From: Bacillota bacterium | Lineage (GTDB): Bacteria > Bacillota > Clostridia > Lachnospirales > Bianqueaceae | Assembly: GCA_017441925.1 (NCBI GenBank) | Contig: JAFRUE010000002.1 | Location: 62,001-126,000, forward strand | Reading direction: 5' to 3' | Length of the DNA: 64,000 nt | Shown: piece after piece, positions 1-64,000 of the stretch | Layout of the letters: every line of letters starts with the position of its first letter | Numbering within the stretch: the first letter of the stretch is position 1 | Position numbers and translations under genes: made by a program | Notes under the pieces: model-generated | The model's database searches: none | Told to the model about the DNA's origin: nothing | The model's input: the letters and a program-made list of their open reading frames with translations, nothing else

Positions 1-955
1 TGGCTTTCTCGACGGTCAGGCGCGGATCATAATCCGGGTCCACCGGCAGTTTGAGGTCGGCAAAAGTCATCTTGTCGAGGCCGTATTTTTTCTGCAGGAG
101 GCGTGCGTAGCGCTGCATATGCGGTGCCAGCTCGCTTGTGATCAGGTCGATCTGGCGGTCGTACATCTCGCGCGTGACCTTCTGCTCAAACAGCAGGTAG
201 TCAAAAACCGAACTGAAGCCGCGGAGTCTGGACATGACTTTCTCCGTCGTAACCTGCGCGTTGTACGCGGCCGCCGTCACGTTCTCATACTGGCGGATCT
301 TGTCGGAAAACGCCTTGAAAGCGGCGCGGCGGACTTCCGTATCGCGTTCGTATTCATAGTCGTCCTCAAAAAGAGAATAGCCGAGCGGATACTCCTTGCC
401 GCCCGCGGTAAAGGACGGGAACTGCATATCCGCGATCTTAGCCATGTTGTAGACATTGTACGGCGTCTCAAAGCTCTGTGAAAGCGCGGCCATCGCCTTC
501 TCCGTCTCCGGAGTGAGCTGATAAGGCTTGCGGCGGCGCAGATCCTTCAGATAATTCCTGCAGCCGGCGGCCTTGTCGATCGCATGATCCAGAACGGTAT
601 CGTCTGCCTGCAGGATCTCACTGTCGATAAAACTCATGCGGCTCGCGATCTCGGCATACATCGCGGAGATCCGCTCGTTCTTCTCGAGGTTCGCGGTATC
701 GTAGTAGTCGACGGAAACAGCCAGGCTCGTATAAGTGCTGAGCAGTCCGAGTTTCTTCTCAAGCTCCTCATAGTCCGTGAGGCAGGCTACGATCCGGTCC
801 GGGTCGTTCAGTTTGCCGGGATAAGCCTGCTCGATCTTGTCGGCCAGCTGCTTAGCCGCCTCAAGATCCGCCTGGAAATCCTCTTCCGTTTTGTAGATCA
901 GGCTCAGATCCCATTTCAGTTCTTCCGGTACGTCTTTTCTTCTTGCGAGTTCCAT
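1..955 (-). CDS. pepF: Oligoendopeptidase F, N-terminal part (truncated by window edge)
   Basis: M3-family zinc oligopeptidase of the PepF type, which cleaves short peptides in the cytoplasm. The visible 318 residues open with MELARRKDVPEELKWDLSLI and contain the helical N-terminal domain typical of PepF/PZ proteins (about 600 residues in full). The catalytic HExxH zinc site lies beyond the window edge, so activity cannot be judged here. The start at 955 is supported by an AGGAGG about 6 bases upstream. It is the first gene of its strand after the flavin reductase gene and a short AT-rich gap. The family call rests on overall N-terminal similarity. Confidence 0.85.
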   Translation of the reverse strand, partial: MELARRKDVPEELKWDLSLIYKTEEDFQADLEAAKQLADKIEQAYPGKLNDPDRIVACLTDYEELEKKLGLLSTYTSLAVSVDYYDTANLEKNERISAMYAEIASRMSFIDSEILQADDTVLDHAIDKAAGCRNYLKDLRRRKPYQLTPETEKAMAALSQSFETPYNVYNMAKIADMQFPSFTAGGKEYPLGYSLFEDDYEYERDTEVRRAAFKAFSDKIRQYENVTAAAYNAQVTTEKVMSRLRGFSSVFDYLLFEQKVTREMYDRQIDLITSELAPHMQRYARLLQKKYGLDKMTFADLKLPVDPDYDPRLTVEKA

Positions 956-1032
956 AGGTTCCTCCTGTTAATTGAAAAACTCTTTTTACGGTTACGTTTT
1001 ATGAATTGCGGTTTGTGATCAACTCTAATTGT

Positions 1033-1575
1033 TTATTCTTCGATAATGTAGGCCGCGACGATTTCACCGATGTATTCTGTGTGGGGCGAATTGTTCCGGC
1101 CGGCATACGGATCCGGCTCATCCGGCGGATACATCCTCTGCTCAATGCCCTCGATCGCGATCTCCGCAATCGGCTGCTCTTTTTTGTAAATGACACGGCA
1201 CTCGAGCGTCAGCGGGAACTCCTTGATGACCGGGACACCGTTGACAGCCGCATCCTCCAGCGTAATGGCAAGATCCTTTTCCTTATCGATCTTCCATCCC
1301 GTCAATGAACCCGCCTGTCCGAGGACGCTTTTGTCATATTCTCCCAGAGGCACACTGATCGTGAACGCCTCGTTCCTGCGCAGCAGCTGCGTCGTGAAGC
1401 GGCTCTCCCGCACATACGCTGTAAAAATGGGCTTGTTCCATTCGATCCCGAGCGACCCCCAGCCGATCGTCATCGTATTGAAACGGCCGTCCGCGAAAGT
1501 GTTGAGCAGCACTCCCTTGGCGATCGCCTTTGTAATATCGTTTGCATAGTCGAACACGTTGATTTCATGTTTCAT
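1033..1575 (-). CDS. Flavin reductase family protein (FMN-binding split barrel)
   Basis: A 180-residue protein of the flavin-reductase/FMN-binding split-barrel family, starting MKHEINVFDYANDITKAIAK. The segment NTMTIGWGSLGIEWNKPIF is the usual flavin-contacting strand and loop, and the HTEYIGEIVAAYI end matches the family's terminal strand. Such proteins bind FMN and pass electrons from NAD(P)H to acceptors or act as flavin-dependent redox proteins; the partner is unknown here. The frame runs open upstream to 1806, but AGGAGGTC sits just before codon ATG 1573-1575 and a good promoter lies at 1612-1640, so the upstream part is read-through of the repeat array rather than protein. Confidence 0.85.
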   Translation of the reverse strand: MKHEINVFDYANDITKAIAKGVLLNTFADGRFNTMTIGWGSLGIEWNKPIFTAYVRESRFTTQLLRRNEAFTISVPLGEYDKSVLGQAGSLTGWKIDKEKDLAITLEDAAVNGVPVIKEFPLTLECRVIYKKEQPIAEIAIEGIEQRMYPPDEPDPYAGRNNSPHTEYIGEIVAAYIIEE

Positions 1576-1611
1576 CGGTTGTGACCTCCTGATTCTGAAA
1601 TTCCGAATACG

Positions 1612-1640
1612 ATTGTATCGTAATTTACCGAAAAAAACAA
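1612..1640 (-). promoter_or_regulatory. Promoter for the flavin reductase gene
   Basis: On the minus strand TTGTTT (1635-1640), a 17-base spacer and TACAAT (1612-1617), about 36 bases before the start codon. It separates the gene from the repeat array behind it and supports the 1575 start. Confidence 0.6.
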
Positions 1641-1726
1641 GCGGTGTTTTGCCAGCTGTACTTTTGTCAAGGCAGGGGCTTGCTTCTGTTTCTGGTTCCT
1701 CTGCCGCTACAGTTTCTGCAGCTACA

Positions 1727-2067
1727 GTTTGGCACGCTTTTTCTGCGGAATGAATGAGCGTTTCCACGGAGGAGCGTGCCAAACAGGGTGACGATGCCGA
1801 TCCCACTGCCTTCTCCGTTCAAATTGGCACGCTTTTTCTGCGGAATGAATGCGAATATCCACTGCGGAGCGTGCCAAAAATGGTTACGATACTGTTCCCA
1901 CTGCCTTCTCCGTTCAAATTGGCACGCTTTTTCTGCGGAATGAATGAGCGTTTCCACGGAGGAGCGTACCAAAAATGGTTACGATACTGTTCCCACTGCC
2001 TTCTCCATTCAAATTGGCACGCTTTTTCTACGGAATGGATGAGCGTTTCCACGGAGGAGCGTGCCAA
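1727..2067. repeat. 95-bp tandem repeat array with four palindromic elements
   Basis: Four copies of a 54-bp element begin at 1729, 1824, 1919 and 2014, exactly 95 bp apart. Each starts TTGGCACGCT and ends AGCGTGCCAA (copy 3 ends AGCGTACCAA). The 41-bp linkers between copies are also conserved (ending CTGCCTTCTCCGTTCAAA or with one change). In the first copy the ends pair perfectly over 12 bp (1727-1738 with 1773-1784). The interior of copies 1, 3 and 4 is nearly identical; copy 2 differs over its 3' half. Both strands read as repetitive open frames here, but these have no ribosome site or codon bias and are not proteins. The array lies between divergent genes. Confidence 0.92.
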
Positions 2068-2121
2068 TCAAACGAGCATAAACACTTTAATTCATTTAGA
2101 ATCAAATAAAACCCACAGTAT

Positions 2122-2150
2122 TTGCTCAAAAAGTTAACAAGCTGTATAAA
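2122..2150 (+). promoter_or_regulatory. Candidate promoter for the nuclease-like gene
   Basis: TTGCTC (2122-2127), 17 bases, TATAAA (2145-2150). It lies in the AT-rich 170-bp stretch between the repeat array and the TTG start at 2239 and would give a leader of about 80 bases. The rest of 2068-2238 shows nothing else. Confidence 0.45.
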
Positions 2151-2238
2151 ACCGGGCTTAATGTTTACTATTTGGAAAGTCAATACTGATTGAATCTGTG
2201 TTATTCTGAAAGCAAGATCAAAAACAGGAGGCATCGAT

Positions 2239-3150
2239 TTGCAAGTGTCTGAACAAGTATCTATCCTGAATGAAACGCAGCCGGATTATTCTTCCTATTT
2301 GCAGAAAAAGCCTGGTCCGGAGATTCTGCTGCAGGACATCCGGCACCTTTTGACAGATGCATTCGGCAGTGATGCAGACCTGCCGGCGCACCACGGATAT
2401 GAGATTTTCTGCCTCGAATATGAGCTCGGGACCTTCCCAGCCGGTTCTATTTCGCATAAAAAGCGCGGCAAATACGATTATTACTACTGGCAATTCCAAG
2501 TCGACGGCGTCCGCAAACAGCGCAAAATCAAAAATGATGACGTCCCCAGAGCTCTGGCATTCCACAGGCGCAAGCAGGAAGTCAAACGCCGTCTCCGCAC
2601 TCTGCGTGCCGAGCTTCGGGAATTTTCCGTTGAACAGCGCCGCGAAGAACACGCCATCCGCCGCCTGCTCCAACAGCTCTTCCCTTTCTGCCAGGCCGCT
2701 GTCCTGCAGAAATCCAACACCTACGCTGACGGATCGCCCCGTGATTCCAAGAACGAACTGATCCTTTCATTAATATACAAAATGCTCGGTCTCACTGCCG
2801 AGCCTTCACCCACGCACATCAGCTGCAGCGGCCGCCTCTACCGCCCTGATTATCTCGTCTCGCAGAAATACATTCATGAACACATGGGTATGCTTTACGA
2901 TCCGCAGTACTATAATAAACAGGTCGAAAAACTGCGTGATTATGCAGGCATCGGGCTCCGCGCCGGCCGGAATCTGCTCGTGACGACCGATGATTCCTAT
3001 AAGGACGGCGGCGACCACGATTTTCTTGTGATGCCTAAAATCATGCTGCAGATGGTACTCGGAGGCGCAGTCAAGGCCGACAGAATGCGCCGGCTGGTCC
3101 GGACTTTTCTGCCGGATCGCCGCCATAAGCCCGCTGCACGGAATTCTTGA
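2239..3150 (+). CDS. PD-(D/E)XK nuclease-like protein
   Basis: A 303-residue protein. Its C-terminal half carries the pattern of small PD-(D/E)XK-type nucleases of Clostridia: SKNE near 170, YRPDYLV near 209, YIHEHMGM near 221, then a Tyr/Lys-rich helix (YDPQYYNKQVEKLRDYAGIG) and a final strand NLLVTTDDSY. The Asp of RPD and the Glu of HEHMG are the likely metal ligands. The N-terminal half contains a basic, possibly coiled segment (residues about 95-145, rich in Arg and Lys). The start is TTG, chosen because AGGAGG lies 7 bases upstream and no ATG fits. The target is unknown; the gene lies immediately downstream of the palindromic repeat array. Confidence 0.65.
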   Translation: MQVSEQVSILNETQPDYSSYLQKKPGPEILLQDIRHLLTDAFGSDADLPAHHGYEIFCLEYELGTFPAGSISHKKRGKYDYYYWQFQVDGVRKQRKIKNDDVPRALAFHRRKQEVKRRLRTLRAELREFSVEQRREEHAIRRLLQQLFPFCQAAVLQKSNTYADGSPRDSKNELILSLIYKMLGLTAEPSPTHISCSGRLYRPDYLVSQKYIHEHMGMLYDPQYYNKQVEKLRDYAGIGLRAGRNLLVTTDDSYKDGGDHDFLVMPKIMLQMVLGGAVKADRMRRLVRTFLPDRRHKPAARNS

Positions 3151-3175
3151 CAAGCGGTCGTGTCTGGGTTATAGT
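3147..3175 (+). promoter_or_regulatory. Strong promoter of the 2-hydroxyacid dehydrogenase gene
   Basis: TTGACA (3147-3152), 17 bases, TATAGT (3170-3175). The -35 overlaps the stop codon of the upstream gene. Transcription should begin about at the ATG at 3182, which rules that ATG out and supports the start at 3209. Confidence 0.75.
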
Positions 3176-3208
3176 TGTCTTATGAATATACAGAAAGGGG
3201 ACACATCT

Positions 3209-4177
3209 ATGAACAAATGCAAAATCGTGATCGCGGTTCCTCTGGAACAGCGTCATCTCGATTATCTCGCGGAGAAAGCTTCTGACGGCAATTATACATG
3301 CGAATTCGTCGACGTTACAAAGCTCGACCCGGCTGGTGCCGAAGCCGCGGCGGCTGTCGCAGACGCGGATGTCATCATCGGCAATCTTCCTCTCCCGCGC
3401 GTTCAGAAAGCCGCTCATCTGAAATGGATGCAGCTTAATTCCGCCGGTGCCAATCCGTATGCGGATCCCGGTTCGCTGCCTTCCGCAGTGCAGCTCACCA
3501 ACGCAAGCGGCACATACGGTCTGACCGTTTCCGAGCACATGATCGCTCTGACTTTTGCACTGATCCGCCACATCGGCCCGTACCGCATCCAACAGGAGCA
3601 GCATCTTTGGAAAAAAATCGACCGCAACATCTCCGTTGAGGGCTCGACCATCGCGGTTCTCGGCATGGGCGACATCGGGACAGATTACGCCCGCAAGGTC
3701 AAAGCGATGGGCGCTTACGTCATCGGTGTACGCAAGCATCTGAAAGATAAACCGGAATACTTCGACGAGCAGTTTACGGTCGACGATCTGGACCGGGTCC
3801 TTCCCCGCGCGGACATCGTCGCAATGGTCCTGCCGGGGGCTGCGGACACCGCGCATCTTCTCGATGAACGCCGTCTGCGCCTCATGAAGCCCGGCAGCTA
3901 TCTGCTGAACGTCGGCCGCGGTTCCGCTATTGATCCTGCCGGCCTTAAAGCTGTCCTGGCTGAAGGCCTTCTGGGCGGTGTCGGTCTTGACGTAACCGAG
4001 CCGGAGCCGCTTCCGCCGAATGATTCACTGTGGGACGATCCCGCTGTCCTCATCACGCCGCACGCCGCCGGCGGTTTCTCTCTGCCGGAGACCCGCGAGC
4101 GTTTTGTACGCGTTGCCGGTGAAAACCTCTATGCTTTCACGCATAATGGCTCGCTGAAGAATCTCGTTGAGCACTGA
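3209..4177 (+). CDS. D-2-hydroxyacid dehydrogenase family protein
   Basis: An NAD-dependent D-isomer-specific 2-hydroxyacid dehydrogenase of 322 residues that reduces 2-keto acids to D-2-hydroxy acids or the reverse. The nucleotide-binding motif VLGMGDIGTDYARK is central, and the catalytic triad of the family is visible as Arg in NVGRGSAID, Glu in DVTEPEPLP and His in ITPHAAGG. The substrate (glyoxylate, pyruvate, phosphoglycerate or another) cannot be told from sequence. The start at 3209 follows AAAGGGGA and is forced by the promoter at 3147-3175. It is a single-gene unit followed by a strong hairpin. Confidence 0.88.
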   Translation: MNKCKIVIAVPLEQRHLDYLAEKASDGNYTCEFVDVTKLDPAGAEAAAAVADADVIIGNLPLPRVQKAAHLKWMQLNSAGANPYADPGSLPSAVQLTNASGTYGLTVSEHMIALTFALIRHIGPYRIQQEQHLWKKIDRNISVEGSTIAVLGMGDIGTDYARKVKAMGAYVIGVRKHLKDKPEYFDEQFTVDDLDRVLPRADIVAMVLPGAADTAHLLDERRLRLMKPGSYLLNVGRGSAIDPAGLKAVLAEGLLGGVGLDVTEPEPLPPNDSLWDDPAVLITPHAAGGFSLPETRERFVRVAGENLYAFTHNGSLKNLVEH

Positions 4178-4223
4178 TCCATCCCCGGCTGAATGCCGCA
4201 TCTGCCTCACTGGATTGACTTTA

Positions 4224-4262
4224 AAAAAGCCGGCCGGCTGCATACTGCAGCCGGCCGGTATT
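4224..4262. terminator. Bidirectional rho-independent terminator
   Basis: A perfect 13-bp stem (4230-4242 with 4246-4258, arms CCGGCCGGCTGCA) with a 3-base loop. A run of A on the left gives U6 for the minus strand; a weaker T-rich tail serves the plus strand. It sits between convergent genes. Confidence 0.9.
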
Positions 4263-4281
4263 TGTTATAAATAGTATTCGT

Positions 4282-5652
4282 TCACAGCTTTTTGCAGGCG
4301 AAATCGTTGTACACCACGCAGCCATCGTCAAACGTGAGCCTGATCATACCTTCTTTTCTTCCGAACTCGTTCTGTCCAATAGGATAAAGGCGGAATTCCA
4401 GCTCGTCATCATCGTCAACGGCCTTAGCGTACAGTTCGCCGTCTTTCATGTAAACTGTGTCAATGATGAAATCCGCGTCCTCGGGATGCTCATATTTGCC
4501 GCAGTAGTTCTCCCATTTCGACTTGTCCGGATTCATGATCGCGAGATCCTCGATGGAGACGAGGGGCTTGGGCTCCTTTCCTCTTACGATCGCTTCCATT
4601 CCATCCCAGTAGCCCAAATACGCTCTGGCGTCCCTGTAGTCCCGGCAGCTGAGTATCACAAGAACCCTGTCCGCGTCGATAAAACGCTCAAACCAGGTAG
4701 AGACGCCAGGCATGCCGCCGCTGTGGCTGACGACGAGCCCAAGCTCTTCGTCATGACCGACAGCCCATCCGAAACCGTAGCCAAGCTCATCGTCCTCGTC
4801 GTAAACAGCATCCTCGCCACTGTTTAGCTTCCCGGGGGTGTACATGAGTTCCTGTTCTTCCTTTGTCAGCACCTTGCCCTCACGCAGTGCCCTGTCCCAT
4901 TTAAACATGTCAAAGATGTTGGTATACACATAATCGTCGCCGTTCAGACCGTCAAAGGCGACCACGTCGCCTTCTTCTGTTGAGTCGATGTCAGCTACGC
5001 ATTTTCCATCATCATACACTGTCGCCTGAGCGTAATTTTCAAACGGAATGCCGTCTCTGCGTATATGGCAGCAGTGGGTAGAGTTCATGCCGGCGGGTCC
5101 AAAGATGTTCTTCTGCAGGAACTCTTCATAGGGAACACCGGAAAGCCGTTCCACCAGCAGCGCCAGCAGGTTGTAGCCGGTGTTGGAGTAATGCAGGCCT
5201 TCCCCCGGGGCGAAGTACGGTTTCGCCTTCGTTTCCTGGAGAAAGCGTAAAATCTCGTCATTACCGGGCACCCGTTTTTCTTCCTTCCAGATCTTGATGA
5301 ACCAGTCCGCGTCGTCAAAGTAATCGGGAATACCGCTTGTGTGGGTCAGCAGATGCCGGACCGTCACGCCCGGACATGGGATCTTCGGGAAAAACTTCGT
5401 GATCTCGTCCTCCGGACAGAGAAGTCCCTGCCGTATCAGCAGCATGACCGCTGCCGATGTGAACGTCTTGCTGACCGAGGCCAGCTGGAAGATCGAGTCC
5501 TCTGTGATCGGCAGCGTATCCACCGGGTCACGGAAGCCGAGAACACCCTTGGACACGATCTCGCCCTTTTCGGCGTAGAGCCAGGCCCCGTTGAAGCTGT
5601 CCTTTTTACTTAACTCACGGGCAAGGTTTTCCATCATCGCGTGTTTATCCAT
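4282..5652 (-). CDS. Serine hydrolase, beta-lactamase/DD-peptidase fold
   Basis: A 456-residue protein of the penicillin-binding-protein-like (class C beta-lactamase/EstB) superfamily. The active-site series is complete: SVSK at 59-62 (nucleophile and base), YSN at 155-157 and HSG at 310-312. No signal peptide or membrane segment is visible, so it is probably cytoplasmic and more likely an esterase or peptidase than a resistance enzyme. A C-terminal beta-rich domain of about 100 residues follows the catalytic fold. The start at 5652 has AAAGGAG upstream. It follows the GNAT-serine hydrolase gene by 15 bp and is probably cotranscribed with it. Confidence 0.85.
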   Translation of the reverse strand: MDKHAMMENLARELSKKDSFNGAWLYAEKGEIVSKGVLGFRDPVDTLPITEDSIFQLASVSKTFTSAAVMLLIRQGLLCPEDEITKFFPKIPCPGVTVRHLLTHTSGIPDYFDDADWFIKIWKEEKRVPGNDEILRFLQETKAKPYFAPGEGLHYSNTGYNLLALLVERLSGVPYEEFLQKNIFGPAGMNSTHCCHIRRDGIPFENYAQATVYDDGKCVADIDSTEEGDVVAFDGLNGDDYVYTNIFDMFKWDRALREGKVLTKEEQELMYTPGKLNSGEDAVYDEDDELGYGFGWAVGHDEELGLVVSHSGGMPGVSTWFERFIDADRVLVILSCRDYRDARAYLGYWDGMEAIVRGKEPKPLVSIEDLAIMNPDKSKWENYCGKYEHPEDADFIIDTVYMKDGELYAKAVDDDDELEFRLYPIGQNEFGRKEGMIRLTFDDGCVVYNDFACKKL

Positions 5653-5667
5653 AAAACCAGTTCTCCT

Positions 5668-7158
5668 TTATTCTTTCGCGTTTTTGTAAATCTCGCAGGC
5701 AATGTCGTTCATTGCTTCGTCGGCTGCTTCCGTGACGTTGTTGTACATTACGGCAACGCAGATGTCTTTCTTGCGGGAGAATACCCAGCTTGTCAGAAAG
5801 CCCCAGTTTTCCCCGGTATGGCCGACAACGCTGTCTTTGCGCGCTTTCGACTCCCAAACGTCGAGGCAGAGGCCGTAGTCATCCATGACGGGGGTCATCA
5901 TGCGCCGCGCGGTCTTCTTTTTGAGGAGACCGTCTTTGCGATAGCTCCTGGAAAGAGCAAGACCGATCTTGACAAGTTCTGTGGGCGTTGTCCACAGGCC
6001 GGCAGCGGCATGCTCGGGATAATAATGATACCCGTGAGCAGGGTCCTCCTTCTGCGCCAGCCTGAAACCGAACGCGGCGTTGTCAACAAGTTCTTCGTCA
6101 AGCGGCTGGAAAAAGCCGGTGCGCTTCAGCCCCAAAGGCTCGGCAACCTCCTTCTGGAAGGCCTCGCGGAGCGTAGTCCCCGTAATGCGTGTAAACGCAA
6201 GCTCAGCCAGAGTGATGCCGCCGCCGGAGTACATGAACTGCCTGCCGTAAGGGCGAATCCTTCTGAGCTTCGGTGTGACGCCCTTGCCATTCAGCACGTC
6301 CTCAAGCGAGAGAGGTTCGTGGTTTGCCGGATAGCCCGGGAATCCGTGCAGGTTGTAGCCTGCGGTGTGGGAAAGCAAGGCGGCGAATGTCACGGGGCCT
6401 TTTTTGACGAATTCCGGTACGACACCGGAGATATCCGCGTCAAGGTCGATGAGGCCCTTGTCCACATACCGGAGGAGGGTCAGCGCAAACATGGGTTTGC
6501 TGACGGAACCCGCCTGGAACAGCATATCCGGGTTCACCGGGAAGTCCTCGCCGTAGCGTCCGCTGCCGGCACAGTAGGTAAGGAAATCGCCTTCTCCGTC
6601 ATGAACGGCAATGCTGACGCCGTAGCCCTTCCTGCCCTTGATGCGCATGGCTTTATCCACATCGACGCCATAGGTATTTTTGATGATCCGGTTGGGGCCC
6701 TTGAGCATCCGCATCAGCACAGCCTCACCGCTGTCGATGATGCCGGTCTCCCGGAAGCCGGCCTTGTGATAGAGGTGTAGGCCCAGCTCGTTCTCCGGCT
6801 CGGTGGACAGGAAGAGCCTGTCGGCACCGTTTTCTTTGAAGTATCTGATGATCTCCTGCAGGGCGGCCTGGCCATAGCCCTTGCCCTGTTCGTTCTTGTC
6901 GATCATAAAACGCCAGATCCAGTAGCGGTCATCCTCGTCCTCGTCTTCAGGATCAAAGGCAAACATACAAAAGCCAACCAGCCTGTCATCTGCATAGATT
7001 GCGAACGGACGCGCAGTACCGGGCTGCTCCGCGTTAGCCTCATCCGCCTCACGCAGCGAAACATCATTCGGCGCAACAAAGGGCTGATCCTTGCGCACGG
7101 AAAGAGCCAGAACAGCTTCTCGATTATTATCATTTACAGGTTCAAGCTTAATTATCAT
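5668..7158 (-). CDS. GNAT acetyltransferase fused to a serine hydrolase (beta-lactamase fold)
   Basis: A two-domain protein of 496 residues. Residues 1-155 form a GNAT N-acetyltransferase domain with the acetyl-CoA motif EQGKGYGQAAL (90-100). Residues about 165-496 form a beta-lactamase-fold serine hydrolase with SVSK at 218-221, YSG at 310-312 (Gly replaces the usual Asn) and HTG at 447-449. No signal peptide is seen. The start at 7158 is chosen because GGAG lies 9 bases upstream; the frame stays open for 9 more codons, and those overlap a hairpin (7183-7218). The fusion suggests acylation and deacylation of related substrates, but no substrate can be named. Confidence 0.85.
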   Translation of the reverse strand: MIIKLEPVNDNNREAVLALSVRKDQPFVAPNDVSLREADEANAEQPGTARPFAIYADDRLVGFCMFAFDPEDEDEDDRYWIWRFMIDKNEQGKGYGQAALQEIIRYFKENGADRLFLSTEPENELGLHLYHKAGFRETGIIDSGEAVLMRMLKGPNRIIKNTYGVDVDKAMRIKGRKGYGVSIAVHDGEGDFLTYCAGSGRYGEDFPVNPDMLFQAGSVSKPMFALTLLRYVDKGLIDLDADISGVVPEFVKKGPVTFAALLSHTAGYNLHGFPGYPANHEPLSLEDVLNGKGVTPKLRRIRPYGRQFMYSGGGITLAELAFTRITGTTLREAFQKEVAEPLGLKRTGFFQPLDEELVDNAAFGFRLAQKEDPAHGYHYYPEHAAAGLWTTPTELVKIGLALSRSYRKDGLLKKKTARRMMTPVMDDYGLCLDVWESKARKDSVVGHTGENWGFLTSWVFSRKKDICVAVMYNNVTEAADEAMNDIACEIYKNAKE

Positions 7159-7182
7159 GATTCGTTTCTCCGTAATCATTAT

Positions 7183-7218
7183 CATAGCCGGAACTGATTC
7201 CTTCAGTCTCCGGCTATG
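7183..7218 (-). other. Long hairpin between two minus-strand genes
   Basis: On the minus strand a 10-bp arm CATAGCCGGA pairs with TCCGGCTATG, with a further 5-bp pairing (ACTGA/TCAGT) after a one-base bulge and a 5-base loop. No U-run follows, so it is not a normal terminator. It lies 14 bases after the stop of the Mor-like gene and 24 bases before the next start codon. It could protect the upstream message or dampen expression of the downstream gene. Confidence 0.6.
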
Positions 7219-7231
7219 TATCTGTCAATAT

Positions 7232-7564
7232 TTACTTTGTAGAAAATTCAGCATTATTACTTTTCAGAAAATCCGTATCCCTGTCACCGCCAGCTGCGGC
7301 GGCAAGCCTTTGGTTTCTCAGAATCCTTTGGATGCTCTTTCTGGATAAAGAAAAACGGCGGGATAGTTCTTCTTCGCTTATTCCTTCCTGCCAGGCCTGA
7401 AAGATTCTTTCGTTGCGTTCACGAAAGAACGCTTTTGCGGATGTTCCGCTTCCCCATTCCTGTTTTTCTTTCCGCGGGATATAGATAACCTTTCCGTCTG
7501 CATACTGCTGAACCGCTTCCAATAATTCCTTTGGCAGAATCTCATCTGCCCGGATATAGCTCAT
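7232..7564 (-). CDS. CD3324-type / Mor-like helix-turn-helix protein
   Basis: A 110-residue protein resembling small Mor-activator-like proteins of Clostridia (CD3324 type). It opens MSYIRADEILPKELLEAVQQ, then VIYIPRKEKQEWG, and ends with a helix-turn-helix: GISEEELSRRFSLSRKSIQRI. These small DNA-binding proteins are widespread but poorly characterised; a transcription-factor role is inferred from the HTH. The start at 7564 follows TAGGAGGAGC. Upstream there is a good promoter, a tiny open frame and an 11-bp inverted repeat that could be its own operator. Confidence 0.75.
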   Translation of the reverse strand: MSYIRADEILPKELLEAVQQYADGKVIYIPRKEKQEWGSGTSAKAFFRERNERIFQAWQEGISEEELSRRFSLSRKSIQRILRNQRLAAAAGGDRDTDFLKSNNAEFSTK

Positions 7565-7593
7565 ACGCTCCTCCTATCTTTTTCATAGGATTC

Positions 7594-7634
7594 GTCTGAG
7601 CTTACGATTCAATTGTATAGATTTAAGCTCAGAC
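7594..7634. promoter_or_regulatory. 11-bp inverted repeat, candidate operator
   Basis: GTCTGAGCTTA (7594-7604) and TAAGCTCAGAC (7624-7634) are perfect inverted copies separated by 19 bases. On the minus strand the loop contains TACAAT, a possible secondary -10. The position, 30-70 bases upstream of the Mor-like gene, fits autoregulation, or an mRNA hairpin in the transcript from the promoter at 7713-7741. Confidence 0.45.
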
Positions 7635-7663
7635 TACTGAGCGCTTACATACCTTCTGGTCAT
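7634..7663 (-). CDS. Possible 9-residue leader peptide
   Basis: A minimal open frame MTRRYVSAQ with GGAG 9 bases before its ATG. It lies in the transcript from the promoter at 7713-7741 and ends exactly where the 11-bp inverted repeat begins. Such an arrangement could couple translation to hairpin folding, but the frame is too short to support coding on its own. Confidence 0.25.
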   Translation of the reverse strand: MTRRYVSAQ

Positions 7664-7712
7664 AAAGTCATACTCCTTCCTTCATACATATTTGGACACA
7701 TAACCATAAAGT

Positions 7713-7741
7713 ATTATACCTTTCGGCACAGCCGATTACAA
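7713..7741 (-). promoter_or_regulatory. Promoter upstream of the Mor-like gene
   Basis: Minus strand TTGTAA (7736-7741), 17 bases, TATAAT (7713-7718). It gives an unusually long leader of about 140 bases containing the 9-codon frame and the inverted repeat. Confidence 0.65.
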
Positions 7742-7837
7742 CCTCATGATTTTTTATAAAGAAACTTGCGCCGAAAACGGTTATAATACCAAAACGCAGA
7801 CCCTGATCGGCATTTTTGTGAACAGAAAGGTCTCCGC

Positions 7838-9880
7838 TTAAGGTTCATCTGTCCCTTCCGGATCCGCCGGCTGGTCTTTCCGGAAGAACTCATAGACCGC
7901 TTTTGCGGTTTTCTCCGTCATGCCGGGAACCGCCGCAAGATCCGCCTCCGTCTGGTTTCGGATGCTGTCGACCGACCCGAACGCGTCGATCAGAGCCTTG
8001 CGCCGCGCCGGTCCGATGCCCGGTATCTCCTCCAGCACGGACTGGATCTCGGCTTTGGAACGGAGTTTTTTATGATACGTGATAGCGAAACGGTGTGCTT
8101 CATCCTGGATTCGCGTGATCAGATGGAAGACGTCGGAATGTGTGTCGATCCTGATCTCCTGTTCGCGGAAAAAGAGCCCTCTGGTGCGGTGTCTGTCGTC
8201 TTTGACCATGCCCGCTACCGGGATCTCGAGGCCGAACTCTCCAAGAACAGTTTCCGCGGCGTGGACCTGTCCCTTGCCGCCATCCATCAGGATCAGATCC
8301 GGCAGATGCGTGAATTTGCCGACAGTCAGGTCCTTGCCCTGCTTCTGCCGATCAGCGAGCTCCTGGAAAGCATGTGAAAACCGCCTGCGCAGCACTTCTT
8401 CCATGCTGGCGTAATCGTCCGAGCCGTAAACCGTCTCGATCCGGAACTTGCGGTAGTCATTCTTGAGCGGCCGTCCGTTTTCAAAAACCACCATGGACCC
8501 GACAGACAGGAATCCGTATGTATTGGAAATATCATAAGCCTCGACGCGGCTTGGCGGCATCTCTTCGTCCATGATGCCGAGCACCCTGCAAAGCTCTTCC
8601 ATCGCGCCTTGCGTGCGTTTCTCCTCCCGCCGGATATGATCCCCGAACTGCTTCAGCGTCAAAGCTGCGTTCTGTCTCGCAAGCTCCAGCATCGCGTGCT
8701 TCTCGCCGCGCTGCGGGACGCGGATCGTGACCTTCCGGCCGGCTTTCTCGCTCAGCCACGCCTCCATCGCTTCGCGGTCCTCCGGCTCATCCGTCACCAG
8801 CAGTTCGCCGGGAATATACGGCGTTCCGGAATAAAACTGCGTCAGGAACGCGCGGATCAGCGCTCCGCCGGATGTATCCGCACCGGTATCCATATAGAAA
8901 TGCTCCCGTCCGACGAGCTTGCCGCCGCGGATAAAAAACACCTGGACCAGGGCTGCCGGACTGTCCGACGTTGTCGCCGAATTGGTCAGTATCGCCGCCT
9001 GACCGTGCTCGGCTGATGAGTCTTCTGTTGTCGAGGGATTTTCCGGAGCCGCTGTCTCTTCCGGCAGGGCTGTCCCGGCCTCGTGCGCCTCCGGACCCTG
9101 GATCGCGTACGCAATGATATCGCGTTCATCGGTCGAGCCCGCGTCTTCGATGATCTGCCGGTTGAACAGCGTCTGGACATTCCGGATCTGGTCCCGCAGC
9201 GTTGCCGCCCGCTCAAAATCAAGCGCCTCCGCAGCAGCGGCCATCTCTTTCTTCAGGCTGTTCACGACCTCTTTTTCTTTACCGTCCAGGAAATGCAGCG
9301 CGTTTTCGACGATCGCGGCATATTCCTCCTGGGACACTTTTCCCGTGCAGGGTCCGATACAGCGGTGGATATAATAGTTCAGACAGGGACGCTCCTTGCC
9401 GATATCCTGCGGCAGATTCCGCCGGCATGTCCGCAGCGGGAATACCTGCGTCATCAGTTCCAGCGTCTCCCTCACTGCGGACACATTTGTATACGGGCCA
9501 TAGTATTTTGCACCGTCCCGATGGATCTTGCGCGTCAGATATACCCGGGGAAAAGGCTCCTGCACCGTGGCCTTGACGTACGGATACTGCTTATCGTCCT
9601 TCAGCATCGTGTTGTACGGGGGACGGTACTGCTTGATCAGATTATTCTCCAGAACGAGTGCTTCCGTCTCATTGCGCGTCACAATGTACTCGAAATGCTC
9701 TACAAGACTTACCATCTTGATGATCTTCGGTGTCTTGTTCCGGTTCGACTGGAAATACTGCCGGACTCTCTTATGCAGATCGATCGCCTTCCCGACGTAC
9801 AGGACCTCATCTCCACGTTTCATAATATAAACGCCGGACTGATGCGGGATCTTTTTCAGTTCTTCCTGAATTTCAAACAT
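7838..9880 (-). CDS. uvrC: Excinuclease ABC subunit C
   Basis: UvrC makes both incisions in nucleotide excision repair after UvrA/UvrB damage recognition. The order is complete: GIY-YIG nuclease (residues 15-45, GVYIM...VLYVGKA), UVR motif binding UvrB (about 208-240), RNase H-like endonuclease domain and C-terminal HhH pair (IPGIGPARRKALID, AVPGMTEKTAKAVY). It has 680 residues against about 600 in most relatives. A Ser/Thr/Ala/Glu-rich insertion at about 262-308 separates DERDIIAYA from ALVQVFFIRGG, which are normally close together. The ATG at 9880 lies 2 bp after the leuD stop without a clear ribosome site, so translation is probably coupled to leuD. A weak hairpin with a short T-run follows the gene (about 7790-7835). 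Confidence 0.95.
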   Translation of the reverse strand: MFEIQEELKKIPHQSGVYIMKRGDEVLYVGKAIDLHKRVRQYFQSNRNKTPKIIKMVSLVEHFEYIVTRNETEALVLENNLIKQYRPPYNTMLKDDKQYPYVKATVQEPFPRVYLTRKIHRDGAKYYGPYTNVSAVRETLELMTQVFPLRTCRRNLPQDIGKERPCLNYYIHRCIGPCTGKVSQEEYAAIVENALHFLDGKEKEVVNSLKKEMAAAAEALDFERAATLRDQIRNVQTLFNRQIIEDAGSTDERDIIAYAIQGPEAHEAGTALPEETAAPENPSTTEDSSAEHGQAAILTNSATTSDSPAALVQVFFIRGGKLVGREHFYMDTGADTSGGALIRAFLTQFYSGTPYIPGELLVTDEPEDREAMEAWLSEKAGRKVTIRVPQRGEKHAMLELARQNAALTLKQFGDHIRREEKRTQGAMEELCRVLGIMDEEMPPSRVEAYDISNTYGFLSVGSMVVFENGRPLKNDYRKFRIETVYGSDDYASMEEVLRRRFSHAFQELADRQKQGKDLTVGKFTHLPDLILMDGGKGQVHAAETVLGEFGLEIPVAGMVKDDRHRTRGLFFREQEIRIDTHSDVFHLITRIQDEAHRFAITYHKKLRSKAEIQSVLEEIPGIGPARRKALIDAFGSVDSIRNQTEADLAAVPGMTEKTAKAVYEFFRKDQPADPEGTDEP

Positions 9881-9882
9881 AT

Positions 9883-10383
9883 TTATTTGCCGAAGCGGGC
9901 CCGCATCATCGGCTTGATCCCGCCTGCTTCCAGGATCTTCATGGCCTGGTCGCCGAGCTGCTCGCAAGGCAGGACTTCACCGGTCTCCTGCACGGTGACA
10001 GTGCCCGCCTCGAGATCAAGGGTCAGTGTCTGTCCGTTTTCCACATGCTGGCGGATCCCCTTGCAGATCACAGGCAACAGGCCAAGATTTACAGCGTTGC
10101 GGAAAAAGATCCGAGCAAAGGAATCTGCAAGTACGGCAGAAGCGCCCATGTTGAGCAGCGCGATCGGAGCGTGCTCCCGGCTGGAACCGCAGCCGAAATT
10201 GCGTCCGGCTACCACAATTCCGCCCTTGGGGAAATCCGCGGCGATCTTTTCATCGACGCCGCTCAGACAATGGCTGCCGATCTCTTTCGGATCCGTAAGC
10301 GCCAGGAACCGTCCCGGATAGATCTGATCCGTATCGATATTGTCGCCTACAACGATGATTTTTCCGGTTATGATCGTATTCAT
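9883..10383 (-). CDS. leuD: 3-isopropylmalate dehydratase small subunit (LeuD family)
   Basis: The 166-residue small (swivel-domain) subunit of a two-subunit aconitase-family hydro-lyase, partner of the gene at 10397-11659. Visible family motifs are DNIDTDQIYPGRFL near the N-terminus and NFGCGSSREHAP in the substrate loop. In leucine synthesis the enzyme interconverts 2- and 3-isopropylmalate. The DTDQIYPGRF loop differs from the DTDVIIPARYL typical of LeuD, and leuA and leuB are not adjacent, so another malate-like substrate is possible. AAAGGAGG precedes the ATG at 10383. Confidence 0.85.
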   Translation of the reverse strand: MNTIITGKIIVVGDNIDTDQIYPGRFLALTDPKEIGSHCLSGVDEKIAADFPKGGIVVAGRNFGCGSSREHAPIALLNMGASAVLADSFARIFFRNAVNLGLLPVICKGIRQHVENGQTLTLDLEAGTVTVQETGEVLPCEQLGDQAMKILEAGGIKPMMRARFGK

Positions 10384-10396
10384 ATTGCTTCCTCCT

Positions 10397-11659
10397 TTAG
10401 TCCAGATACGGTCTGGGATCGGTGATGACACCGTTCAGCAGACTGGCGGCCACAGTCGCCGGGCTGGCCAGGTACATCCGCGCTTCCGTGGATCCCATGC
10501 GGCCGGGGAAATTGCGGTTCGTGCTGGTGATGCACACTTCTCCAGGCGCCAATACGCCTTCATGCGCTCCCAGGCATGCACCGCAGCCGGGAGTCGTAAC
10601 CGTGGCTCCGGCGTCCATCAGATCCTGGAGATAGCCTTTGGCCATACATTCTTTCATCACATCACGGGACGCGGGAACGATTATAAGGCGCGTATATGGC
10701 GGGATGTGTTTTCCCTTCAGAATGCCTGCGGCAATGGCGATATCCTCCGTTCTGCCGCCCGTGCAGGAGCCGATATAGCCCTGATCGAGCTTCACCGGTC
10801 CGTCCGCGATGACCTCCGACAGCGGGTGCACGTTCTCTACACTGCTCGGGCAGGCCAGCTCGGGCTCCAGTGCGGACACGTCAAAAACATAAGATTCGGA
10901 ATACTCATATCCGGGATCGGTGTACTGTATCTCATAGGGACGGACCGCCCGTGCGGAAACATAGTCGAGCACGTCCTGATTGGGCTGCATATAAGCGGTT
11001 TTCGCGCCCATCTCCACTGCCATGTTGCAGATCGTCATGCGGCCTGCCACGTTCAGAGATTCCACATAGCTGCCGGTAAAATCAATCGCCTTGTAGACCG
11101 CGCCGTCCGCACGGATCCTGCCGAGCACCGCCAGGACCACGTCCTTGGGATACACGCCCTTTGGAGCCTCCCCCTCCAGGCGGATTTCGATGATCTCCGG
11201 GACGCGGAACCAGAGCTCGCCCGTCATCAGGATCGTAGCCATATCCGTAGCTCCGCAGCCCGTACCCATCGCACCGAAAGCGCCGTGTGTCGTCGTATGG
11301 CTGTCGGTAGCGACCACGATCATGCCCGGATAGATCACACCGGCTTCCGCCATGACCTGATGGCACACGCCGCAGTCTGTGTCAAAATGGTACCTGAGAC
11401 CGTTTTTCGCGGCGAATTCCCGCATTTCTTTGTGGTTCGCGGCGCTCTTGATGTCCGGACACGGTGCATAATGATCAAAAACAAAAGCGCAGCGGGTATT
11501 GTCCCACACTTTCTCCCCGCCCATCTCGTAGAAAGAATATACGGTCTGCAGATACAAATCGTTTATCTCGGCAAAATCGACCTTGGCTGTGACGATCTCT
11601 CCGGTGCGGACTTCTGTGCGTCCGCTGTTTTTTGCCAGTATTTTTTCAATCGCGTGCAT
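10397..11659 (-). CDS. leuC: 3-isopropylmalate dehydratase large subunit (LeuC family)
   Basis: A 420-residue large subunit of the aconitase superfamily, of the short LeuC form common in Clostridia and archaea. The iron-sulfur ligands appear as Cys in GSCTGGRTEDI and the CGACLG pair; substrate and cluster residues include TDSHTTTHGAFGAMG. It works with the LeuD-type subunit encoded 13 bp downstream. The frame extends seven codons upstream, but GAAGGAG lies 9 bases before ATG 11657-11659, which is the chosen start. No leuA or leuB is present, so leucine biosynthesis is the default rather than a proven role. Confidence 0.87.
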   Translation of the reverse strand: MHAIEKILAKNSGRTEVRTGEIVTAKVDFAEINDLYLQTVYSFYEMGGEKVWDNTRCAFVFDHYAPCPDIKSAANHKEMREFAAKNGLRYHFDTDCGVCHQVMAEAGVIYPGMIVVATDSHTTTHGAFGAMGTGCGATDMATILMTGELWFRVPEIIEIRLEGEAPKGVYPKDVVLAVLGRIRADGAVYKAIDFTGSYVESLNVAGRMTICNMAVEMGAKTAYMQPNQDVLDYVSARAVRPYEIQYTDPGYEYSESYVFDVSALEPELACPSSVENVHPLSEVIADGPVKLDQGYIGSCTGGRTEDIAIAAGILKGKHIPPYTRLIIVPASRDVMKECMAKGYLQDLMDAGATVTTPGCGACLGAHEGVLAPGEVCITSTNRNFPGRMGSTEARMYLASPATVAASLLNGVITDPRPYLD

Positions 11660-11754
11660 AGACCCCTCTCCTTCTGACATTTATGCATTTTGAAAAAGAA
11701 TCATCAATCCGGATTCAGCATAACATATCCGCCGGTAAATGGAAAGACTTTTTC

Positions 11755-11783
11755 TTCATTTTCAGGCTTCCTTATGGTATAAT
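11755..11783 (+). promoter_or_regulatory. Promoter of the aminotransferase/alpha-galactosidase operon
   Basis: Extended -10 TGGTATAAT (TATAAT at 11778-11783) with a weak -35 TTCATT (11755-11760) at 17 bases. It lies about 60 bases before the start codon and is divergent from leuC. Confidence 0.65.
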
Positions 11784-11845
11784 CAGACTATCAGGTCCCT
11801 ATGTGTGCAGTGTGCGGGGACAGAAAAGACAGGAGGAAACAGACA

Positions 11846-13015
11846 ATGTATGATTTTACGACGCTGGTAGACCGTACCGACACCGGTTCTTATAAATGGG
11901 ACGAGATGAAACGTCTCTGCCCCGACGTTCCCGCGGGAATCGTTCCGCTCTCTGTCGCGGATATGGAGCTTAAGATCGCTCCCGAGATCGTCGACGGACT
12001 CAAGGATTATCTGGATAAGACGATCCTCGGCTATACCGGCCCGACACAGGCTTATTATGACGCTGTTATACACTGGATGGAGCGCCGCCACGGATACAGC
12101 CCCAGGCAGGAATGGTTCGTCACATCTCCCGGTGTCGTGCCCGCGATCAGAATGCTGATCAGCGTTTTCAGCGGGAAGGACGACGCCATCCTGCTGACGC
12201 CTCCCGTTTACGGCGAATTCCAGGCTTCTGTCGATTACAACGACCGGAAAACCGTTAACAGCGAACTGCTCCGTCTTGACGATCACTATGAGATCGATTT
12301 CGATGATTTTGAGAAGAAGGCTGCCCGTCCGGACGTTAAAGTCTACGTTCTCTGCAACCCCGCCAATCCGGTCGGACGCATCTGGACCAAAGAAGAACTC
12401 GAGAGGATCGCTGATATCTGCCTGCGTAACGACGTTTTCATCATCGATGACGAGATCCATTCCGATCTGATCATGCCCGGTGAGGAATTCTACAGTATGG
12501 CGCTCCTGCCGGAGAAATACCTGATGAACTGCGCGATCTGCACGGCTCCGAGCAAGACCTTCAACCTGGCCGGTTTTGAGACGTCCAATATCTTTGTCCC
12601 GAATCCGGAGCACCGCAAGGCGATCCGCGCCGGCCACGGCTACAAATCCCTGAACATCCTCGGATACAAGGCCTGCGAACTGGCTTATAACAAGTCCGAA
12701 GCATGGCTTGACGAGCTGATCCCGCTAATTGCCGCAAACCGCGATTATGTAACGGGTTTCCTGAAAGAGAATATCCCCGGGGCTCGTGTGTATCCGATGC
12801 AGGCCACCTATCTCCTGTGGGTCGATTTCCGTTTCCTCGGCATGACGCCTAAGGAGCTGGAAGAATTCATGACGCAGAAAGCGCATCTCTTCCTGGACGA
12901 AGGTTATATCTTCGGCGAGGGCGGTGAAGGTTTTGAGCGCATCAATCTCGCCTGCCCGAAGTGGGTGCTCGAAGATGCGATGAAGCGTCTCAAGGCTGCT
13001 GTTGATTCGCTGTAA
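11846..13015 (+). CDS. MalY/PatB-type aminotransferase (cystathionine beta-lyase family)
   Basis: A fold-type I PLP enzyme of 389 residues in the MalY/PatB group, whose members act as C-S beta-lyases on cystathionine or cysteine and sometimes moonlight as regulators. MYDFTTLVDRTDTGSYKWDE at the N-terminus and PLSVADMEL are typical of this group. The PLP lysine is in APSKTFNLAG; NPANPVGR and DEIHSDL provide the other cofactor contacts. AGGAGG precedes the ATG at 11846; an in-frame start at 11801 lacks a site. The alpha-galactosidase gene follows by 49 bp, probably in the same transcript. Confidence 0.88.
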   Translation: MYDFTTLVDRTDTGSYKWDEMKRLCPDVPAGIVPLSVADMELKIAPEIVDGLKDYLDKTILGYTGPTQAYYDAVIHWMERRHGYSPRQEWFVTSPGVVPAIRMLISVFSGKDDAILLTPPVYGEFQASVDYNDRKTVNSELLRLDDHYEIDFDDFEKKAARPDVKVYVLCNPANPVGRIWTKEELERIADICLRNDVFIIDDEIHSDLIMPGEEFYSMALLPEKYLMNCAICTAPSKTFNLAGFETSNIFVPNPEHRKAIRAGHGYKSLNILGYKACELAYNKSEAWLDELIPLIAANRDYVTGFLKENIPGARVYPMQATYLLWVDFRFLGMTPKELEEFMTQKAHLFLDEGYIFGEGGEGFERINLACPKWVLEDAMKRLKAAVDSL

Positions 13016-13064
13016 GTCCTGAACGGCATTTCCTGCAGAAATACTATCACTTGAGGAGGATTCC

Positions 13065-15332
13065 ATGGCTATCATTTTTCACGAATCAGACCGGACCTTC
13101 CATCTTTATAATGATTCCATCAGCTACTGCATCGCCGTCACTAAGTACGGCCACCTGGCCGGACTATATTTCGGCAAAAAACTGCGTGACCGGGACGGAC
13201 TGTCCCATCTGCTCGAGTATTCCGGCGGGAATCAGTCCCCGGGTCTTTATGAGGACGGTGTCGAAGATCCGTCTTATTCGCTGAACGAGATCCGGCAGGA
13301 ATATCCGTCTTTCGGGCACGGGGATCTGCGCCAGGGCGCCCTTGTCATCGGACAGAAAAACGGCAGCCGGATCACGGATTTCCGCTATGTGTCTCACCGG
13401 ATCTATGACGGGAAACCGCGGCTTGCCGGCCTTCCGGCGGTCTATACGGAGGAGGACAGTGAGGCGCAGACGCTCGAGATCACGCTTCGCGACGAGTTGA
13501 TCCGGACGGATCTGATCCTGCTCTATTCCATCTACAATGATTACCCCGCTATTGCCCGCAGTGCCCGGATCGAGTGCCATAACCCAGAGGGGATCACGGT
13601 GCTGCAGGCCGCTTCCGCCTGTCTGGATCTTCCGGATTCCGGTTATGAGATGCTGGAGCTCGCCGGCGGCTGGGCACGGGAATGCCACATGTACTGCAAT
13701 CCTCTGCGCCCCGGCATCCAGTCCGTTTACAGCCGCCGCGGCAATTCATCAAGCCAGTTCAATCCTTTCCTCGCGCTGCTCCGGCCGGACACGACCGAAA
13801 CACGCGGCGAAGCGCTTGGTTTCTCGCTTCTGTATTCGGGGAACTATCTGGCGCAGACTGACGTCGATTACAGAGACGTAACGCGTGTGACGATCGGAAT
13901 CCATCCGGACGGTTTTGCATGGCCGCTTGAAGAGGGACAGAATTTCCAGACGCCGGAAGCCGTTCTCGTCTATTCGGACGAAGGTCTGTCCGGTATGAGC
14001 CGTGCGTATCACAGGCTTTACAGCCGCCGGCTCGTCCGCGGTTACTGGCGCGATCATGAACGTCCGATCCTCCTGAACAACTGGGAGGCGACGTATTTCG
14101 GGATAACGGAAGAAAAAATGCTCAATATTGCGTCTAAGGCTCGTGATCTGGGTGTGGATCTTTTCGTTATGGACGACGGCTGGTTCGGCACGCGCAATCA
14201 CGATCACGCCGGACTCGGCGACTGGTACGTCAACCGGGACAAACTGCCGCAGGGCGTACGGGGCCTGGCTGAAAAAGTCACAGCGCTCGGTATGAAGTTC
14301 GGGCTGTGGTTTGAGCCGGAGATGGTCAATGAAGATTCGGAGCTCTACCGCGCGCATCCGGACTGGGTCCTGAGGACGCCGGGACGAAGCGCGAGCAAAA
14401 CCCGTCACCAATGGGTGCTGGATTTTTCCCGTGATGACGTTATGGAGAACCTGTATCAGCAGATGTCCGCTATCCTGCGTGATGCGCCGATTTCCTATGT
14501 GAAATGGGATATGAACCGCAGCATGTCGGAGGTCTATTCCGCGGCGTATCCGCCTGAGCAGCAAGGGACAGTTTACCACCGCTATATTCTGAACGTTTAT
14601 GCGCTGTATGAGCGGCTCCGTACGGAATTCCCGCATATTCTCTTTGAGTCGTGCGCGGGCGGCGGCGCGCGGTTCGACGCGGGCATGCTGTATTATGCGC
14701 CGCAGGGCTGGACGAGTGACGATACGGACGCTATGGAAAGGGTCAGTATCCAGTACGGCGCTTCCGTCGTTTATCCGCTGTCCAGTCTTGGAGCCCATGT
14801 ATCTGCCTCGCCGAATCATCAGCTCAGCCGCGTGACCTCGATTGCCACACGCGCTGCGACCGCATATTTCGGAACGTTCGGCTACGAACTGGATCCAAAC
14901 CAGCTTTCGCCGGAAGATCAGGCCGAGATCCGCGAGCAGATCCGGTTCATCAAACAGTACCGCCGCATCATTCATCAAGGCGATCTGTACCGTCTCGAGA
15001 ATCCTTATGAAAACAACGGGGAAGCCGCCTGGATCTGTGTTTCGCTGGACCGTTCGCAGGCTGTCGCCGCATACTTCCGGTTCCGCCAGCACATCACGGC
15101 ACCGCTCTCCCGCATCCGCCTCGCAGGACTGGATCCGGACGCGGATTATAAAGTCTCCTATTGCAGGAATTCGACCGAGCCGGTCGAGCTTCCGTTTGGC
15201 TCGGTCGGCGGCGATGAGCTCATGCAGTACGGGCTGATCACGTCGGATTCCCGTTCCGGTATCCATAACGGAATCTATCCGGACCGCGAAGGCGACTATC
15301 TTGCCCGAATCTACCTGCTGGAAAAACTGTAA
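13065..15332 (+). CDS. Alpha-galactosidase (glycoside hydrolase family 36)
   Basis: Retaining alpha-galactosidase of 755 residues, hydrolysing terminal alpha-1,6-galactose from raffinose-type sugars and galactomannan fragments. It has the N-terminal beta-supersandwich, central (beta/alpha)8 barrel and C-terminal beta domain of bacterial GH36. The nucleophile is Asp482 in YVKWDMNR and the acid/base Asp552 in TSDDTDA; the substrate loop SCAGGGARFD is intact. No signal peptide is present, so it acts on imported sugars. GAGGAGG lies 6 bases before the ATG. No sugar transporter gene is adjacent. Confidence 0.95.
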   Translation: MAIIFHESDRTFHLYNDSISYCIAVTKYGHLAGLYFGKKLRDRDGLSHLLEYSGGNQSPGLYEDGVEDPSYSLNEIRQEYPSFGHGDLRQGALVIGQKNGSRITDFRYVSHRIYDGKPRLAGLPAVYTEEDSEAQTLEITLRDELIRTDLILLYSIYNDYPAIARSARIECHNPEGITVLQAASACLDLPDSGYEMLELAGGWARECHMYCNPLRPGIQSVYSRRGNSSSQFNPFLALLRPDTTETRGEALGFSLLYSGNYLAQTDVDYRDVTRVTIGIHPDGFAWPLEEGQNFQTPEAVLVYSDEGLSGMSRAYHRLYSRRLVRGYWRDHERPILLNNWEATYFGITEEKMLNIASKARDLGVDLFVMDDGWFGTRNHDHAGLGDWYVNRDKLPQGVRGLAEKVTALGMKFGLWFEPEMVNEDSELYRAHPDWVLRTPGRSASKTRHQWVLDFSRDDVMENLYQQMSAILRDAPISYVKWDMNRSMSEVYSAAYPPEQQGTVYHRYILNVYALYERLRTEFPHILFESCAGGGARFDAGMLYYAPQGWTSDDTDAMERVSIQYGASVVYPLSSLGAHVSASPNHQLSRVTSIATRAATAYFGTFGYELDPNQLSPEDQAEIREQIRFIKQYRRIIHQGDLYRLENPYENNGEAAWICVSLDRSQAVAAYFRFRQHITAPLSRIRLAGLDPDADYKVSYCRNSTEPVELPFGSVGGDELMQYGLITSDSRSGIHNGIYPDREGDYLARIYLLEKL

Positions 15333-15344
15333 CCGCACTTTGAC

Positions 15345-15376
15345 CCGCGCAGCTTGTGGCTGCGCGGTCTTTTTAT
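15345..15376 (+). terminator. Terminator after alpha-galactosidase
   Basis: A 9-bp perfect stem CCGCGCAGC/GCTGCGCGG (15345-15353, 15359-15367), 5-base loop, then TCTTTTTA. Confidence 0.88.
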
Positions 15377-15423
15377 GCCTGTGCTGCAGCGGGTTCTGTC
15401 CCTTTTGTTTCCTTCCGCCTAAG

Positions 15424-15560
15424 TTTGGCACGCTTTCCTTCTCTTTTCGGCATGAATACCAACCTGGAAGCGTACCAATTTCTGAGAGGGATACTTCATC
15501 CCGCTTTTTGGCACGCTTTCCTAATGATTTGGACAGGAAAAAACACAGTGAGCGTGCCAA
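15424..15560. repeat. Two palindromic elements of the TTGGCACGC family
   Basis: Element 5 (15425-15478) begins TTGGCACGCT and ends AGCGTACCAA; element 6 (15508-15560) begins TTGGCACGCT and ends AGCGTGCCAA. Their interiors differ from each other and from the array at 1727-2067, though both start TTTCC and contain a GGAA able to pair with it (TTTCCT/AGGAAA in element 6). They lie between the two terminators of convergent genes, so they are probably not strongly transcribed. The remaining bases of the 354-bp gap 15333-15686 hold only the terminators. Confidence 0.85.
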
Positions 15561-15612
15561 ATTGGAGTTGCAGTCGAAGCTGAAGCCGGGATGCTGCAGC
15601 TTCGAACGCAAA

Positions 15613-15667
15613 CAAAAAAATCCTGGACCCTGCGCCGCATGCCTGCGGGATTCAAAGGGGTTCAGGA
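15613..15667 (-). terminator. Terminator after the kduD-like gene
   Basis: Minus strand stem TCCTG.ACCC with GGGT.CAGGA (one mismatch), an inner CCGCA/TGCGG hairpin, then a run of seven T. Confidence 0.75.
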
Positions 15668-15686
15668 CTCTTTATTCCTGCAAAGA

Positions 15687-16454
15687 TCAGCGTACCAGAT
15701 ATCCGCCGTCGACCGGGATCACCGCACCGTCCAGATAATCGGACGCGTGAGAAGCAAGGAAGATCACCGGGCCTTTCATGTCATTGCCCGTGCCCCAGCG
15801 GTGCGCCGGAATCCGATCGGTGATCGTCTTGAACCGCGGATTCGCCGGATCTGTAAGTGCCGTATTCATGTCTGTGTCCATATATCCCGGCGCGAGGCAG
15901 TTCACATGAATGCCTTTACCTGCGAACTCGTTCGCCATGCCCTTGCTGAACTGCGCGACGCCGCCTTTGGACGCCGCATAGGCCGGGACGGTAAATCCGC
16001 CGAAAAACGACAGCATCGACGCGATATTGATGATCTTGCCGTATGGCTCGTCTTTTTTCAGGAACTCCCGTGCCGCCATCTGGCTGAGTTCAAAAGGAGC
16101 TGTCAGATTGACCTCGATCACATCATCCCAGTCCTCGATCGGGAACTGCTCCGCCGGATGCCTGCGCTGGATCCCCGCGGCGTTAACCAGAATATCCAGC
16201 CCGCCGAGCAGCCGCACCGCTTCTTCGAAACCGGCCTCCCGCTCAGCGCGGACCGCCAGATCGACTTTCAGCCCATGACAGTCAAAACCTCGCGCACGAA
16301 ATTCTGCGGCGACCTCAGCCACATGTTCATTCGACCCAAAGATCACGACAGAAGCTCCGGCCTCCATCAGTCCTTCCGCCATACCGTGTCCCAGCCCACG
16401 CGTCCCGCCGGTCACGATCGCTTTCCAGCCGCGGATATCAAATAAATCTGTCAC
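15687..16454 (-). CDS. kduD: SDR oxidoreductase, KduD-like (2-dehydro-3-deoxy-D-gluconate 5-dehydrogenase)
   Basis: A 255-residue short-chain dehydrogenase matching KduD, which interconverts 2,5-diketo-3-deoxygluconate and 2-keto-3-deoxygluconate in pectin and uronate catabolism. Motifs: NAD site GGTRGLGHG, NAAGIQRRHPAEQF and DWDDVIEVNLT typical of KduD, catalytic Ser in NIASMLS, YAASK, and the ending PVDGGYLVR. The start is GTG at 16454; its site GGGAGGTGA overlaps the stop of the pectinesterase gene 6 bp upstream, so the two are cotranscribed. Alternative substrates such as gluconate 5-dehydrogenase chemistry are possible; the pectinesterase neighbour favours KduD. Confidence 0.85.
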   Translation of the reverse strand: MTDLFDIRGWKAIVTGGTRGLGHGMAEGLMEAGASVVIFGSNEHVAEVAAEFRARGFDCHGLKVDLAVRAEREAGFEEAVRLLGGLDILVNAAGIQRRHPAEQFPIEDWDDVIEVNLTAPFELSQMAAREFLKKDEPYGKIINIASMLSFFGGFTVPAYAASKGGVAQFSKGMANEFAGKGIHVNCLAPGYMDTDMNTALTDPANPRFKTITDRIPAHRWGTGNDMKGPVIFLASHASDYLDGAVIPVDGGYLVR

Positions 16455-16460
16455 GACCTG

Positions 16461-17423
16461 TCACCTCCCGCAGTCCCAGCCGAGCACACGCTCATTGGTC
16501 AATGCAGCCGCTTCTTCAGCCGTCAGCAGGGGACGTTTTGCCGAAACCGCAGCGCCGGGCCCGAAGCTCCCGTATTCGCCGAATCTCGCGTTCCTCCCCA
16601 GGAACCCGCCCATATCCGTCCATCCGTCCTTATGAATATGCGCGCCGAGCTCGCATTCGATATAATACGCGCTTCCGACGGCAAAAGGATCAGAGCCCGC
16701 GTGCCACGGCCGACCCAGATAAACGGTCTGCTCCGGGCAATCAGAAACGAGCCGGCAGTGACGGAAAACAAATCCGAATTTCTGCGCCAGATACGTACTC
16801 GGGGCCGCCACATATCCCTGGACCGCGCCCGGTTCTCTTCTGGAATGGACCAGCGAACGGATCTCGCAGGACTCGAAGACCGTCCTCGCCGCGCCGAAAA
16901 TAAAGTCGACATCACCTTCGATATAGCATTTTTCATAAAGCTGACTCCCGTCCCTGACATAGAGCGTATCCTGTTTGCCCAGGAACCGGCAGTTCGTAAA
17001 TACAAGCCGCTCTCCGGACGCATAAAGCGCGAGCGCCTGACGGCCGCCTTCCGCGCCGGAAACTCCGTCGTAAGAGTTGCGGAACGTCAGATTGCATGCT
17101 CCGCAGTCATTCGCGTAGATGCTGACGGTGGCACTGCGGAAAGTCCCCGTCATATCGCCGTTTTCACGTTTGCGGCCGGCGTAATTGTCATAGGAAATGA
17201 CCGTGTCCTCGGCCTTATCTCCCGTCCCGATCAGCGTGATATAAGGCTTGGTGCCCGGGATACGGACAGCTTCTGTATATACGCCGGGATCGAGCTTCAG
17301 CATGACCGGTGTCGTATTATCTTCAGGGATCGCGTCGACAGCTTCCTGGACCGTCCGGTAATCCCTGTCTTTTCCCACATAGATGACTGCGGTCTGAGGC
17401 AGTTCTCTTGTTGTATTATCCAT
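16461..17423 (-). CDS. Pectinesterase (carbohydrate esterase family 8), intracellular
   Basis: A 320-residue pectin methylesterase that removes methyl groups from galacturonate polymers or oligomers. The right-handed beta-helix motifs are present: QDTLYVRDG, DVDFIFGAA with catalytic aspartates, QGYVAAPS and YLGRPWH. No signal peptide is present, which suggests action on imported methylated oligogalacturonides. The start at 17423 has AGGAGG upstream; the open frame continues 53 codons further but crosses the promoter at 17461-17489 and is not protein. It is the first gene of a two-gene operon with kduD. Confidence 0.9.
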   Translation of the reverse strand: MDNTTRELPQTAVIYVGKDRDYRTVQEAVDAIPEDNTTPVMLKLDPGVYTEAVRIPGTKPYITLIGTGDKAEDTVISYDNYAGRKRENGDMTGTFRSATVSIYANDCGACNLTFRNSYDGVSGAEGGRQALALYASGERLVFTNCRFLGKQDTLYVRDGSQLYEKCYIEGDVDFIFGAARTVFESCEIRSLVHSRREPGAVQGYVAAPSTYLAQKFGFVFRHCRLVSDCPEQTVYLGRPWHAGSDPFAVGSAYYIECELGAHIHKDGWTDMGGFLGRNARFGEYGSFGPGAAVSAKRPLLTAEEAAALTNERVLGWDCGR

Positions 17424-17460
17424 GTTTTTCCCTCCTGTACAGCAAACGATTGTTAAGGAT

Positions 17461-17489
17461 ATTTTAACTGTCTGCGTCGGATTTGTCAA
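17461..17489 (-). promoter_or_regulatory. Promoter of the pectinesterase-kduD operon
   Basis: Minus strand TTGACA (17484-17489), 17 bases, TAAAAT (17461-17466). It is divergent from the promoter at 17515-17543. Confidence 0.75.
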
Positions 17490-17514
17490 ATTTGCAAAAC
17501 CAGGGTAAAAGACC

Positions 17515-17543
17515 TTGTTTTGACTGACTTCATACGCTATAAT
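17515..17543 (+). promoter_or_regulatory. Promoter of the plus-strand series starting at 17581
   Basis: TTGTTT (17515-17520), 17 bases, TATAAT (17538-17543); the start codon follows 37 bases later with AAGGAGGT between. Confidence 0.7.
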
Positions 17544-17580
17544 ATAGATGTAAAAATATACCATAAGGAGGTCATGCTTC

Positions 17581-17898
17581 ATGGATCAGATAGATAAACT
17601 CAAAAACGCGCTGGCTCCCGCCGACCGTAAGAAACTGCTGTGGATCCTGCTCGGCGTTGCGATCACGCTGGCTGCGGCTGCTGTGATCATCGCGCTTCTT
17701 AAGAAGAAAAAGAAAAAGGACGAGTGGGACGAAGAAGAAGACGAAGACAGCTGGGACGATCTGGATGACGAAGACGCTGACGACGTAGACGACAGCGATG
17801 ATGACGATGAAGACGAAGATGAAGCTACGGACTCCGGTTCCGCTCCTGAATCCGAACCTTCACAGGAACCGGATGGCACCGAGCACGCTGCCGACTGA
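17581..17898 (+). CDS. Small single-pass membrane protein with acidic tail
   Basis: A 105-residue protein of unknown function. Residues 1-17 are hydrophilic, about 18-41 form one transmembrane helix (LLWILLGVAITLAAAAVIIA), then a block of six lysines (stop-transfer, positive-inside) and a tail of about 55 residues made largely of Asp and Glu, ending in a Ser/Pro/Glu segment. The Lys block predicts a cytoplasmic acidic tail. AAGGAGGT precedes the start. It is followed by the RlmD-type methyltransferase gene after 15 bp. An electrostatic interaction role is speculation. Confidence 0.75.
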   Translation: MDQIDKLKNALAPADRKKLLWILLGVAITLAAAAVIIALLKKKKKKDEWDEEEDEDSWDDLDDEDADDVDDSDDDDEDEDEATDSGSAPESEPSQEPDGTEHAAD

Positions 17899-17913
17899 TA
17901 TACAGGCGATTCA

Positions 17914-19392
17914 ATGAAAAAAGAACCTGTCGTCTGGGACGGACTCACGGTTTCGGTCGCATTTCCCAACAAAGGGCTCGTAGTACCGGTGTGCACAGAA
18001 ACTCCCAAAGAGCCGCTGCCCACCGGTTTTTCATCGGCTGAGCAATCTGCCGCCGGCGAGGACGCGCCGTCTGTTGTGTCCAGATCAGCTGCCGGCGCGG
18101 AGCCTGCTGCGCTGCAGAGTGCCGCTCGTCCCGTCCATGTCAAGGACGTTCTGCCGGGACAGATTGTACGGATCTATCAGACCCCGCACATGGTCAAACG
18201 CAAGGAAGGGACACTCCGCGAGATCATCCGGCCGGCTCCATATGAGATCCCTTCACTCTGCCCTCACGCAGGTGTCTGTGGTGGCTGCGCCTATCAGACT
18301 GTCCCATATGAGAAACAGCTCGAATGGAAGAGACAGACAGTGACAGATCTTTTCCACGGTGAATATGATCTGCCGCCGGTGATCCCTTCGCCGGACCCGA
18401 TAGGCTACCGGAACAAGATGGAGTTTTCCTTCGGGGATGAATACAAAGACGGCCCTCTGACGCTCGGTCTTCACAAGCGGAGTGCCTACCACGACATCGT
18501 ACCGATAGACGGCTGTCAGATCGTTCCGGAGGATTTCATACCGATCGTTGCCGCTGTACAGGATTATTTCCGCGAGACCGGGGCCGGCTACTACAATACA
18601 AGGAGCCACACAGGTTTCTTGCGGCATCTCGTCCTGCGGCACAGCCGTACCGAAGGCAAGACGATGGTCAATCTGGTTACCTCTTCGCAGGGACGGTTTG
18701 ACGCAGAGGGTTTTGTCCGCCGGCTTCTGGACCTGCCCTTGCGGGGACAGATCTCCGGCATCCTTCATACCTGCAATGATTCGCAGGCCGACGTTGTACA
18801 GGCCGATTCCGTGCGGATCCTCTACGGTGTGTCGGATCTTAACGAATCTCTGCTCGGTCTGAGCTTCACCCTCTCTCCGTTCTCGTTCTTCCAGACCAAT
18901 ACGCGCGGTGCCGAAGCGCTCTACAGCGCGGTTCTGGACATGGCCGGCAACGTTGCCGGGAAAACGGTCTTCGACCTGTACTGCGGAACCGGTACGATCA
19001 GCCAGATCTTTGCTCACGCAGGCGCCCGCAAGGTGTACGGCATCGAGCTGGTCCCCGAGGCTGTTGATGCTGCCAGACAGAACGCGCTGAATAACGGGCT
19101 GGACAATTGCGAATTCTATGCAGGCGACGTTCTGAAGCTCGTCCCGACGATGCCGGACAGGCCGGACCTCATCATTCTGGATCCGCCTCGCGACGGAGTC
19201 CATCCGAAAGCGCTGCCTGAAATCCTGGCTTTTGCGCCGCGGCAGTTCCTGTATATTTCCTGCAAACCGACCTCGCTCGTCCGTGACCTGCCCTTCTTCC
19301 TGGATGCAGGATATAAGGTCACCGGAATGCAGTGTGTCGACATGTTCCCGGGTACACCGGGAATCGAAACGATCGCGAAACTGGATCGCTGA
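17914..19392 (+). CDS. rlmD: 23S rRNA (uracil-5-)-methyltransferase, RlmD/RumA family
   Basis: A SAM-dependent RNA uridine C5 methyltransferase of 492 residues in the TrmA/RlmD/RlmCD family. Iron-sulfur cysteines are at 116, 122 and 125 (CPHAGVCGGC), with a fourth in the DGC at about 194. SAM motif FDLYCGTGTIS, DPPRDG and the catalytic Cys in ISCKP are intact. The usual N-terminal TRAM domain is interrupted or replaced by an Ala/Ser/Glu-rich stretch at about 30-72. The ATG at 17914 has only a weak site, so translation is probably coupled to the preceding gene. RlmCD or a tRNA target cannot be excluded. Confidence 0.85.
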   Translation: MKKEPVVWDGLTVSVAFPNKGLVVPVCTETPKEPLPTGFSSAEQSAAGEDAPSVVSRSAAGAEPAALQSAARPVHVKDVLPGQIVRIYQTPHMVKRKEGTLREIIRPAPYEIPSLCPHAGVCGGCAYQTVPYEKQLEWKRQTVTDLFHGEYDLPPVIPSPDPIGYRNKMEFSFGDEYKDGPLTLGLHKRSAYHDIVPIDGCQIVPEDFIPIVAAVQDYFRETGAGYYNTRSHTGFLRHLVLRHSRTEGKTMVNLVTSSQGRFDAEGFVRRLLDLPLRGQISGILHTCNDSQADVVQADSVRILYGVSDLNESLLGLSFTLSPFSFFQTNTRGAEALYSAVLDMAGNVAGKTVFDLYCGTGTISQIFAHAGARKVYGIELVPEAVDAARQNALNNGLDNCEFYAGDVLKLVPTMPDRPDLIILDPPRDGVHPKALPEILAFAPRQFLYISCKPTSLVRDLPFFLDAGYKVTGMQCVDMFPGTPGIETIAKLDR

Positions 19393-19416
19393 CAGTATCG
19401 GAAGGAGATACCGCCT

Positions 19417-20037
19417 ATGAACAAACAGACAATGTACAAGCTGACATACGGACTCTTTGTCCTGACCGCTCATGAGGGCGGCAAGGATAACGGCTGTATC
19501 ATCAATACCGCGGGGCAGGTCACTTCTGCCCCGAATCAGATCTCAATCGCTGTGAACAAGAGCAACTACACCCACGATATGATCCTGCGGACAGGGGTTT
19601 TCAACATCTCGGTCATCTCGGAAGACGCGGATTTTGAGCTGTTTAAGCAGTTCGGATTCCAGAGCGGCAGGGACACTGACAAGTTCAGGAATTACCGGGA
19701 TACGATGATTGCACCGAACGGTGTCCTGTACATCACAAAAGGGACAAATGCGTGGATCAGCACGTCCGTAACACAGACCGTCGATCTGGGGACACATACG
19801 CTCTTTATCGCGGCGGTAACGGATATGAATGTTCTGTCCGACGTTCCGTCCGTGACATATACGTATTATCAGGATCACATCAAACCCAAACCGCAGGCGG
19901 CCGCAAAGCCGGCAGGCAAGCCCGCCTGGCGCTGCAGGATCTGCGGATACATCTATGAAGGCGAAACCCTGCCGGACGATTTTGTCTGTCCGCTATGCAA
20001 ACATCCGGCTGATGATTTTGAAAAAATCTATATTTAA
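19417..20037 (+). CDS. Flavin reductase-rubredoxin fusion (high-molecular-weight rubredoxin)
   Basis: A 206-residue protein joining an N-terminal FMN-binding flavin reductase domain (residues 1-155) to a C-terminal rubredoxin (about 168-206) through a Lys/Pro/Ala linker. The rubredoxin iron ligands are CRICGY and [11 protein letters not shown]. In anaerobes such proteins (Hrb type) move electrons from NAD(P)H to flavodiiron proteins and other oxygen or peroxide reductases. GGAAGGAG lies before the ATG. Thioredoxin and thioredoxin reductase genes follow directly, which makes an oxidative-stress electron-transfer module likely. Confidence 0.92.
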
Positions 20038-20056
20038 TCAGGAAAGGAAAACTATC

Positions 20057-20368
20057 ATGGCAGAAATCACATTAACAACAGAAAACTTTAAGGCAGAAGT
20101 ACTTGAGTCCGATAAGCCCGTTCTGGTCGACTTCTGGGCAGTATGGTGCGGCCCCTGCCGCATGCTTGCTCCCGCGGTCGCCGAGATCGCCGAGGAGTAT
20201 GCCGATACGATCAAAGTCGGCAAAGTCAACGTCGACGAGGAGCCCGATCTGGCCGCTATGTTCCAGATCAGCAGCATCCCGACCCTGATCTTTTTCAAGG
20301 ACGGGCAGCCGGTCAAGAAATCTCTCGGCGTCATCCCGAAGGCGCAGATCCGTGCTCTGATCTCATGA
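20057..20368 (+). CDS. trxA: Thioredoxin
   Basis: A 103-residue thioredoxin with the canonical active site WCGPC, VDFWA before it and the cis-proline loop SSIPTLIFF. It reduces disulfides in the cytoplasm. The start at 20057 follows AGGAAAGGAAAA; the open frame upstream overlaps the preceding gene. Its stop overlaps the start of the reductase gene by 4 bp (ATGA), so the two proteins should be made together, and the encoded reductase is the natural partner. Confidence 0.95.
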
Positions 20369-21321
20369 GCGGCTCGAACGAATTCAACGACCGTTACGAC
20401 GTAGCGGTCATCGGTACCGGTCCGGGAGGCGTTTCCGCAGCGATCACGGCCAAGATCCGCAACAAAAGCGTGCTGCTGCTCGGCAGTCCCGACCTGACCG
20501 GAAAGCTGGTCAAAGGCCATAAGATCCTAAATTATCCGGGACTTCCGGAAGTTACCGGCGACGCGCTTGCCGATGCCCTGAAAAAGCATCTGGATTCTCT
20601 TGATATTGCCGTCACGGAGGACCGGATCGCGTCCGTACTTGCTATGGACGATTATTTCATGCTGCTCGGAAGCAAGAACGACATTCCTTACGAAGCCACT
20701 TCGCTCATTATCGCGAGCGGTGTCGTCGCGGATAAACCGATCCCCGGCGAAGTCGAGAATCTGGGCAATCACGTCAGCTACTGCGCAACCTGTGACGCGA
20801 TGCTGTACCGCGGCAAGCCGGTCGTGGTCGTCGGATACAATCCCAAGGAAGAAGAGGAAGCTGTATTCCTCGCGGGCGTCTGCTCGGAAGTTCTGTATTT
20901 CCCGCAGTATAAGGCGCCTACACGCTGGGAAGACGGTTCTGCCGACGCCGCGGCAGGCGCTGCAGTCATCAGGGTCGTACGGGAAAAGGCCGCCTCCATC
21001 GCGCCGGATCCCGCTGCTACCCTCATGAATCCCGCTATTATCCTGACGACTTCTGAAGGCAATGCCTACACGTCGGCCTGCATTTTCGTACTGCGCGAAT
21101 CGATCGCGCCGGGACAGCTTGTTCCGGGGCTTGAGACCGAAGGTGCTCATATCCGGGTCGATATGCAGATGCAGACGAATCTGCCCGGATGCTACGCGTG
21201 CGGAGATATCACCGGTACACCGTATCAGTATATCAAGGCCGCAGGACAGGGAAATGTCGCTGCCCTTTCAGCTTCTTCCTATGTCGATCGGGTCCGCACG
21301 GCTAAGGAAACTGCAAAATGA
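20365..21321 (+). CDS. Thioredoxin reductase-like flavoprotein, without NADPH motifs
   Basis: A 318-residue FAD disulfide reductase of the thioredoxin-reductase fold. The FAD site [10 protein letters not shown] (17-26), the redox pair CATC (140-143) and the second FAD motif ACGDITG are intact. In the pyridine-nucleotide domain the expected GGGxSA is replaced by [18 protein letters not shown], and the usual HRRxxxR is absent ([14 protein letters not shown] stands there). That pattern resembles ferredoxin-dependent thioredoxin reductases (FFTR) known from Clostridium and not NADPH-dependent TrxB. The ATG overlaps the trxA stop; its own stop overlaps the next start, so all three genes form one operon. 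Confidence 0.85.
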
Positions 21322-22133
21322 GACTCGGCATCAATTATAATCCGAAGCATGATTCACCGGCTCAGTGGGCAGAGATGCTGGCTGCCGAAGACTTCCGCGC
21401 GGCATCTTTTCCCGTCGGATACAAGACGCCTGTCCACATCATCGACCGCTATCTGGCTGAGGCAAAGGCTCATGACATTCTGATCGCGGAAGTCGGGATC
21501 TGGAACTCGCCTTTCGCACCGGATCCGGAAGTCCGCGCCCGTTCGCGGGAGGATGCGCTGGAGAAACTGCGCCTCGCCGAATACGTGAAAGCGCGCTGCT
21601 GTGTCAACGTGTCCGGTTCTGTCGGTGAGAACTGGGCATGGTGCTATCCCGGAAATTATGATGAAAAGCTGTATGCGGAGAATGTGGAATGGATCCGTTA
21701 TCTTCTCGATACGGTAAAGCCCATACAAACGACATACGCATTGGAACCGATGCAGTGGATGATCCCTGATTCGCCGGAACAGTACGCGCAGTTCCTTAAG
21801 GATGTGGACCGGCCGGGATTTGCAGTGCATCTGGATTACATCAATTTCATCAATTCCGCGTATGAATACACGCATCAGGAAGAACTGCTGGATCGCTGTT
21901 TCCGGCTGCTTGGACCTCATATCATCAGCTGCCACATCAAGGACCTGGCACAGCAGCATGTCAACACCGTCATGCTGCAGGAAGTCCCGATCGGGACAGG
22001 TTCCGCACATCTTGCGAGCTACCTGCGCCATATCAGCACGCTGGATCCCGATATGCCCGTCCTGATCGAGCATCTGCGCGAATTCGAAGCTTTCTGCGAT
22101 GCGATCCGTTATCTGCGGACCCTGGAATACTGA
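21318..22133 (+). CDS. TIM-barrel sugar phosphate isomerase/epimerase family protein
   Basis: A 271-residue AP-endonuclease-2-like TIM-barrel protein (the IolE/IolI/Xyl-isomerase-like family). Metal-ligand positions appear as Glu in ALEPMQW, Asp and His in VHLDYINF, His in ISCHIKDL and Glu in VLIEHLREFE. Such proteins isomerise or epimerise sugars and inositol derivatives; the substrate is unknown. The start overlaps the thioredoxin reductase stop by 4 bp, an unexpected tie to a redox operon. A bidirectional terminator follows immediately. Confidence 0.8.
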   Translation: MRLGINYNPKHDSPAQWAEMLAAEDFRAASFPVGYKTPVHIIDRYLAEAKAHDILIAEVGIWNSPFAPDPEVRARSREDALEKLRLAEYVKARCCVNVSGSVGENWAWCYPGNYDEKLYAENVEWIRYLLDTVKPIQTTYALEPMQWMIPDSPEQYAQFLKDVDRPGFAVHLDYINFINSAYEYTHQEELLDRCFRLLGPHIISCHIKDLAQQHVNTVMLQEVPIGTGSAHLASYLRHISTLDPDMPVLIEHLREFEAFCDAIRYLRTLEY

Positions 22134-22139
22134 AATCAC

Positions 22140-22193
22140 AAAAAACCTCTAGGACCATGGCGCCTACATGCCGCCGATTCTGGAGGTTTTTTA
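22140..22193. terminator. Bidirectional terminator between convergent genes
   Basis: AAAAAACCTC pairs with GAGGTTTTTT around an inner imperfect stem (GGCG/CGCC). A-run and T-run on both sides allow action on both strands. Confidence 0.85.
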
Positions 22194-22220
22194 TTATGCA
22201 AAAATGGGCTGCTGCGTCTA

Positions 22221-22278
22221 AATTGGCACGCTCCGCGCAAGGATTCTTCCTCGAGTTCCCGCGAAAAGCGTGCCAATT
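22221..22278. repeat. Palindromic element 7 of the TTGGCACGC family
   Basis: Begins AATTGGCACGCT and ends AGCGTGCCAATT; with the next base each side (A at 22220... T at 22279) the arms pair over 13 bp. The interior is unrelated to copies 1-6 but has its own CGCG/CGCG pair. It lies 12 bases past the mutY stop and upstream of the terminator, so on the minus strand it is transcribed in the mutY 3' end. Confidence 0.85.
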
Positions 22279-22289
22279 TATGTTTTTAA

Positions 22290-23420
22290 TCAGATAAGCA
22301 GTTTCCGGATCTTCTGGAATGCGGTCGCCATCATGCGGTTGCTGCCCGCCCGCAGATCTTCCCAACACCAATCGGAAGTTTCCGCTGATCCGTTGAGTAA
22401 AGCCCCTTCTGAATCTTCCAGAGTAGCTTCAAAAACCTGCATGATCCATTCGCGGTGCGTGAAAACGTGTCTGACCTCTCCAAGATACCGTAAGGGACGG
22501 ATACTGATGCCGTACTCGCGCAGAAAAGCATCATGGAATACCTGTCGGAAAGATGCTTCCGAAGCATCGGGCACCTTTTCTGTCCCCGGGAACTCCCACG
22601 AGCCGGCAAGCAGCCCTTTTGCAGGACGCCGGTGCAGGAGCACCGCCCCGTCCGATTTCCGACGGATCACCGCTATACAGCGATGAACTGCGACCGGCGC
22701 GGCTTTCGGCGATCTGTACGGCAGCTCAGCGGTCCGTCCTGTCTGAGCGGCAGCGCACAGCCCGCGCAAGGGACAGTTCTCACAGCGCGGCACCTTGGGT
22801 ATGCAGATGAGTTCACCAAGTTCCATCAAAGCCTGTGTGAACTCGCCCGGACCGCGATTTGGAGCGCTGTCTTCTGCAAGCACGGACTCTGGAATGACCG
22901 GCTCCAGTATCTCCGCGATCTTACGCCGTACGGCCGGCTGAGCGGTATCGTCTTCCAAACCGTAAAGCCGCGCGATGACTCTGGTCACGTTCCCGTCGAC
23001 AGCTGCAGCGCGACGGCCAAAAGCGATGCTCGCGACTGCTGCGGCTGTATAATCACCGACACCCGCAAGCTTCCGGATCTCTGCGGTCTCTTCCGGGAAT
23101 CCGCCCGCGGCTACGATCTGTTTCGCTGCTTTCTGCAGATTCCTTGCCCGGGAATAGTATCCGAGCCCTTCCCACAACTTGAGTACGTCTTCCTCCGGCG
23201 CCGCGGCTAATGCTTCCGCTGTCGGATATGCCCGCATAAAACGGTCATAATACCTGATGACCGTCTCGATCCGGGTCTGCTGCAGCATGACTTCTGAAAC
23301 CAGTACAGCATATGGATCACGGCTCCGCCGCCAGGGCAGATCTCTTTTCTCTGCGCAGTACCAGGCAAGCATACGTCCCACCCACTCTGTGTTTACGCAG
23401 CGGTCTTCCTGCATACTCAT
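22290..23420 (-). CDS. mutY: A/G-specific adenine glycosylase
   Basis: MutY removes adenine mispaired with 8-oxoguanine. This 376-residue protein has the HhH-GPD domain (LPWRRSRDPYAVLVSEVMLQ, LAGVGDYTAAAVASIAFG with catalytic Asp in AVDGNV), the [4Fe-4S] ligands ending CENCPLRGLC, and a C-terminal NUDIX-like lesion-recognition domain from about 255. The start at 23420 overlaps the stop of the DUF6171 gene (ATGA), with AGGTGG upstream; the open frame beyond belongs to that gene's region. It is the last gene of the long minus-strand series from hprK. Confidence 0.93.
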   Translation of the reverse strand: MSMQEDRCVNTEWVGRMLAWYCAEKRDLPWRRSRDPYAVLVSEVMLQQTRIETVIRYYDRFMRAYPTAEALAAAPEEDVLKLWEGLGYYSRARNLQKAAKQIVAAGGFPEETAEIRKLAGVGDYTAAAVASIAFGRRAAAVDGNVTRVIARLYGLEDDTAQPAVRRKIAEILEPVIPESVLAEDSAPNRGPGEFTQALMELGELICIPKVPRCENCPLRGLCAAAQTGRTAELPYRSPKAAPVAVHRCIAVIRRKSDGAVLLHRRPAKGLLAGSWEFPGTEKVPDASEASFRQVFHDAFLREYGISIRPLRYLGEVRHVFTHREWIMQVFEATLEDSEGALLNGSAETSDWCWEDLRAGSNRMMATAFQKIRKLLI

Positions 23421-23707
23421 AACTGATTCCACCTGTCGCGCATCGGACAGCGGGCCGCGGCAGTCCGGGCACGCAATACACAATAACACCCGCACATCCG
23501 GCAGCAACCGTCCACCATTTTATGCTCACATTTCTCACAGACGGAAAGCCGGCGCGCGTACTCCGCTCCGTCAGCGAGCAGTTCCGGCCTCGCCTCAAGC
23601 TTCTTCAGCGCTTCTTCCAGATATCCGTCCACAGAGAACCCATACTGCTCGCAGATCCTGCAGACCGGGCCTTCGTCCGGCATCAATTCCGCTGAAGCTT
23701 CGCTCAT
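23417..23707 (-). CDS. DUF6171-like small Cys-rich protein
   Basis: A 96-residue protein resembling the DUF6171 family of Clostridia, of unknown function. It holds an N-terminal CRIC pair, a middle segment [22 protein letters not shown] and a final CPMRDRW, enough cysteines for two zinc sites. Its ATG overlaps the abfA stop and its stop overlaps the mutY start, each by 4 bp, so it is translationally coupled on both sides. Nothing visible ties it to sugar hydrolysis or DNA repair. Confidence 0.75.
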
Positions 23708-25179
23708 GCCAGGACCATTTCGATCGAAGTAACGCTTTTTGCCGGAAGGACGGCCTTGACAAACTGCACGTTCCCTTCCTGCACAAGCTGAACGTCGAAA
23801 TCCTGCGGTCTCAGGCGGTCCGGCTCGTCAAACGTATTATGCTCATCCATCACGTCGGATGTCAGTGTTCTGGCACATGCCTTCACGGCACAGCCTCCGC
23901 GCAGCTCGATCGTGACTTCGGCTGTATTTTCCAGATCCAGATTAGTGAACGTCACGAGAGCCTTGCCGTCCCTGGAAGAAGCCGAAACGTTCACTGCCGG
24001 CATTCCTTCTGCCTCCGGCACATCCTGCAGCGTCATATGGAGCAGGTCCGCGTCCTGATGGCCTTTATACATCTCAAAAACATGGTAGGTCGGCGTGAGC
24101 AGCATCTTCTCGCCCTCCGTCAGGATCACGGACTGCAGGACATTGACCAGCTGGGCGATATTCGCCATCTGTACACGGTCCGCATGCTGGTTGAAAATAT
24201 TCAGGTTGATGCCTGCGACAAGCGCGTCGCGCAGCGAATTCTGCTGATACAGGAAGCCCGGATTCGTCCCTTCCTCGACCGCGAACCACGTACCCCATTC
24301 GTCGACAAGCAGACCGACGCGTTTATCCGGATCGTAACGGTCCATGATCGTACTGTGCTTCGTGACGAGTTCTTCCATGTACCGGGTCTTGCGCATCGTC
24401 TGATACCACTCGTTCTCATTAAAGCCGAGCGCGTGGCATTTCTGCTTCCACTCGCCGGGGACAGTATAGTAGTGCAGCGTGATCCCGTCGAACATCCGGG
24501 ACGCGCGCTCCATCATGATCTCCATCCAGTGATAATCAGCGGCATTCGGGCCGACTGCGATCCTGTAGATCTTATTGCCGCCGAAATTCCGCAGATACGT
24601 CGCGTACCGCCTGTATTCGTCCGCGTAATACTCGGGACGCATATTGCCGCCGCAGCCCCACGTCTCGTTGCCGACCGCGAAGAAAGGTATCTTCCACGGC
24701 TCTTCCCGACCGTTCTCCTTACGCAGATCAGACATCGGCGAAATGCCGTCAAAAGTCATATATTCGACCCACTGCTGCATTTCGCGGACCGTACCGCTTC
24801 CGCAGTTGCCGTTGATATACGGCTCGGCGCCGATCAGCTCGCAGAAACGCAGGAATTCATGCGTTCCGAAAGAATTGTCCTCCGTCACGCCGCCCCAGTG
24901 TGTATTGACCATGCAGGGACGTTTCTCTTTAGGACCGATCCCGTCCATCCAATGGTATTCGTCCGCGAAGCATCCGCCCGGCCAGCGCAGTACCGGAATC
25001 TTCATATTGCGCAGCGCTTCGATAATATCGTTGCGCATCCCTTCGGTATTCGGAATGTCGGAATCTTCGCCGACATAGATGCCGCCGTAGATGCAGCGTC
25101 CCAGATGCTCGGAGAAATGGCCGTAGATATTCTTGTTGATGTGCGCCTGTTTCTCGTCCAGATTAAGTATAGCCTTCAT
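23704..25179 (-). CDS. abfA: Alpha-L-arabinofuranosidase (GH51)
   Basis: A 491-residue retaining arabinofuranosidase that releases arabinose from arabinan and arabinoxylan oligosaccharides. [15 protein letters not shown] and [14 protein letters not shown] are family signatures; the acid/base Glu is in GNETWG and the nucleophile Glu in VDEWGTW. No signal peptide, so intracellular like the other glycosidases here. AGGAGGG lies before the ATG at 25179. It sits 39 bp after the cysteine desulfurase gene in the minus-strand series. Confidence 0.95.
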
Positions 25180-25218
25180 GGTGATCCCTCCTGATTTATG
25201 TAAGTTTCCAGTATGTTC

Positions 25219-26391
25219 TTAATTCAGACCGTAAAGACGGTTCAGTTTGCCCAGATATCCAGGCGCTTTTCCCCGCAGTTCCCGCACGTGAAAAACGATC
25301 CGGGCCGCTATCTTCGCGGCTTCTTCCTCTGTATTGCCCCGGCCGAAGGAAACCCGCACCGAGCCATAGGCTTCTTCCGGCGGGCAGCCCATCGCTGTCA
25401 GGATCCGCGACGGCCTGGGTTCGCCGGCTGTACAGGCTGATCCTGTCGCGATCCCGATCCCGTCAAGATCAAGGAGCAGCGTCAGTTCCTCTCCGTCTAT
25501 GCGGTCGATCCTGAGATTAATGATCCCGGGGACTGTTTCTGCTCCGCATGAGCCTGACGCATGGCCTGTAACCGCAACACCCGGCACACCTGCAAGTCCG
25601 TCCAGAAATATCTCCTGCAGTCGGGTAAGCCGGAGATTTTCTGTCTCCTGCTCCTGCATGGCAAGCTTCAGCGCTTCAGCCGCAGCCACAATACCGGCAA
25701 CGTTCTCTGTCCCTGCACGATGGCCGCGTTCCTGACTGCCGCCGTCCATAAGATTCCGGATATCTGTCCCCTTCCGGATCACAAGGATGCCTACCCCCTG
25801 CGGCCCACCGAATTTATGCGCCGCGAGACTGACGAGATCGGCCTCCGGTATATCGCATCTTCCCGCAGCCTGTACCGCGTCCGTATGAAAGAGAATATGC
25901 CGCTTGCGGGCAATCTCCAGGATCTCCCCGGCGGGCTGGATCACACCGGTCTCATTGTTGACCGTCATAACGCTGATCAGGATAGTATCCGGCCGCAGCC
26001 CGCTTAGCACATCTTCGTTTCGGATCCGTCCGTTCCGGTCCGGCCTCAGATACGTAACGTCAAAGCCTTCGTACTCCATCCTGCGGCAGCTCTCGTAGAC
26101 CGCGGGATGCTCGATCATCGTTGTGAGAATGTGTCCCTTTCCTGCAGCCCGTGCCGCACCTTTGACCGCCCAGTTATCGGACTCCGTACCGCCGGATGTG
26201 AAAAATATCTCGCCCGCGCTGCGTCCGAGCAGCTCCGCGACCGTCCTCCGGGCATTTTCTATCGCTTTGCGCGCACCGCGCCCGTCCGCATACAGAGCCG
26301 AAGCGTTCCCGTACCACCGTCCGATGATCTCCCGGACTTCAGGCCGCAAAGGCGTATCCGCGGCGTGATCCGCATAGATTCGTTTTGTCAT
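25219..26391 (-). CDS. Cysteine desulfurase (NifS/IscS family)
   Basis: A 390-residue PLP enzyme that takes sulfur from cysteine for iron-sulfur clusters, tRNA thiolation or cofactors. IYADHAADTPLRPEV opens the protein (most relatives read DNAATTP), the PLP lysine is in LAAHKFGGPQGVG and the reactive Cys in GSACTAGEPRPSRIL. No IscU, ThiI or MnmA gene is adjacent, so the sulfur acceptor is unknown. The ribosome site before ATG 26391 is poor; the upstream dgt stop is 14 bases away, so coupled translation is likely. The frame also opens upstream inside dgt. Confidence 0.88.
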   Translation of the reverse strand: MTKRIYADHAADTPLRPEVREIIGRWYGNASALYADGRGARKAIENARRTVAELLGRSAGEIFFTSGGTESDNWAVKGAARAAGKGHILTTMIEHPAVYESCRRMEYEGFDVTYLRPDRNGRIRNEDVLSGLRPDTILISVMTVNNETGVIQPAGEILEIARKRHILFHTDAVQAAGRCDIPEADLVSLAAHKFGGPQGVGILVIRKGTDIRNLMDGGSQERGHRAGTENVAGIVAAAEALKLAMQEQETENLRLTRLQEIFLDGLAGVPGVAVTGHASGSCGAETVPGIINLRIDRIDGEELTLLLDLDGIGIATGSACTAGEPRPSRILTAMGCPPEEAYGSVRVSFGRGNTEEEAAKIAARIVFHVRELRGKAPGYLGKLNRLYGLN

Positions 26392-26405
26392 CTTTAAGTT
26401 GTCGT

Positions 26406-27437
26406 TCAGTAAACATCCCAGGCTTTGGGAATATAGATTCCCTGGAAACAACGGACCGCATAGTTGTCCGACATGCCGGAGACGTAATCGCAGATCGCGG
26501 TATCCAGACTGTCGCCAAGTTCCCGCATCCGTTTCTGATACTCCTCCGGAAGTGCTTCCGGATGCGCGCGGTAATAGTCGATCAGATTATCGACCATTCT
26601 CTCCGCGTTGCCTTCCTCCTGCTTTGCCGCAGAATTGATATAGACGTTTTCAAACAGATACTGCCGCAATGAGAGCATCGCGTTCTCCACCTGCGGTGTC
26701 ATGCTGATGGAATCCTGTCCCATACTTGAGGTGATCACGTCGCGGATCATATGATTCAGCCGTCCTTTGACCGTATGGCCGAGGATGTCGCAGCAGCCCG
26801 CGGGCAGATCCTCTTCCGCGATCACGTGTCCCCTAATTGCGTCATCGATATCGTGATGAATATAAGCCATTTTGTCGGAAAGGCGGACGACCTGTCCCTC
26901 GAGTGTCGAAGGCATCCTGCTCATGGAGTGGTTCGCTATGCCGTCCAGGACCTCCCACGTCAGATTCAGGCCTTCCCCGTCCTTCTCCAGTACATCCAGC
27001 ACTCGGATGCTTTGAGCCGCATGCGCGAAGCCATGCTCCATCTTGCGGTTCAGGACTCTTTCTCCGGCGTGTCCGAAAGGCGTGTGCCCGATATCATGCC
27101 CCAGCGCGATTGCTTCCGTCAGATCTTCGTTCAGGCGGAGCGCACGGCTGATCGAACGTGCGATCTGCGAAACCTCCAGAGTATGCGTGAGCCGCGTCCT
27201 GTAGTGATCGCCCTCCGGCCGCAGGAATACCTGGGTCTTATGCATCATTCGGCGGAATGCCTTGCAGTGCAGGATGCGGTCTCTGTCCCTCTGATAGACC
27301 GTCCGCATGTCGCAGGGCTCTTCCGGTACTTTCCTGCCCCTTGAATCCGCACTGTGCGAGGCATACTGCGAAAGGATCATTTTCTCTGTCTCTTCCGTGA
27401 TCTCACGGATACAGCGCGCTTCATCCTCTTGTCTCAT
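26406..27437 (-). CDS. dgt: Deoxyguanosinetriphosphate triphosphohydrolase-like protein
   Basis: An HD-domain dNTP triphosphohydrolase of 343 residues that converts dGTP (or other dNTPs) to nucleoside and triphosphate. Metal-site motifs: RLTHTLEVSQIARS, ALGHDIGHTPFGHAGE and the Asp in RLSDKMAYIHHDIDDA. AGGAGG precedes ATG 27437; an in-frame GTG two codons earlier is too close to it. The N-terminus overlaps the end of addB by 17 bp. Pairing with DNA repair genes (addB, mutY) in one series is notable. Confidence 0.9.
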   Translation of the reverse strand: MRQEDEARCIREITEETEKMILSQYASHSADSRGRKVPEEPCDMRTVYQRDRDRILHCKAFRRMMHKTQVFLRPEGDHYRTRLTHTLEVSQIARSISRALRLNEDLTEAIALGHDIGHTPFGHAGERVLNRKMEHGFAHAAQSIRVLDVLEKDGEGLNLTWEVLDGIANHSMSRMPSTLEGQVVRLSDKMAYIHHDIDDAIRGHVIAEEDLPAGCCDILGHTVKGRLNHMIRDVITSSMGQDSISMTPQVENAMLSLRQYLFENVYINSAAKQEEGNAERMVDNLIDYYRAHPEALPEEYQKRMRELGDSLDTAICDYVSGMSDNYAVRCFQGIYIPKAWDVY

Positions 27438-30400
27438 CGGCACCCTCCTGTTTCATTCTCTGCCAGAAAGCCGGAGAACCGGGATAATCCGATTCTCTCT
27501 CCCCGGCTCCGCGGATCCTGTAGTCATAATCACAGCAGTCCCTGTACGGACACCGGCTGCAGGCTCTTTCGTCGCCTCTGCGGAACGGCAGTTTTGCGAT
27601 ATGTCCCTTACGGGAAAGGTCCGCGAACTCCGCGATCCTGTGTTCCGTAAACCGGGACAGTCCCATGAGCTCCTGCTCGGAACGGACCTTGAAAATATCC
27701 GCCTTATTGATCCCGCCGCTTTTGACAGTACGGACCTTAACCAGGTCATCAAGCTTACCCTGGCCCGCCATTCCTGCCAGAGATTCTTCAGAATCGGAGA
27801 TCACGCCTTCGAGCCTGGCGTCCTTCCGCAGCTTGTCTTCGATTTTCTCAAGATCCCAGTCGTCTTCCACCGCTATCACGGACGGGGTCAGTGAGAAATA
27901 AAGGATCCCGGCCGGTCTGACGTTCCGTCCCTGCCGTTCCAGTCCCTGACAGACCGCGTCCAGATAGACCGGCAGCTGCATCGAGACTCCGTCCCATATA
28001 TCTTTCTCCGAGAAGGACTGCGAGCCTGATTTGTAATCGATCACCCGTACATACGTCCTGCCGTCCTGATCGTACAGATCCACGCGATCGACGATACCGT
28101 CGATCCGAAGAAGTTTCCCGTCAGAAAGCGGCACGACAAGCGGAGGCAGACTGCTGCCTTTTCTCGACCCGAATTTCCACTCAAAATACTCGGGGCGGAA
28201 ATCCCCGATCTTCAGCTGATCCCGCATGCGGATCAGCGAATGTCCGGCGTTCTTCTTTAATTTGTTCCAGAAATAATGATAGCGGCTGTTGTCCGCATAG
28301 AGCCGGTACTGCTCTTCGCTTGCCGCAAACAGCTTCTCAACGATCTCCTGGATCTCGGCATCGTCCACGTCTTCGCTGAAGAAACGCTGCAGCAGACTGC
28401 CGGCACCTTCCATTACGCTGTGAAGGACCTGTCCGTCATCCGCAAGAGTCGCTTCAAAAGGACTCCGCTCCGCAAGCCGCAGTCCGTACCTCAGGAAATA
28501 CCGGTACGGGCAGCATCCGTACGTCTCCATCCGTGTGATGGAGACCTCCCTGCCCTGCGGATCCCAGAGCTCCTCTGCCGAAGCCTCTGAAATCGATTCA
28601 TCGACGATCGCGCCGGCTCCTCTCATTCCGGCCAGCCGGCCCGCATACGGTTCATGTGTCATGAACCAGCGCTGCAGCACGTGATCTTTCACCTCTGCTT
28701 CACAGAATCTCTGAAAAGCAGGCTCCGCAAGGGAGAGAACAGAAGGAAGCGGCGACAGCACGTCCGGTCCGCCGATCTGGACAAAACGGTCCCAGAAAAC
28801 AGACGGATCTCTGGCCTCGCCTTTTTCCATGCGCGCTTCATAACTGACGTAGAGTTCTTCCCGCGGCGCATTCAGCAATATGTACAGACGGAACTGCTGA
28901 TCGCAGATCTGTCCGATTCCGCCCGGCGCAAGCGTCATCACATCCGCAAGCTGCTCCCGTTCTCTCTCCAGAAGCAATCCCTGATCCTGAACGATATGCG
29001 GGAATTTATCTTCTCCGAATCCTGCGATGAAAAGCGCCTTCAGATCCTGGAACCTGGAACGCGTGAGATCTCCGGCCGTGATCTGATCGATCTCTGGCGG
29101 CAGCATTCCGACCTTGACTTCAGACAGTCCTGCCGCAAGGATGCCGCAGAAACCATCCGCGTCCATTTCAGTATCCGGCATGATCTCCGCGATCCTCCGG
29201 ATCACGGCATCGGCTTTATCATACAGCTGCCTGCACTGGGCTTCCCGCAGATAGAATCCGTCCTCATGCAGACGGTATGCCTGGTGCTCCAGGACTTTTT
29301 CCACCCCGGATACCTCAAGAAAACGCGACAGGAGCGCGCACCATTCTTTCGCCGGAGCCTTTGCCCTGTGTCCGGCTGTGTCCAGGAAGCGGCCGAAAAT
29401 ATCGAGGTACAGCGCAGCCTCTTCTTCGTTCTCAGCGCCGGCCGCTGCCGTCCGCAGTCCTTCCAGCATCCTGCGGACGCCCCGCCAGCCTCTTGACAGG
29501 GCCATATTATCGAAAAGATCTGTCTGTTCTCTTGTAAACGGTGTAAACCCGGTCTTAAGGAACGACAGGAAAGTGTCATAAGAACATCGTGTTCTCAATA
29601 TCTGAAAAAGCGACAGGATCATGCGGACGAACGGGTGTGCCATGACATCGGACGTCTCGTCCATGAAAACAGGGATCCCGTATTCGTCGGAAAACTGTCT
29701 CAGATACGGCGCGTACCCGGGATAATCGCAGAGCGCGATCCCGATATCTCGGTAACGGTAGCCGCGGTCACGGACCAGATATACGATCCTGTCGAAAATC
29801 GTCCGGACTTCACTCCGGATGTCCTGTCCCGAGAACAGGTGAACACGCGAGCCGATCTCCTTCACGGCCGCTGTATCCCTCTCCGCAGGCTTCCCGGTCC
29901 GGAAAAACTCCTGCGCCATACAGGACAGCGGAGTCTTCCGGCTGCCGCGGAAATACTTGATCCGCATCGGTTCGTGCTGTTCTTCAGCCAGTTTCCGGAA
30001 GCGCAGCAGCGTTGTCCTGCCCGTATCGAACAGATCTCCGTAATCACTGCGGCCGCTTGCAAGTGTCTGTCTGGCCGCCTCTTCAGGCAGCGTCAGAACG
30101 ACCGTCAGATCGCGGACTCTGGAGAGCAGCGCGCCAAAGACCCGCATCTGCTGTGGTGTATAGCCATAGAAATCATCCGCGAACACCGATGCTCCGGCAA
30201 GATATTCCGATTCAGGGATCGCGTCAGCCAGCCTGTCAAGCAGTTTCTCCGAGATCTCACCGTACTGCAGCATTTCCTCCTGATACCGGCGCAGGATCCT
30301 GAGATAATCCGAAAGTTTTGCGTGCAGACTGCTGTTTGCCGGAGCTTTTTCGAGCGCTTTGCCAAGCTCCTCCTCGCCGGCCTCATACTGTGCGAATTCG

Positions 30401-30768
30401 GAGAAAAGATCCTTCAGCCGCTTCAGGAAGCCCTGACTGTGCGCGCTTGCACGGTAATACGACAGATTCGGCAGTTCCTCCTGCACGATCCTGTAGAGCA
30501 GCATGCTTTTGCCGACTTCATCCAGAGAGACCAGATCACTCTGCCCCATCTCTTCAAGGACACGGTGCGCAAGGCGGCGGAAGCTCAGGACTTCCGATTC
30601 CAGAATGCCTCGCCCCGCCTGCGGCAGGATCAGCTTTTTCTGCTCATTAAAAGTAATCTGTTCGGGAACGATCAGCACCGTTCTGCGAACAGATGACTCT
30701 TGTCTGAATTCCTCATGGATCCTGGATGAACGTCCGGACCCTTCCTCTCCGATATAAAGCTTCAGCAT
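27421..30768 (-). CDS. addB: ATP-dependent nuclease subunit B (AddB/RexB-like)
   Basis: AddB forms with AddA the helicase-nuclease that processes double-strand breaks. The protein has 1115 residues: an N-terminal helicase-like domain with a degenerate Walker A (GEEGSGRSS, Arg in place of Lys), a UvrD-like core, and a C-terminal RecB nuclease (GIVDRVDLYD, RVIDYKSG) clamped by the AddB iron-sulfur cysteines (one in YGCCPYRYFL and three in CSRCPYRDCC). The ribosome site before ATG 30768 is weak. AddA, normally encoded next to it, is not in this window. Confidence 0.9.
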   Translation of the reverse strand: MLKLYIGEEGSGRSSRIHEEFRQESSVRRTVLIVPEQITFNEQKKLILPQAGRGILESEVLSFRRLAHRVLEEMGQSDLVSLDEVGKSMLLYRIVQEELPNLSYYRASAHSQGFLKRLKDLFSEFAQYEAGEEELGKALEKAPANSSLHAKLSDYLRILRRYQEEMLQYGEISEKLLDRLADAIPESEYLAGASVFADDFYGYTPQQMRVFGALLSRVRDLTVVLTLPEEAARQTLASGRSDYGDLFDTGRTTLLRFRKLAEEQHEPMRIKYFRGSRKTPLSCMAQEFFRTGKPAERDTAAVKEIGSRVHLFSGQDIRSEVRTIFDRIVYLVRDRGYRYRDIGIALCDYPGYAPYLRQFSDEYGIPVFMDETSDVMAHPFVRMILSLFQILRTRCSYDTFLSFLKTGFTPFTREQTDLFDNMALSRGWRGVRRMLEGLRTAAAGAENEEEAALYLDIFGRFLDTAGHRAKAPAKEWCALLSRFLEVSGVEKVLEHQAYRLHEDGFYLREAQCRQLYDKADAVIRRIAEIMPDTEMDADGFCGILAAGLSEVKVGMLPPEIDQITAGDLTRSRFQDLKALFIAGFGEDKFPHIVQDQGLLLEREREQLADVMTLAPGGIGQICDQQFRLYILLNAPREELYVSYEARMEKGEARDPSVFWDRFVQIGGPDVLSPLPSVLSLAEPAFQRFCEAEVKDHVLQRWFMTHEPYAGRLAGMRGAGAIVDESISEASAEELWDPQGREVSITRMETYGCCPYRYFLRYGLRLAERSPFEATLADDGQVLHSVMEGAGSLLQRFFSEDVDDAEIQEIVEKLFAASEEQYRLYADNSRYHYFWNKLKKNAGHSLIRMRDQLKIGDFRPEYFEWKFGSRKGSSLPPLVVPLSDGKLLRIDGIVDRVDLYDQDGRTYVRVIDYKSGSQSFSEKDIWDGVSMQLPVYLDAVCQGLERQGRNVRPAGILYFSLTPSVIAVEDDWDLEKIEDKLRKDARLEGVISDSEESLAGMAGQGKLDDLVKVRTVKSGGINKADIFKVRSEQELMGLSRFTEHRIAEFADLSRKGHIAKLPFRRGDERACSRCPYRDCCDYDYRIRGAGERESDYPGSPAFWQRMKQEGADETRG

Positions 30769-30788
30769 GCCGGGTTCGCGGTCTCCGC

Positions 30789-31049
30789 TTACAGGGTATC
30801 CTGCCCGAGCATGGCCGCCACTGCGGAAGCTGCCTCCTCTTCATCGGACCCCTCCGCGCGGACGATGACCGTCTCGTCCTTGAGCGCTCCGAGAGAAACA
30901 ACGCCCATTATGCTTTTTGCGTTGACCTGGATATCTTCCATGACGATATAGATCCTGGACGTGTAACAGACCGCCTCCTGTACCAGACGCGCAGCCTGCC
31001 GTGACTCAAGACCGTTCTCCAGTGTTACGATTACTTTTTTCTCGACCAT
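30789..31049 (-). CDS. HPr-like / Crh-like protein lacking His15
   Basis: An 86-residue HPr-fold protein. Position 15, where HPr carries the His phosphorylated by enzyme I, is Glu (NGLESRQAA), while the kinase-target Ser46 and its surroundings (NAKSIMGVVSLGA) are kept. It therefore cannot act as a PTS phosphocarrier but can be a substrate of HPr kinase, like Crh of Bacillus, which has Gln at this place. It stands next to whiA, as crh does in Bacillus, and in the same series as hprK. The likely role is in catabolite control or carbon-flux signalling. Confidence 0.82.
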   Translation of the reverse strand: MVEKKVIVTLENGLESRQAARLVQEAVCYTSRIYIVMEDIQVNAKSIMGVVSLGALKDETVIVRAEGSDEEEAASAVAAMLGQDTL

Positions 31050-31050
31050 T

Positions 31051-31980
31051 TTATTGCTCCTGTTCCTGCTTGCGCAGATCTTCCGCCATCTCTACAAGAC
31101 GGCGCAGACGATGGTTGACTCCGGAACGGCTTACCGGAGGCTCCAGATGACTGCCGAGTTCCTGCAGGCTCATATCAGGATACTCGATCCTGATCCTTGC
31201 CATCTCCGCAAGCTGGGGCGGCAGTGATTCCCAGCCCTTGCGTTCCGTCAGATACCGGATCGCTTCGGTCTGTCTGAGGGATGCCTCCACGACCTTGCGC
31301 AGATTGGCTGTCTCACAGTTGACTGAACGGTTGATCTGATTCCGTACCCTCTTTTCGATCTGGACGTTCACAAGATCCATCATGGCGGTATATGCCTGCA
31401 TCACGTTCAGCAGATCCGCGATCTGTTCGGACTCCTTCAGATACAGCACGTAGAATCCGCGGTTCTGACGGATGCGTTCCGTAATGTGCATATCCAGCCC
31501 GAATCCGTAGAGCATCTGCTGCAGCTCTTCCAGAAACGGCAGCGATGTATCCATGAACTCAGCATGATAATGCTTATGCGGATTCGTAATGGATCCGCTT
31601 CCGAGGAAAGCGCCCCGCACATAGGCCTGCTGCGCTTCCTGCGTCCCGGTCAGTTCCTCCGGGACATGCCGCACATACAGACCGCCCTGTATCAGATGCA
31701 GCGATTTCAGCAGAAACGGTACGTCCTCCGTCTGTCCGATCTCCAGGCAGTTCCGGTCGACCGTCCTGCATTCGATCCGGAAGATCTTCTCCAGTCCCGT
31801 CCGGATCTTCGCGAGGATCTCCTCATGCTCGCTTATCATGACCAGGCGCCAGGGATCCGTCTCCACTTTACCGCAGGTGCAGACAAGCGCCGCAAGCTCG
31901 GCCATGCGGCCGGTTTTATCCGGAGCAAGCCGCCCGGCCAGTTCTTTTTTCACATTGGATGAAAACGATATTCTGCTCAT
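31051..31980 (-). CDS. whiA: DNA-binding protein WhiA
   Basis: A 309-residue WhiA: a LAGLIDADG-homing-endonuclease-like N-terminal domain (AYVRGAFLGSGSITNPHKHY) without nuclease function and a C-terminal HTH (MSLQELGSHLEPPVSRSGVN). It is a conserved regulator of cell division and chromosome segregation in Gram-positive bacteria. The ribosome site GAGGATC overlaps the rapZ stop, and the stop is one base from the crh-like start codon region. The order rapZ-whiA-crh matches Bacillus except that yvcK/glmR, normally between rapZ and whiA, is missing. Confidence 0.95.
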   Translation of the reverse strand: MSRISFSSNVKKELAGRLAPDKTGRMAELAALVCTCGKVETDPWRLVMISEHEEILAKIRTGLEKIFRIECRTVDRNCLEIGQTEDVPFLLKSLHLIQGGLYVRHVPEELTGTQEAQQAYVRGAFLGSGSITNPHKHYHAEFMDTSLPFLEELQQMLYGFGLDMHITERIRQNRGFYVLYLKESEQIADLLNVMQAYTAMMDLVNVQIEKRVRNQINRSVNCETANLRKVVEASLRQTEAIRYLTERKGWESLPPQLAEMARIRIEYPDMSLQELGSHLEPPVSRSGVNHRLRRLVEMAEDLRKQEQEQ

Positions 31981-31985
31981 GATCC

Positions 31986-32867
31986 TCAGGCTGTCGGCTT
32001 GTGTGTTTCCTGCATATCACGGTGGATCACGTTAACGGCCTCGTCCGAATAGATACCGGACAGATGCGCTCCCAGTTTCTCCGCGATCGCGACCGAGCGG
32101 TGTCTGCCTCCTGTGCAGCCGATCCCGACGGTAAGCTGCATCTTGCCCTCTTTACGGTAGAGCGGGATCAGCGACGTCAGGAGATCTCCTGTTTTCTGCA
32201 GAAAAGCTTCGCCATTGCCGTCCCTCATGACGTATTCCTGTACCGGTTCGTCAAGTCCGGAGAAATCACGCAGCTCCGGGAGATAATACGGATTCGGAAG
32301 GAAACGTACGTCAAATACCAGATCGCAGTCCATCGGGATGCCCCGGGAATATCCGAAGCTGATGATCTGGATCGGCAGGAATCCGCGTCCGGAACCGCCG
32401 AAAAGCATCTGTATCTCATGCCGTGCCTGCCAGACGTTCGTCTCCGTCGTATCGATAACATAATCCGCTTCCGCACGCAGCGGCATCAGCAGCTCGCGCT
32501 CTTCAAGCAACGCATCCTGTACGCGGCGCAGTTTCCCGCCCCGCATCTGCAGCGGATGCTCTCTCCTTGTCATCTGAAAACGCCGGATCAGCTCCTCATC
32601 CCGGCAGTCCATAAAAAGGACTCTGCAGTCTTTACCGGAATCCGCGCTGAGCAGCTTATTCAGACTTTTGAAATAATGCCGGCCACGGATGTCCACGCCG
32701 AAAGCGTAGTTATTCTGTCCGGGCGGATCTTTCTCCCACAGTGCGATCGTCTTGGGGATCAGTTCCGGGGGCAGATTGTCTACGCAGAAATATCCTGCGT
32801 CCTCAAGCGCATGAATAGCGGAAGTCTTGCCGGCTCCGCTCATTCCTGTCACAATCAGATATTTCAA
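31986..32867 (-). CDS. rapZ: RNase adapter / nucleotide-binding protein RapZ (YvcJ)
   Basis: A 293-residue P-loop protein: Walker A GMSGAGKT at residues 8-15, DNLPPELIPK, and a C-terminal domain with GCTGGRHRSV. In proteobacteria RapZ controls glucosamine-6-phosphate synthesis through small RNAs; in Bacillus YvcJ binds nucleotides and affects competence. The start is TTG at 32867, giving a normal family length; it overlaps the murB stop by 4 bp and has AAAGGA about 10 bases upstream. The frame remains open into murB, which is not coding for this protein. Confidence 0.92.
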   Translation of the reverse strand: MKYLIVTGMSGAGKTSAIHALEDAGYFCVDNLPPELIPKTIALWEKDPPGQNNYAFGVDIRGRHYFKSLNKLLSADSGKDCRVLFMDCRDEELIRRFQMTRREHPLQMRGGKLRRVQDALLEERELLMPLRAEADYVIDTTETNVWQARHEIQMLFGGSGRGFLPIQIISFGYSRGIPMDCDLVFDVRFLPNPYYLPELRDFSGLDEPVQEYVMRDGNGEAFLQKTGDLLTSLIPLYRKEGKMQLTVGIGCTGGRHRSVAIAEKLGAHLSGIYSDEAVNVIHRDMQETHKPTA

Positions 32868-33802
32868 TGATCTATAATCCTTTCTTCCAGAAGCGGCTCC
32901 AGTCCTTCCGGTCCGAGATACCGTACCTCGGGTTCCAGGACCACACCGAAAACGTCGTCGACCTTCTCTGCAACGAGCTGCACCAGATGCCGTACGTCTC
33001 TGCACGACGCATTGCCCGTATTGATCACGAATCCGCAGTGCTTTTCCGAGACCTGCGCGCCTCCGACGGAGAATCCCGCAAGACCCGCATCCTGGATCAG
33101 TTTGCCGGCGTAATAGCCCTGCGGCCGCTTGAACATACTGCCCGCGCTCGGGTATTCGAGCGGCTGTTTGGAGCGCCGCCTCTCCGCGAGATCCTTCATC
33201 TCTGCCGAGATCTCCTCACGGGTACCCGGCTGCAGATGGATCACGCCGCCAAGCACGATTCCTCCGGACGTCATGAAACGGCTGGTCCGGTATCCGAGTC
33301 TTGCCTGATCCGGTCCGATCCGGTGGAAGCCTTCCTCGTCCATGTAATCGATACAGGAAAGGACATCCGCCATTTCCTTCTCGTAAGCGCCTGCATTCAT
33401 GTAGATCCCGCCGCCGAAGGATCCGGGGATCCCCGAGGCGAACTCAAATCCCGCAAGCTCCGCCTGCAGAGCCGCCTGCGCGACCTGCGCCATCGAAACA
33501 GCGCATCCCGCGGAGATATCGTATCCGTTGACTTCGATCTTGCAGAAATCTCCTTCCGGACAGATCACGACACCGCGGTATCCTTCATCGCTGACCAGCA
33601 GATTGCTTCCATTGCCGAGGAAAAAGAACCTCAGTCCGTTCTCTTTGCAGAACCGGAACACCTTAAACAGCTCATCCCGGTTCGCAGGGCGTACCATAAC
33701 GTCAGCCGGTCCACCGATCCTGAACGTGGTATAGTCCGCCATCCGCACATTATAGCCGGCGTTCGGGATCCCGGCTTTTTCAAACTGTTCCCTTAACGTC
33801 AT
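32864..33802 (-). CDS. murB: UDP-N-acetylenolpyruvoylglucosamine reductase
   Basis: MurB reduces UDP-GlcNAc-enolpyruvate to UDP-MurNAc with NADPH and FAD, the second committed step of peptidoglycan synthesis. The 312-residue protein is of the shorter (type II) form usual in Bacillota. Motifs: TTFRIGGPAD, FASGIPGSFGGGIYMNAGAY, catalytic Ser in PSAGSMFKRP and the final Glu in LEPEVRYLG. Start and stop both overlap neighbours by 4 bp (glcK, rapZ), so translation is coupled along the series. Confidence 0.95.
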   Translation of the reverse strand: MTLREQFEKAGIPNAGYNVRMADYTTFRIGGPADVMVRPANRDELFKVFRFCKENGLRFFFLGNGSNLLVSDEGYRGVVICPEGDFCKIEVNGYDISAGCAVSMAQVAQAALQAELAGFEFASGIPGSFGGGIYMNAGAYEKEMADVLSCIDYMDEEGFHRIGPDQARLGYRTSRFMTSGGIVLGGVIHLQPGTREEISAEMKDLAERRRSKQPLEYPSAGSMFKRPQGYYAGKLIQDAGLAGFSVGGAQVSEKHCGFVINTGNASCRDVRHLVQLVAEKVDDVFGVVLEPEVRYLGPEGLEPLLEERIIDH

Positions 33803-34767
33803 CCTCTCGGTTCCTCCGCCATCACAAGGCTCGCTGCACCGATGACTCCGGCGTCATTGCCGAGTGTCGCGATCCGGATATCCAGATGGCTTATGTCGTT
33901 GTGATAGACTTCACCCGCCATGAGCTCGCGAAGCGGTGTGAGCAATTTATCTCCCCTGCCCGACACGCCGCCGCCCAGGATCAGGACCTCGGGCTGGAAA
34001 ATATTGTACATATTGCCGAGACCTACTGCCAGATGACGCAGATACTCGTCCATGACCCTGCAGGCTGCCGGATCATTGCGGTCCGCGGCGTCTCCGACCA
34101 TCTTGCCGTCTATATTGTCAAGATCGTGCCTACTCATCTCCCACAGCAGACTGTCCGGCGTAAGCTGCGCTTCACGGCGCGCCGCGCGGATCAGACCGGT
34201 CGCTGAACTGTATGCCTCCCAGCATCCACGGCGTCCGCAGCTGCAGGGCTCTCCGTTCTCCACGATCACGGTATGTCCAAGTTCTGTCCCTCCGTGGTAC
34301 GCGCCTGCGAAAATATGTCCGTTAATGATGACACCGCCGCCGATACCTGTTCCCAGAGTAATCATGACAAGGCAGCGTGTATTGCCCTGTCCCGCGCCGA
34401 AAAGCCCTTCGCCGAGCGCCGCGACATTCGCGTCATTATCGACGTACAGCGGCAGCCCGAGCGTTTTCTGCATGTATTCGCCTGCCGCAAGATTCCGGCA
34501 TGTGGGCAGGTTGACTGCGTATACGAGTTCCCCTTTTTCCGGATCGACAAGGCCCGGGAAGCCCATGCCGATCCCGGCGATATCCGTAAGCTCTATGCCT
34601 GCTTCCTTCGCAAGCTTGCGGATCATATCCGCCATATCCGCAAGGATCTCTTCTCCCGGACGTTCCGCTCTGGTCGGGAAAGAATCCTTGACCAGAATTT
34701 CTCCTTTTTCATTTACCAGTGCCGTCTTGATACCGGTACCGCCAATATCGATTCCTACGTAGATCAT
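33799..34767 (-). CDS. glcK: ROK family glucokinase
   Basis: A 322-residue ROK sugar kinase that phosphorylates glucose with ATP. Phosphate-binding motif DIGGTGIKTALV is at the N-terminus, the sugar site includes DNDANVAALGE, and the zinc finger is CSCGRRGCWE after GHTVIVENGE. Its ATG overlaps the hprK stop (ATGA) and its stop overlaps the murB start. Joining glucose phosphorylation to the carbon-control kinase in one operon fits a catabolite-sensing role. Confidence 0.92.
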   Translation of the reverse strand: MIYVGIDIGGTGIKTALVNEKGEILVKDSFPTRAERPGEEILADMADMIRKLAKEAGIELTDIAGIGMGFPGLVDPEKGELVYAVNLPTCRNLAAGEYMQKTLGLPLYVDNDANVAALGEGLFGAGQGNTRCLVMITLGTGIGGGVIINGHIFAGAYHGGTELGHTVIVENGEPCSCGRRGCWEAYSSATGLIRAARREAQLTPDSLLWEMSRHDLDNIDGKMVGDAADRNDPAACRVMDEYLRHLAVGLGNMYNIFQPEVLILGGGVSGRGDKLLTPLRELMAGEVYHNDISHLDIRIATLGNDAGVIGAASLVMAEEPRG

Positions 34768-35729
34768 GCTTCCTGATTCCTCATTTCTCTTTCCGCCCGC
34801 TCCCGGCCGCGGCGGGCTATATTTCTGGCAACGGACTCCGACAGTTCCTCCGCAGCATTATATCCCAGACGCCGGCTGCGGTGGTTGACGGTTGCGGTCT
34901 CGATAATGACCGCGAGGTTCCGTCCGGGCTGGATCGGGATCCGGTAAAGGACCACCTTGCTGCCCAGGATCTCTCTTGTTTCATTTGTACTGCCGACACG
35001 GTCATAGACTTTATTCGCCGTCCACGGCTCAAGCTCAATGACCATATCGATCTTCTGTGATTCCTTAACGGCCTCAACGCCGAAAATCTCTTTAACGTTC
35101 ACGATCCCGATACCGCGCAGTTCGACAAAATGCCGCAGCACGTCCGGACTGGAGCCGACGAGCTCGTCGTCGGACAGTTTGCGGATCTCCACGACATCAT
35201 CGGCAACCAGCCGGTGTCCACGGCGCACAAGCTCAAGCGCCGTCTCACTCTTGCCGATTCCGCTCTCGCCTGTGATCAGCACACCGACACCGTACACATC
35301 CACAAGAACGCCGTGAGCGGAGACCTGCGGCGCCAGCACCATGCACAGATACTGGATCAGACGGCCCATGAATTCAGACGTCGGCATGGAGGTCCGCAGT
35401 ACCGGCGTATGACATTTTACTGCTTCCGCCAGCACTTCATCATCCAGCGAGATCGCGCGGCAAAGCACCAGACACGGGATCCTCCGCGCGAAAAGCTCAC
35501 GGAACAGCCCGATCCGCTCTTCCAGCGTCTTCTGCTGCAGATACGCGTTCTCCACATGTCCGATCAGCTGGATCCTGTCATTATCAAAATGCTGATAGAA
35601 CCCTGTCAGCTGCAATGCCGGTCGGTTGATCTCCGTATTCCGGATATACAGACTGTCAAGAGGGATCTCTTCTGTCAGATTTTCAAGTTGAAAGTATCCG
35701 GCAAGCTGCAACAGCGATACTTCGTGCAT
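34764..35729 (-). CDS. hprK: HPr kinase/phosphorylase
   Basis: A 321-residue bifunctional enzyme that phosphorylates and dephosphorylates Ser46 of HPr and Crh in response to sugar metabolites. The Walker A motif GESGIGKS is at 154-161, followed by LVADDVVEI and the family signature near ELRGIGIVNVKEIFG. GGAGGTGG precedes ATG 35729, and a clear promoter lies at 35765-35793. It heads the minus-strand series that runs to mutY and includes the Crh-like substrate candidate. Confidence 0.95.
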   Translation of the reverse strand: MHEVSLLQLAGYFQLENLTEEIPLDSLYIRNTEINRPALQLTGFYQHFDNDRIQLIGHVENAYLQQKTLEERIGLFRELFARRIPCLVLCRAISLDDEVLAEAVKCHTPVLRTSMPTSEFMGRLIQYLCMVLAPQVSAHGVLVDVYGVGVLITGESGIGKSETALELVRRGHRLVADDVVEIRKLSDDELVGSSPDVLRHFVELRGIGIVNVKEIFGVEAVKESQKIDMVIELEPWTANKVYDRVGSTNETREILGSKVVLYRIPIQPGRNLAVIIETATVNHRSRRLGYNAAEELSESVARNIARRGRERAEREMRNQEA

Positions 35730-35764
35730 GCTTCCACCTCCAGGATCAAGGTTACTCTTTATAT

Positions 35765-35793
35765 ATTATACATCATTTTCCGGAAAATCACAA
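35765..35793 (-). promoter_or_regulatory. Promoter of the hprK-to-mutY series
   Basis: Minus strand TTGTGA (35788-35793), 17 bases, TATAAT (35765-35770), 36 bases before the hprK start. No further strong promoter or terminator was recognised down to mutY at 22290. Confidence 0.75.
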
Positions 35794-35811
35794 TACACAG
35801 ACGCATATACA

Positions 35812-35856
35812 GAAAATCCGTCTGCCGGATTCCTAAAGAACCCGGACAGACGGATC
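35812..35856 (-). terminator. Terminator after the EctB-type aminotransferase gene
   Basis: Minus strand stem ATCCGTCTGTCCGGGTTC with GAATCCGGCAGACGGAT (one G.T or mismatch), then TTTTCTG. Confidence 0.85.
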
Positions 35857-35880
35857 ATGTCATTAATCTGGATTGAAAAA

Positions 35881-37137
35881 TCAGCTGAGAACCGCCTTGA
35901 CAGCCTCTTTGATGATCGCAAGGCCGGCCTTGAGCTCCTCGTCGGAGATCGTAAGCGCGGGCATCATCTTAAGGACGCAGTCCTCGCGGCCTGCCTGCTC
36001 GATGATCAGGCCTCTGTTGAAGCACTCTGTAACAGCCTTTCTTGCGGTTCCCGCAGGAGCGGCCTTCTCAAAATCGATGCCCCACATCAGTCCGAGTCCG
36101 CGAAGCTCCAGGCCCTCATGCAGCGGGAGGATCTCCTTCTCGACGTATTCACGGATGATCTCGCCCTTACGGGTGACGTCTTCGTAGATATGCTCGTTCA
36201 GACCGAACTCGATCGCAGCCTTGGCTGCTACGAAAGCAAGATTGTTGCCGCGGAATGTACCGTTATGCTCGCCGGGCTTCCAGATATCCAGCTCGGGCTT
36301 AAGCAGCACGATCGCCATCGGCAGGCCGTAGCCTCCGATCGACTTGGAAAGACCAACGATGTCCGGCTTGATCCCCGCTCTCTCGAAGGAGAAGAAATTG
36401 CCGGAACGTCCGCAGCCGATCTGAATATCGTCAACCACGAAGAGGATCCCGTGCTTATGGCAGAATTCCTCAGCCCGGCGCAGCCATTCCGCGTCCAGCG
36501 GATAGATGCCGCCCTCAGCCTGGACTGTCTCAACGACGAGCGCTGCCGGCATTTCGACGCCGGAGTGATCATCAGTGACCAGTCTCTCCATGTAAGCGAT
36601 CGTATCCAGTTCTGGGAACATATACGGTGCCGGAATATGCGTAACGTCATGCAGCGGGACGCCGGCTCCCTTGCGGGAAGCCATATCCGTCGTCATGGAC
36701 AGTGCTCCCATCGTCATACCGTGGAAAGCACCCATCAGCGCGAAAACATTGGTCCTGCCTGTAACCTTGCGTGCAAGCTTGACAGCCGCTTCCATCGCGT
36801 TCGTACCTGTCGGGCCCGTGAACATGATCTTATAGTCCAGTCCCTTGGGCTCAAGGATATTCTTCTCGAAATACTCGATGAAATCCCTTTTGGCTCCCGT
36901 ATACATATCGAGCGCGTGGATGATCCCGTCCTGCTGGAGATAGGAAATCACGCGGTTCTTGATAAAATCGTTGTTGTGTCCATAGTTCAGAGCACCGGCA
37001 CCATCAAAGAAATCCAGATACTCCCTGCCCTGTTCATCCCAGATCTTAGAACCCTTAGCTACCTGAAACACAGAAGTGAATTTACGGCAGTAGGACCGTA
37101 CCTCAGATTCATAGGTTTCGAATACTTCGTTTGCCAT
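35881..37137 (-). CDS. ectB: Diaminobutyrate-2-oxoglutarate aminotransferase (EctB type)
   Basis: A class III PLP aminotransferase of 418 residues that closely follows the EctB pattern: FETYESEVRSYCRKF, FFDGAGALNYGHN, FTGPTGTNAMEAAVKLARK, DDIQIGCGRSGNFFSFE, PLP lysine in GLSKSIGGYGLPM, and PGEHNGTFRGNN. EctB makes 2,4-diaminobutyrate from aspartate semialdehyde. No ectA, ectC or diaminobutyrate decarboxylase gene is nearby, so the product may feed another route, or the true substrate may be another omega-amino acid. AAAGGAG precedes the start. It is a single-gene unit with its own promoter and terminator. Confidence 0.83.
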   Translation of the reverse strand: MANEVFETYESEVRSYCRKFTSVFQVAKGSKIWDEQGREYLDFFDGAGALNYGHNNDFIKNRVISYLQQDGIIHALDMYTGAKRDFIEYFEKNILEPKGLDYKIMFTGPTGTNAMEAAVKLARKVTGRTNVFALMGAFHGMTMGALSMTTDMASRKGAGVPLHDVTHIPAPYMFPELDTIAYMERLVTDDHSGVEMPAALVVETVQAEGGIYPLDAEWLRRAEEFCHKHGILFVVDDIQIGCGRSGNFFSFERAGIKPDIVGLSKSIGGYGLPMAIVLLKPELDIWKPGEHNGTFRGNNLAFVAAKAAIEFGLNEHIYEDVTRKGEIIREYVEKEILPLHEGLELRGLGLMWGIDFEKAAPAGTARKAVTECFNRGLIIEQAGREDCVLKMMPALTISDEELKAGLAIIKEAVKAVLS

Positions 37138-37211
37138 TCCGCAGTTCTCCTTTACCGCTATAAGATGACGCCTGCATACCCGTAGATTCCGTAACCCCGC
37201 AGGTCACGCCT

Positions 37212-37240
37212 ATCATATCACGAAAGCCGCGGAAATGCAA
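37212..37240 (-). promoter_or_regulatory. Promoter of the EctB-type gene
   Basis: Minus strand TTGCAT (37235-37240), 17 bases, TATGAT (37212-37217) with an upstream TG (extended -10). A CCTGC/GCAGG hairpin can form in the 70-base leader. Confidence 0.65.
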
Positions 37241-37254
37241 TACATTTTTTGCAG

Positions 37255-37296
37255 AATAAAAAACCCCGGATTTCCGCATAAACACGCGGTTCCGGG
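37255..37296 (-). terminator. Terminator after thiT
   Basis: Minus strand CCCCGGAACCGC pairs with GCGGAAATCCGGGG (small internal loop), followed by TTTTTTATT. Confidence 0.85.
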
Positions 37297-37351
37297 GCAT
37301 TTCAGGCTTTGACGGTATTTAGAAATACTATTTTTATTGTTTACTATCCCG

Positions 37352-37999
37352 TTACGCACGGGCCATGGTCTTGATTCTCTCGAGCGATTGCTTCACCGGA
37401 GTGACAGCCATGAAGACAACGATCGTGACCAAGGCTTCCGCTCCGATATACGCGATATTATAGGCAAAAGAATACGCTAACGGATTCATGTTCCACTCTG
37501 CGGCATATTCAGAGAAGAATACGACACCGGAGATCACGGACATGATCAATCTGCCCAGACATCCGACCGCATAACCGGTCAGCATTCCGTCCTGCCTCTT
37601 CCAGAAGAACCCGGACAGGCCAAGCGCTCCGAACGCAAGCGGATAATCGACCAGAAGCTGTACCGGACTGATAACCCAAGGCCCCAGAATCAGCTGGATC
37701 AGACCGTAAGCCATACCGCACAGAATACCCTGCGCGGGTCCGTAGATATAGCCGATCAGTGTGATCGGCAGCATACTGAACAGTGTTACCGAACCGCCCT
37801 GCGGCATCTTCAGGATCTTAACAAAGCTCAGAACTGTAGCAACAGCGACCATAACAGCCGAGAACACCAGCATTCTGGTTCCCTTGTGGCTGCCTTCACC
37901 AGACCTGGAGCGCGAAACACCGATACCTGCCAGGATCAGAAGAATCGCGGCGGCAGCGGTAATAAGCTGCCCGTACCAACTTTCAAAAAAAGCCTGCAT
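37352..37999 (-). CDS. thiT: Thiamine ECF transporter substrate-binding membrane protein
   Basis: A 215-residue S component of an energy-coupling-factor transporter, with about six transmembrane helices; GGSVTLFSMLPI is the typical ThiT segment and the region near EWNMNPLAYSFAYN resembles its thiamine-binding part. It captures thiamine and relies on a shared EcfAA'T module encoded elsewhere. Identification is fixed by the TPP riboswitch in its leader. The start at 37999 has GGAGG at 8 bases, and that site can be masked by a 7-bp hairpin. An N-terminal extra helix of about 35 residues precedes the core. Confidence 0.92.
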   Translation of the reverse strand: MQAFFESWYGQLITAAAAILLILAGIGVSRSRSGEGSHKGTRMLVFSAVMVAVATVLSFVKILKMPQGGSVTLFSMLPITLIGYIYGPAQGILCGMAYGLIQLILGPWVISPVQLLVDYPLAFGALGLSGFFWKRQDGMLTGYAVGCLGRLIMSVISGVVFFSEYAAEWNMNPLAYSFAYNIAYIGAEALVTIVVFMAVTPVKQSLERIKTMARA

Positions 38000-38006
38000 A
38001 AAAATA

Positions 38007-38029
38007 TCCTCCTTTGTTTATCAGGAGGA
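38007..38029 (-). promoter_or_regulatory. Ribosome-site-masking hairpin of thiT
   Basis: Minus strand TCCTCCT pairs with AGGAGGA, the thiT ribosome site, around a 9-base loop. It lies between the TPP aptamer and the start codon and is the probable expression platform (translation control). Confidence 0.75.
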
Positions 38030-38061
38030 AATCGATAGGTACTAAGATGGCCTTATAAATG

Positions 38062-38158
38062 CTTCCCTACGCCGGTATCACCCGGATCAGGTCATAAGGG
38101 TCAGTATCAGGAAACCGTCAATCCTGATTCTTTCTCAGTCTAAGGACTCCCCCAGCAG
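38062..38158 (-). ncRNA. TPP riboswitch (THI element)
   Basis: Minus strand holds the conserved parts of the thiamine pyrophosphate aptamer: GGGGGAGTCC, CTGAGA (38133-38138), GACCTGATCCGGGTGATACC and GCGTAGGGAAGC. A short P1 can form between TGCT and AGCA at its ends. It controls thiT directly downstream. No terminator with U-run follows, so control is probably on translation through the hairpin at 38007-38029. Confidence 0.95.
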
Positions 38159-38166
38159 ATGCATTG

Positions 38167-38195
38167 ATTATACATCCGCCGGGGGATTCTGTCAA
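38167..38195 (-). promoter_or_regulatory. Consensus promoter of thiT
   Basis: Minus strand TTGACA (38190-38195), exactly 17 bases, TATAAT (38167-38172): a perfect SigA consensus. The start point falls at about 38160, just before the aptamer. The -35 begins 4 bases after the stop of the GNAT gene. Confidence 0.88.
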
Positions 38196-38198
38196 CTG

Positions 38199-38711
38199 TC
38201 AGATAGAGCAACGCCTCTGATAAGCGATCCTCGGCGTACCGTCCGCGACATAGATAATGCCGCAGCGGGTAAAACCGTATTTATCCAGTAGGTGCTGCAT
38301 TATCGTATTGTCGTGATGCGTATCGATACGGATATTGCGGATCCTTCCCGCGGCGAAGACAAGTGCTGCCTCCAGGACTCCTTTTGCAGAGCCGTCCCCG
38401 GCGATCCTGTGGATCGTCCCGTAAGGCTCATCATTCAGCCATTCTCCGTCCTCGATCACCTTATAGGTCGGATCCTCCCCAATGATCAGCACAAAGACGC
38501 CCGAGATCTGTTCCCGGCCGTTCTGCCGGCTGCAGACGGCATAGGATCTTCCGATCCGGATATCCTCTGAGATCATACCGCGGGGCGGATGATCCGTCCC
38601 CCACTGGTTCGGATTCCCGTTCTTACGCATTGTTTCCCGGGCAGCGGCATAGATCTCCATGATTCTGTCAAGATCCTTCGCCGCGGCCGGTCTGACGTAT
38701 AACTCTGTCAT
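38199..38711 (-). CDS. GNAT family N-acetyltransferase
   Basis: A 170-residue acetyltransferase-fold protein (MTELYVRPAAAKDLDRIMEIY). The acetyl-CoA motif is weak: the expected R/QxxGxG/A region reads AGDGSAKGVLEAAL, consistent with a functional but divergent site. RIDTHHDNTIMQHLLDKYGF is the usual GNAT motif B. Substrate unknown. The ribosome site is poor and the gene starts 15 bases after the membrane protein gene, so coupled expression is likely. It ends the series running from 42951. Confidence 0.8.
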   Translation of the reverse strand: MTELYVRPAAAKDLDRIMEIYAAARETMRKNGNPNQWGTDHPPRGMISEDIRIGRSYAVCSRQNGREQISGVFVLIIGEDPTYKVIEDGEWLNDEPYGTIHRIAGDGSAKGVLEAALVFAAGRIRNIRIDTHHDNTIMQHLLDKYGFTRCGIIYVADGTPRIAYQRRCSI

Positions 38712-38726
38712 TTCCGGCTTGCTTTT

Positions 38727-39278
38727 TCAGGCCTCTTCCTGTACGGCTTTGCGCAGTCCGAACAGTACAAACGTTGTATAAACGGCCAGTACCAAGGCTG
38801 CAAGTCCGATCACAAGTCCAACGACAGCCAGTGTTTCTGCCTTTGTGATCAGCATAATCAGGCCAACCACAACAAAAGCGACGCTGGCCGTGAGATTCAG
38901 GATCTTCAGCATATAGATCGTCTGTTCCCGGCTGGGATCAAAATCACGCGAAACCTTTTCCAGCGCTCCGAAAAGCATGTACATCAGGAACAGCGCCAGC
39001 AGGGAGAAGAATATGCCCAGATATCCCAGTTCGGGACCGCCCGTGAAATCAAGGATCCAGAGCACACCTTTAAATACGGCCATGATCAGGAAGCCCCATT
39101 TCAGATAGACTCTGTTTTCCATATAGCTGCCCAGCTTGTCATAAGCCAGGAAGAACAGGATCCATCCGAGAAAATCGGGCACAATATTGACAGTTGCGCC
39201 GTTGAAAGTCAGATTGATATTGATCAGCGTGAACAGAAACCCGAATGCTACATAAGAAATTCCTTTTTTGATATCCAT
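38727..39278 (-). CDS. Uncharacterised membrane protein
   Basis: A 183-residue protein with five or so predicted transmembrane helices (about 8-28, 33-52, 62-80, 88-108, 130-150 and 157-178). Function not recognised. AAGGAGGAAGC precedes ATG 39278, which is preferred over the upstream in-frame start at 39317 because that one overlaps the ribosome site region of this operon. Neighbours are an esterase upstream and a GNAT enzyme downstream; neither reveals its role. Confidence 0.7.
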   Translation of the reverse strand: MDIKKGISYVAFGFLFTLININLTFNGATVNIVPDFLGWILFFLAYDKLGSYMENRVYLKWGFLIMAVFKGVLWILDFTGGPELGYLGIFFSLLALFLMYMLFGALEKVSRDFDPSREQTIYMLKILNLTASVAFVVVGLIMLITKAETLAVVGLVIGLAALVLAVYTTFVLFGLRKAVQEEA

Positions 39279-39309
39279 TACTGCTTCCTCCTTATTATCC
39301 AAAGATCCT

Positions 39310-40059
39310 TTATTCAAAGAAAAACGGCATGGCTTTTTTCAGTGATTCATCCCAGAATTTCCACTCATGGATGCCGGGCCACTTCCAGTATTCATGCGCA
39401 TAGCCTTTCTCGTCCAAATAGGCGGAGAAACGCTCATTGAGCGGGAAAAGCTGATCCTCCGTCCCGCATGTCATCAGAAGCTTCGTTCTCGGGCCGTCCG
39501 CAGGCAGCCTGTCCACGAGTCCGTACAGATCTTCATTTTCAAGCGGAGCCGGCTCCATACCGAAGATCCCCTGGAGTTCGCGGTATTTCATCGTGTCCTT
39601 CTCCGTCGCCCCGATCCGGAAACGGATATCCGGCATTGCGGAGAAAGCTGCCGCACCGGCGTATCTCTCCGGATAATTCAGCGCGCATTTCAGCGCTCCG
39701 TAGCCGCCCATCGACAGTCCCATCACATAGGTCTTGGCAGGATCGTCCGGAATGCGGAACATTCTCTGGCAGATCTGTGGAAGCTCCTCTGTGACATAGG
39801 TGAAATACTGGCTGCCATAGCGCATATCCGTGTAGAAACTGCGGTCGACGTTTGGCATGACGGCAGCGAGCCTGTACTCTTCGCACAGCCGTTCAATGCA
39901 GGTATAACGCATCCAGGAATGCGCGTTCTGTCCCCTGCCGTGCAGGAAATATACGATGCCGCGCACTTCCACATCCGCACGGTCCTGCGGCAGGATGACG
40001 ACCGCCTGTGTGTCCCGTATCAACGTCTCTGAATAGAGTTCACACTGTAGTAAAGCCAT
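39310..40059 (-). CDS. Esterase family alpha/beta hydrolase
   Basis: A 249-residue serine esterase of the esterase D/tributyrin esterase (EstA) group. YFLHGRGQNAHSW carries the oxyanion region, the nucleophile is Ser in GLSMGGYGA, and the triad is completed by Asp in GTEDQLF and His in GIHEWKFW. It may deacylate sugar esters or short-chain esters; no signal peptide is present. GAGAGGGG precedes the start. The 64-bp gap upstream contains a 7-bp GC hairpin (40093-40112) without a U-run. Confidence 0.87.
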   Translation of the reverse strand: MALLQCELYSETLIRDTQAVVILPQDRADVEVRGIVYFLHGRGQNAHSWMRYTCIERLCEEYRLAAVMPNVDRSFYTDMRYGSQYFTYVTEELPQICQRMFRIPDDPAKTYVMGLSMGGYGALKCALNYPERYAGAAAFSAMPDIRFRIGATEKDTMKYRELQGIFGMEPAPLENEDLYGLVDRLPADGPRTKLLMTCGTEDQLFPLNERFSAYLDEKGYAHEYWKWPGIHEWKFWDESLKKAMPFFFE

Positions 40060-40123
40060 TTTGTTGCCCCTCTCTGTGTATATTCTGAAATGGCTGCGGT
40101 TTCAGCCGCAGCTGATTTATCCG

Positions 40124-41110
40124 TTATCTCTGGCATTCGCCGGGATTTTCCGGAATCCCTCCGTCCTGCAGGATCTGCACGGCAGTAGCCGGCCCGAGAT
40201 TCTTCCAGTCCTTCACGGCCCAGACGACCTTTCTGTCCGGTGTGACTTCCACAAGCTGGGCGGATCTGCCGTTGTCTCCACGCGCGCAGAGGATCGTATT
40301 GCCGTTGTCAAGCCGCACACAGCTCTGCGTTCCGATGAGCGCGTATTCACCGAGGTCCTCCTGCGTAAGACGCCAGGCGACGGACTTGTCCGGGCGGTAT
40401 TCGATCACACTCTGGTCGGCCTCCTCCGAAATAAGAGTATTGCCGTTCTTAAGGCGGATCGCTGCCCATGGCTGTTTCACCGGCACTGACCAGATCTCCC
40501 GCAGATCGGAATCGAACTCTACGACCCGTCCTCCGGAGAGATAACACATCAGATACGTCCCTGCCGCTGTAACGCGGAAACGGCGTCCCTGCCCGTGTGT
40601 TCCTCCGATGCCCCAGTACGGCATGATCCGGTCCGTCTCTGTCTCGCCAGTCTTTTTGTTATATATGACCAGATGCGGCCGGTATTCCTCGTTCAGGACA
40701 TATGCGATCCTGTCCCTGCCGAGAGGCTGGATCGCATGCATCTCGGTATTTTCCGGACATTTATAATACCACACCTCGCGCTTGTCGGGTGTGATTTCCG
40801 CTGCCCAGTACATATGGGAAAACAGGATGTTGCCGTTTGTGAGCATCCAGATATCGTCGAGTTCCCAGCCTGCCCCGGTATCATAAGTCCAGACGGTCTT
40901 CCCGTCCTTGATCAGGAAGATCCTGTTGCAGCCTTCGCCGATATAGAGCATATCGTGCCGCTTGAGGCCCTCACCCGGAAGGGACGGATCACGGTCCTCC
41001 CCCTGCGGTATAAAAGGCGGATCGATCGTCTCTTCCCTCGGTCCCCACTTTGGGATGTTCGGATCCAGGAACTTTTTTACAGCATCTTCAAGCACATATC
41101 CCATGATCAT
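40124..41110 (-). CDS. Beta-propeller protein, arylsulfotransferase/PQQ-like
   Basis: A 328-residue protein with repeated blades of the type W/Y-xx-D...NGNTL (DDIWMLTNGNILFSH, AAIRLKNGNTLISEEA, SCVRLDNGNTILCARG, PDRKVVWAV), typical of PQQ-like or arylsulfotransferase-like beta-propellers. No signal peptide, no catalytic motif I can name; it may bind a ligand or protein. Start 41110 has AAGGG close by; the ATG at 41104 is also possible. It lies 10 bases after the HAD hydrolase gene. Confidence 0.7.
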   Translation of the reverse strand: MIMGYVLEDAVKKFLDPNIPKWGPREETIDPPFIPQGEDRDPSLPGEGLKRHDMLYIGEGCNRIFLIKDGKTVWTYDTGAGWELDDIWMLTNGNILFSHMYWAAEITPDKREVWYYKCPENTEMHAIQPLGRDRIAYVLNEEYRPHLVIYNKKTGETETDRIMPYWGIGGTHGQGRRFRVTAAGTYLMCYLSGGRVVEFDSDLREIWSVPVKQPWAAIRLKNGNTLISEEADQSVIEYRPDKSVAWRLTQEDLGEYALIGTQSCVRLDNGNTILCARGDNGRSAQLVEVTPDRKVVWAVKDWKNLGPATAVQILQDGGIPENPGECQR

Positions 41111-41119
41111 CTTTTCCCT

Positions 41120-41767
41120 TCATGAAAGAATAATACTGCCGATCTCCTCTGCTGTCTCCGCGATATAATCCGCGCCGGATTCTTCCAGTTCGTGCCTGCT
41201 GCCATAGCCGAAGAGAACTCCGATCGAATCGATTCCGAGCTCCTTCGCGGCCGTGATATCATGATATCTGTCTCCGACCATAACGGCCTCACTGAGGTCA
41301 CAAATTCCGGCCTGTCCGACGGCATACCGGATCACGTCCGTCTTTGTCCTGCGCAGGATATCGTCTGCCACTGCAATAATACTGAAATACCTGTCCAGCC
41401 CGAAGTGCGCCAGTACGGTCCTGGTTGCCCAGTCACTTTTGGAAGTCGCGATGATCAGAGTCCTGTCCAAGTCCCGCAGCCTTGCCAGAAGCTCCGGAAT
41501 GCCCGGATAGACAGCATTCTGATAAACGCCGCCATGATGATTGTAATAATCACGGTAAAGGGCGACCGCCTTATCGCAGTCCGCTCCCTCCAGGCCGTAT
41601 CTGTCCCTGAACGAATCTGCGAGCGGCGGGCCTACGAACTTCCTCAGCTCTGCAGTACTGTTCTCCTCGATTCCCATATCGTGCAGCGCAGACTGTGCCG
41701 CCCACATGATTCCCGGACCGGAATCTGTCAGTGTCCCGTCCAGATCGAACAGCACATACCGGTACAT
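41120..41767 (-). CDS. HAD family hydrolase, phosphoglycolate phosphatase-like
   Basis: A 215-residue haloacid-dehalogenase phosphatase. Motif I DLDGTLTDSGPGI, motif II ATSK, motif III Lys in RTKTDVIRY, motif IV VGDRYHDITAAKEL are all present with a helical cap as in Gph/PpaX. Likely removes phosphate from small metabolites such as phosphoglycolate; specificity uncertain. GGAGG precedes ATG 41767, whose A is shared with the stop of the preceding serine hydrolase gene. Confidence 0.85.
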   Translation of the reverse strand: MYRYVLFDLDGTLTDSGPGIMWAAQSALHDMGIEENSTAELRKFVGPPLADSFRDRYGLEGADCDKAVALYRDYYNHHGGVYQNAVYPGIPELLARLRDLDRTLIIATSKSDWATRTVLAHFGLDRYFSIIAVADDILRRTKTDVIRYAVGQAGICDLSEAVMVGDRYHDITAAKELGIDSIGVLFGYGSRHELEESGADYIAETAEEIGSIILS

Positions 41768-42951
41768 CAATTATCCTCCAGCTGGCCGTATACCGCGTTG
41801 ATGAAGCGGTCTCTCTCGGAATCGTCCCCAAGATTCTGCGTATTGAAGACAATGACCATATCTTCTTTCGGATCAACACAGAACCAGGAAGATCCCTTGC
41901 CGAACCAGCCCCATTCCCCAAGAGAAGTCATATGCTTCGTGCGACCCGGATTGATGCAGGTCCGCACGGCAAGTCCGTACCCATAACCCTGCAGTAGCGG
42001 CATGTTTTTCTCCATCATGGTGTTCTGCTCGGGGGTCAGATGATTCGTGCGCATGAAATCGACCGTGCGGCTGCCGAGGATCCTCTCTTTACCGTAAGAT
42101 CCCCGCTGCAGCAGCATCTGTGCGAATACCGCGTAATCTCTTGTCGTGGATACAATACCGTCCCCGCCTTCTTTATAGGCCGGAAGCTTCAGCTGACGGG
42201 CATCTTTGAAGGTCTCTCCCGAGACCCATTTGCCCTTCTCCACGCGCGTGTACAGATGCGCGAAACGTTCCTGCTTCTCGGTCGGCACATAATAATCCGT
42301 GTCCTTCAGACCAAGCGGATCCAGGATGTGTTCTTTTACATAATCGCGCAGATCCTGTCCTGAGAGGATCTCGACCAGCGCTCCGATAACGTCCATGCTA
42401 AGTCCATACTGATAACCGTCCCCGGGATTAAACTCCAGAGGATTCGTCCCAATCATGTTGGCCGCTTCAATTGTCGTAACGGGATGATCCGTCTCCGGCG
42501 AATGGTCAATGACCTCATAGATCTCATGCATCATATCCGCGGAGAGCGTCCTGCCGGGATGATCATAGGGAATACCCGACGTCATCGTCAGCAGATTCCG
42601 GATCGTATTGGGACGCGTGACCGGCTTATAGACGACGTGACCGATCTTTTCATCATAGGTAAGATACTTCTGGTCCCTGAAGCCCGGCAGATACTCCTGT
42701 ACAGGGTCCGTCATTCTGAATCTGCCCTGTTCGAAAAGCTGCATGACCGCGACCGCGGTGATGACCTTCGTCATTGAATAAAGGCGGTAGATCGTATCGT
42801 CCTGTACAGGCTTCTTCTGCTCCAGATCCGCAAGTCCCGTAAATCCGCGGTAGATCTCCTCACCGTGCCGCAGTACGATCGCGCTTGCCATCGGCAGAGA
42901 ACCGTCGTCGATCATTCTTTGAAGGATACCATCCAATAATTTTGTATTCAT
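41767..42951 (-). CDS. Serine hydrolase, class C beta-lactamase-like (EstB type)
   Basis: The third beta-lactamase-fold serine hydrolase of the window, 394 residues. SMTK at 59-62 is the nucleophile motif; YGLSMDVIG supplies the Tyr; the usual HxG is replaced by GEWGWFGKGS, as in EstB-type esterases, which supports esterase rather than beta-lactam hydrolysis. No signal peptide. AGAGGT precedes the start. It heads the series 42951 to 38199 from the promoter at 43011-43039. Confidence 0.85.
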   Translation of the reverse strand: MNTKLLDGILQRMIDDGSLPMASAIVLRHGEEIYRGFTGLADLEQKKPVQDDTIYRLYSMTKVITAVAVMQLFEQGRFRMTDPVQEYLPGFRDQKYLTYDEKIGHVVYKPVTRPNTIRNLLTMTSGIPYDHPGRTLSADMMHEIYEVIDHSPETDHPVTTIEAANMIGTNPLEFNPGDGYQYGLSMDVIGALVEILSGQDLRDYVKEHILDPLGLKDTDYYVPTEKQERFAHLYTRVEKGKWVSGETFKDARQLKLPAYKEGGDGIVSTTRDYAVFAQMLLQRGSYGKERILGSRTVDFMRTNHLTPEQNTMMEKNMPLLQGYGYGLAVRTCINPGRTKHMTSLGEWGWFGKGSSWFCVDPKEDMVIVFNTQNLGDDSERDRFINAVYGQLEDN

Positions 42952-43010
42952 GTGTGACCTCTTTCCGCCGTTTACGGCATTTCTCCATCTCTCTTCAGAT
43001 CATTACAGCC

Positions 43011-43039
43011 AGTATACACGATCCGGTCCATTCCGTCAA
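43011..43039 (-). promoter_or_regulatory. Promoter of the 42951-38199 series
   Basis: Minus strand TTGACG (43034-43039), 17 bases, TATACT (43011-43016). Confidence 0.7.
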
Positions 43040-43134
43040 CGAGCCCGCAATGATCCGAAGTGTCTTCTGCTTTTCATTTATATCACAATCGGGAATCAAC
43101 TGCAACCGTCTCTTCCGCGCAGCCGGCCGCATTC

Positions 43135-43163
43135 TTGAAAAGTAATTCCGGATATGATAGAAT
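43135..43163 (+). promoter_or_regulatory. Promoter of the aldo/keto reductase gene
   Basis: TTGAAA (43135-43140), 17 bases, TAGAAT (43158-43163) with an extended -10 TG. The start codon is 38 bases further, which supports 43201 and excludes the upstream in-frame start at 43060. Confidence 0.7.
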
Positions 43164-43200
43164 AAAAAACAACATGTATAAAAACGGAAAGGGGCGCACT

Positions 43201-44049
43201 ATGGAATTCATTACCGTAAGCGGCCGGAAGGCCGGTCCTGTCGGCCTCGGCACCTGGCATCTTGGTGAGGACCGTGCCAGAGAAAGCGCAGAAATCGCGG
43301 CGATCCGCACCGGTATCGAGAACGGTATGACACTGATCGATTCCGCGGAAATGTACGCGAACGGTCTCTCGGAAGAACTTGCCGGCAAGGCTGTCAAGGG
43401 ATACGACCGGGAAGGTCTGTACATCGTCAGCAAAGTCTATCCGCACAATGCCGGACGCCGCGGGATCGACCGGTCGATCGACAATTCTCTTAAGCGGCTG
43501 AGGATGGATTATCTGGATCTGTACCTGCTCCACTGGCGGGGATATATCCCGTTCTCCGAAACCATCGAATGCATGGAAAAGCTTATCGAACAGGGTAAAA
43601 TCCGCAGTTGGGGCGTGTCCAATATGGATCTGGACGATATGGAGGAACTGCTTGTTCTGCCCGGCGGAGATCACTGCATGACCGACCAGGTCCTCTATCA
43701 TCTCGGAAACCGCGGCATTGAATACGAACTGCTCCCTTATCTGCAGAGCCGCAGCATACCGGTCATGGCCTACTGCCCACTCGCGCAGGCCGGCAAGCTT
43801 CGCGACGGACTGTTTGCGAACGCCAGTGTAAAAGAAATCGCGGCGGCGCATAATGCCACACCGGCACAGATCCTGCTCGCTTTCCTGCTGCATCAGCAAG
43901 GCGTCATCCCGATCCCCCGGACCGGCAGCGCCGCGCATGTCGTTGAGAACGCAGGTGCCGCGAATATCAGGCTCACCGCAGATGAGACCGCTCTGCTCGA
44001 CCGCGCCTTTCCCGCACCGCAGCATAAAGTTCCGCTGGATGTACAGTAA
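43201..44049 (+). CDS. Aldo/keto reductase
   Basis: A 282-residue NAD(P)H-dependent carbonyl reductase of the AKR family. The catalytic tetrad is visible: Asp and Tyr in DSAEMYANG, Lys in YIVSKVYP, His in LLHWRG; GKIRSWGVSNMD and PIPRTGSAAH contribute cofactor contacts. Substrate unknown. GGAAAGGGG precedes the ATG. Single-gene unit ended by a hairpin at 44055-44094. Confidence 0.92.
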   Translation: MEFITVSGRKAGPVGLGTWHLGEDRARESAEIAAIRTGIENGMTLIDSAEMYANGLSEELAGKAVKGYDREGLYIVSKVYPHNAGRRGIDRSIDNSLKRLRMDYLDLYLLHWRGYIPFSETIECMEKLIEQGKIRSWGVSNMDLDDMEELLVLPGGDHCMTDQVLYHLGNRGIEYELLPYLQSRSIPVMAYCPLAQAGKLRDGLFANASVKEIAAAHNATPAQILLAFLLHQQGVIPIPRTGSAAHVVENAGAANIRLTADETALLDRAFPAPQHKVPLDVQ

Positions 44050-44054
44050 CAAGA

Positions 44055-44094
44055 AAAAGAAGGCCGAACCGCATGAGGTCTGCCTTCTTTTTTT
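44055..44094. terminator. Bidirectional terminator
   Basis: AAAAAGAAGGC pairs with GCCTTCTTTTTTT around an 18-base loop; T-runs on both strands serve the convergent genes. Confidence 0.8.
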
Positions 44095-44112
44095 GCTGAT
44101 ACCGGCACTTAA

Positions 44113-44721
44113 TTACAGCACGCCGTTGATCGCTTTGGTCGCTTCGATCATGGAACTGAGCAGGCCGTCGATATCAAGCCCGTTCAGTTCGGCTCCCTTG
44201 GCGATATTCTCCCTGTCGCAGCCCGCCGCGAACGCAGGCGATTTGTATTTCTTCCGGAGGGACTTAAGATTCAGATCCGCCGCGGAATGGGACGGATACA
44301 TGCGGATCACCGCCCCGATCAGGCCGGAAAGCTCATCGCATGCCCACAGCACGCATTCCATCTTGTGCTGCGGCTTCGGCAACTCCGGATTATGATCCGA
44401 ATTGTGTGTCTGGACCGCCCGGGCGACCATCGGATTCACACCCGCTTCGGCAAGCAGGTCGGCCGTCTTCACAGTATGCTGCACCTCGTCCTGCCATTTT
44501 TCCCAGTCCAGATCATGCAGGATCCCGGTGATCTGCCAGAAATCCGCGTTCTCCGGATCGTATTTTTCCGCGTAATAGCGCATCAGTTTGCCGACGGTCT
44601 CTCCGTGTTCATGATGAAAAGGCTCGTCATTGTATTTCTTAAGAAGCTCCATAGCGCCGTCGACCGTAATTCCCGCGTCCAGTTTGATCCCCTCAGGAAT
44701 CGGATCCGTATAAATTGCCAT
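44113..44721 (-). CDS. HD-domain hydrolase
   Basis: A 202-residue HD-superfamily metal-dependent phosphohydrolase: His of FHHEHGETVG, the HD pair in ILHDLDWEKW, His in VQTHNSDHN and a late Asp in CDELSGLIGAV. Proteins like this often act on nucleotides, but the substrate is unknown. GGCGGAG precedes ATG 44721. It lies 31 bases after the MFS gene on the same strand and may be cotranscribed. Confidence 0.83.
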   Translation of the reverse strand: MAIYTDPIPEGIKLDAGITVDGAMELLKKYNDEPFHHEHGETVGKLMRYYAEKYDPENADFWQITGILHDLDWEKWQDEVQHTVKTADLLAEAGVNPMVARAVQTHNSDHNPELPKPQHKMECVLWACDELSGLIGAVIRMYPSHSAADLNLKSLRKKYKSPAFAAGCDRENIAKGAELNGLDIDGLLSSMIEATKAINGVL

Positions 44722-44752
44722 CGTTTTCTCCGCCTTTCTTATATTCTGCCTG

Positions 44753-45949
44753 TCATGCCGCAGGCTTTTTTACTTTGATCGTAGCAGCGTAAGCGCTGTT
44801 GGCCAACCCCAGTACCGCGGACAGGATAAACAGAGTCTCGATACCGATGCTCTGCCAGATCCACCCGCCGAAAAGCGCGATCAGGATCGTGATCAGATGA
44901 TTGACCGAAACGCCGGTCGAGATCGTCGCGCGCATCTCGTCCGTATTGTCGGAAATGTCCTGCACATACACATTTGAAGCCATGGATGCCATGGAAATGA
45001 TAGAATCCAGAACATAGTTCACGCAGCATACGATAAATGCGATCTGCTTCGGGAACAGATGATGCGAGAAGCCGTAAAAGAAGCAGACGATCACGAGGAT
45101 CAGCGTATCCGCGATCATGATCGGCTTATATCCGATCCTGTCGATCAACCTACCGACAAACGGTGCCAGAACATAGGAACAGACTGCTGTGACCGCGAAC
45201 AGGATACTGATGATCATCGCGTCTGCCCCGTAGAAAAGGATCAGCACATACGGACCGAACGTCATAAAGACCTGTTTGCGCGCGCCGTAGAAGACCTCAA
45301 GCATATAATATTTGGTAAATTTCCTGCGGAAATAGAAACGCCGCTTCGTTTCGTCCGGCCTGCTCTCTCCTTTGATCCGCATTGCGAAAACCGCAGCGAC
45401 CGCAAGGATGACCGCGGATACCGCAAAGAACAGTTTAAACGGGCTGTACGCGGCAAATGCCGCGAATACGCTGATGACGATCAGATATCCCGCCAGTGTT
45501 CCGATCTGGTTCACCGAATTCTGCTGACCAAGCGCGGCGCCGCCCTTGCCCGGCTTCGCGTAATTGAGCGACAGCGTATTCTTCATTCCGAGCTGAATGT
45601 GCTCGCCGAGCGAATGAATGCAGATCGCAAGCGTTACAAGCAGTTTCGTCGGCGTCACGACAGAAAGCATGCCCATTCCGATCAGCATGATCACCGCGCC
45701 GATCTTGTACATTTTCTCCGCGGAATAAGTATAGAAAACCGCCAGGATGAATACGAGCAGCAGCCCCGGCAGTTCGCGGAAGAATTCCGCAAGGCCGCGG
45801 TCAAATTCGCCCATGGTAACGATCTCTGCCAGATAGTTATCGATCATGCCCTTGTAAATGCCGTAGCTCAGGCCTGAGATGACCAGCGTCAGCAGGAACG
45901 CCTTATAACTGGAATCCTCCCGGAAGATCTCACGTAAACGCTTTCCCAT
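44753..45949 (-). CDS. Major facilitator superfamily transporter
   Basis: A 398-residue membrane protein with about 12 transmembrane helices in two bundles, the pattern of the major facilitator superfamily. PFVGRLIDRIGYKP after helix 7 corresponds to the family's loop motif (GxLaDrxGrkp), and a shorter relative lies in the N-terminal half. Substrate unknown. A GGGGGA lies 12-14 bases before ATG 45949, a rather long spacing, so the start is moderately certain. Confidence 0.85.
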   Translation of the reverse strand: MGKRLREIFREDSSYKAFLLTLVISGLSYGIYKGMIDNYLAEIVTMGEFDRGLAEFFRELPGLLLVFILAVFYTYSAEKMYKIGAVIMLIGMGMLSVVTPTKLLVTLAICIHSLGEHIQLGMKNTLSLNYAKPGKGGAALGQQNSVNQIGTLAGYLIVISVFAAFAAYSPFKLFFAVSAVILAVAAVFAMRIKGESRPDETKRRFYFRRKFTKYYMLEVFYGARKQVFMTFGPYVLILFYGADAMIISILFAVTAVCSYVLAPFVGRLIDRIGYKPIMIADTLILVIVCFFYGFSHHLFPKQIAFIVCCVNYVLDSIISMASMASNVYVQDISDNTDEMRATISTGVSVNHLITILIALFGGWIWQSIGIETLFILSAVLGLANSAYAATIKVKKPAA

Positions 45950-46023
45950 CCGTAAACTGTTCCCCCTCTTTGTTGTTTGTCTATATAATCAGTTCAGAAT
46001 CATACACGAAAGATCGCGATTCG

Positions 46024-46839
46024 TCAATTTCCGGAAAGAATCCCGCGGGTAACTTCCACATATTTACGGATACCGTCCCAGCCCTGTCCGGAAGCTTCTT
46101 CAATACTGTACAGGCCTGTATAGCCCATCTTCCGCAGCGTGGCGAGCGATCCGCGCACATCTGCCTTACCGTCCCCGATACCGGTAAAAACGATCGGATC
46201 CCGGCTTGCCGCGTCATTAATGTGGATAGATGCGATCTCCGGGAAACAGCTATGCAGGAAGGACAGATCTTTATCCACAAGCCACGCGTTCGCAATATCA
46301 TAATTCATCCGCACACGGCTGCCGCGGAGTCTCTCAAGCATCGCGTCAAGCCTGTCCTCACCGTAATTGAAGTCTTCTCTCTCCCAGGCCATGGGCTTGG
46401 AATGATTCTCCCACAGGAGTCTGATGCCCCATCTCTCCGCGTGATCCGCACAGACCTCAAAGGCGCGGCAGACCTGATCCAGCTGCCGGCCCATATCTTC
46501 GCCCGGATAGACCTGCCCCGCTGTAAGGCGCACATAACGGGCTCCGAGATCAGCTGCCACAGATATATCCGATAACGCGCGGATCAGTTCTTTCTCATAA
46601 GTTACCGGATCCGGAGCGGTAAAGTCTGGATAGGTCGTAAGCATAGCAAGCGGGATCCCGCCGCTCTCCGCGTCTTTGCGGAAAGCCGCAAGTCCCTGCG
46701 GTGTCCTGTCCCGCACAAACAGAATACTGATATCAAAAGCATCAAGGTCGATCGACGCGGCAAAGCGGGCCCATTCCCCGACGGTTGTCCTGCCGGCGAA
46801 AAAGTCCGGGAAAAGTGATACGGGCAGACAACTCAGCAT
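46024..46839 (-). CDS. TIM-barrel sugar phosphate isomerase/epimerase family protein
   Basis: A 271-residue xylose-isomerase-like TIM-barrel protein, second of this family in the window. Metal-ligand candidates: Glu in LLWENHSK, Asp in MNYDIANAW, His in SIHINDAA and Glu in YSIEEASG. Substrate unknown. GGAGGGG precedes ATG 46839; the open frame extends 7 codons upstream over the ribosome site. Single-gene unit with its own strong promoter. Confidence 0.8.
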   Translation of the reverse strand: MLSCLPVSLFPDFFAGRTTVGEWARFAASIDLDAFDISILFVRDRTPQGLAAFRKDAESGGIPLAMLTTYPDFTAPDPVTYEKELIRALSDISVAADLGARYVRLTAGQVYPGEDMGRQLDQVCRAFEVCADHAERWGIRLLWENHSKPMAWEREDFNYGEDRLDAMLERLRGSRVRMNYDIANAWLVDKDLSFLHSCFPEIASIHINDAASRDPIVFTGIGDGKADVRGSLATLRKMGYTGLYSIEEASGQGWDGIRKYVEVTRGILSGN

Positions 46840-46887
46840 GATAACCCCTCCGATCATCATTGACGTGATCTGTAAATATATACACCG

Positions 46888-46916
46888 ATTATACCATTCC
46901 CAGCCGGTTCGTTCAA
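46888..46916 (-). promoter_or_regulatory. Promoter of the TIM-barrel gene at 46839
   Basis: Minus strand TTGAAC (46911-46916), 17 bases, TATAAT (46888-46893) with an extended -10 TGG. Confidence 0.75.
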
Positions 46917-46948
46917 TTCCTTGACGGCTTTTTTCTTCATTCAGGCAT

Positions 46949-46977
46949 AAAAAGACCGGGAAGAACTCCTCCCGGTC
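46949..46977 (-). terminator. Terminator after the membrane-anchored protein gene
   Basis: GACCGGGA pairs with TCCCGGTC (8 bp, 8-base loop) followed on the minus strand by TTTTT. Confidence 0.85.
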
Positions 46978-46983
46978 CGTTCT

Positions 46984-48219
46984 TTATTCTCCGTAATCCG
47001 CCGTCGCGCGCACGTACTTGTGAATCGTAATGGGTTTGCCGTACGATTCAACATACCACGTAACGGTGAAATGGATATACTGTCCTGACGTTTCCGTAAC
47101 GCCCGCAGGCTTACTGACCATCAGGTCAACGATTGTGATCGGCGTTTCATTGCCGTCGGCATCATAACTGAGGGCTTCCAGAGAATTCATCGTTGACAGG
47201 CTCTGGATATCCAGCGGTTCACGGTTCAGTTCGCCTGTAACCACAAAGGTTCCGGGCACGATGTTTTCCGGCGGATAATCCGGATCATATACGATATTGA
47301 CTTCTTCCGATGCAGGAATCATGAATTCGAACATGAAGGTTCCCGCGCCTTCCCATTCTTCAAATTCCGGAATATACTTGAGGTACCAGGTATGATCGCT
47401 CTCATCTGCCGAAACGGTCGAGATCACTTTGGTCTGTTCTCCGTCTGCCGTATCGTATGTCATAACAACGTCCATACGTACTTCCATCGGGAACGAAAAT
47501 GCGGCCGTGTATTCCTCCAGATGTTTCTCATAGATGAAATCCGTCGTGAATTCTTCTATCTCGTAGACTCCGGTCAGGGCCTCTTCCGTGATATCCCTTG
47601 TCTCATCCAGTGAATCCGTCAGCGTATCATAGAACTGCAGCTCCACATGTGTGACATTGTCCATGTTTCTGAACTCGACAGATCCAAACTGTTCGGAATA
47701 AAACGCGATCAGATACACATCTGCATCCGGCTCAACGTAGACTGCCGGCACTGCAGATGATTCCTCACCTGCCGCCGATTCCTCCGCGGAGAATTCTGTC
47801 CCGGGCATACCGGAAACCTCAGCCGATTCTTCACGTTCGGACTCATCCGCAGAAGATTCCTCCGCGACCTGAGGCTCTTCATACCGTGAAGACTCTCCGG
47901 CCGGCACCTCTGCTTCCTGACGCGGTTCCTCCGCCGGAGGATCTGCGTCCCCGGGCTCTGCAAATGGATTGGATGCCCCGAGTACGAGCGTTACTGCTGC
48001 TATCATCGCAGCCAGTTTGGCCGCGCTGCGTTTTTTCTTTTCATGCGGCTGATAGATATATTCGCCGGGACCTATGATCTCGGGAGACGGCTGATCAAAT
48101 TCCACCGCTGCTCCGGGGCCGATCTCCCCGGCTCCCTCGGCGGGCATGCCGTCCGGAAGCGTTATTTCATATTCACCGGGCACGAATCCGAATTCGCGCC
48201 GGTCTTTCTGTGTATACAT
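46984..48219 (-). CDS. Membrane-anchored protein with Glu/Ser-rich stalk
   Basis: A 411-residue protein of unknown function. Residues 1-62 are cytoplasmic and Gly/Pro/Glu-rich with a KKKRS stop before one transmembrane segment (about 66-84). Then a low-complexity Glu/Ser stalk (about 85-160) and a probably extracellular beta-rich domain (about 160-411) with patterns such as VELQFYDTLTD and HFTVTWYVESYG. Orientation (N-terminus inside) is inferred from the Lys cluster. Its start is 15 bases after the mscS stop; the ribosome site is weak. Cotranscription with mscS suggests an envelope role. Confidence 0.7.
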   Translation of the reverse strand: MYTQKDRREFGFVPGEYEITLPDGMPAEGAGEIGPGAAVEFDQPSPEIIGPGEYIYQPHEKKKRSAAKLAAMIAAVTLVLGASNPFAEPGDADPPAEEPRQEAEVPAGESSRYEEPQVAEESSADESEREESAEVSGMPGTEFSAEESAAGEESSAVPAVYVEPDADVYLIAFYSEQFGSVEFRNMDNVTHVELQFYDTLTDSLDETRDITEEALTGVYEIEEFTTDFIYEKHLEEYTAAFSFPMEVRMDVVMTYDTADGEQTKVISTVSADESDHTWYLKYIPEFEEWEGAGTFMFEFMIPASEEVNIVYDPDYPPENIVPGTFVVTGELNREPLDIQSLSTMNSLEALSYDADGNETPITIVDLMVSKPAGVTETSGQYIHFTVTWYVESYGKPITIHKYVRATADYGE

Positions 48220-48234
48220 ACTGCTTGTACCGGA

Positions 48235-49128
48235 TCATTTCTGGTGTACGTCCACCTGCGGGAACGGCACCTCCACACCGGCCTTGCGGAATTCAAGGAA
48301 AAGCTCGCGGTTCAGAACACGCGCGGCGCTGAAAATATCCTTATCCTCGACCTCCGCGACAAATTTCAGATTGACAGACGAATCCGCGAGCGCGTCAACC
48401 CCAAGGTAAACAGGCTCTGCCAGCAGAATGTCGCTGTGACGCTCCAGGATCCCTTTCATCATATCCGGGATCTTTGCCTCAAGGGCCTCGAGATCTGTTT
48501 CATACGGGATTCCGATCGTGGAGACCGCGCGGGAAGTGTGATCGGAACGGTTCAGCAGATTGGTCATCATGGAGTTATTGATGATTTTGACGTTGCCGCC
48601 GGCGTCCTCAAGACTTGTGGTCCGGATGCCGATATTCGTAACCTTGCCGCGGAATCCGCCGACTTCGATATAATCACCGACGTTGTACTGATTCTCAAAA
48701 AGCATGAAGACGCCGGTCACCATGTCGGCGATCAGGCTCTCCGCGCCGAAGCCGATGATCAGAGCGATGATTCCGACGCCGGCAACGATCGTTCCGACAT
48801 TCGCGCCGAGGATCGTCAGTCCCCAGCAAATAATGACGATCGCGGTAATATATCTCATGATGCTTCCGAAGATCGACAGCAGCGTCTGTGCACGCGGGTT
48901 CTTCGGCTTGATCAGTCCGACCGCCCAGAGGATAAGATTCTCAAGCGCAAGGACAAGCAGGACCATCATAATGACTTGTACGATGGATATCAGGTTGATA
49001 TGGATTCCTTTCAGCATGTCGCCGACCGACTTGAACAGTCCTGTTCCCAGGCTGATTCCCGCGATTGCAGCCAACGCGACGATATACACGATGAGTTTCA
49101 CGATCGATTTCGGATTCTTCTTTTCCAT
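48235..49128 (-). CDS. mscS: Small-conductance mechanosensitive channel (MscS family)
   Basis: A 297-residue MscS-type channel that opens under membrane tension to release solutes. Three or four helices in the N-terminal half lead to the pore helix (about 105-130, GTIVAGVGIIALIIGFGAE), then the beta domain (VGDYIEVGGFRGKVTNIGIR, IINNSMMTNLLNRS) and the C-terminal alpha/beta domain. AGAGAGG precedes ATG 49128. It is followed by the stalk protein gene. Confidence 0.93.
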   Translation of the reverse strand: MEKKNPKSIVKLIVYIVALAAIAGISLGTGLFKSVGDMLKGIHINLISIVQVIMMVLLVLALENLILWAVGLIKPKNPRAQTLLSIFGSIMRYITAIVIICWGLTILGANVGTIVAGVGIIALIIGFGAESLIADMVTGVFMLFENQYNVGDYIEVGGFRGKVTNIGIRTTSLEDAGGNVKIINNSMMTNLLNRSDHTSRAVSTIGIPYETDLEALEAKIPDMMKGILERHSDILLAEPVYLGVDALADSSVNLKFVAEVEDKDIFSAARVLNRELFLEFRKAGVEVPFPQVDVHQK

Positions 49129-49263
49129 AATGCCGACCTCTCTTTCATATTTCCCTTGCCGCTTCCTGCGGCACAGTCCCGTGAATAAGAAAAAACATCT
49201 TTACAAGATAGATTTTCCTGATCCGGATACAGATGTAAACCTATTCCAGCAAACATTTGTAAA

Positions 49264-49305
49264 CATAATAACAGGCTATCCTTCATTTGTCAACGACAGC
49301 CTGTT
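49264..49305 (-). terminator. Probable terminator after the LarA-like gene
   Basis: Minus strand AACAGGCT pairs with AGCCTGTT over a 20-base loop, followed by ATTATGTTT (a poor U-run). Confidence 0.5.
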
Positions 49306-49319
49306 GATAATCCGTAAAA

Positions 49320-50639
49320 TTACTGTTCTATAGTGTCTGTCAGATTGCCTTCTCCGTCAAACTCCAGCTCCGCAGGCTCATCCACTGCAGTAAGTCCCGG
49401 CCATCGGCCCGCCCGGACATCCTCATAATAGGATTCCGACAGCATAACCATCCCGATATGCAGACTGTTCGCGATCCGTACAATATCCGGCCGGTTCTGG
49501 TCGATCTTGTTGCAGGTCCTGATGCAGAGCCGGATCGCTTCCCGGTCATTCGCGACAACACACGGAATCATCGCGGATTTCAGCACGGTTGACGTAATGC
49601 AGTTCGCATACATTTTATCAGGATCGATCGCGTTGAAGATCCGTTCCGTGACCGCGCTCGCAAGTCCTACGCCCAGCGCGTTTCCGGCCGACTCCTTCGT
49701 CAGATTGAGGAAACAGGTACGCTGCACTTCGAGTCCTCCGGTCGCGTACGGTGTGGAAAAAGTCCCCGTAATATTCGGATCTACGCCGGTCCCGCTGAAC
49801 TCCTTACCGATTTCGTCCACGATCAGCACATCAGCCTTCCCTACAAGCAGGCTCGGCATCCTTCTGAAAGCTTCACGCAGCAGCTCAGGCTCCCGTGCAA
49901 GCACATCCTCTCTTCGCACGGCTTCGACCGCATATGTCTCATCATAAGCATTCTCGACACAGGCCACCGCGAAAAGCATCGGAGCTCTCTCCAGAACGAC
50001 CTGTGCCATGCTTTCGATATTCTCCGCGATCACGTCCATTCCGTCGCTGTGCACGATAGATGCCCCCTGTTGTTTGCCAAGGCCGACAGTCAGCATCTTG
50101 CAGATCCCGCTCTCGTATTTCCCGCGGAAAGCATTATGCGGCTTTACCCGGCACACAGGGATGATACCGTCTGCAGAAGCCGCGTTTTTATCCATATATA
50201 CCTGTCTGCCGCGCGAAGACGTACCGAGCAGCACAGCTTCCATAGACGAACGGATCTCACATCCCATCGTCTCCCGGGTGATACGGTAATTGGCAAGAAG
50301 CGCTTTCTGTCCCTCAGCGGTCGCTCCCCCATGGCTGCCCATCGCGGGTACGATGAAAGGCACCGCTCCCCGGCTCTTTATGCCGTCGACAACTGCCCGG
50401 ACGATCCTGTCGATATTGCGGATCCCGCGGCTTCCGACCGCGACCGCGACCGACATGCCCGGAACGATTTTCACGCTTATCTCCGGGCGGGACAGTTCCC
50501 GCTCCACAGTCTCCGCGATATCCCGCGGATCGATGTGTGTGCGGTCGAACTTTTGCACAGCATGGAACATCTTCGGGATCGGGACATTCCGCAGCAGTTC
50601 CGACACCTTCCCGTTAGGATTGATTCTCATATACGGCAC
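49320..50639 (-). CDS. LarA-like / DUF2088 domain protein
   Basis: A 439-residue protein resembling the N-terminal domain of nickel-dependent lactate racemase (LarA, DUF2088) and its uncharacterised relatives. Motifs: VAVGSRGIRNIDRIV, PAMGSHGGATAEGQK, RVKPHNAFRGKYESG and KMLTVGLGKQQGA. The C-terminal LarA domain is not obvious, and no larB, larC or larE genes are present to make the nickel-pincer cofactor, so racemase activity is doubtful. Start is uncertain: GTG 50639 or ATG 50630; no good ribosome site precedes either. The PPOX-like gene is 16 bases upstream. Confidence 0.72.
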   Translation of the reverse strand: MPYMRINPNGKVSELLRNVPIPKMFHAVQKFDRTHIDPRDIAETVERELSRPEISVKIVPGMSVAVAVGSRGIRNIDRIVRAVVDGIKSRGAVPFIVPAMGSHGGATAEGQKALLANYRITRETMGCEIRSSMEAVLLGTSSRGRQVYMDKNAASADGIIPVCRVKPHNAFRGKYESGICKMLTVGLGKQQGASIVHSDGMDVIAENIESMAQVVLERAPMLFAVACVENAYDETYAVEAVRREDVLAREPELLREAFRRMPSLLVGKADVLIVDEIGKEFSGTGVDPNITGTFSTPYATGGLEVQRTCFLNLTKESAGNALGVGLASAVTERIFNAIDPDKMYANCITSTVLKSAMIPCVVANDREAIRLCIRTCNKIDQNRPDIVRIANSLHIGMVMLSESYYEDVRAGRWPGLTAVDEPAELEFDGEGNLTDTIEQ

Positions 50640-50655
50640 TTAAGCTATAATCCGT

Positions 50656-51057
50656 TTAGAATTCAACGGTCTCCGGAGCTTCCGTGAAAGAGCTGAACGT
50701 CGCGGCTGCGCACCTGAAATACAGCATCTGCATATTGCCGTCATCAGGGCTGTACATGCGGGCGAGCCCGGGAGCTTTCTCCAACATGGCAACTTTCACG
50801 TCGCGGTTCTCGTCATTCTCCAGTTCACCTGCGATCCTCAGCCATTTCCCGTCTTTGAACGCACAGACCTCGACCTTGGGATTCGCCGCGATCTGTCTGG
50901 ACACGGGCTTGATCTTGCCTGTCTGAATGTAGAGTCTGCCCTCATAAAGCAGCGCTGTTCCAAAAGGACGGACCCTGGGCTGATCGCCCTCAACTGTCGC
51001 CAGATAATATGTCCCTGCTTCATTCAGGAACTGATATACCTTCTCAATACCTGTCAT
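50656..51057 (-). CDS. Pyridoxamine 5'-phosphate oxidase family protein
   Basis: A 133-residue FMN-binding split-barrel protein of the PPOX-like family (EKVYQFLNEAGTYYLATVEG, PRVRPFGTALLYEGRLYI, QTGKIKPVSRQIAANPKVEV). Full pyridoxamine-phosphate oxidases are longer, so it is one of the small relatives that bind flavin or F420-like cofactors or protect against oxygen. AAAGGAG precedes ATG 51057. Confidence 0.87.
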   Translation of the reverse strand: MTGIEKVYQFLNEAGTYYLATVEGDQPRVRPFGTALLYEGRLYIQTGKIKPVSRQIAANPKVEVCAFKDGKWLRIAGELENDENRDVKVAMLEKAPGLARMYSPDDGNMQMLYFRCAAATFSSFTEAPETVEF

Positions 51058-51107
51058 GTCTGTTCTCCTTTTTTATAGAAATTAATGTTTCATATTCCGA
51101 TGAAAGA

Positions 51108-51136
51108 ATGATACCATACACCGTGCCAGAATTCAA
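51108..51136 (-). promoter_or_regulatory. Promoter of the PPOX-like gene
   Basis: Minus strand TTGAAT (51131-51136), 17 bases, TATCAT (51108-51113) with an extended -10 TGG. Confidence 0.65.
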
Positions 51137-51179
51137 GCTATCCTGCCGTTGTGCGTTTGCACCCGCGCCTCTCTTCCGC

Positions 51180-51208
51180 TTGACAGATGCCGCATTTATG
51201 CCTACAAT
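51180..51208 (+). promoter_or_regulatory. Promoter of the MBL-fold gene
   Basis: TTGACA (51180-51185), 17 bases, TACAAT (51203-51208). The start point falls near 51215, which excludes the open-frame start at 51149 and supports GTG 51236. Confidence 0.75.
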
Positions 51209-51235
51209 CATAAGAAAAAAGAAAGAAGGGACACC

Positions 51236-52009
51236 GTGGCGATACTTCGTATATTGGGATCCTGTTCCGGCACAGAACCGATGCCGGAGCGGCAGCATAC
51301 TTCATTCGTACTGACCTCCGGAGACCGGAACTATTTCTTTGACGCGGGCGAGGCCTGCGACCGGGCAGCCTATCTGTCCGGTGTCGAGCTGACCAAGACA
51401 CGGGCGGTTTTTATCTCCCACACTCATTATGATCATATCGGCGGACTGATGGGACTCTTCTGGTGCATCCGCAAAGTGATGAACCGCTATCGTCTGCCGC
51501 TTGCGGACGGCAGGATCCGGCTGTACATTCCTGATCTGCCCGTCTGGCGCAGCCTGCGCGACTGCCTGTCCTATACCGAAGGCAGCTTCGATTACGACAC
51601 GATCGTGGAGACGCAGACGCCCGCGTTCGGGACATTCTATGACGACGGAACTGTCCGTGTAAGCGGTTTCCCCTCCTATCATCTTCCGGATGCCGCAGAC
51701 GGCCATTGCAGAAGTTATTCCTACCGCATCGAATGCGAGGGTAAGACCGTGGTCTTTTCCGGCGACGTTGCCGTCGGTCTCGGACCGTTGAAACCTGTTC
51801 TGGAAGGCGGCTGCGATCTTCTTCTGTGCGAGACGGGCCATCATCCCGTCAAAATTGTCTGTGATCTTGCGAAAGACTATGCAAAAGAGCTGGTCTTCCT
51901 CCATCATGGCCGTGAAATCCTGGAAAACCATGATACCGTCGCGCCGGCGCTTGCAGAATGCCCCATCCCGGCCTCGATCAGCTATGACGGCATGACCATA
52001 GAGTGGTGA
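51236..52009 (+). CDS. MBL-fold metallo-hydrolase
   Basis: A 257-residue metallo-beta-lactamase-fold protein of the RNase Z/phosphodiesterase-like branch. The metal motif HTHYDHIGG is intact, with further ligands in PSYHLPDAADGH, FSGDVA and the late FLHHG. The start is GTG 51236 with GAAGGGA upstream and is required by the promoter position. Substrate unknown; such proteins are usually hydrolases of phosphodiesters or thioesters. It is a single-gene unit. Confidence 0.85.
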   Translation: MAILRILGSCSGTEPMPERQHTSFVLTSGDRNYFFDAGEACDRAAYLSGVELTKTRAVFISHTHYDHIGGLMGLFWCIRKVMNRYRLPLADGRIRLYIPDLPVWRSLRDCLSYTEGSFDYDTIVETQTPAFGTFYDDGTVRVSGFPSYHLPDAADGHCRSYSYRIECEGKTVVFSGDVAVGLGPLKPVLEGGCDLLLCETGHHPVKIVCDLAKDYAKELVFLHHGREILENHDTVAPALAECPIPASISYDGMTIEW

Positions 52010-52041
52010 TTTCGCAAGCCGCAGTTCTGTACACTAAAACC

Positions 52042-52089
52042 AAAAAAGCGGTAAAAGAACCGGATCGGCCCGTTCTTTTGCCGCCTTTT
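52042..52089. terminator. Bidirectional terminator
   Basis: AAAAAAGCGG.AAAAGAAC pairs with GTTCTTTT.CCGCCTTTT; A- and T-runs flank both sides between convergent genes. Confidence 0.85.
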
Positions 52090-52097
52090 CTGTTTCT

Positions 52098-53174
52098 TCA
52101 GAAAACGATCGCGACCTTGTAATCACCGTATTTGCCGGTCGCGTACTCAAACGCCTGCTCCCACTCTTCGATCGGGAACGTGCGGGAGACAACACCGCCG
52201 GTCTTCAGATTGCCGTTCTGAATATTCTCGATCACAAAAGGATACGCATACGGGCTCAGATGCGAGCCATAGATATCCAGCTCTTTGCGGTCGCCGATGA
52301 TGGACCAGTCCACCTTGGTCTCCTGGCTGAACACGCTGAATTCGACAAATGTCCCGAGTTTCCGGATCATCTGCAGGCCCTGCACGACACTGGACGGTGC
52401 TCCCGTCGCCTCAATATAGATATCGCAGCCGTACCCTTCCGTCAGATCCATTACAGCCTGGATGACGTCTTCTTTGTCCGGGTTCAGCGTAATATCCGCA
52501 CCGAACTCCTTCGCCTTGGCAAGACGGTTATCCATCAGATCCAGAGAAATCAGCTTCTTCGGGTTCTTCATTCTGGCATAGGTCACCATACCGAGCCCAA
52601 GAGTCCCGGCCCCGGAGATCACTACAACGTCCTCATTTGTAATTTTCGCTCTGTCCACGGCGTGTTTGGAACAGCCGTAAGGCTCGATCAGCAGCGCGTC
52701 CTCCAGTTTCATTTCCTTGGGGACACGACTGATCACACAGGTCTTGCTGTAGCGGACATACTCGGCCATACCGCCGTTGTTCGTATTCTGGAAGCCAAAA
52801 ATATTGTGGGTCTGGCACATCCAGTATCTGCCGCTCTTGCAGAATCTGCAAGTACCGCAGGGAACGATCTGGTCCGCCGTAATACGGTCTCCGATCTCGT
52901 ATTCCGTCACATTCTCGCCTTTTTCCACGATCGTACCGAGGAATTCATGTCCCGGGATAAAAGGCGGTTTTACATAGGCAGGCTGTATCGCGTCGCCCCA
53001 GAACATCGGCGCGCCGTGTCTGCATTTCAGGTCACCTGCGCAGATGCCGCAGCCCTCGGTTTTGATAATGATGTCATCCGGACCGCATTCCGGCGTCGGG
53101 TACTCTTTTTCCAGCCGGTAATCCGTCTGTGAATAAGCCACTAATGCTTTCATGGTTTTTGGAAGATTACTCAT
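52098..53174 (-). CDS. Zinc-dependent alcohol/polyol dehydrogenase (erythritol/threitol type)
   Basis: A 358-residue medium-chain dehydrogenase. Catalytic zinc ligands are Cys in GCGICAGD and His-Glu in GHEFLG; the structural zinc loop is CGTCRFCKSGRYWMC; the NAD site is SGAGTLGLGMV. The segment GAPMFWGDAIQPAYVKPPFIP resembles erythritol/L-threitol dehydrogenases, so a polyol substrate is the best guess. GAGGTG precedes the ATG. Single-gene unit with a strong promoter. Confidence 0.85.
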   Translation of the reverse strand: MSNLPKTMKALVAYSQTDYRLEKEYPTPECGPDDIIIKTEGCGICAGDLKCRHGAPMFWGDAIQPAYVKPPFIPGHEFLGTIVEKGENVTEYEIGDRITADQIVPCGTCRFCKSGRYWMCQTHNIFGFQNTNNGGMAEYVRYSKTCVISRVPKEMKLEDALLIEPYGCSKHAVDRAKITNEDVVVISGAGTLGLGMVTYARMKNPKKLISLDLMDNRLAKAKEFGADITLNPDKEDVIQAVMDLTEGYGCDIYIEATGAPSSVVQGLQMIRKLGTFVEFSVFSQETKVDWSIIGDRKELDIYGSHLSPYAYPFVIENIQNGNLKTGGVVSRTFPIEEWEQAFEYATGKYGDYKVAIVF

Positions 53175-53210
53175 TTTTAAGGCACCTCACCGATAGGATT
53201 TGTTGTCTTT

Positions 53211-53239
53211 ATTTTACTTCCTGAACCGCATTCTGTCAA
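53211..53239 (-). promoter_or_regulatory. Promoter of the polyol dehydrogenase gene... placed over the lipase stop
   Basis: Minus strand TTGACA (53234-53239), 17 bases, TAAAAT (53211-53216). Its -35 overlaps the TGA stop of the lipase gene (53236-53238). Confidence 0.72.
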
Positions 53240-54315
53240 TTCCCGAGTTTACCGATCGTTGTGATCAGATCTGTATAAAAACTCCGTATATCCGTCCTCC
53301 GGAACAGTCCTCCCTGCGGGGACATATGGCTGCTGTGCCTTACCGGGAGGACATTCCAGATGCCCGGCAGGATATTATCCGGATCGAATTTCCGGGAAGG
53401 ATCCGTCATCGGCGCTTTCTCTGAGATCGTATTGACAAGTCCGTCATTCTCCCGCCAGGTTTCGTCGAGGATGACCCCGCCGTGCGAGATGCCCTGATAA
53501 CAGCCGATCTGGCAGGAAGCTTTGATCATATGCGGCTCCATCTTCTTCCGTACAGGCACATGGTATCCTTCGTCATTCATCTGTGTGCAGCTGTATGGAA
53601 CGGAGAAATAATACGTCTCCGGATACAGGGCGATACGGCGGTTCAGTGCGAACGCGTTGTCGATGTGCATATCATAGGCAGCGCAGTCCTCCGGATGCAG
53701 GGACGCGGGACACTTCGTCCCTTTGGAAAGCAGCATTCCTCCGATTCGGCTTGCAAGCGACACTCTGACCGCTTCCGGATCAAAAGCCGGATCCTCATGA
53801 AGATCATAGGCGGTCGTCCCGTTGTGAGGCGCTGCGAGCGTCACGACAGCGTGGATCCGATTTCCCATACCGCCGGTAAAAAGATCCGATATCCCCTCGC
53901 CTTCTGAAGCCTCACGTTCTACAGCATCTCCGCGGTTCATCAGCTCTGCGAAAAGGCGTATCGTCGCTCCTCCGAAAGAATGTCCGAAAAGGACCAGCTT
54001 CCTGTCCCTGAACGTAGGGATCAACGGTTCTCTGGAATAATCCCTGCCGAACCGGGCATGTCCGTACCGCTCACTGTGCGCTTTGCCGTAATCCGTCACC
54101 GTCCCTGCCAGCTGAGCGTACAGCTCGCACGCGCGGTCCCAGGCACTGCCGTTCGGTGCGACCGATGCCGCATAGGCGTCATACCCTTCGTTCTGCAGAT
54201 ACGCGGTCAGGTCTCCTCCCAGCATGCCCCAGTACGGCATACGCTTGTAGGCCGCATCGTAACTCCCCCATCCGGCCAGGCCATGTACAAATATATACAT
54301 CCGTTTTTCTTTCAT
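53236..54315 (-). CDS. Lipase-like alpha/beta hydrolase
   Basis: A 359-residue hydrolase resembling the staphylococcal/thermoalkalophilic lipase family: YIFVHGLAGWG (oxyanion), nucleophile Ser in GHSFGGATIR, VVTLAAPHNGTT, and ENDGLVNTIS near the catalytic His region. Relatives are secreted; here no signal peptide follows the chosen start 54315 (GGGAAAG upstream). The frame reaches 54420 with a hydrophobic stretch (KILLFFFQLTRIHAIIGSVI), but that crosses the likely promoter at 54371-54399. Confidence 0.8.
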   Translation of the reverse strand: MKEKRMYIFVHGLAGWGSYDAAYKRMPYWGMLGGDLTAYLQNEGYDAYAASVAPNGSAWDRACELYAQLAGTVTDYGKAHSERYGHARFGRDYSREPLIPTFRDRKLVLFGHSFGGATIRLFAELMNRGDAVEREASEGEGISDLFTGGMGNRIHAVVTLAAPHNGTTAYDLHEDPAFDPEAVRVSLASRIGGMLLSKGTKCPASLHPEDCAAYDMHIDNAFALNRRIALYPETYYFSVPYSCTQMNDEGYHVPVRKKMEPHMIKASCQIGCYQGISHGGVILDETWRENDGLVNTISEKAPMTDPSRKFDPDNILPGIWNVLPVRHSSHMSPQGGLFRRTDIRSFYTDLITTIGKLGN

Positions 54316-54370
54316 ATCTTTCCCTGCTTTCTGTTCTCTTCGTTTTCCTTTACATGATATCACTGAACCG

Positions 54371-54399
54371 ATTATAGCATGAATCCTTGTAAGCTGAAA
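54371..54399 (-). promoter_or_regulatory. Promoter of the lipase-like gene
   Basis: Minus strand TATAAT (54371-54376) with an extended -10 TGC, and a weak -35 TTTCAG (54394-54399) at 17 bases. It supports the 54315 start, against an N-terminal hydrophobic extension. Confidence 0.6.
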
Positions 54400-54427
54400 G
54401 AAAAACAGCAATATTTTCAAAGATACC

Positions 54428-54456
54428 TGTCTTTTTTGCCCGGATCATGTTACAAT
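54428..54456 (+). promoter_or_regulatory. Promoter of the DUF1538/P-II pair
   Basis: TACAAT (54451-54456) with extended -10 TGT; the -35 (TGTCTT, 54428-54433) is poor. The start codon is 42 bases downstream. Confidence 0.5.
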
Positions 54457-54497
54457 AGATCAGTTGTTATTCTCTTGAAGTAAAGTAAGGGAGAGCT

Positions 54498-56024
54498 ATG
54501 TCCAATCTGGAATTCATTCTAAAGAAACTGAAAGAAGCACTGTCCTGTGTGCTGCCGATCGTTACGGTCGTATCACTGCTGTGCCTCCTGTGGATCCCCA
54601 TGCGTACGGATCTGATGCTGGCCTTCCTGATTGGCGCGCTGTTTCTGGTCGTCGGGATGGGACTGTTCACACTAGGTTCGGAACTGTCCATGACCCAGAT
54701 CGGTACCCATATCGGCTCCCATCTGACCAGCTCCCGGAAACCTGTCCTGATCCTCGCCGTCAGTTTCGTACTCGGTTTTGCCATCACGCTTGCGGAGCCG
54801 GATCTGATGGTCCTCGCAAACAACGTCCCCAGTATCAACACGCTTGTACTGGTCATTGTTGTGTCTGTCGGTGTCGGCCTCTTTCTGATGTTGAGCATGC
54901 TGCGTATTCTGAACGGAATTACGCTGCGCTGGATGCTGATCGGTTTTTATCTGCTGGTATTCATCCTCGCGCTGCTATCGGATCGGGGTTTTATCCCTGT
55001 AGCCTTTGATGCGGGCGGTGTCACGACCGGTCCGATGACCGTACCCTTCGTCATGGCGCTTGGCGTCGGTGTCGCCTCCATCCGAAGTGACGAAAACGCG
55101 CAGAAAGACAGTTTCGGTCTTGTCGGACTTGCTTCGATCGGACCGATCCTCGTCGTCCTGCTCCTCGGTTTCATCTACAAGACGACTCCGGAGAAAAGCA
55201 GTCTGGGCAATACTGCTCTCTACGCAGATACCGTCGCGCTCGGCACGGACTATCTGCGAACGATTCCGGACAGTCTGCGCGAAATGCTTATGGCGCTACT
55301 GCCCATCGTTGTACTGTATCTGATATTCCAGCTTGTCGCGCTGCGCATGCAGAAAGCCGCTGTCCTGCGCATTGTTCTCGGCCTTGTACTGACGCTTGCG
55401 GGATTAACGCTCTTCCTGACAGGCGTACATGTCGGCTTCTCTCCGCTCGGTTATATTCTGGGCGAAAGCATGGCCGCCCTGCAGTTCAGATTTCTGCTTA
55501 TCCCGCTCGGTATGTTGATGGGCTGGTTCATCATACAGGCCGAGCCTGCCGTACACGTCTTGAACAAACAGGTCGAAGAGCTGAGCGGCGGCGCGATCTC
55601 CGCTAAATCCATGGGAATCAGCCTGTCGATCGCTGTCGCGGGAGCTGTCGGTCTGAGTATGCTGAGAGCGATTACAAATCTGCCGCTCCTCTGGCTGATC
55701 GGACCCGGATATCTGATCTCTCTGGCGCTTTCCTTCTTCGTCCCGGATACTTTTACCGCCATCGCGTTTGACTCCGGCGGTGTCGCCAGCGGACCTCTGA
55801 CCGCGGCGTTCCTGCTTCCTTTCGCCATGGGTGCCGTATCCGCAATGGGCGGCGATATTATGACGAATGCTTTCGGACTTGTCGCACTGGTGGCCATGAT
55901 GCCGCTGATTACCGTACAGATCATGGGGGTTGTCTCCGTCATCGTCTCCCGCCGCAGCGAAGCTGTTCCGGCCGCGGCTCCAGGGTATGGCGAGTACGAC
56001 GTGATCGAACTGTGGGAGATATAA
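54498..56024 (+). CDS. DUF1538 membrane protein (duplicated transporter-like)
   Basis: A 508-residue integral membrane protein with about 12-14 helices in two related halves. Each half carries the DUF1538 signature: VAFDAGGVTTGPMTVPF (about 167-183) and IAFDSGGVASGPLTAAF (about 422-438). The inverted or repeated signature in re-entrant-like positions is what one expects in a transporter or channel, but no substrate is known. TAAGGGAG precedes the ATG. The P-II-like gene begins one base after its stop, so the two are translated together. Confidence 0.85.
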   Translation: MSNLEFILKKLKEALSCVLPIVTVVSLLCLLWIPMRTDLMLAFLIGALFLVVGMGLFTLGSELSMTQIGTHIGSHLTSSRKPVLILAVSFVLGFAITLAEPDLMVLANNVPSINTLVLVIVVSVGVGLFLMLSMLRILNGITLRWMLIGFYLLVFILALLSDRGFIPVAFDAGGVTTGPMTVPFVMALGVGVASIRSDENAQKDSFGLVGLASIGPILVVLLLGFIYKTTPEKSSLGNTALYADTVALGTDYLRTIPDSLREMLMALLPIVVLYLIFQLVALRMQKAAVLRIVLGLVLTLAGLTLFLTGVHVGFSPLGYILGESMAALQFRFLLIPLGMLMGWFIIQAEPAVHVLNKQVEELSGGAISAKSMGISLSIAVAGAVGLSMLRAITNLPLLWLIGPGYLISLALSFFVPDTFTAIAFDSGGVASGPLTAAFLLPFAMGAVSAMGGDIMTNAFGLVALVAMMPLITVQIMGVVSVIVSRRSEAVPAAAPGYGEYDVIELWEI

Positions 56025-56025
56025 A

Positions 56026-56703
56026 ATGGAACTGTATTATGTAATGACGATCCTGGACCGTGACCAACGGGACAAACAGGAAAAGATCTACAAATCACTG
56101 GGACTGAATGTCGCGCTGACCATGATGGGCCGTGGTACCGCCACTCCCCATCATCTGGATATGCATGGACTGAGTCCGACCGAGAAAGCAATTGTTGCGA
56201 CTGTGGCAGACCGGCAGAAGACAAACGAACTCTTCCGGCAGACGATGCTCAAGCTTAACATCGACATCCCGGGTTATGGCATTATGGCCGCCATTCCCAT
56301 CAAAAGTATAGGAGGGATCAATACCGTGGCATATCTGACAGGACAGGAACCGCAAGGTTCAGAGAAACCGGATCTGAAATTTGATCATGAGCTGATCTAT
56401 GTCGTACTCAATGAGGGTCATGTCGACGAGGTCATGGCTGCTGCGCGTCCGGCCGGCGCTATGGGCGGCACAGTCATCAAGGCCAAGGGTTCCGGAGTCC
56501 ATCCGCCCGTGAAGTTCAAGAAGATCTCCATCACAAAAGAGCGGGAGGTCATCCTGATCGTCGCGAAATCCTCCAACAAAGCTGAAATCATGCGCGCGAT
56601 CATCGAGAAGGCAGGCATGCAGACCCCTGCCGGCGCCTTCTGTTTTTCCATGCCGGTCACGAAGGTGGCAGGATTGCGCAAACTGGACGACGAAGAAGAA
56701 TAA
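56026..56703 (+). CDS. Double P-II-like signalling protein
   Basis: A 225-residue protein made of two P-II-like halves: residues 1-105 (MELYYVMTILDRDQRDKQEK ... MAAIPIKSIGG) and about 118-215 (HELIYVVLNEGHVDEVMAAA, GGTVIKAKGS, EREVILIVAKSSNKAEIMRAI, GAFCFSMPVTKVAGL). Classical P-II proteins are 112-residue trimers that sense 2-oxoglutarate and ATP; the T-loop Tyr is not evident here. Location directly behind the DUF1538 gene suggests it gates that membrane protein, as GlnK does AmtB. Confidence 0.83.
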   Translation: MELYYVMTILDRDQRDKQEKIYKSLGLNVALTMMGRGTATPHHLDMHGLSPTEKAIVATVADRQKTNELFRQTMLKLNIDIPGYGIMAAIPIKSIGGINTVAYLTGQEPQGSEKPDLKFDHELIYVVLNEGHVDEVMAAARPAGAMGGTVIKAKGSGVHPPVKFKKISITKEREVILIVAKSSNKAEIMRAIIEKAGMQTPAGAFCFSMPVTKVAGLRKLDDEEE

Positions 56704-56762
56704 CATTCTCTCCTGGCTGCGCCTAGCTGTGCAGCATACGGTCACAAACGATATGATCATAC

Positions 56763-56811
56763 AAAAAACCAGCTGTCATCGGGTCTAAGCCTGATAACAG
56801 CTGATTTTTTT
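56763..56811. terminator. Bidirectional terminator
   Basis: CAGCTGT.ATCGGG pairs with CCTGAT.ACAGCTG; A-run before, T7 after, between convergent genes. Confidence 0.88.
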
Positions 56812-56821
56812 GTGTCCGTGA

Positions 56822-58507
56822 TTATGCCAGGGTGATCTCCTGTGTCTTCACACCGGCTTTTTCGTTCTTGGCTGTCAGCTTCAGAACATCGCCGGCTTTA
56901 GCCTTAACGATCCAGGAGAATTTTTTCTTCGCAGGAGCGCTTTCAGACGTTGTGATATTTCCGTAGAAGAAAACGCCTGTCGCGGTCCGGGAATAACCGG
57001 AGAGCGATTCAACCTTCTCCTCCGCCTTGCCGGACAGGAGCTCTGCCCCGTCAAGCTTGACGTATACGGGCTTCGCGACTTTCAGCTTGAACGCTTCATC
57101 CGTCAGATTGGTCGGGAGATAACCGCGGTTTCCGACAATTGCGGTAACCTTGTAGACGCCGTCTTCTACCTTCTCCGCGGAGAAGTCCTCGATCACGAGT
57201 TTAGGCATTGCCAGAGCGAACCGGATGTTGAATCTCGTATCATTCTCGCACTCGGCAAGCAGGAACTTCGGAGGCGGGTTCTGATGTGTGAACTTATAAT
57301 GGAATCCGCCGATCTCGACTTTTCCGAAGACAGGATGCTCATACTCTGTCCAGTCCATGTAGTACTCCGGCGCGTTCTCTTTTACCCACTTGATGCAGGC
57401 GTTGAAGCGCTGAATGCTCTTCTTGGGATCGCCGAAGCGCTCCTGGCCCCAATCCATCGGAACCCCGGCCTTGGTCGCGATATCCCAGAATTCTACGGTG
57501 TATGCGGGAATGCCCTGTGACTGATACATCCAGTCGTCCAGCGCGCCGCTGTCGAACTGCTCCTGATCCGTCATGAAGGAATCAAAGATATTCATCGGCA
57601 GATAGCCGAGCTCTTCCTGTCCCATCGCCGCGATCGCCTTGAAAGCGTCGATATCGGCTGCGGGAGCGGTCTTGGCTGCTCTCGTTCCGGGCGGGTACAG
57701 CAGGATTCCGCCGGAGGTATGGCCGATCGCCGCGCCGCCGATATTCGGATGCGCCAGCACGAAATCAACGATCGCCTTGGTCTCCGGATTGGAAAGCGGG
57801 TACTTGCCGGCACCGGGCTGTCTGGAATCCGGGAACCATCCGAGCGGGAAGTTCCGGTTGAAGTCCAGGCCCCACGGGGTCTTCTTCTGCTTCAGATTCT
57901 CGCTGCCGTCATAATCCTCCAGAACGCCTTCCGGATAGATGTCGTAGAAAACGCCTTCCGCGTCTCCGGGATCTCTCAGCGTCATCGTGGACGGATCCTT
58001 GGGATCAATCTTCCACGCTCCGTAAGGAGTAGGAATTCTCATCATCCGTACGACATCGTCACCGTCCAGATCCTGTCCGTCGATACCGCCGGGCTCGCCC
58101 TGATAGTCGCGATTGACGGAACGAAGCGTCTTGGTGGTCGTCAGATAGGTCTCCGCGCCATCGGGCGTTACTCTCGGAATGACATAGATCGTCATCTCAT
58201 CGAGAAGCTTTGTCGCCTGCACGTCGCTGCCGTAATTGGTCAGCAGATAATCGACCGTATGCATGGCTGCCTGTGTAGAGGTAACCTCGCCCGCATGGAT
58301 GTTGCCGTCCAGATACCAGCCGGGCTTGGAAAGCGCGTAGCCGGTCTTCTTATTGGTCAGCGTGATGACGTACTGATTTCTGCCCTCTTCGGTTACGCAG
58401 TTGACCTCGAGCTCCGCCAGATCCGGATAGGTCGCGGCGAAGTACTCGAGCATCTTTTTCAGCTCGTCATACTTGAAATAATGATCATAGGTAAAAGTTG
58501 TCTTCAT
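56822..58507 (-). CDS. M14-family zinc carboxypeptidase
   Basis: A 561-residue metallocarboxypeptidase. Zinc ligands His71 and Glu74 are in [18 protein letters not shown] and [11 protein letters not shown] bind substrate, a third His is in AIGHTSGG and the catalytic Glu in YTVEFWDIA. After the catalytic domain (to about 400) comes a beta-rich C-terminal domain. No signal peptide, so it trims peptides in the cytoplasm. AAAAGGAG precedes ATG 58507. It follows the ABC ATPase gene by 33 bp and is the last gene of the T-box-controlled operon, which suggests release of the transported amino acid from peptides. Confidence 0.88.
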
Positions 58508-58540
58508 GCATTACTCCTTTTCCTTAAAAGCCTGCTTGTG

Positions 58541-59284
58541 TCAAAGCACCTGTGACAGGAATTCCTGTGTCCTCGGATTCTTGGGATGTTCAAAGAGCTC
58601 CTCCGGCGTGCCGCTCTCGGCGACGATGCCGTCGTCGATGAAAAGCACCCGGTCGGAGATCTTCTTCGCGAAGCCCATCTCATGCGTTACGATAACGCAG
58701 GTCATACCGCTCTCGGCCAGATTCTGGATGACCTCCAGAACGCCCTTGACCATCTCCGGGTCCAGCGCAGACGTCGGCTCGTCAAAGAGCATGACGTCGG
58801 GTTCCATCGCCAGCGCGCGGACGATCGCGAGACGCTGCTTCTGTCCGCCGGAAAGCTTGCGCGGATACTCCTGCGCCTTGTCCTCCAGGCCGACCATCTT
58901 CAGCAGCTCCATCGCCTTGGCCTCCGCCTGCTCCTTGGGGATTTTCTTCTCCAGGATCGGCGCGAGCGTAATGTTATCGATAACTTTCAGATGCGGGAAT
59001 ACATTAAACAGCTGGAAAACCATACCGATCTTCTGGCGGTGGCGGTTCAGATCCGTCGCCTTCGCGTCCAGCTCTTCGGATTCAAAGATAACCTTGCCGC
59101 TTGTCGGGATTTCCAGAAGGTTCAGGCAGCGCAGGAAAGTGGACTTGCCGCCGCCGGAAGGCCCGATGATCGTTACGACTTCGCCCTTGTAAATCTTTTC
59201 GCTGATGCCCTTCAGGACCTTCAGCTGTCCGAAATCCTTATGCAGGTCTACCGTTTCAATTAATGGAGTCTTATCATCAATCAC
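58541..59284 (-). CDS. Polar amino acid ABC transporter ATP-binding protein
   Basis: A 247-residue ATPase of the GlnQ/ArtP type: Walker [10 protein letters not shown], signature LSGGQKQR, Walker [13 protein letters not shown], switch His in VTHEMGFA. It powers import by the permease and binding protein encoded upstream. The start is GTG 59284, overlapping the permease stop by 8 bp; a GGAAG lies about 11 bases upstream. Specificity is set by the binding protein; the T-box reading suggests arginine. Confidence 0.95.
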
Positions 59285-59942
59285 TGACGCTCAGCTTCCT
59301 TTCCATCTTTTTTACGATCGCGGACAGTACCAGTGTAACGATCAGGTAGATACCCGCGATAATGAACAGCGGCTGCCATACCAGGAACTTGTTGGCAAGA
59401 AGTGTACGGGTGTACATCAGCTCGTACAGCATGAACGTGCCGGCAAGGGACGTTTCCTTGATCATGGCAATGTACTCGTTTCCGAGAGAAGGCAGGATGT
59501 TCTTGATCGCCTGTGGGAAGACGATCCGGAACATCGTATGGCTTGCGGTCATACCAAGCGATCTTGCCGCTTCGGTCTGTCCTTTGTCAACGGAATTGAT
59601 GCCGCCGCGGATGATTTCCGCGACATACGCGCTGGAGTTAAGGATCAGCGCCAGCATGACGTAATAAACCTTATCGATGCTGTTGAGCGCGGGAATCGCC
59701 ATCGGGATAAAGAAGTACGCAATGTACATCTGAACCAGAAGCGGTGTGCCGCGGAGCACGTTGACGTAAACGGACGAGATCCCGTACAGCACCTTGTTCT
59801 TGGAAAGCCGCAGGACCGCGATCAGCGCGCCGAGAACGGTTCCGATTGCAACCGCGATGGACGCGTATTCCAGCGTTCCAAGCAGGCCTCTTAAGAAGAT
59901 CGGCCAGTACTTATACAATACCGAAAAAATGCTTTCTCCCAT
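59277..59942 (-). CDS. Polar amino acid ABC transporter permease
   Basis: A 221-residue HisM-type permease with five or so transmembrane helices. The EAA loop contacting the ATPase is [21 protein letters not shown], and [11 protein letters not shown] is the usual second loop. AGAGGTG precedes ATG 59942. It lies 79 bp after the binding-protein gene and overlaps the ATPase gene. Confidence 0.95.
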
Positions 59943-60021
59943 GAATAAACACCTCTGTTAACTTCTAATAAAAGTGACCGAAGCTGCCGATTGAAGTATC
60001 GAAGCTGCCGTCAGGAACGGA

Positions 60022-60975
60022 TTATTCTTCGTCGTCGATTCCGGCAAGCTTCCTTGCTTCCTGATAGAAGTTCTCGTAGTAGCCTTTCTCCATTGCCATA
60101 TCGATGCACTTGTTGATCTGGGCGATAAACTCGGTCTCACCCTTCTTGGCTGCCGCAACGTTTCCTTCGTAATCACCGTACATGGTCAAGTCAAAGTGCA
60201 GACCGGACAGAGCGAACTTGCCGTCGGACTGTTCTACATACATCTCAGCCGTGCTGCCGTCCATCGCGACCGCGTCGCACTTGCCGGAAGCCAGGGACAG
60301 AACCGCCTGATCCAGTGTCGCTACGAATTCCAGATTGGTGCCGCCGTCAGGATTCAGCGCAATGATCTGATCCTCTACATACATCTGCTGCAGGGAAGAA
60401 GCCTGTGCCATGATGTGCTTGCCTACAAAATCAGTGAACTCATTGTAGTTGTCTTCCTGTCCCGCGGGAACGATCAGGGTATGATAGTTGATGTCGTCGC
60501 CGCCTGTGTAACCGGTGGACAGCTCATAGCTCTCCGCACGGTCTGCCTTCCAGCCGTAGCCGGAGAAAGCGATATCGACCTTGCCGGTGGAAACAGCTGT
60601 CAGGGTCGCGCTGAAGTCCATGGTCTCGATCGCGAGATCAACACCCAGGCAATCCGCAACGTACTTGGCAAGCATCATTTCGCTGCCGAAGACCTTACCG
60701 TCTTCTGTTACGAACTCAGCCGGGGGATAGTCAGGGCTGGTAGCGATCGTCAGAACGCCCGCGTCCAGGACTTTCTTCAGCTGTCCGGAAGCATTGGAGA
60801 GATCCAGTGTCGGTTTCTCCAGATCCGTCGTATCTACGAGATAAGCGAATGTCGAATTCTTGCCTGTCTTAGCCTCTGTCTTGCTGCCGCCGTTGCCGCT
60901 GCATCCGGCGAGGATTCCCGCTACCATAATGACTGCAAGGACCGCTGCCAGCATCTTCTTCATTGTGTTCTTCAT
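60022..60975 (-). CDS. Amino acid ABC transporter substrate-binding lipoprotein
   Basis: A 317-residue periplasmic-type binding protein anchored as a lipoprotein: Lys-rich start, hydrophobic core and lipobox LAGC with Cys25. The mature part has the family pattern LTIATSPDYPPAEFV, MDFSATLTAVSTGKVDIAFSG and a C-terminal INKCIDMAMEKGYYENF. It captures a polar amino acid outside the membrane. AAAGGAGAAG precedes ATG 60975. Expression is controlled by the T-box leader directly upstream. Confidence 0.93.
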   Translation of the reverse strand: MKNTMKKMLAAVLAVIMVAGILAGCSGNGGSKTEAKTGKNSTFAYLVDTTDLEKPTLDLSNASGQLKKVLDAGVLTIATSPDYPPAEFVTEDGKVFGSEMMLAKYVADCLGVDLAIETMDFSATLTAVSTGKVDIAFSGYGWKADRAESYELSTGYTGGDDINYHTLIVPAGQEDNYNEFTDFVGKHIMAQASSLQQMYVEDQIIALNPDGGTNLEFVATLDQAVLSLASGKCDAVAMDGSTAEMYVEQSDGKFALSGLHFDLTMYGDYEGNVAAAKKGETEFIAQINKCIDMAMEKGYYENFYQEARKLAGIDDEE

Positions 60976-61014
60976 TTCTTACTTCTCCTTTTCCTATACC
61001 GTTTTTTTCTGTCG

Positions 61015-61300
61015 GAACAAAAAACTGTCCCGACAATCTTCTTTGTCGGGACAGGCTGAATCTCCTGCGGTACCACCCAACTTCGCAAGGTGTTGCCCCT
61101 GCGCTCTTATGCATCTCTTGAATTAAGACGCCGGTTATTTATACAGAGCACCACTCTGTCTCCCCTATCTCCTCCGGTGGCTCCGGAAGCCTTCAGTTCG
61201 CCCTCGGGAGCGCGTTCCTCTTATTTCTGACACCGCTTCTCAGCATCTGCGGTTCTCTGTGGTCAGGGGGTAAGAGTACTATCCTCCGTCAACGGTTTAG
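61015..61300 (-). ncRNA. T-box leader, arginine specifier (CGC) by reading
   Basis: Minus strand leader of about 285 bases. Stem I has the AGTA / GAA specifier-loop pair (GGATAGTACTC...TAAGAGGAACGCG), the upper loop GCTGAGAAGCGG, and the codon after GAA is CGC (61212-61214), an arginine codon. The T-box core GGGTGGTACCGC is at 61067-61078; its variable T pairs with an A discriminator. The terminator CTGTCCCGACAA/TTGTCGGGACAG (61025-61054) is followed by TTTTTT. Uncharged tRNA should pair with both parts and let transcription enter the ABC transporter genes. Confidence 0.93.
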
Positions 61301-61304
61301 CATA

Positions 61305-61332
61305 ATTATACACGCTTTTCGGAAGTTGTCAA
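61305..61332 (-). promoter_or_regulatory. Promoter of the T-box operon
   Basis: Minus strand TTGACA (61327-61332), 16 bases, TATAAT (61305-61310); transcription starts at about 61298, just at the leader. Confidence 0.85.
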
Positions 61333-61361
61333 GTACTTTTTCAAAAAATTTAAATATTTTT

Positions 61362-61907
61362 TCAGTCGATCTGAAAAGTCCTGTATACCTCTCCGTCAAG
61401 CGTTTTCCAGGTAAAGGTTTCCTCTTCCAGTATCATATAGCCATGCGGTGTGTTTTCTTTCGGCATAGCGACCGAACCCGGATTACAATAAGTGTACTCA
61501 TCGTGCTCTTCACACACAGAAACGTGCGTGTGTCCATGCAGCAGGATGTCCCCTTTATGCATCGGCGGCAGATTGCCGTTATTATAAATATGCCCGTGCG
61601 TGATGAAAACAAGCCTTTTCCCGACCGGAAGCAGCGCATAATCCGCCATAACCGGGAACTGCAGCACCATCTGGTCGACTTCCGCCTCGCAATTGCCCCG
61701 GACGCAGAGGATGTCGTCTTTCTTCGCATTCAGCATTTCGATGACAAGTTTAGGCGCGTACTCGTCCGGCAGATCATTGCGCGGCCCGTGATACAGCAGA
61801 TCCCCCAACAGGATCAGCCGGTCCGCCTGCTCGTGTTCATACGCTTCGATCATCCTGCGGCACCAGTAAGCGGATCCGTGAATATCCGACGCGATCATCC
61901 ACTTCAT
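61362..61907 (-). CDS. YfcE/MJ0936-type metallophosphodiesterase
   Basis: A 181-residue calcineurin-like phosphoesterase of the YfcE family. Metal motifs: ASDIHGS, LLGDLLYHGP, VRGNCEAEVD, ITHGHIY and LLHGHTHVS, all intact. It hydrolyses phosphodiesters in vitro; physiological substrate unknown. The ribosome site TGAGGCG overlaps the stop of the upstream gene (61918-61920). Start 61907 is preferred to the longer open frame because it gives the usual MKWMIASDIHG beginning. Confidence 0.9.
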   Translation of the reverse strand: MKWMIASDIHGSAYWCRRMIEAYEHEQADRLILLGDLLYHGPRNDLPDEYAPKLVIEMLNAKKDDILCVRGNCEAEVDQMVLQFPVMADYALLPVGKRLVFITHGHIYNNGNLPPMHKGDILLHGHTHVSVCEEHDEYTYCNPGSVAMPKENTPHGYMILEEETFTWKTLDGEVYRTFQID

Positions 61908-61917
61908 AGCAGGCGCC

Positions 61918-62814
61918 TCACTTGTACTCGAACCCGGAGGGCTCTCCGAGCGGCTTATCCAGCATTTCCGGATTTGCAAAAATATACTTGATCAGCTTCA
62001 GGCTTCTCGCAAAATAGAATCCGTCCGCGATCCTTTCGTCAAGCGTCGCGCCGATATCGATCACATCGCGCATCTGTCTCGTTCCGTCCTCCATCAGCAT
62101 TTCTTCCTTATGAAGCGTTCCGATGGTGACCATAATGGAGTTGGTCCCGTAGTTATTCAGATGATGGTAGACGCTTGGGCACTTGATAGATCCCAGATTA
62201 CTGGCAAGAACCGTTGCGTAATTGGTATCCGTCTCCCAGACAAAATGCGGCAGATGACCCCAGAAATCAAGGATCCGGATGATCTTGGTCACAAACATCA
62301 GCAGCAGCCGCGGCAGCTTGGCCAGCGAATCGATGACCGCATCGGATCCGGTATGATTCTCCGGATTCTTCCTCATGCGGGTAACGTCCCCTACGATCGT
62401 CTTGCTGATCGAATCCAGCGTATCCTCCGGTCCCGGCGTCAGAGCCATCAGCGACTCCTCTGCCCCGTCGGCGAACTGACGCTTGGCGATAAAAGCCAGT
62501 CCGACCTCATATCTCTCATACATTCTCCGTCCCTGGATGAAGCGGTTCAGGAAAGGACGCTCCATGACCATGCGTGTAATGCCGGTCAGCATACAATGAA
62601 AGATCGTCGTCTTGTATTCAGGATGCTCTGCGTTCTTGCGCTCCAGGTATTTCACCAGCTCCGTCGCGTCGATCTTATCGCTGAGATAGACCTCACTGTC
62701 CGTACGGTTGATGAAAATATTCATCATCAGAGCCTGTACGCCGGTAATATCCTTCACATAACGTCCGTCCGGACGGTCTTTCCAGCTGCTGCGCTTAAAA
62801 GTATGAAAACCCAT
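61918..62814 (-). CDS. Stand-alone E2-like (2-oxoacid dehydrogenase) acyltransferase-fold protein
   Basis: A 298-residue protein with the catalytic-domain fold of 2-oxoacid dehydrogenase E2 and chloramphenicol acetyltransferase: SDKIDATELVKYLERKN, TIFHCMLTGITRMVMERPFLNRF and, near the end, DIGATLDERIADGFYFARSL. There is no lipoyl or subunit-binding domain. At the place of the catalytic DHR the sequence reads DER, so the usual His is missing. Function unknown. AAGGA precedes ATG 62814 at about 9 bases; the ATG at 62820 is too close. Confidence 0.75.
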   Translation of the reverse strand: MGFHTFKRSSWKDRPDGRYVKDITGVQALMMNIFINRTDSEVYLSDKIDATELVKYLERKNAEHPEYKTTIFHCMLTGITRMVMERPFLNRFIQGRRMYERYEVGLAFIAKRQFADGAEESLMALTPGPEDTLDSISKTIVGDVTRMRKNPENHTGSDAVIDSLAKLPRLLLMFVTKIIRILDFWGHLPHFVWETDTNYATVLASNLGSIKCPSVYHHLNNYGTNSIMVTIGTLHKEEMLMEDGTRQMRDVIDIGATLDERIADGFYFARSLKLIKYIFANPEMLDKPLGEPSGFEYK

Positions 62815-62867
62815 GATCATTGTTCCTTTCTGGTTCCGGCTCGCGCCGTTATTGTATGATTTAGTTT

Positions 62868-62896
62868 AGAATACACCTTTTCCTGCCGGGCGTCAA
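62868..62896 (-). promoter_or_regulatory. Promoter of the E2-like/phosphodiesterase pair
   Basis: Minus strand TTGACG (62891-62896), 17 bases, TATTCT (62868-62873), 54 bases before the start. Confidence 0.6.
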
Positions 62897-62900
62897 TCTG

Positions 62901-63584
62901 TCAGAAGACTAACGGGATCAGAAACGCTGTCAGGATCCCTGCTGCCGCGAGCGATAGGCTACTGACCGCGCCCTGTATGCTGCCCAGTTCATTAGCCCGC
63001 GTGGTACCGATCACATGAGCAGCCGTTCCCAGCGCCGCTCCCTGAGCGATCGGATCCTTTATCTTAAGGATTTTGCAAAGGAAGGATCCACTGATGTTGC
63101 CAAGAATACCGGTAATAATGATCGCCGTGACCGTGATTGCCGATAGTCCCCCCATCCCCTCACTGAGCGGTGCGCCGATCGCCGTCGTAACGCTCTTGGG
63201 AAGCAAAGAAACGGTCATCGTATGATCCAGCTTAAAAAGCAGGCACAGCCCTGCCACGCACAGCAGGCTGACTACAGTGCCGCATGCGACACCTGCAAGG
63301 ATGGCCGGGAGCTTCCCCCGCAGCACCCGTATCTGCTCATAGAGCGGCACCGCCAGACACACCGTGGCAGGCGTCATCAGGAAACTCAAAGGCTTCATGC
63401 TTGCCTGATAAGCGGCATTCGGGATCTTCAGCACTAACAGCACCACAATGATCACGGCAGTCGATACCAGGATCGGATGTAGTACGGGAGATTTTGCTTT
63501 TTTCTGCAGGAACGACGCCAGCCGCCAGATCAGGAGCGTCAGCGTGATGGCAAAAAGGCTGCTTCCGGACAGAAACTCAGTCAT
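62901..63584 (-). CDS. lrgB: LrgB/CidB family membrane protein
   Basis: A 227-residue membrane protein with about seven helices of the LrgB/YohK family. The signature LLPKSVTTAIGAPLSEGMGGL and the C-terminal GTAAHVIGTTRANELGSIQGA are typical. In staphylococci LrgAB opposes the CidAB holin-like pair; elsewhere the pair transports small molecules such as pyruvate or glycolate. It overlaps lrgA by 8 bp and is translated with it. Confidence 0.92.
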   Translation of the reverse strand: MTEFLSGSSLFAITLTLLIWRLASFLQKKAKSPVLHPILVSTAVIIVVLLVLKIPNAAYQASMKPLSFLMTPATVCLAVPLYEQIRVLRGKLPAILAGVACGTVVSLLCVAGLCLLFKLDHTMTVSLLPKSVTTAIGAPLSEGMGGLSAITVTAIIITGILGNISGSFLCKILKIKDPIAQGAALGTAAHVIGTTRANELGSIQGAVSSLSLAAAGILTAFLIPLVF

Positions 63585-63936
63585 TTTTGTCCTCCTTCCT
63601 TCCGGAAAGGAGCTGCGTAATCAATCCCGCAGCGGCAAATGTCACAAATGTGGATACCACTATGATAATAATGAAAGCCGGCAGCGACTCGGCAAGCGTG
63701 CCTGCCTGATCCAGCAGATTCACGGTCGGCGCCACGAACAGGAGCGGCAGGATCGCGATCATCCAGCCGCTGGCCTCCTTGATCTGCTCCGGTTTGACGA
63801 TCTTAAAGCAAAGCGCGGCAAAGAGCAGGATCAGTCCCCAGATGGCTGCCGGGATCCCCAGCGGGATCAGCGCGGCAAGCGCCTCTCCAAGGAAGGTAAA
63901 CAGGAGGATCACAGCCGCCTGATACAGATATTTCAT
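63577..63936 (-). CDS. lrgA: LrgA/CidA family membrane protein
   Basis: A 119-residue holin-like membrane protein with four helices (FLGEALAALIPLGIPAAIWGLIL, WMIAILPLLFVAPTVNLLD, PAFIIIIVVSTFVTFAAAGLI), partner of LrgB. AGAGGTGAAG precedes ATG 63936. The LytSR regulator genes usually seen near lrgAB are not in the window. Confidence 0.92.
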   Translation of the reverse strand: MKYLYQAAVILLFTFLGEALAALIPLGIPAAIWGLILLFAALCFKIVKPEQIKEASGWMIAILPLLFVAPTVNLLDQAGTLAESLPAFIIIIVVSTFVTFAAAGLITQLLSGRKEDKND

Positions 63937-63940
63937 GACT

Positions 63941-64000
63941 TCACCTCTTCATCAGCGTTTGTTCATCGAACAGTGCGTTTTCCGGATCCGGTATGCTTTC
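63941..64000 (-). CDS. Possible C-terminal end of an upstream gene
   Basis: An open frame enters from the window edge and ends ...PDPENALFDEQTLMKR at a TGA (63941-63943), 4 bases before the lrgA start. A second frame (ending CSMNKR) is also open to its stop. Spacing suits a coupled operon gene, but 20 residues cannot be identified. Confidence 0.3.
   Translation of the reverse strand, partial: ESIPDPENALFDEQTLMKR

Follow-up and report, generated by a model that had tools for sequence, protein, structure and literature searches.

Palindrome arrays beside a multicopy nuclease-fold gene: an apparently undescribed two-part module in Clostridia-like bacteria

The palindromic elements in a 64,000-nucleotide stretch of a Bacillota genome (the window, meaning the whole stretch analysed) represent one case of a widespread and apparently undescribed two-part module in Clostridia-like bacteria. 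The module is a nuclease-like gene beside arrays of palindromes, and the end sequence of the array goes with the gene. Judging from sequence, the elements likely serve as cognate double-stranded DNA targets for the product of the gene at 2239-3150, and the two together would form a module of REPIN/RAYT type whose protein has an unrelated nuclease fold. This protein would bind, and probably cut and spread, its own palindromes. No description of such a gene-plus-palindrome module was found in the open-access literature, outside which most subscription journals lie.

Palindromic elements of the window

The initial annotation had described seven elements of near-constant length with fixed ends, and all seven were found with exactly the starts claimed. 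On the + strand, elements 1 to 4 (1729..1782, 1824..1877, 1919..1972 and 2014..2067) form a tandem array with 95-bp steps. Element 5 (15425..15478) lies between convergent GH36 and SDR genes and is followed 83 bp later by element 6 (15508..15560). Element 7 (22223..22276) is solitary, between convergent AP_endonuc_2-like and HhH-GPD/NUDIX genes. Six of the seven are 54 bp long and element 6 is 53 bp. The right arm is a perfect AGCGTGCCAA in five elements and AGCGTACCAA in the other two (1919 and 15425). The resulting pattern, TTGGCACGCT-N33/34-AGCGTRCCAA, was expected to have 0 matches in shuffled sequence. Units within one array are near copies, whereas separate arrays share their ends and not their centres. 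The elements lie around the gene at 2239-3150, and their immediate flanks vary. They have terminal inverted repeats of one size class, as MITEs do.

The whole 2.7 Mb assembly contained nine elements of this family, all in one 36-kb stretch (contig C8:48581-84276), the two outside the window lying 13 kb to its left. Exact copies of the 10-mer TTGGCACGCT numbered 17 genome-wide, 16 of them inside the nine elements. The initial annotation had held that few further copies, or a lack of covariation, would count against the family; with only two more copies, the narrow family looks weak by that rule. The discovery lies instead at the level of a superfamily in which the ends vary with the gene, something the initial annotation had no means of seeing. 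In GTDB representative contigs, an exact-pattern search matched 13 stretches. One was the sister genome (L007), with two sites; the other 12 had one site each in other lineages (one an Eubacteriales MAG) and were read as chance matches. A role of the 36-kb region as an origin or terminus marker was rejected: along C8, 31 of 32 10-kb bins had negative GC skew, and the sign did not switch within the region.

A further claim, that inner and outer pairing change together, was mostly unsupported. Outside the core, the adjoining pair was formed in four of nine elements, and at least two consecutive pairs were formed in two of nine (two pairs at 1729, four at 22223). Inside the arms, Watson-Crick pairing in the window family was not above the between-element expectation; it was higher when G-U pairs were allowed, a figure without a control. 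In a second family, TGTCAG, inner pairing exceeded chance only in the first ~4 bp from the arm (the observed value was reached in 107 of 5000 shuffles) and not deeper.

Association with the gene family, end specificity and helical phasing

Recurrent inverted repeats were found near many genes of the family to which 2239-3150 belongs. At least two such repeats lay within 1 kb at 48 of 82 family loci, compared with 2 of 82 distal segments and no shuffled sequence; at least four were present at 27 loci, again compared with 2 distal segments and no shuffle. The loci were 60 sampled from the listed homologs plus 22 earlier ones, hand-picked for spread and contig position and including orthologs and close paralogs. 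Two shuffles per locus were run for 81 of the 82. These counts come from a tolerant version of the search; an exact 8-mer version gave 19 of 60 proximal and 2 of 60 distal. A strict de novo search recovered recurrent palindromes at 11 of 20 paralog loci; its 12 negative controls were segments of C8, one of which itself holds a TGTCAG paralog, so this strict test is insensitive. At 34 of the 82 loci the script reported no recurrent palindrome; at least three of these (L089, L126 and L127) show degenerate ones by eye.

The palindromes near family genes had constant ends, constant length (mostly ~34-57 bp) and variable centres. At the 48 loci, they were placed upstream only in 19 cases, downstream only in 22 and on both sides in seven. 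No neighbour gene family recurred: any neighbour ORF within 3 kb had relatives at no more than four other loci of 81.

In three families, mean pairwise identity was 0.93-1.0 for the ends versus 0.34-0.50 for the centres. The end sequences differed between paralogs and were alike between close paralogs. Protein identity was correlated with arm similarity (Mantel r 0.41; 0 of 5000 permutations reached it). Most of this signal came from relatives with >50% identity and none from below 35% identity, and close relatives may share ends by descent.

The spacing between neighbouring sites followed the helical repeat. Per-locus median spacings taken by script at 32 loci gave R 0.60 at 10.5 bp, and the other five of the six periods scored lower. 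Spacings chosen by hand, one per arm family (31, some from two-copy families), had their best period at 10.5 bp in a scan of 6-20 bp (R 0.68), with a mean phase of 0.17 bp and 0 of 20,000 jitter nulls reaching this. With the ~52-bp class left out, R was 0.62 (n = 19, p ~7e-4). Off-phase spacings were also seen: 101 bp in the sister array, and 60, 80 and 86-87 bp elsewhere. Neighbour spacings on multiples of 10.5 bp indicate that the sites act on double-stranded DNA.

The sister species keeps an orthologous gene and two orthologous sites with different copy numbers; copies have been gained or lost at orthologous sites between species. The place syntenic to the 15.4-kb site is filled in the sister genome (G002) by an array of at least five elements, the first cut by the contig start. 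No G002 contig spans the places of the 22.2-kb and C8:48.6-kb sites. Clean presence and absence was seen only for a TGTCAG paralog, where an element in a ~130-bp stretch is present in the window's genome (G000) and absent from G002. In both genomes, a TATAAT-like sequence upstream of a neighbour gene falls inside one 48-bp element. Within genome G005, gene-plus-array units have multiplied, with sharp left boundaries and unrelated flanks.

The nuclease-fold protein family

The gene of the presumed cognate protein (2239..3150, + strand, TTG start as listed) is unannotated and encodes 303 amino acids. The predicted fold comprises a three-stranded sheet at residues ~70-96, helices and a C-terminal PD-(D/E)xK/EDxHD-like domain. 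S170, E173, D204, E214, H215, G217, Y224 and Y235 are invariant. The family is multicopy and has no Pfam or NCBIfam assignment. E173, D204 and E214 were invariant in all 38 alignment members, and the acidic triad was present in 49 of 49 domain sequences, which had been picked with a motif that dropped 2 of 54 candidates. The conserved acidic triad of the PD-(D/E)xK superfamily is thus present, and a looser motif, D-x(n)-E-H-x-[GS], was found in 82 of 82 proteins. The usual catalytic lysine, two positions beyond the final acid, is missing there, the motif reading E-H-x-G instead of E-x-K. PD-(D/E)xK variants without the usual lysine are known. With its lysine not in the usual place, the nuclease domain could be a catalytically altered binder.

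In fold comparison, the best match was the catalytic domain of I-Bth0305I (Z 9.2, rmsd 2.8 over 90 residues; Foldseek E 0.006), followed by a Toxoplasma gondii mitoribosome protein (Z 8.1), Bax1 (8.0), Vsr (7.5) and TnsA (6.3). By Foldseek alone, no hit reached E 0.001. The best PDB match by sequence profile was T7 endonuclease I (E 0.011), weak, partial and useful as a lead only. The model HEAT_CxxC_PDDEXK matched 11 of 38 family members. No Y1/HUH family appeared among the 25 Pfam families listed at E 0.1 when all 38 alignment members were scanned.

In each of the 38 members, the nuclease domain was homologous to the C-terminal end of PADLOC PDC-S68, a candidate defence family of ~1200-aa proteins (best E 1.4e-33; 1.2e-8 for the window protein). 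The window protein, however, is a stand-alone protein that matched with residues 163-258 on profile positions 1103-1206 of 1221, that is, with the nuclease domain only and not over the full length. In other genomes of the phylum, SF1 helicases carry this domain as a fusion.

The family was present in 48 of 246 genomes of the order, a patchy distribution. All seven family pairs tested had dN/dS of 0.05-0.16, indicating purifying selection. The copies of the protein are old, and their age and this selection would also suit a host function. The window protein had no match in 50,697 phage records; in plasmid collections, a G005 family member matched one Vibrio fluvialis plasmid ATPase over 32% of its length.

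Candidate function and rival explanations

The initial annotation had offered three options: a mobile short element, a protein-bound paired site or a structured RNA. A protein-bound paired site is strongly favoured by sequence features, namely the helical phasing, constant length, conserved ends and drifting centres. The mobile option stood in part, as a repeat family tied to a multiplying gene with copies gained and lost between species, but no transposition event was seen, nor a target-site duplication in a non-systematic view of the flanks of the nine window-family elements. A structured RNA, such as a hairpin in untranslated regions, is very improbable. The arms can pair, and with G-U allowed there is frequent pairing of the + strand bases immediately within the window arms (the uncontrolled figure above). 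Against this, the elements are phased at 10.5 bp, covariation is absent beyond ~4 bp, and Rfam gave no match at the gathering score in window positions 1-24000. Divergent and convergent spacers are both occupied, and the strand relation to genes and transcription is inconsistent. We give almost no credence to chance, assembly artefact or ordinary local tandem duplication. Tandem duplication does operate within single arrays, as their near-copy units indicate, but none of the elements was expected by chance, independent arrays have common ends with different centres, and a second assembly keeps the ends.

The protein might instead bind DNA sequence-specifically while its nuclease fold is retired or purely structural. 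The phased arrays would then serve as operators or nucleoprotein-organising sites (in autoregulation, local chromosome organisation or a partition-like complex) with no role in mobility. We regard this as rather unlikely. The phasing, the purifying selection, the persistence of orthologous places in two species, the varied placement of arrays around the gene (19, 22 and 7 of 48 loci) and the TATAAT-like sequence within one element all agree with it. The invariance of E, D and E-H in 38 of 38 members, however, argues that chemistry is kept; unit multiplication in G005 and dispersed copies exceed the needs of an operator, and convergent genes flank two of the three window sites. Less probable still is a defence or addiction module, in which the nuclease would do harm or be directed at foreign DNA, with arrays that titrate it or mark self DNA. 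The PDC-S68 matches led us to raise this reading slightly and to lower the regulatory and RNA readings slightly, and the helicase fusions and the multicopy, patchy presence point the same way. A shared domain is not a shared system, however; moreover, no partner gene recurs and the phage records contained no match for the window protein.

We return to the reading of the elements as cognate sites of the 2239-3150 protein, for which REP/REPIN-RAYT systems offer the nearest likeness: short extragenic palindromes near a cognate gene (here 48 of 82 versus 2 of 82 distal), clustered copies, and a repeat type tied to the gene. Two papers place such repeats at the flanks of the RAYT gene (PMC3116915, PMC3733652). 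The two systems differ in several respects. RAYTs are HUH tyrosine transposases, whereas the fold here is of PD-(D/E)xK/EDxHD type with no HUH match. REP hairpins are 20-40 bp with GTAG/CGTC tags, whereas the elements here are mostly ~34-57 bp with long variable centres; the window elements lack such an end tag, starting with TTGGCACG and ending with CGTRCCAA. The arrays here are helically phased, unlike REP/REPIN. As for dispersal in the genome, a trait of REP/REPIN, the window family is confined to its 36 kb, and among 24 TGTCAG elements of 46-48 bp, 12 are over 1 kb away from every family gene listed for the genome.

Other known systems resemble the module in part. I-Bth0305I, an EDxHD/Vsr-like homing endonuclease, appears to have the closest solved catalytic fold, and the gene here multiplies in genomes. 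Homing endonucleases recognise the allele without their gene; here, by contrast, many presumed target palindromes adjoin the gene itself. T7 endonuclease I and Holliday-junction resolvases act on cruciform-like DNA; the family here differs in that its proteins have an N-terminal domain and its palindromes are sequence-specific. CRISPR, which also has partly palindromic repeats in regular arrays next to a nuclease gene, was rejected: centres and intervals repeat within arrays with no unique spacers, and the 30 genes around the elements had no cas-like Pfam match. Also weighed were Rpn nucleases, a further family with a reported link to DNA mobilisation (PMC5350276, PMC10327210).

A dimer or higher oligomer would bind both arms of one site, perhaps through the N-terminal beta-sheet domain, and would also bind neighbouring sites on the same helix face. 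The putative nuclease domain would nick or cut the palindrome or the DNA close to it, possibly while the palindrome is in its extruded cruciform state; through repair or recombination, arrays would then grow and nearby copies would be seeded. The resulting behaviour would be REPIN/RAYT-like, a gene with the non-autonomous repeats that it recognises, with an unrelated enzyme. The most specific form of this proposal is more tentative, and we hold it somewhat below even odds: a stand-alone EDxHD/PD-(D/E)xK nuclease, oligomeric on phased cognate palindromes, that cleaves these, possibly in cruciform state, and thereby raises the copy number of the palindromes as well as of its own gene, with dozens of end specificities in one order.

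If this is true, the symbiosis of palindromic repeat and enzyme known from REPIN/RAYT would have a second origin, one based on a nuclease fold unrelated to RAYT. The module would account for many palindrome arrays that lack annotation in these genomes, and for some gaps in their assemblies. Dozens of natural pairs of protein and half-site would make a DNA-recognition code readable, and how such repeats spread would become directly testable.

Copy number, setting and form of the window palindromes

The seven palindromes initially annotated in the window (1729, 1824, 1919, 2014, 15425, 15508 and 22223) are present in the form described, and chance was ruled out. An assembly-wide search raised the number in the genome to nine, these seven included. 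The other two lie left of the window (which is C8:62001-126000), at C8:48581 and C8:48675, and no further element was found in the assembly beyond C8:48581-84276. Of the 17 genomic occurrences of the 10-mer TTGGCACGCT, 16 fall inside these elements. Exact element copies were present in two of the 58 genomes searched, this one and that of a sister species in the same genus (G002).

The array of four elements is flanked by a flavin-reductase-like gene (1033-1575, minus strand) and an unannotated gene (2239-3150, plus strand) whose 303-aa product had no match in Pfam and NCBIfam scans. In G002, two elements lie between the same gene pair, and the counterpart of the 303-aa protein is 84% identical over 289 residues. 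G002 also has elements at the second site (15.4 kb), which in the window lies between the GH36 and SDR genes: its contig C237 starts within an array adjoining the SDR gene. That array has at least five elements, of which the first is truncated where the contig begins; their ends are TTGGCACGCT and TGCGTGCCAA, and in one case TGCGTACCAA. Both sites are thus syntenic; their copy numbers differ (4 versus 2, and 2 versus at least 5). Constant ends with changing centres, as first proposed, were found again in this comparison: the ends are kept and the centres differ. Near uvrC, the window (7232-7564) encodes a small Mor-family/CD3324-family protein with weak similarity to Cbp1-type HTH domains (CRISPR repeat-binding).

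End identity was close to complete in three families (0.98, 0.93 and 1.00), and the centres were almost random (0.50, 0.34 and 0.40); the window-family centre value of 0.50 is 0.37 with five of the eight 54-bp elements. Length is constant within a family, as had been suggested: 24 of 30 matches in this genome to the TGTCAG family, whose ends differ from the window's, measured 46-48 bp when 44-52 bp was allowed, and the reversed control pattern gave 2 matches versus 30. In another genome, G005, there were 64 TTATACGCA elements versus 0 controls, those listed being 51-52 bp. The additional inner and outer pairing largely did not hold up, with no consistent extension into centres or flanks.

Association of family genes with their own palindromes

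Strict de novo repeat finding detected recurrent palindromes at 11 of 20 paralog loci, with ends unlike the window's (TTTATACGC/GCGTATAAA in G005; GTATACAGA/TCTGTATAC; TTTCTACGC/GCGTAGAAA; and GCAACCGCT in G001), and none in 12 control segments of C8, one of which contains a TGTCAG paralog that this test misses. A tolerant test (recurrent inverted repeats, 9-bp arms, 34-70 bp) found at least two repeats within 1 kb of the gene at 48 of 82 loci versus 2 of 82 at 1.5-2.5 kb, the loci not being independent events because orthologs and close paralogs are among them. One of the two distal positives (L158) has the same repeat as its proximal flank. At least four repeats were seen at 27 loci proximally, 2 distally and 0 after shuffling; shuffles of 81 loci gave none with two or more. 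Across the 48 positive loci, 46 distinct 9-mers were called. No other neighbour gene recurred, the most widely shared having relatives at 4 other loci of 81. Protein identity correlated with arm similarity (Mantel r 0.41, 0 of 5000 permutations), a signal located in protein pairs above about 50% identity.

In G005, one subfamily is present six times and another four times, as units that have in common a sharply defined left edge, the gene, a hairpin resembling a terminator, and an array; their flanks are unrelated. Palindromes of 47-48 bp adjoin the TGTCAG-type paralogs of the window's own genome, on both gene sides at four of the seven loci inspected (L089, L090, L125 and L126); of 24 TGTCAG elements measuring 46-48 bp there, 12 are over 1 kb away from any family gene among the matches listed. 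This genome and G002 differ at orthologous units by entire elements, found in one and missing from the other.

One 48-bp TGTCAG element (L125:3898-3950; G002 L194, reverse, near 1505) is centred on a TATAAT-like sequence that is kept in the two species, upstream of a neighbour gene that is presumably mnmA-like; this element may contain or regulate a promoter. A GGGGACGGAGA-like motif recurs in the intervals of the G005 TTATACGCA arrays (L075-L083), and TCCGTCCC stands at the left unit boundaries. The motif may be an end or target sequence, and it resembles the CGTC tag of some REPs. At least 12 TTATACGCA elements lie at G005:C42:16352-17671, with no family gene on that contig among the matches listed. 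Contigs end inside or adjoining gene-array units (G005 C52, C9 and C41; G001 C50; G009 C114). It is therefore probable that short-read assemblies break at the arrays and that copy counts are too low.

Helical phasing and the nuclease domain

Centre-to-centre distances between neighbours cluster at 52-53, 63, 72-75, 83-84, 95, 104 and 124 bp, with others at 60, 80, 86-87 and 128 bp. With script-taken medians for 32 loci, 10.5 bp ranked top of six periods (R 0.60). A scan of 6-20 bp over 31 arm families, one spacing per family chosen by hand, also gave 10.5 bp as best (R 0.68, mean phase 0.17 bp), matched by 0 of 20,000 jittered sets; after removal of the ~52-bp class, R was 0.62 (n=19, p ~7e-4). 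The window family is in phase (94-95 and 83 bp), as are G002 spacings of 84, 104 and 105 bp, the last two in its second array, which also has one off phase (101 bp). This phasing is the strongest mechanistic clue, as it suggests that neighbouring sites lie on one helix face and are used as B-form DNA.

Homologs of the window protein were found by single-sequence search in 15 of 19 genomes of the taxonomic family, with up to 25 matches in G005, the most per genome. A profile matched 48 of 246 genomes of the order, 41 of them within two families, and 17 of 398 drawn from the phylum. Full-length members occurred in five of these 17, all from the same order; the other 12 had partial matches only, within profile positions 83-253 of 265, and seven of eight such proteins scanned were SF1 (UvrD/RecD-like) helicases, the eighth lacking a Pfam match. 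The proteins are maintained, since dN/dS was 0.05-0.16 in all seven family pairs tested, one with near-saturated synonymous change; an eighth pair, of the flavin reductase, gave 0.09.

S170, E173, D204, E214, H215, G217, Y224 and Y235 are invariant among 38 aligned members, and D...E-H-x-[GS] is kept in all 82 sampled proteins. The AlphaFold2 model had a pLDDT of 82 (87 for the nuclease domain alone). This predicted domain matched the catalytic domain of the homing endonuclease I-Bth0305I (Z 9.2), a T. gondii mitoribosome protein (8.1), Bax1 (8.0), Vsr (7.5) and TnsA (6.3). Against the PDB, the family profile scored best with T7 endonuclease I (E 0.011); the first conserved acid, PDF motif and last acid are in register. 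With plain Foldseek, no match reached E 0.001; nucleases headed the list, with unrelated rows lower down. We read the domain as a PD-(D/E)xK/EDxHD-type nuclease with E-H-x-G replacing E-x-K. The modelled N-terminal three-stranded sheet (70-96) is, as a guess, a candidate DNA-binding domain; an integrase arm-binding domain first appeared at Foldseek rank 49 (E 1.9).

Interpretation of the palindromes and the protein

Judged from sequence, the palindromes are very probably cognate dsDNA sites of the family protein. There is about an even chance that the putative nuclease also acts on these sites and is what makes them multiply. The main rival reading is a role in DNA binding, regulation or architecture; next comes one in defence. 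In a PADLOC search all 38 members matched PDC-S68 candidate-defence proteins, the match of the window protein (E 1.2e-8) being to the C-terminal end of PDC-S68; the model HEAT_CxxC_PDDEXK was matched by 11 of the 38.

The REPIN/RAYT module, in which repeats flank the RAYT gene (PMC3733652, PMC3116915), served as comparison. Identity with RAYT was rejected because its defining HUH transposase was tested for and not found. No description of the present system was found in the open-access literature searched. We read the palindromes and the nuclease-fold protein as a REPIN/RAYT-like module, with a protein unrelated to RAYT.

Follow-up and report, generated by a model that had tools for sequence, protein, structure and literature searches.

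When a membrane protein of the DUF1538 family is followed at once by a protein that carries two P-II-like domains, the question arises whether the second governs the first and, if so, what is being transported. Such a pair lies in a stretch of 64,000 nucleotides from a Bacillota bacterium, the whole of which is called the window here. The preliminary description had likened the pair to GlnK-AmtB and proposed a metabolite-gated transporter. We consider it distinctly probable that the cassette encodes a P-II-gated monovalent cation/proton antiporter, built as an inverted repeat and supplied with a dedicated double P-II protein. What was computed comprises the family assignments, the P-II fold, the cassette, its fusions, the opposite charge bias of the transporter halves and the loss of canonical phosphate-binding residues from the P-II domains.

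The pair makes up a bicistronic operon with exactly these two members, since the upstream gene is divergent and the downstream gene, which encodes an M14 carboxypeptidase, is convergent. The elements of the operon are the following.

54488 to 54495, + strand: AGGGAGAG, ribosome-binding sequence ahead of the transporter gene, read from the sequence
54498 to 56024, + strand: gene for the DUF1538-DUF1538 membrane transporter (508 aa; open reading frame and Pfam)
56014 to 56019, + strand: GGGAGA, within the 3' end of the transporter gene, ribosome-binding sequence for the P-II gene, read from the sequence
56026 to 56703, + strand: gene for the double P-II protein (225 aa; open reading frame, Pfam, AlphaFold and PDB relatives)
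56759 to 56815, no strand assigned: hairpin between A and T runs, a probable bidirectional terminator (-27.8 kcal/mol, z -6.5)

The transporter stop codon TAA (56022-56024) is followed by one spacer base and then by the P-II reading frame, which confirms the start at 56026 that had been placed one base behind the transporter. The position of GGGAGA inside the upstream gene makes translational coupling of the two genes likely. The hairpin, which a simple scan overlooked, would probably end transcription from both sides. On the 5' side of the operon, the divergent gene is lipase-like (Pfam Lip_C; 53236-54420 of the window).

The transporter can be resolved into two halves, each with one copy of a characteristic motif.

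54534 to 55178, + strand: first DUF1538 half, residues 13-227, its N-terminus predicted to be cytoplasmic (charge bias, family profile)
55005 to 55040, + strand: motif FDAGGVTTGPMT, residues 170-181, located where the model of the relative L123 has a helix break
55281 to 55934, + strand: second DUF1538 half, residues 262-479, predicted to be inverted with respect to the first
55767 to 55802, + strand: motif FDSGGVASGPLT, the second copy, residues 424-435 (sequence; model of the relative L123)

Pfam DUF1538 (PF07556) matches the reading frame in two stretches (E 3e-132; 438.8 bits vs a cut-off of 22.6) and is the only Pfam family found there, Amt (PF00909) not being among the matches. The halves match both the UmpA and the UmpB model of NCBIfam below the equivalog cut-offs (195 and 151 bits vs 490 and 500); these scores mark the protein as a homologue of UmpA/UmpB and at most a candidate equivalent. 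UmpAB of Halomonas zhaodongensis, the sole DUF1538 pair studied, acts as a Na+(Li+,K+)/H+ antiporter; it needs both subunits, and in E. coli these two were enough for activity (PMC5484666), so that a P-II protein is not needed for the basic activity. With this activity measured, the substrate of the family can no longer be called wholly unknown, as it had been. Common to the window and UmpAB are two homologous DUF1538 units that act together; the window differs in that the pair is one fused chain, scores below the equivalog cut-offs and has a P-II gene alongside. Moreover, a machine-learning study places DUF1538 beside cation transporters among growth-pH-linked features (PMC13255231). Both studies weigh against a competing reading in which the P-II protein gates the transporter and the cargo is something other than alkali cations, such as an organic acid, an amino acid or another anion, the UmpAB activity being limited to the halophile branch. 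That reading draws on the distance of the window protein from the UmpA/UmpB equivalogs, on the cassette being common in gut and rumen Clostridia, beyond halophiles, and on the control of nutrient uptake by P-II partners elsewhere; we judge it rather unlikely. In L086 (3801-5480) and L140 an extra DUF1538 stretch is seen (three domain calls per chain, or a third gene), which may represent split profile matches.

The preliminary description had also likened duplicated FDxGGVxTGPMT signatures to paired re-entrant loops. Two copies are indeed present, and they coincide with helix breaks in the predicted structure of a close relative (L123), but the duplication is inexact, the first copy having VTTGPMT and the second VASGPLT. 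The L123 model, of the pair from Faecalibacterium sp. An122, was obtained from an in-frame chain, transporter and P-II modelled together, with a single internal stop read as glycine, and serves for helix positions only, interface scores being absent. Conserved acidic motifs (AEP and FD[A/S]GG) occur in each half at the helix breaks of this model, where motifs for ion coupling would be expected. A Foldseek search with the same model gave no confident PDB fold match for the membrane half, the only matches being weak and MATE-like (probability <=0.28).

How the two halves are oriented can be judged from their charges. Measured in identical alignment columns over alternating loops, the Lys+Arg bias of first halves averages +8.9 toward the N-terminal side (131/131) and that of second halves -5.0, on the opposite side (130/131). 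Split pairs show opposite biases too (30/30 and 30/30), and the signs hold when the boundaries are moved by as many as 4 residues. Seven helices are predicted for UmpA and UmpB each, in agreement with the L123 model, and antiparallel halves are the simplest arrangement that reconciles opposite charge bias with seven helices per unit; they would also explain why full activity requires both UmpA and UmpB. The UmpAB paper raises neither topology nor P-II (PMC5484666). In a tree, first- and second-type units separate fully (support 0.995) and lone genes form a clade of their own. The mean bias of lone DUF1538 genes (n=10) is +2.7, lowered yet above zero, an average that leaves out L047, L081 and L196 as mis-sorted pair members or cut genes. 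Since a lone gene is the sole DUF1538 in the nearly complete genomes G209 and G298, it must act as a homo-oligomer if two units are needed. The loci L219-L224, L100, L104, L108 and L109, where a lone DUF1538 of low charge bias accompanies a single P-II, are candidates for dual-topology homodimers. The transporter is thus read as probably an antiparallel inverted repeat of which the single-gene, paired and fused stages all survive. An antiparallel dual-topology arrangement has been described for DUF606 and Fluc; these families and SMR occur in single, paired and fused forms with balanced or opposite charge bias (PMC3962082, PMC3755343). DUF1538 has the same three forms and, in pairs and fused chains, the opposite bias. 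It differs from them in its P-II partner, which multiplies along with it, and in having seven helices per unit, a count that, being odd, permits direct fusion.

The second gene encodes the following domains.

56041 to 56319, + strand: N-terminal P-II domain, residues 6-98, diverged (AlphaFold and family profile)
56386 to 56676, + strand: C-terminal P-II domain, residues 121-217 (Pfam, AlphaFold and family profile)

The Pfam P-II model passes for the C-terminal half only (31.6 bits vs a cut-off of 25), and both halves are picked up by a family profile constructed for this analysis (E 2.8e-20 for the N-terminal, 3.3e-26 for the C-terminal). AlphaFold predicts two beta-alpha-beta-beta-alpha-beta units (mean pLDDT 84). 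Profile and model together bear out the two P-II domains in one chain, and the P-II fold, whose absence from a predicted structure had been named at the outset as a refutation, is present in the model. The best natural PDB relatives of the model are GlnK1 structures (TM ~0.7, normalised by target). Searched against the PDB, a profile of single-domain relatives finds 9p1x ('P-II family nitrogen regulatory protein') first and GlnK1 next, and the Pfam P-II family is matched by 24/24 of these relatives. No relatives of the P-II protein were found in viral contigs.

Within this fold, the residues of the canonical GlnB/GlnK signature (basic residues in B-loop and C-loop, a full T-loop with its tyrosine) are not retained. 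The B-loop lysine (GDG[K/R]) has become Ile in most domains of the family and the C-loop basic residue Gly, and the T-loop, rightly described at the outset as unlike the classical one, is 5-6 residues shorter than the canonical form and without its tyrosine. In every class, >88% of domains retain the lysine that corresponds to GlnB K58, and C-terminal and single domains have an almost invariant threonine, which we take to be the one that contacts adenine in GlnB/GlnK structures. As the canonical ATP-phosphate residues are missing and the T-loop is short, the ligand is probably non-canonical; to judge from these residues, a nucleotide of the adenine type, bound in the absence of the customary contacts to a triphosphate, is more probable than the combination of ATP and 2-oxoglutarate.

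The same residues bear on the idea of a normal adenylate/2-oxoglutarate nitrogen sensor, in which role the P-II protein would tie the transporter to nitrogen status. The P-II fold, the GlnK relatives and the retained K58-equivalent lysine accord with this, but the replacements in B-loop and C-loop and the short T-loop do not, nor does the fact that the same genome has, at another locus, an Amt with a canonical P-II attached, and we think it improbable. The Amt in question (L035, 3715-5442 on contig C4 of the window's own genome) carries its P-II at the C-terminus and lies beside asparagine-synthase-like, GlmS-like and glutamine-synthetase-like genes; a fusion among such nitrogen-assimilation-like genes shows that classical nitrogen sensing has its place there. 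In Gram-positive bacteria, c-di-AMP controls potassium transport. This would suit a P-II-like protein that is a c-di-AMP receptor of the PstA kind and ties alkali-cation exchange to that nucleotide, PstA being itself a P-II-like c-di-AMP receptor (PMC4316997). Against such a role, the Pfam PstA family was matched by 0/24 members tested, and the binding residues could not be mapped. Alphaproteobacteria carry the cassette as well, and they are mostly without c-di-AMP signalling; we hold the PstA-like role to be very unlikely.

Our favoured reading, a dedicated P-II partner that gates the antiporter, is supported by the way the two genes occur together. Among 299 genomes sampled from the phylum, DUF1538 is present in 101, this P-II type in 101 and both in 100, which amounts to 100 of the 102 genomes with either (Fisher p 4e-78, kinship between genomes ignored). 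In 76 of the 80 best named DUF1538 loci a complete P-II gene lies directly downstream or in place; the remaining four stop at or within ~200 bases of a contig edge, and one of these four, L130, has its P-II gene cut. Across all loci read there are 177 DUF1538-to-P-II junctions. Every one of them has both genes on the same strand, and the gap between them has a median of -1 base. With DUF1538 in 86 of 245 genomes, the cassette is common but patchy in the window's class, and a trio of DUF1538, DUF1538 and P-II genes recurs on Methylocystis and Chelativorans plasmids (Alphaproteobacteria, a second phylum). The early suggestion of a transporter paired with a P-II-fold protein is well founded in this conservation, in the two DUF1538 domains and in the AlphaFold fold. 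Public annotation names the two proteins separately ('DUF1538 domain-containing protein' and 'P-II family nitrogen regulator'). Two consecutive DUF1538-DUF1538-P-II trios stand in tandem at L043 and L044. No other broadly recurring neighbour family was found around the cassette; the largest neighbour cluster was discarded as a shared gene, being an antisense reading of DUF1538 itself.

Conservation of this kind could also arise if the genes were merely co-transcribed and the P-II protein acted on another target. Some support for this comes from the few loci (L051, L063 and L110) where a P-II gene of this family has no DUF1538 beside it; in genome G218, L063 and the DUF1538 gene (L064) lie on separate contigs and are not neighbours. 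The near-perfect co-occurrence and the lack of a third shared gene argue against it, as do natural DUF1538-P-II fusions in three families, and we give co-transcription alone very little credence. The fusions are single chains of DUF1538, DUF1538 and a C-terminal P-II (DD-P; 608-626 aa), found in five genomes. Their P-II domain is recognised by the family profile (E 3e-16 to 3e-17), the Pfam P-II model staying below threshold, and in 4/5 a double P-II gene lies upstream with a 4-base overlap. An apparent DUF1538-P-II-P-II fusion in L075 was rejected, as it spans a run of N. Judged by their sequences, the DD-P fusions are strong evidence for a physical complex, and, like the Amt-P-II fusions, they give substance to the proposed analogy with GlnK-AmtB. 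In both systems the P-II gene adjoins that of the transporter and is sometimes fused to its C-terminus; the window differs in having DUF1538 in place of Amt and in its type of P-II, mostly a double domain and devoid of the canonical nucleotide/2-oxoglutarate signature.

The double P-II is not special to the window locus. Among the states seen at other loci (P, P-P, PP and DD-P), the double form (PP) is the commonest, and P-II copies rise in step with DUF1538 units: lone DUF1538 genes are accompanied by one P-II domain (11 loci), split pairs by one in 12 loci and by two in 16, and a fused DUF1538 chain nearly always by a double P-II (121 loci). Conserved pairing and natural fusion make it very probable that the P-II protein controls the transporter.

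What we infer beyond this concerns antiport by the window member, direct gating, the class of ligand and the stoichiometry. The first product would be a 14-helix transporter whose two seven-helix DUF1538 halves lie antiparallel in the membrane and which, in the manner of UmpAB, most likely exchanges a monovalent cation (Na+/K+/Li+) for H+; AEP and FD[A/S]GG at the helix breaks could couple the ions. The double P-II would bind the cytoplasmic face of the transporter, and a small ligand on it would switch transport on or off. An inner-face position follows from the C-terminal tail, predicted to be cytoplasmic by the charge rule, and from the natural P-II fusion there. Three PP chains would bring together six P-II domains, enough for a pair of trimers or for a single ring.

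Two known systems offer partial parallels. In cyanobacteria, SbtB is a dedicated P-II-like protein with non-canonical ligands that is paired with SbtA, a cation-coupled bicarbonate transporter. The pairing is similar, but SbtB matches the family profile weakly and partially (E ~0.09) and its transporter belongs to a different family. NifI1 and NifI2 are two P-II subunits encoded together in nif operons, and they target nitrogenase. Like the window's protein they are a P-II pair, and they differ in that target; 9p1x, the best sequence match in the PDB, may presumably be of the NifI type, and the match is weak (E 1e-7).

No description of the DUF1538-P-II link was found in literature naming DUF1538 or its Pfam accession, a search outside which subscription journals, and possibly an unseen account, lie. 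What appears to be new is the joining of a transporter family and a P-II subtype previously unlinked. A broader proposal, which we advance tentatively and rate at somewhat below even, would make DUF1538 a seven-helix dual-topology family that retains all inverted-repeat stages, its gating P-II duplicated and fused in step, and thereby a class, complete in itself, of P-II-gated cation/proton antiporters with a ligand foreign to canonical P-II. If the topology reading is true, DUF1538 would be a natural series for testing the origin of inverted-repeat transporters. Few transporters are known to be gated by P-II proteins, including the ones for ammonium and, via SbtB, bicarbonate. Present in about one third of the sampled phylum genomes and in a second phylum, the cassette would bring monovalent-cation and pH balance under P-II control. 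It would also give a role to the proteins that now carry the labels 'DUF1538' or 'P-II family nitrogen regulator'; a good number of these probably do not regulate nitrogen at all.
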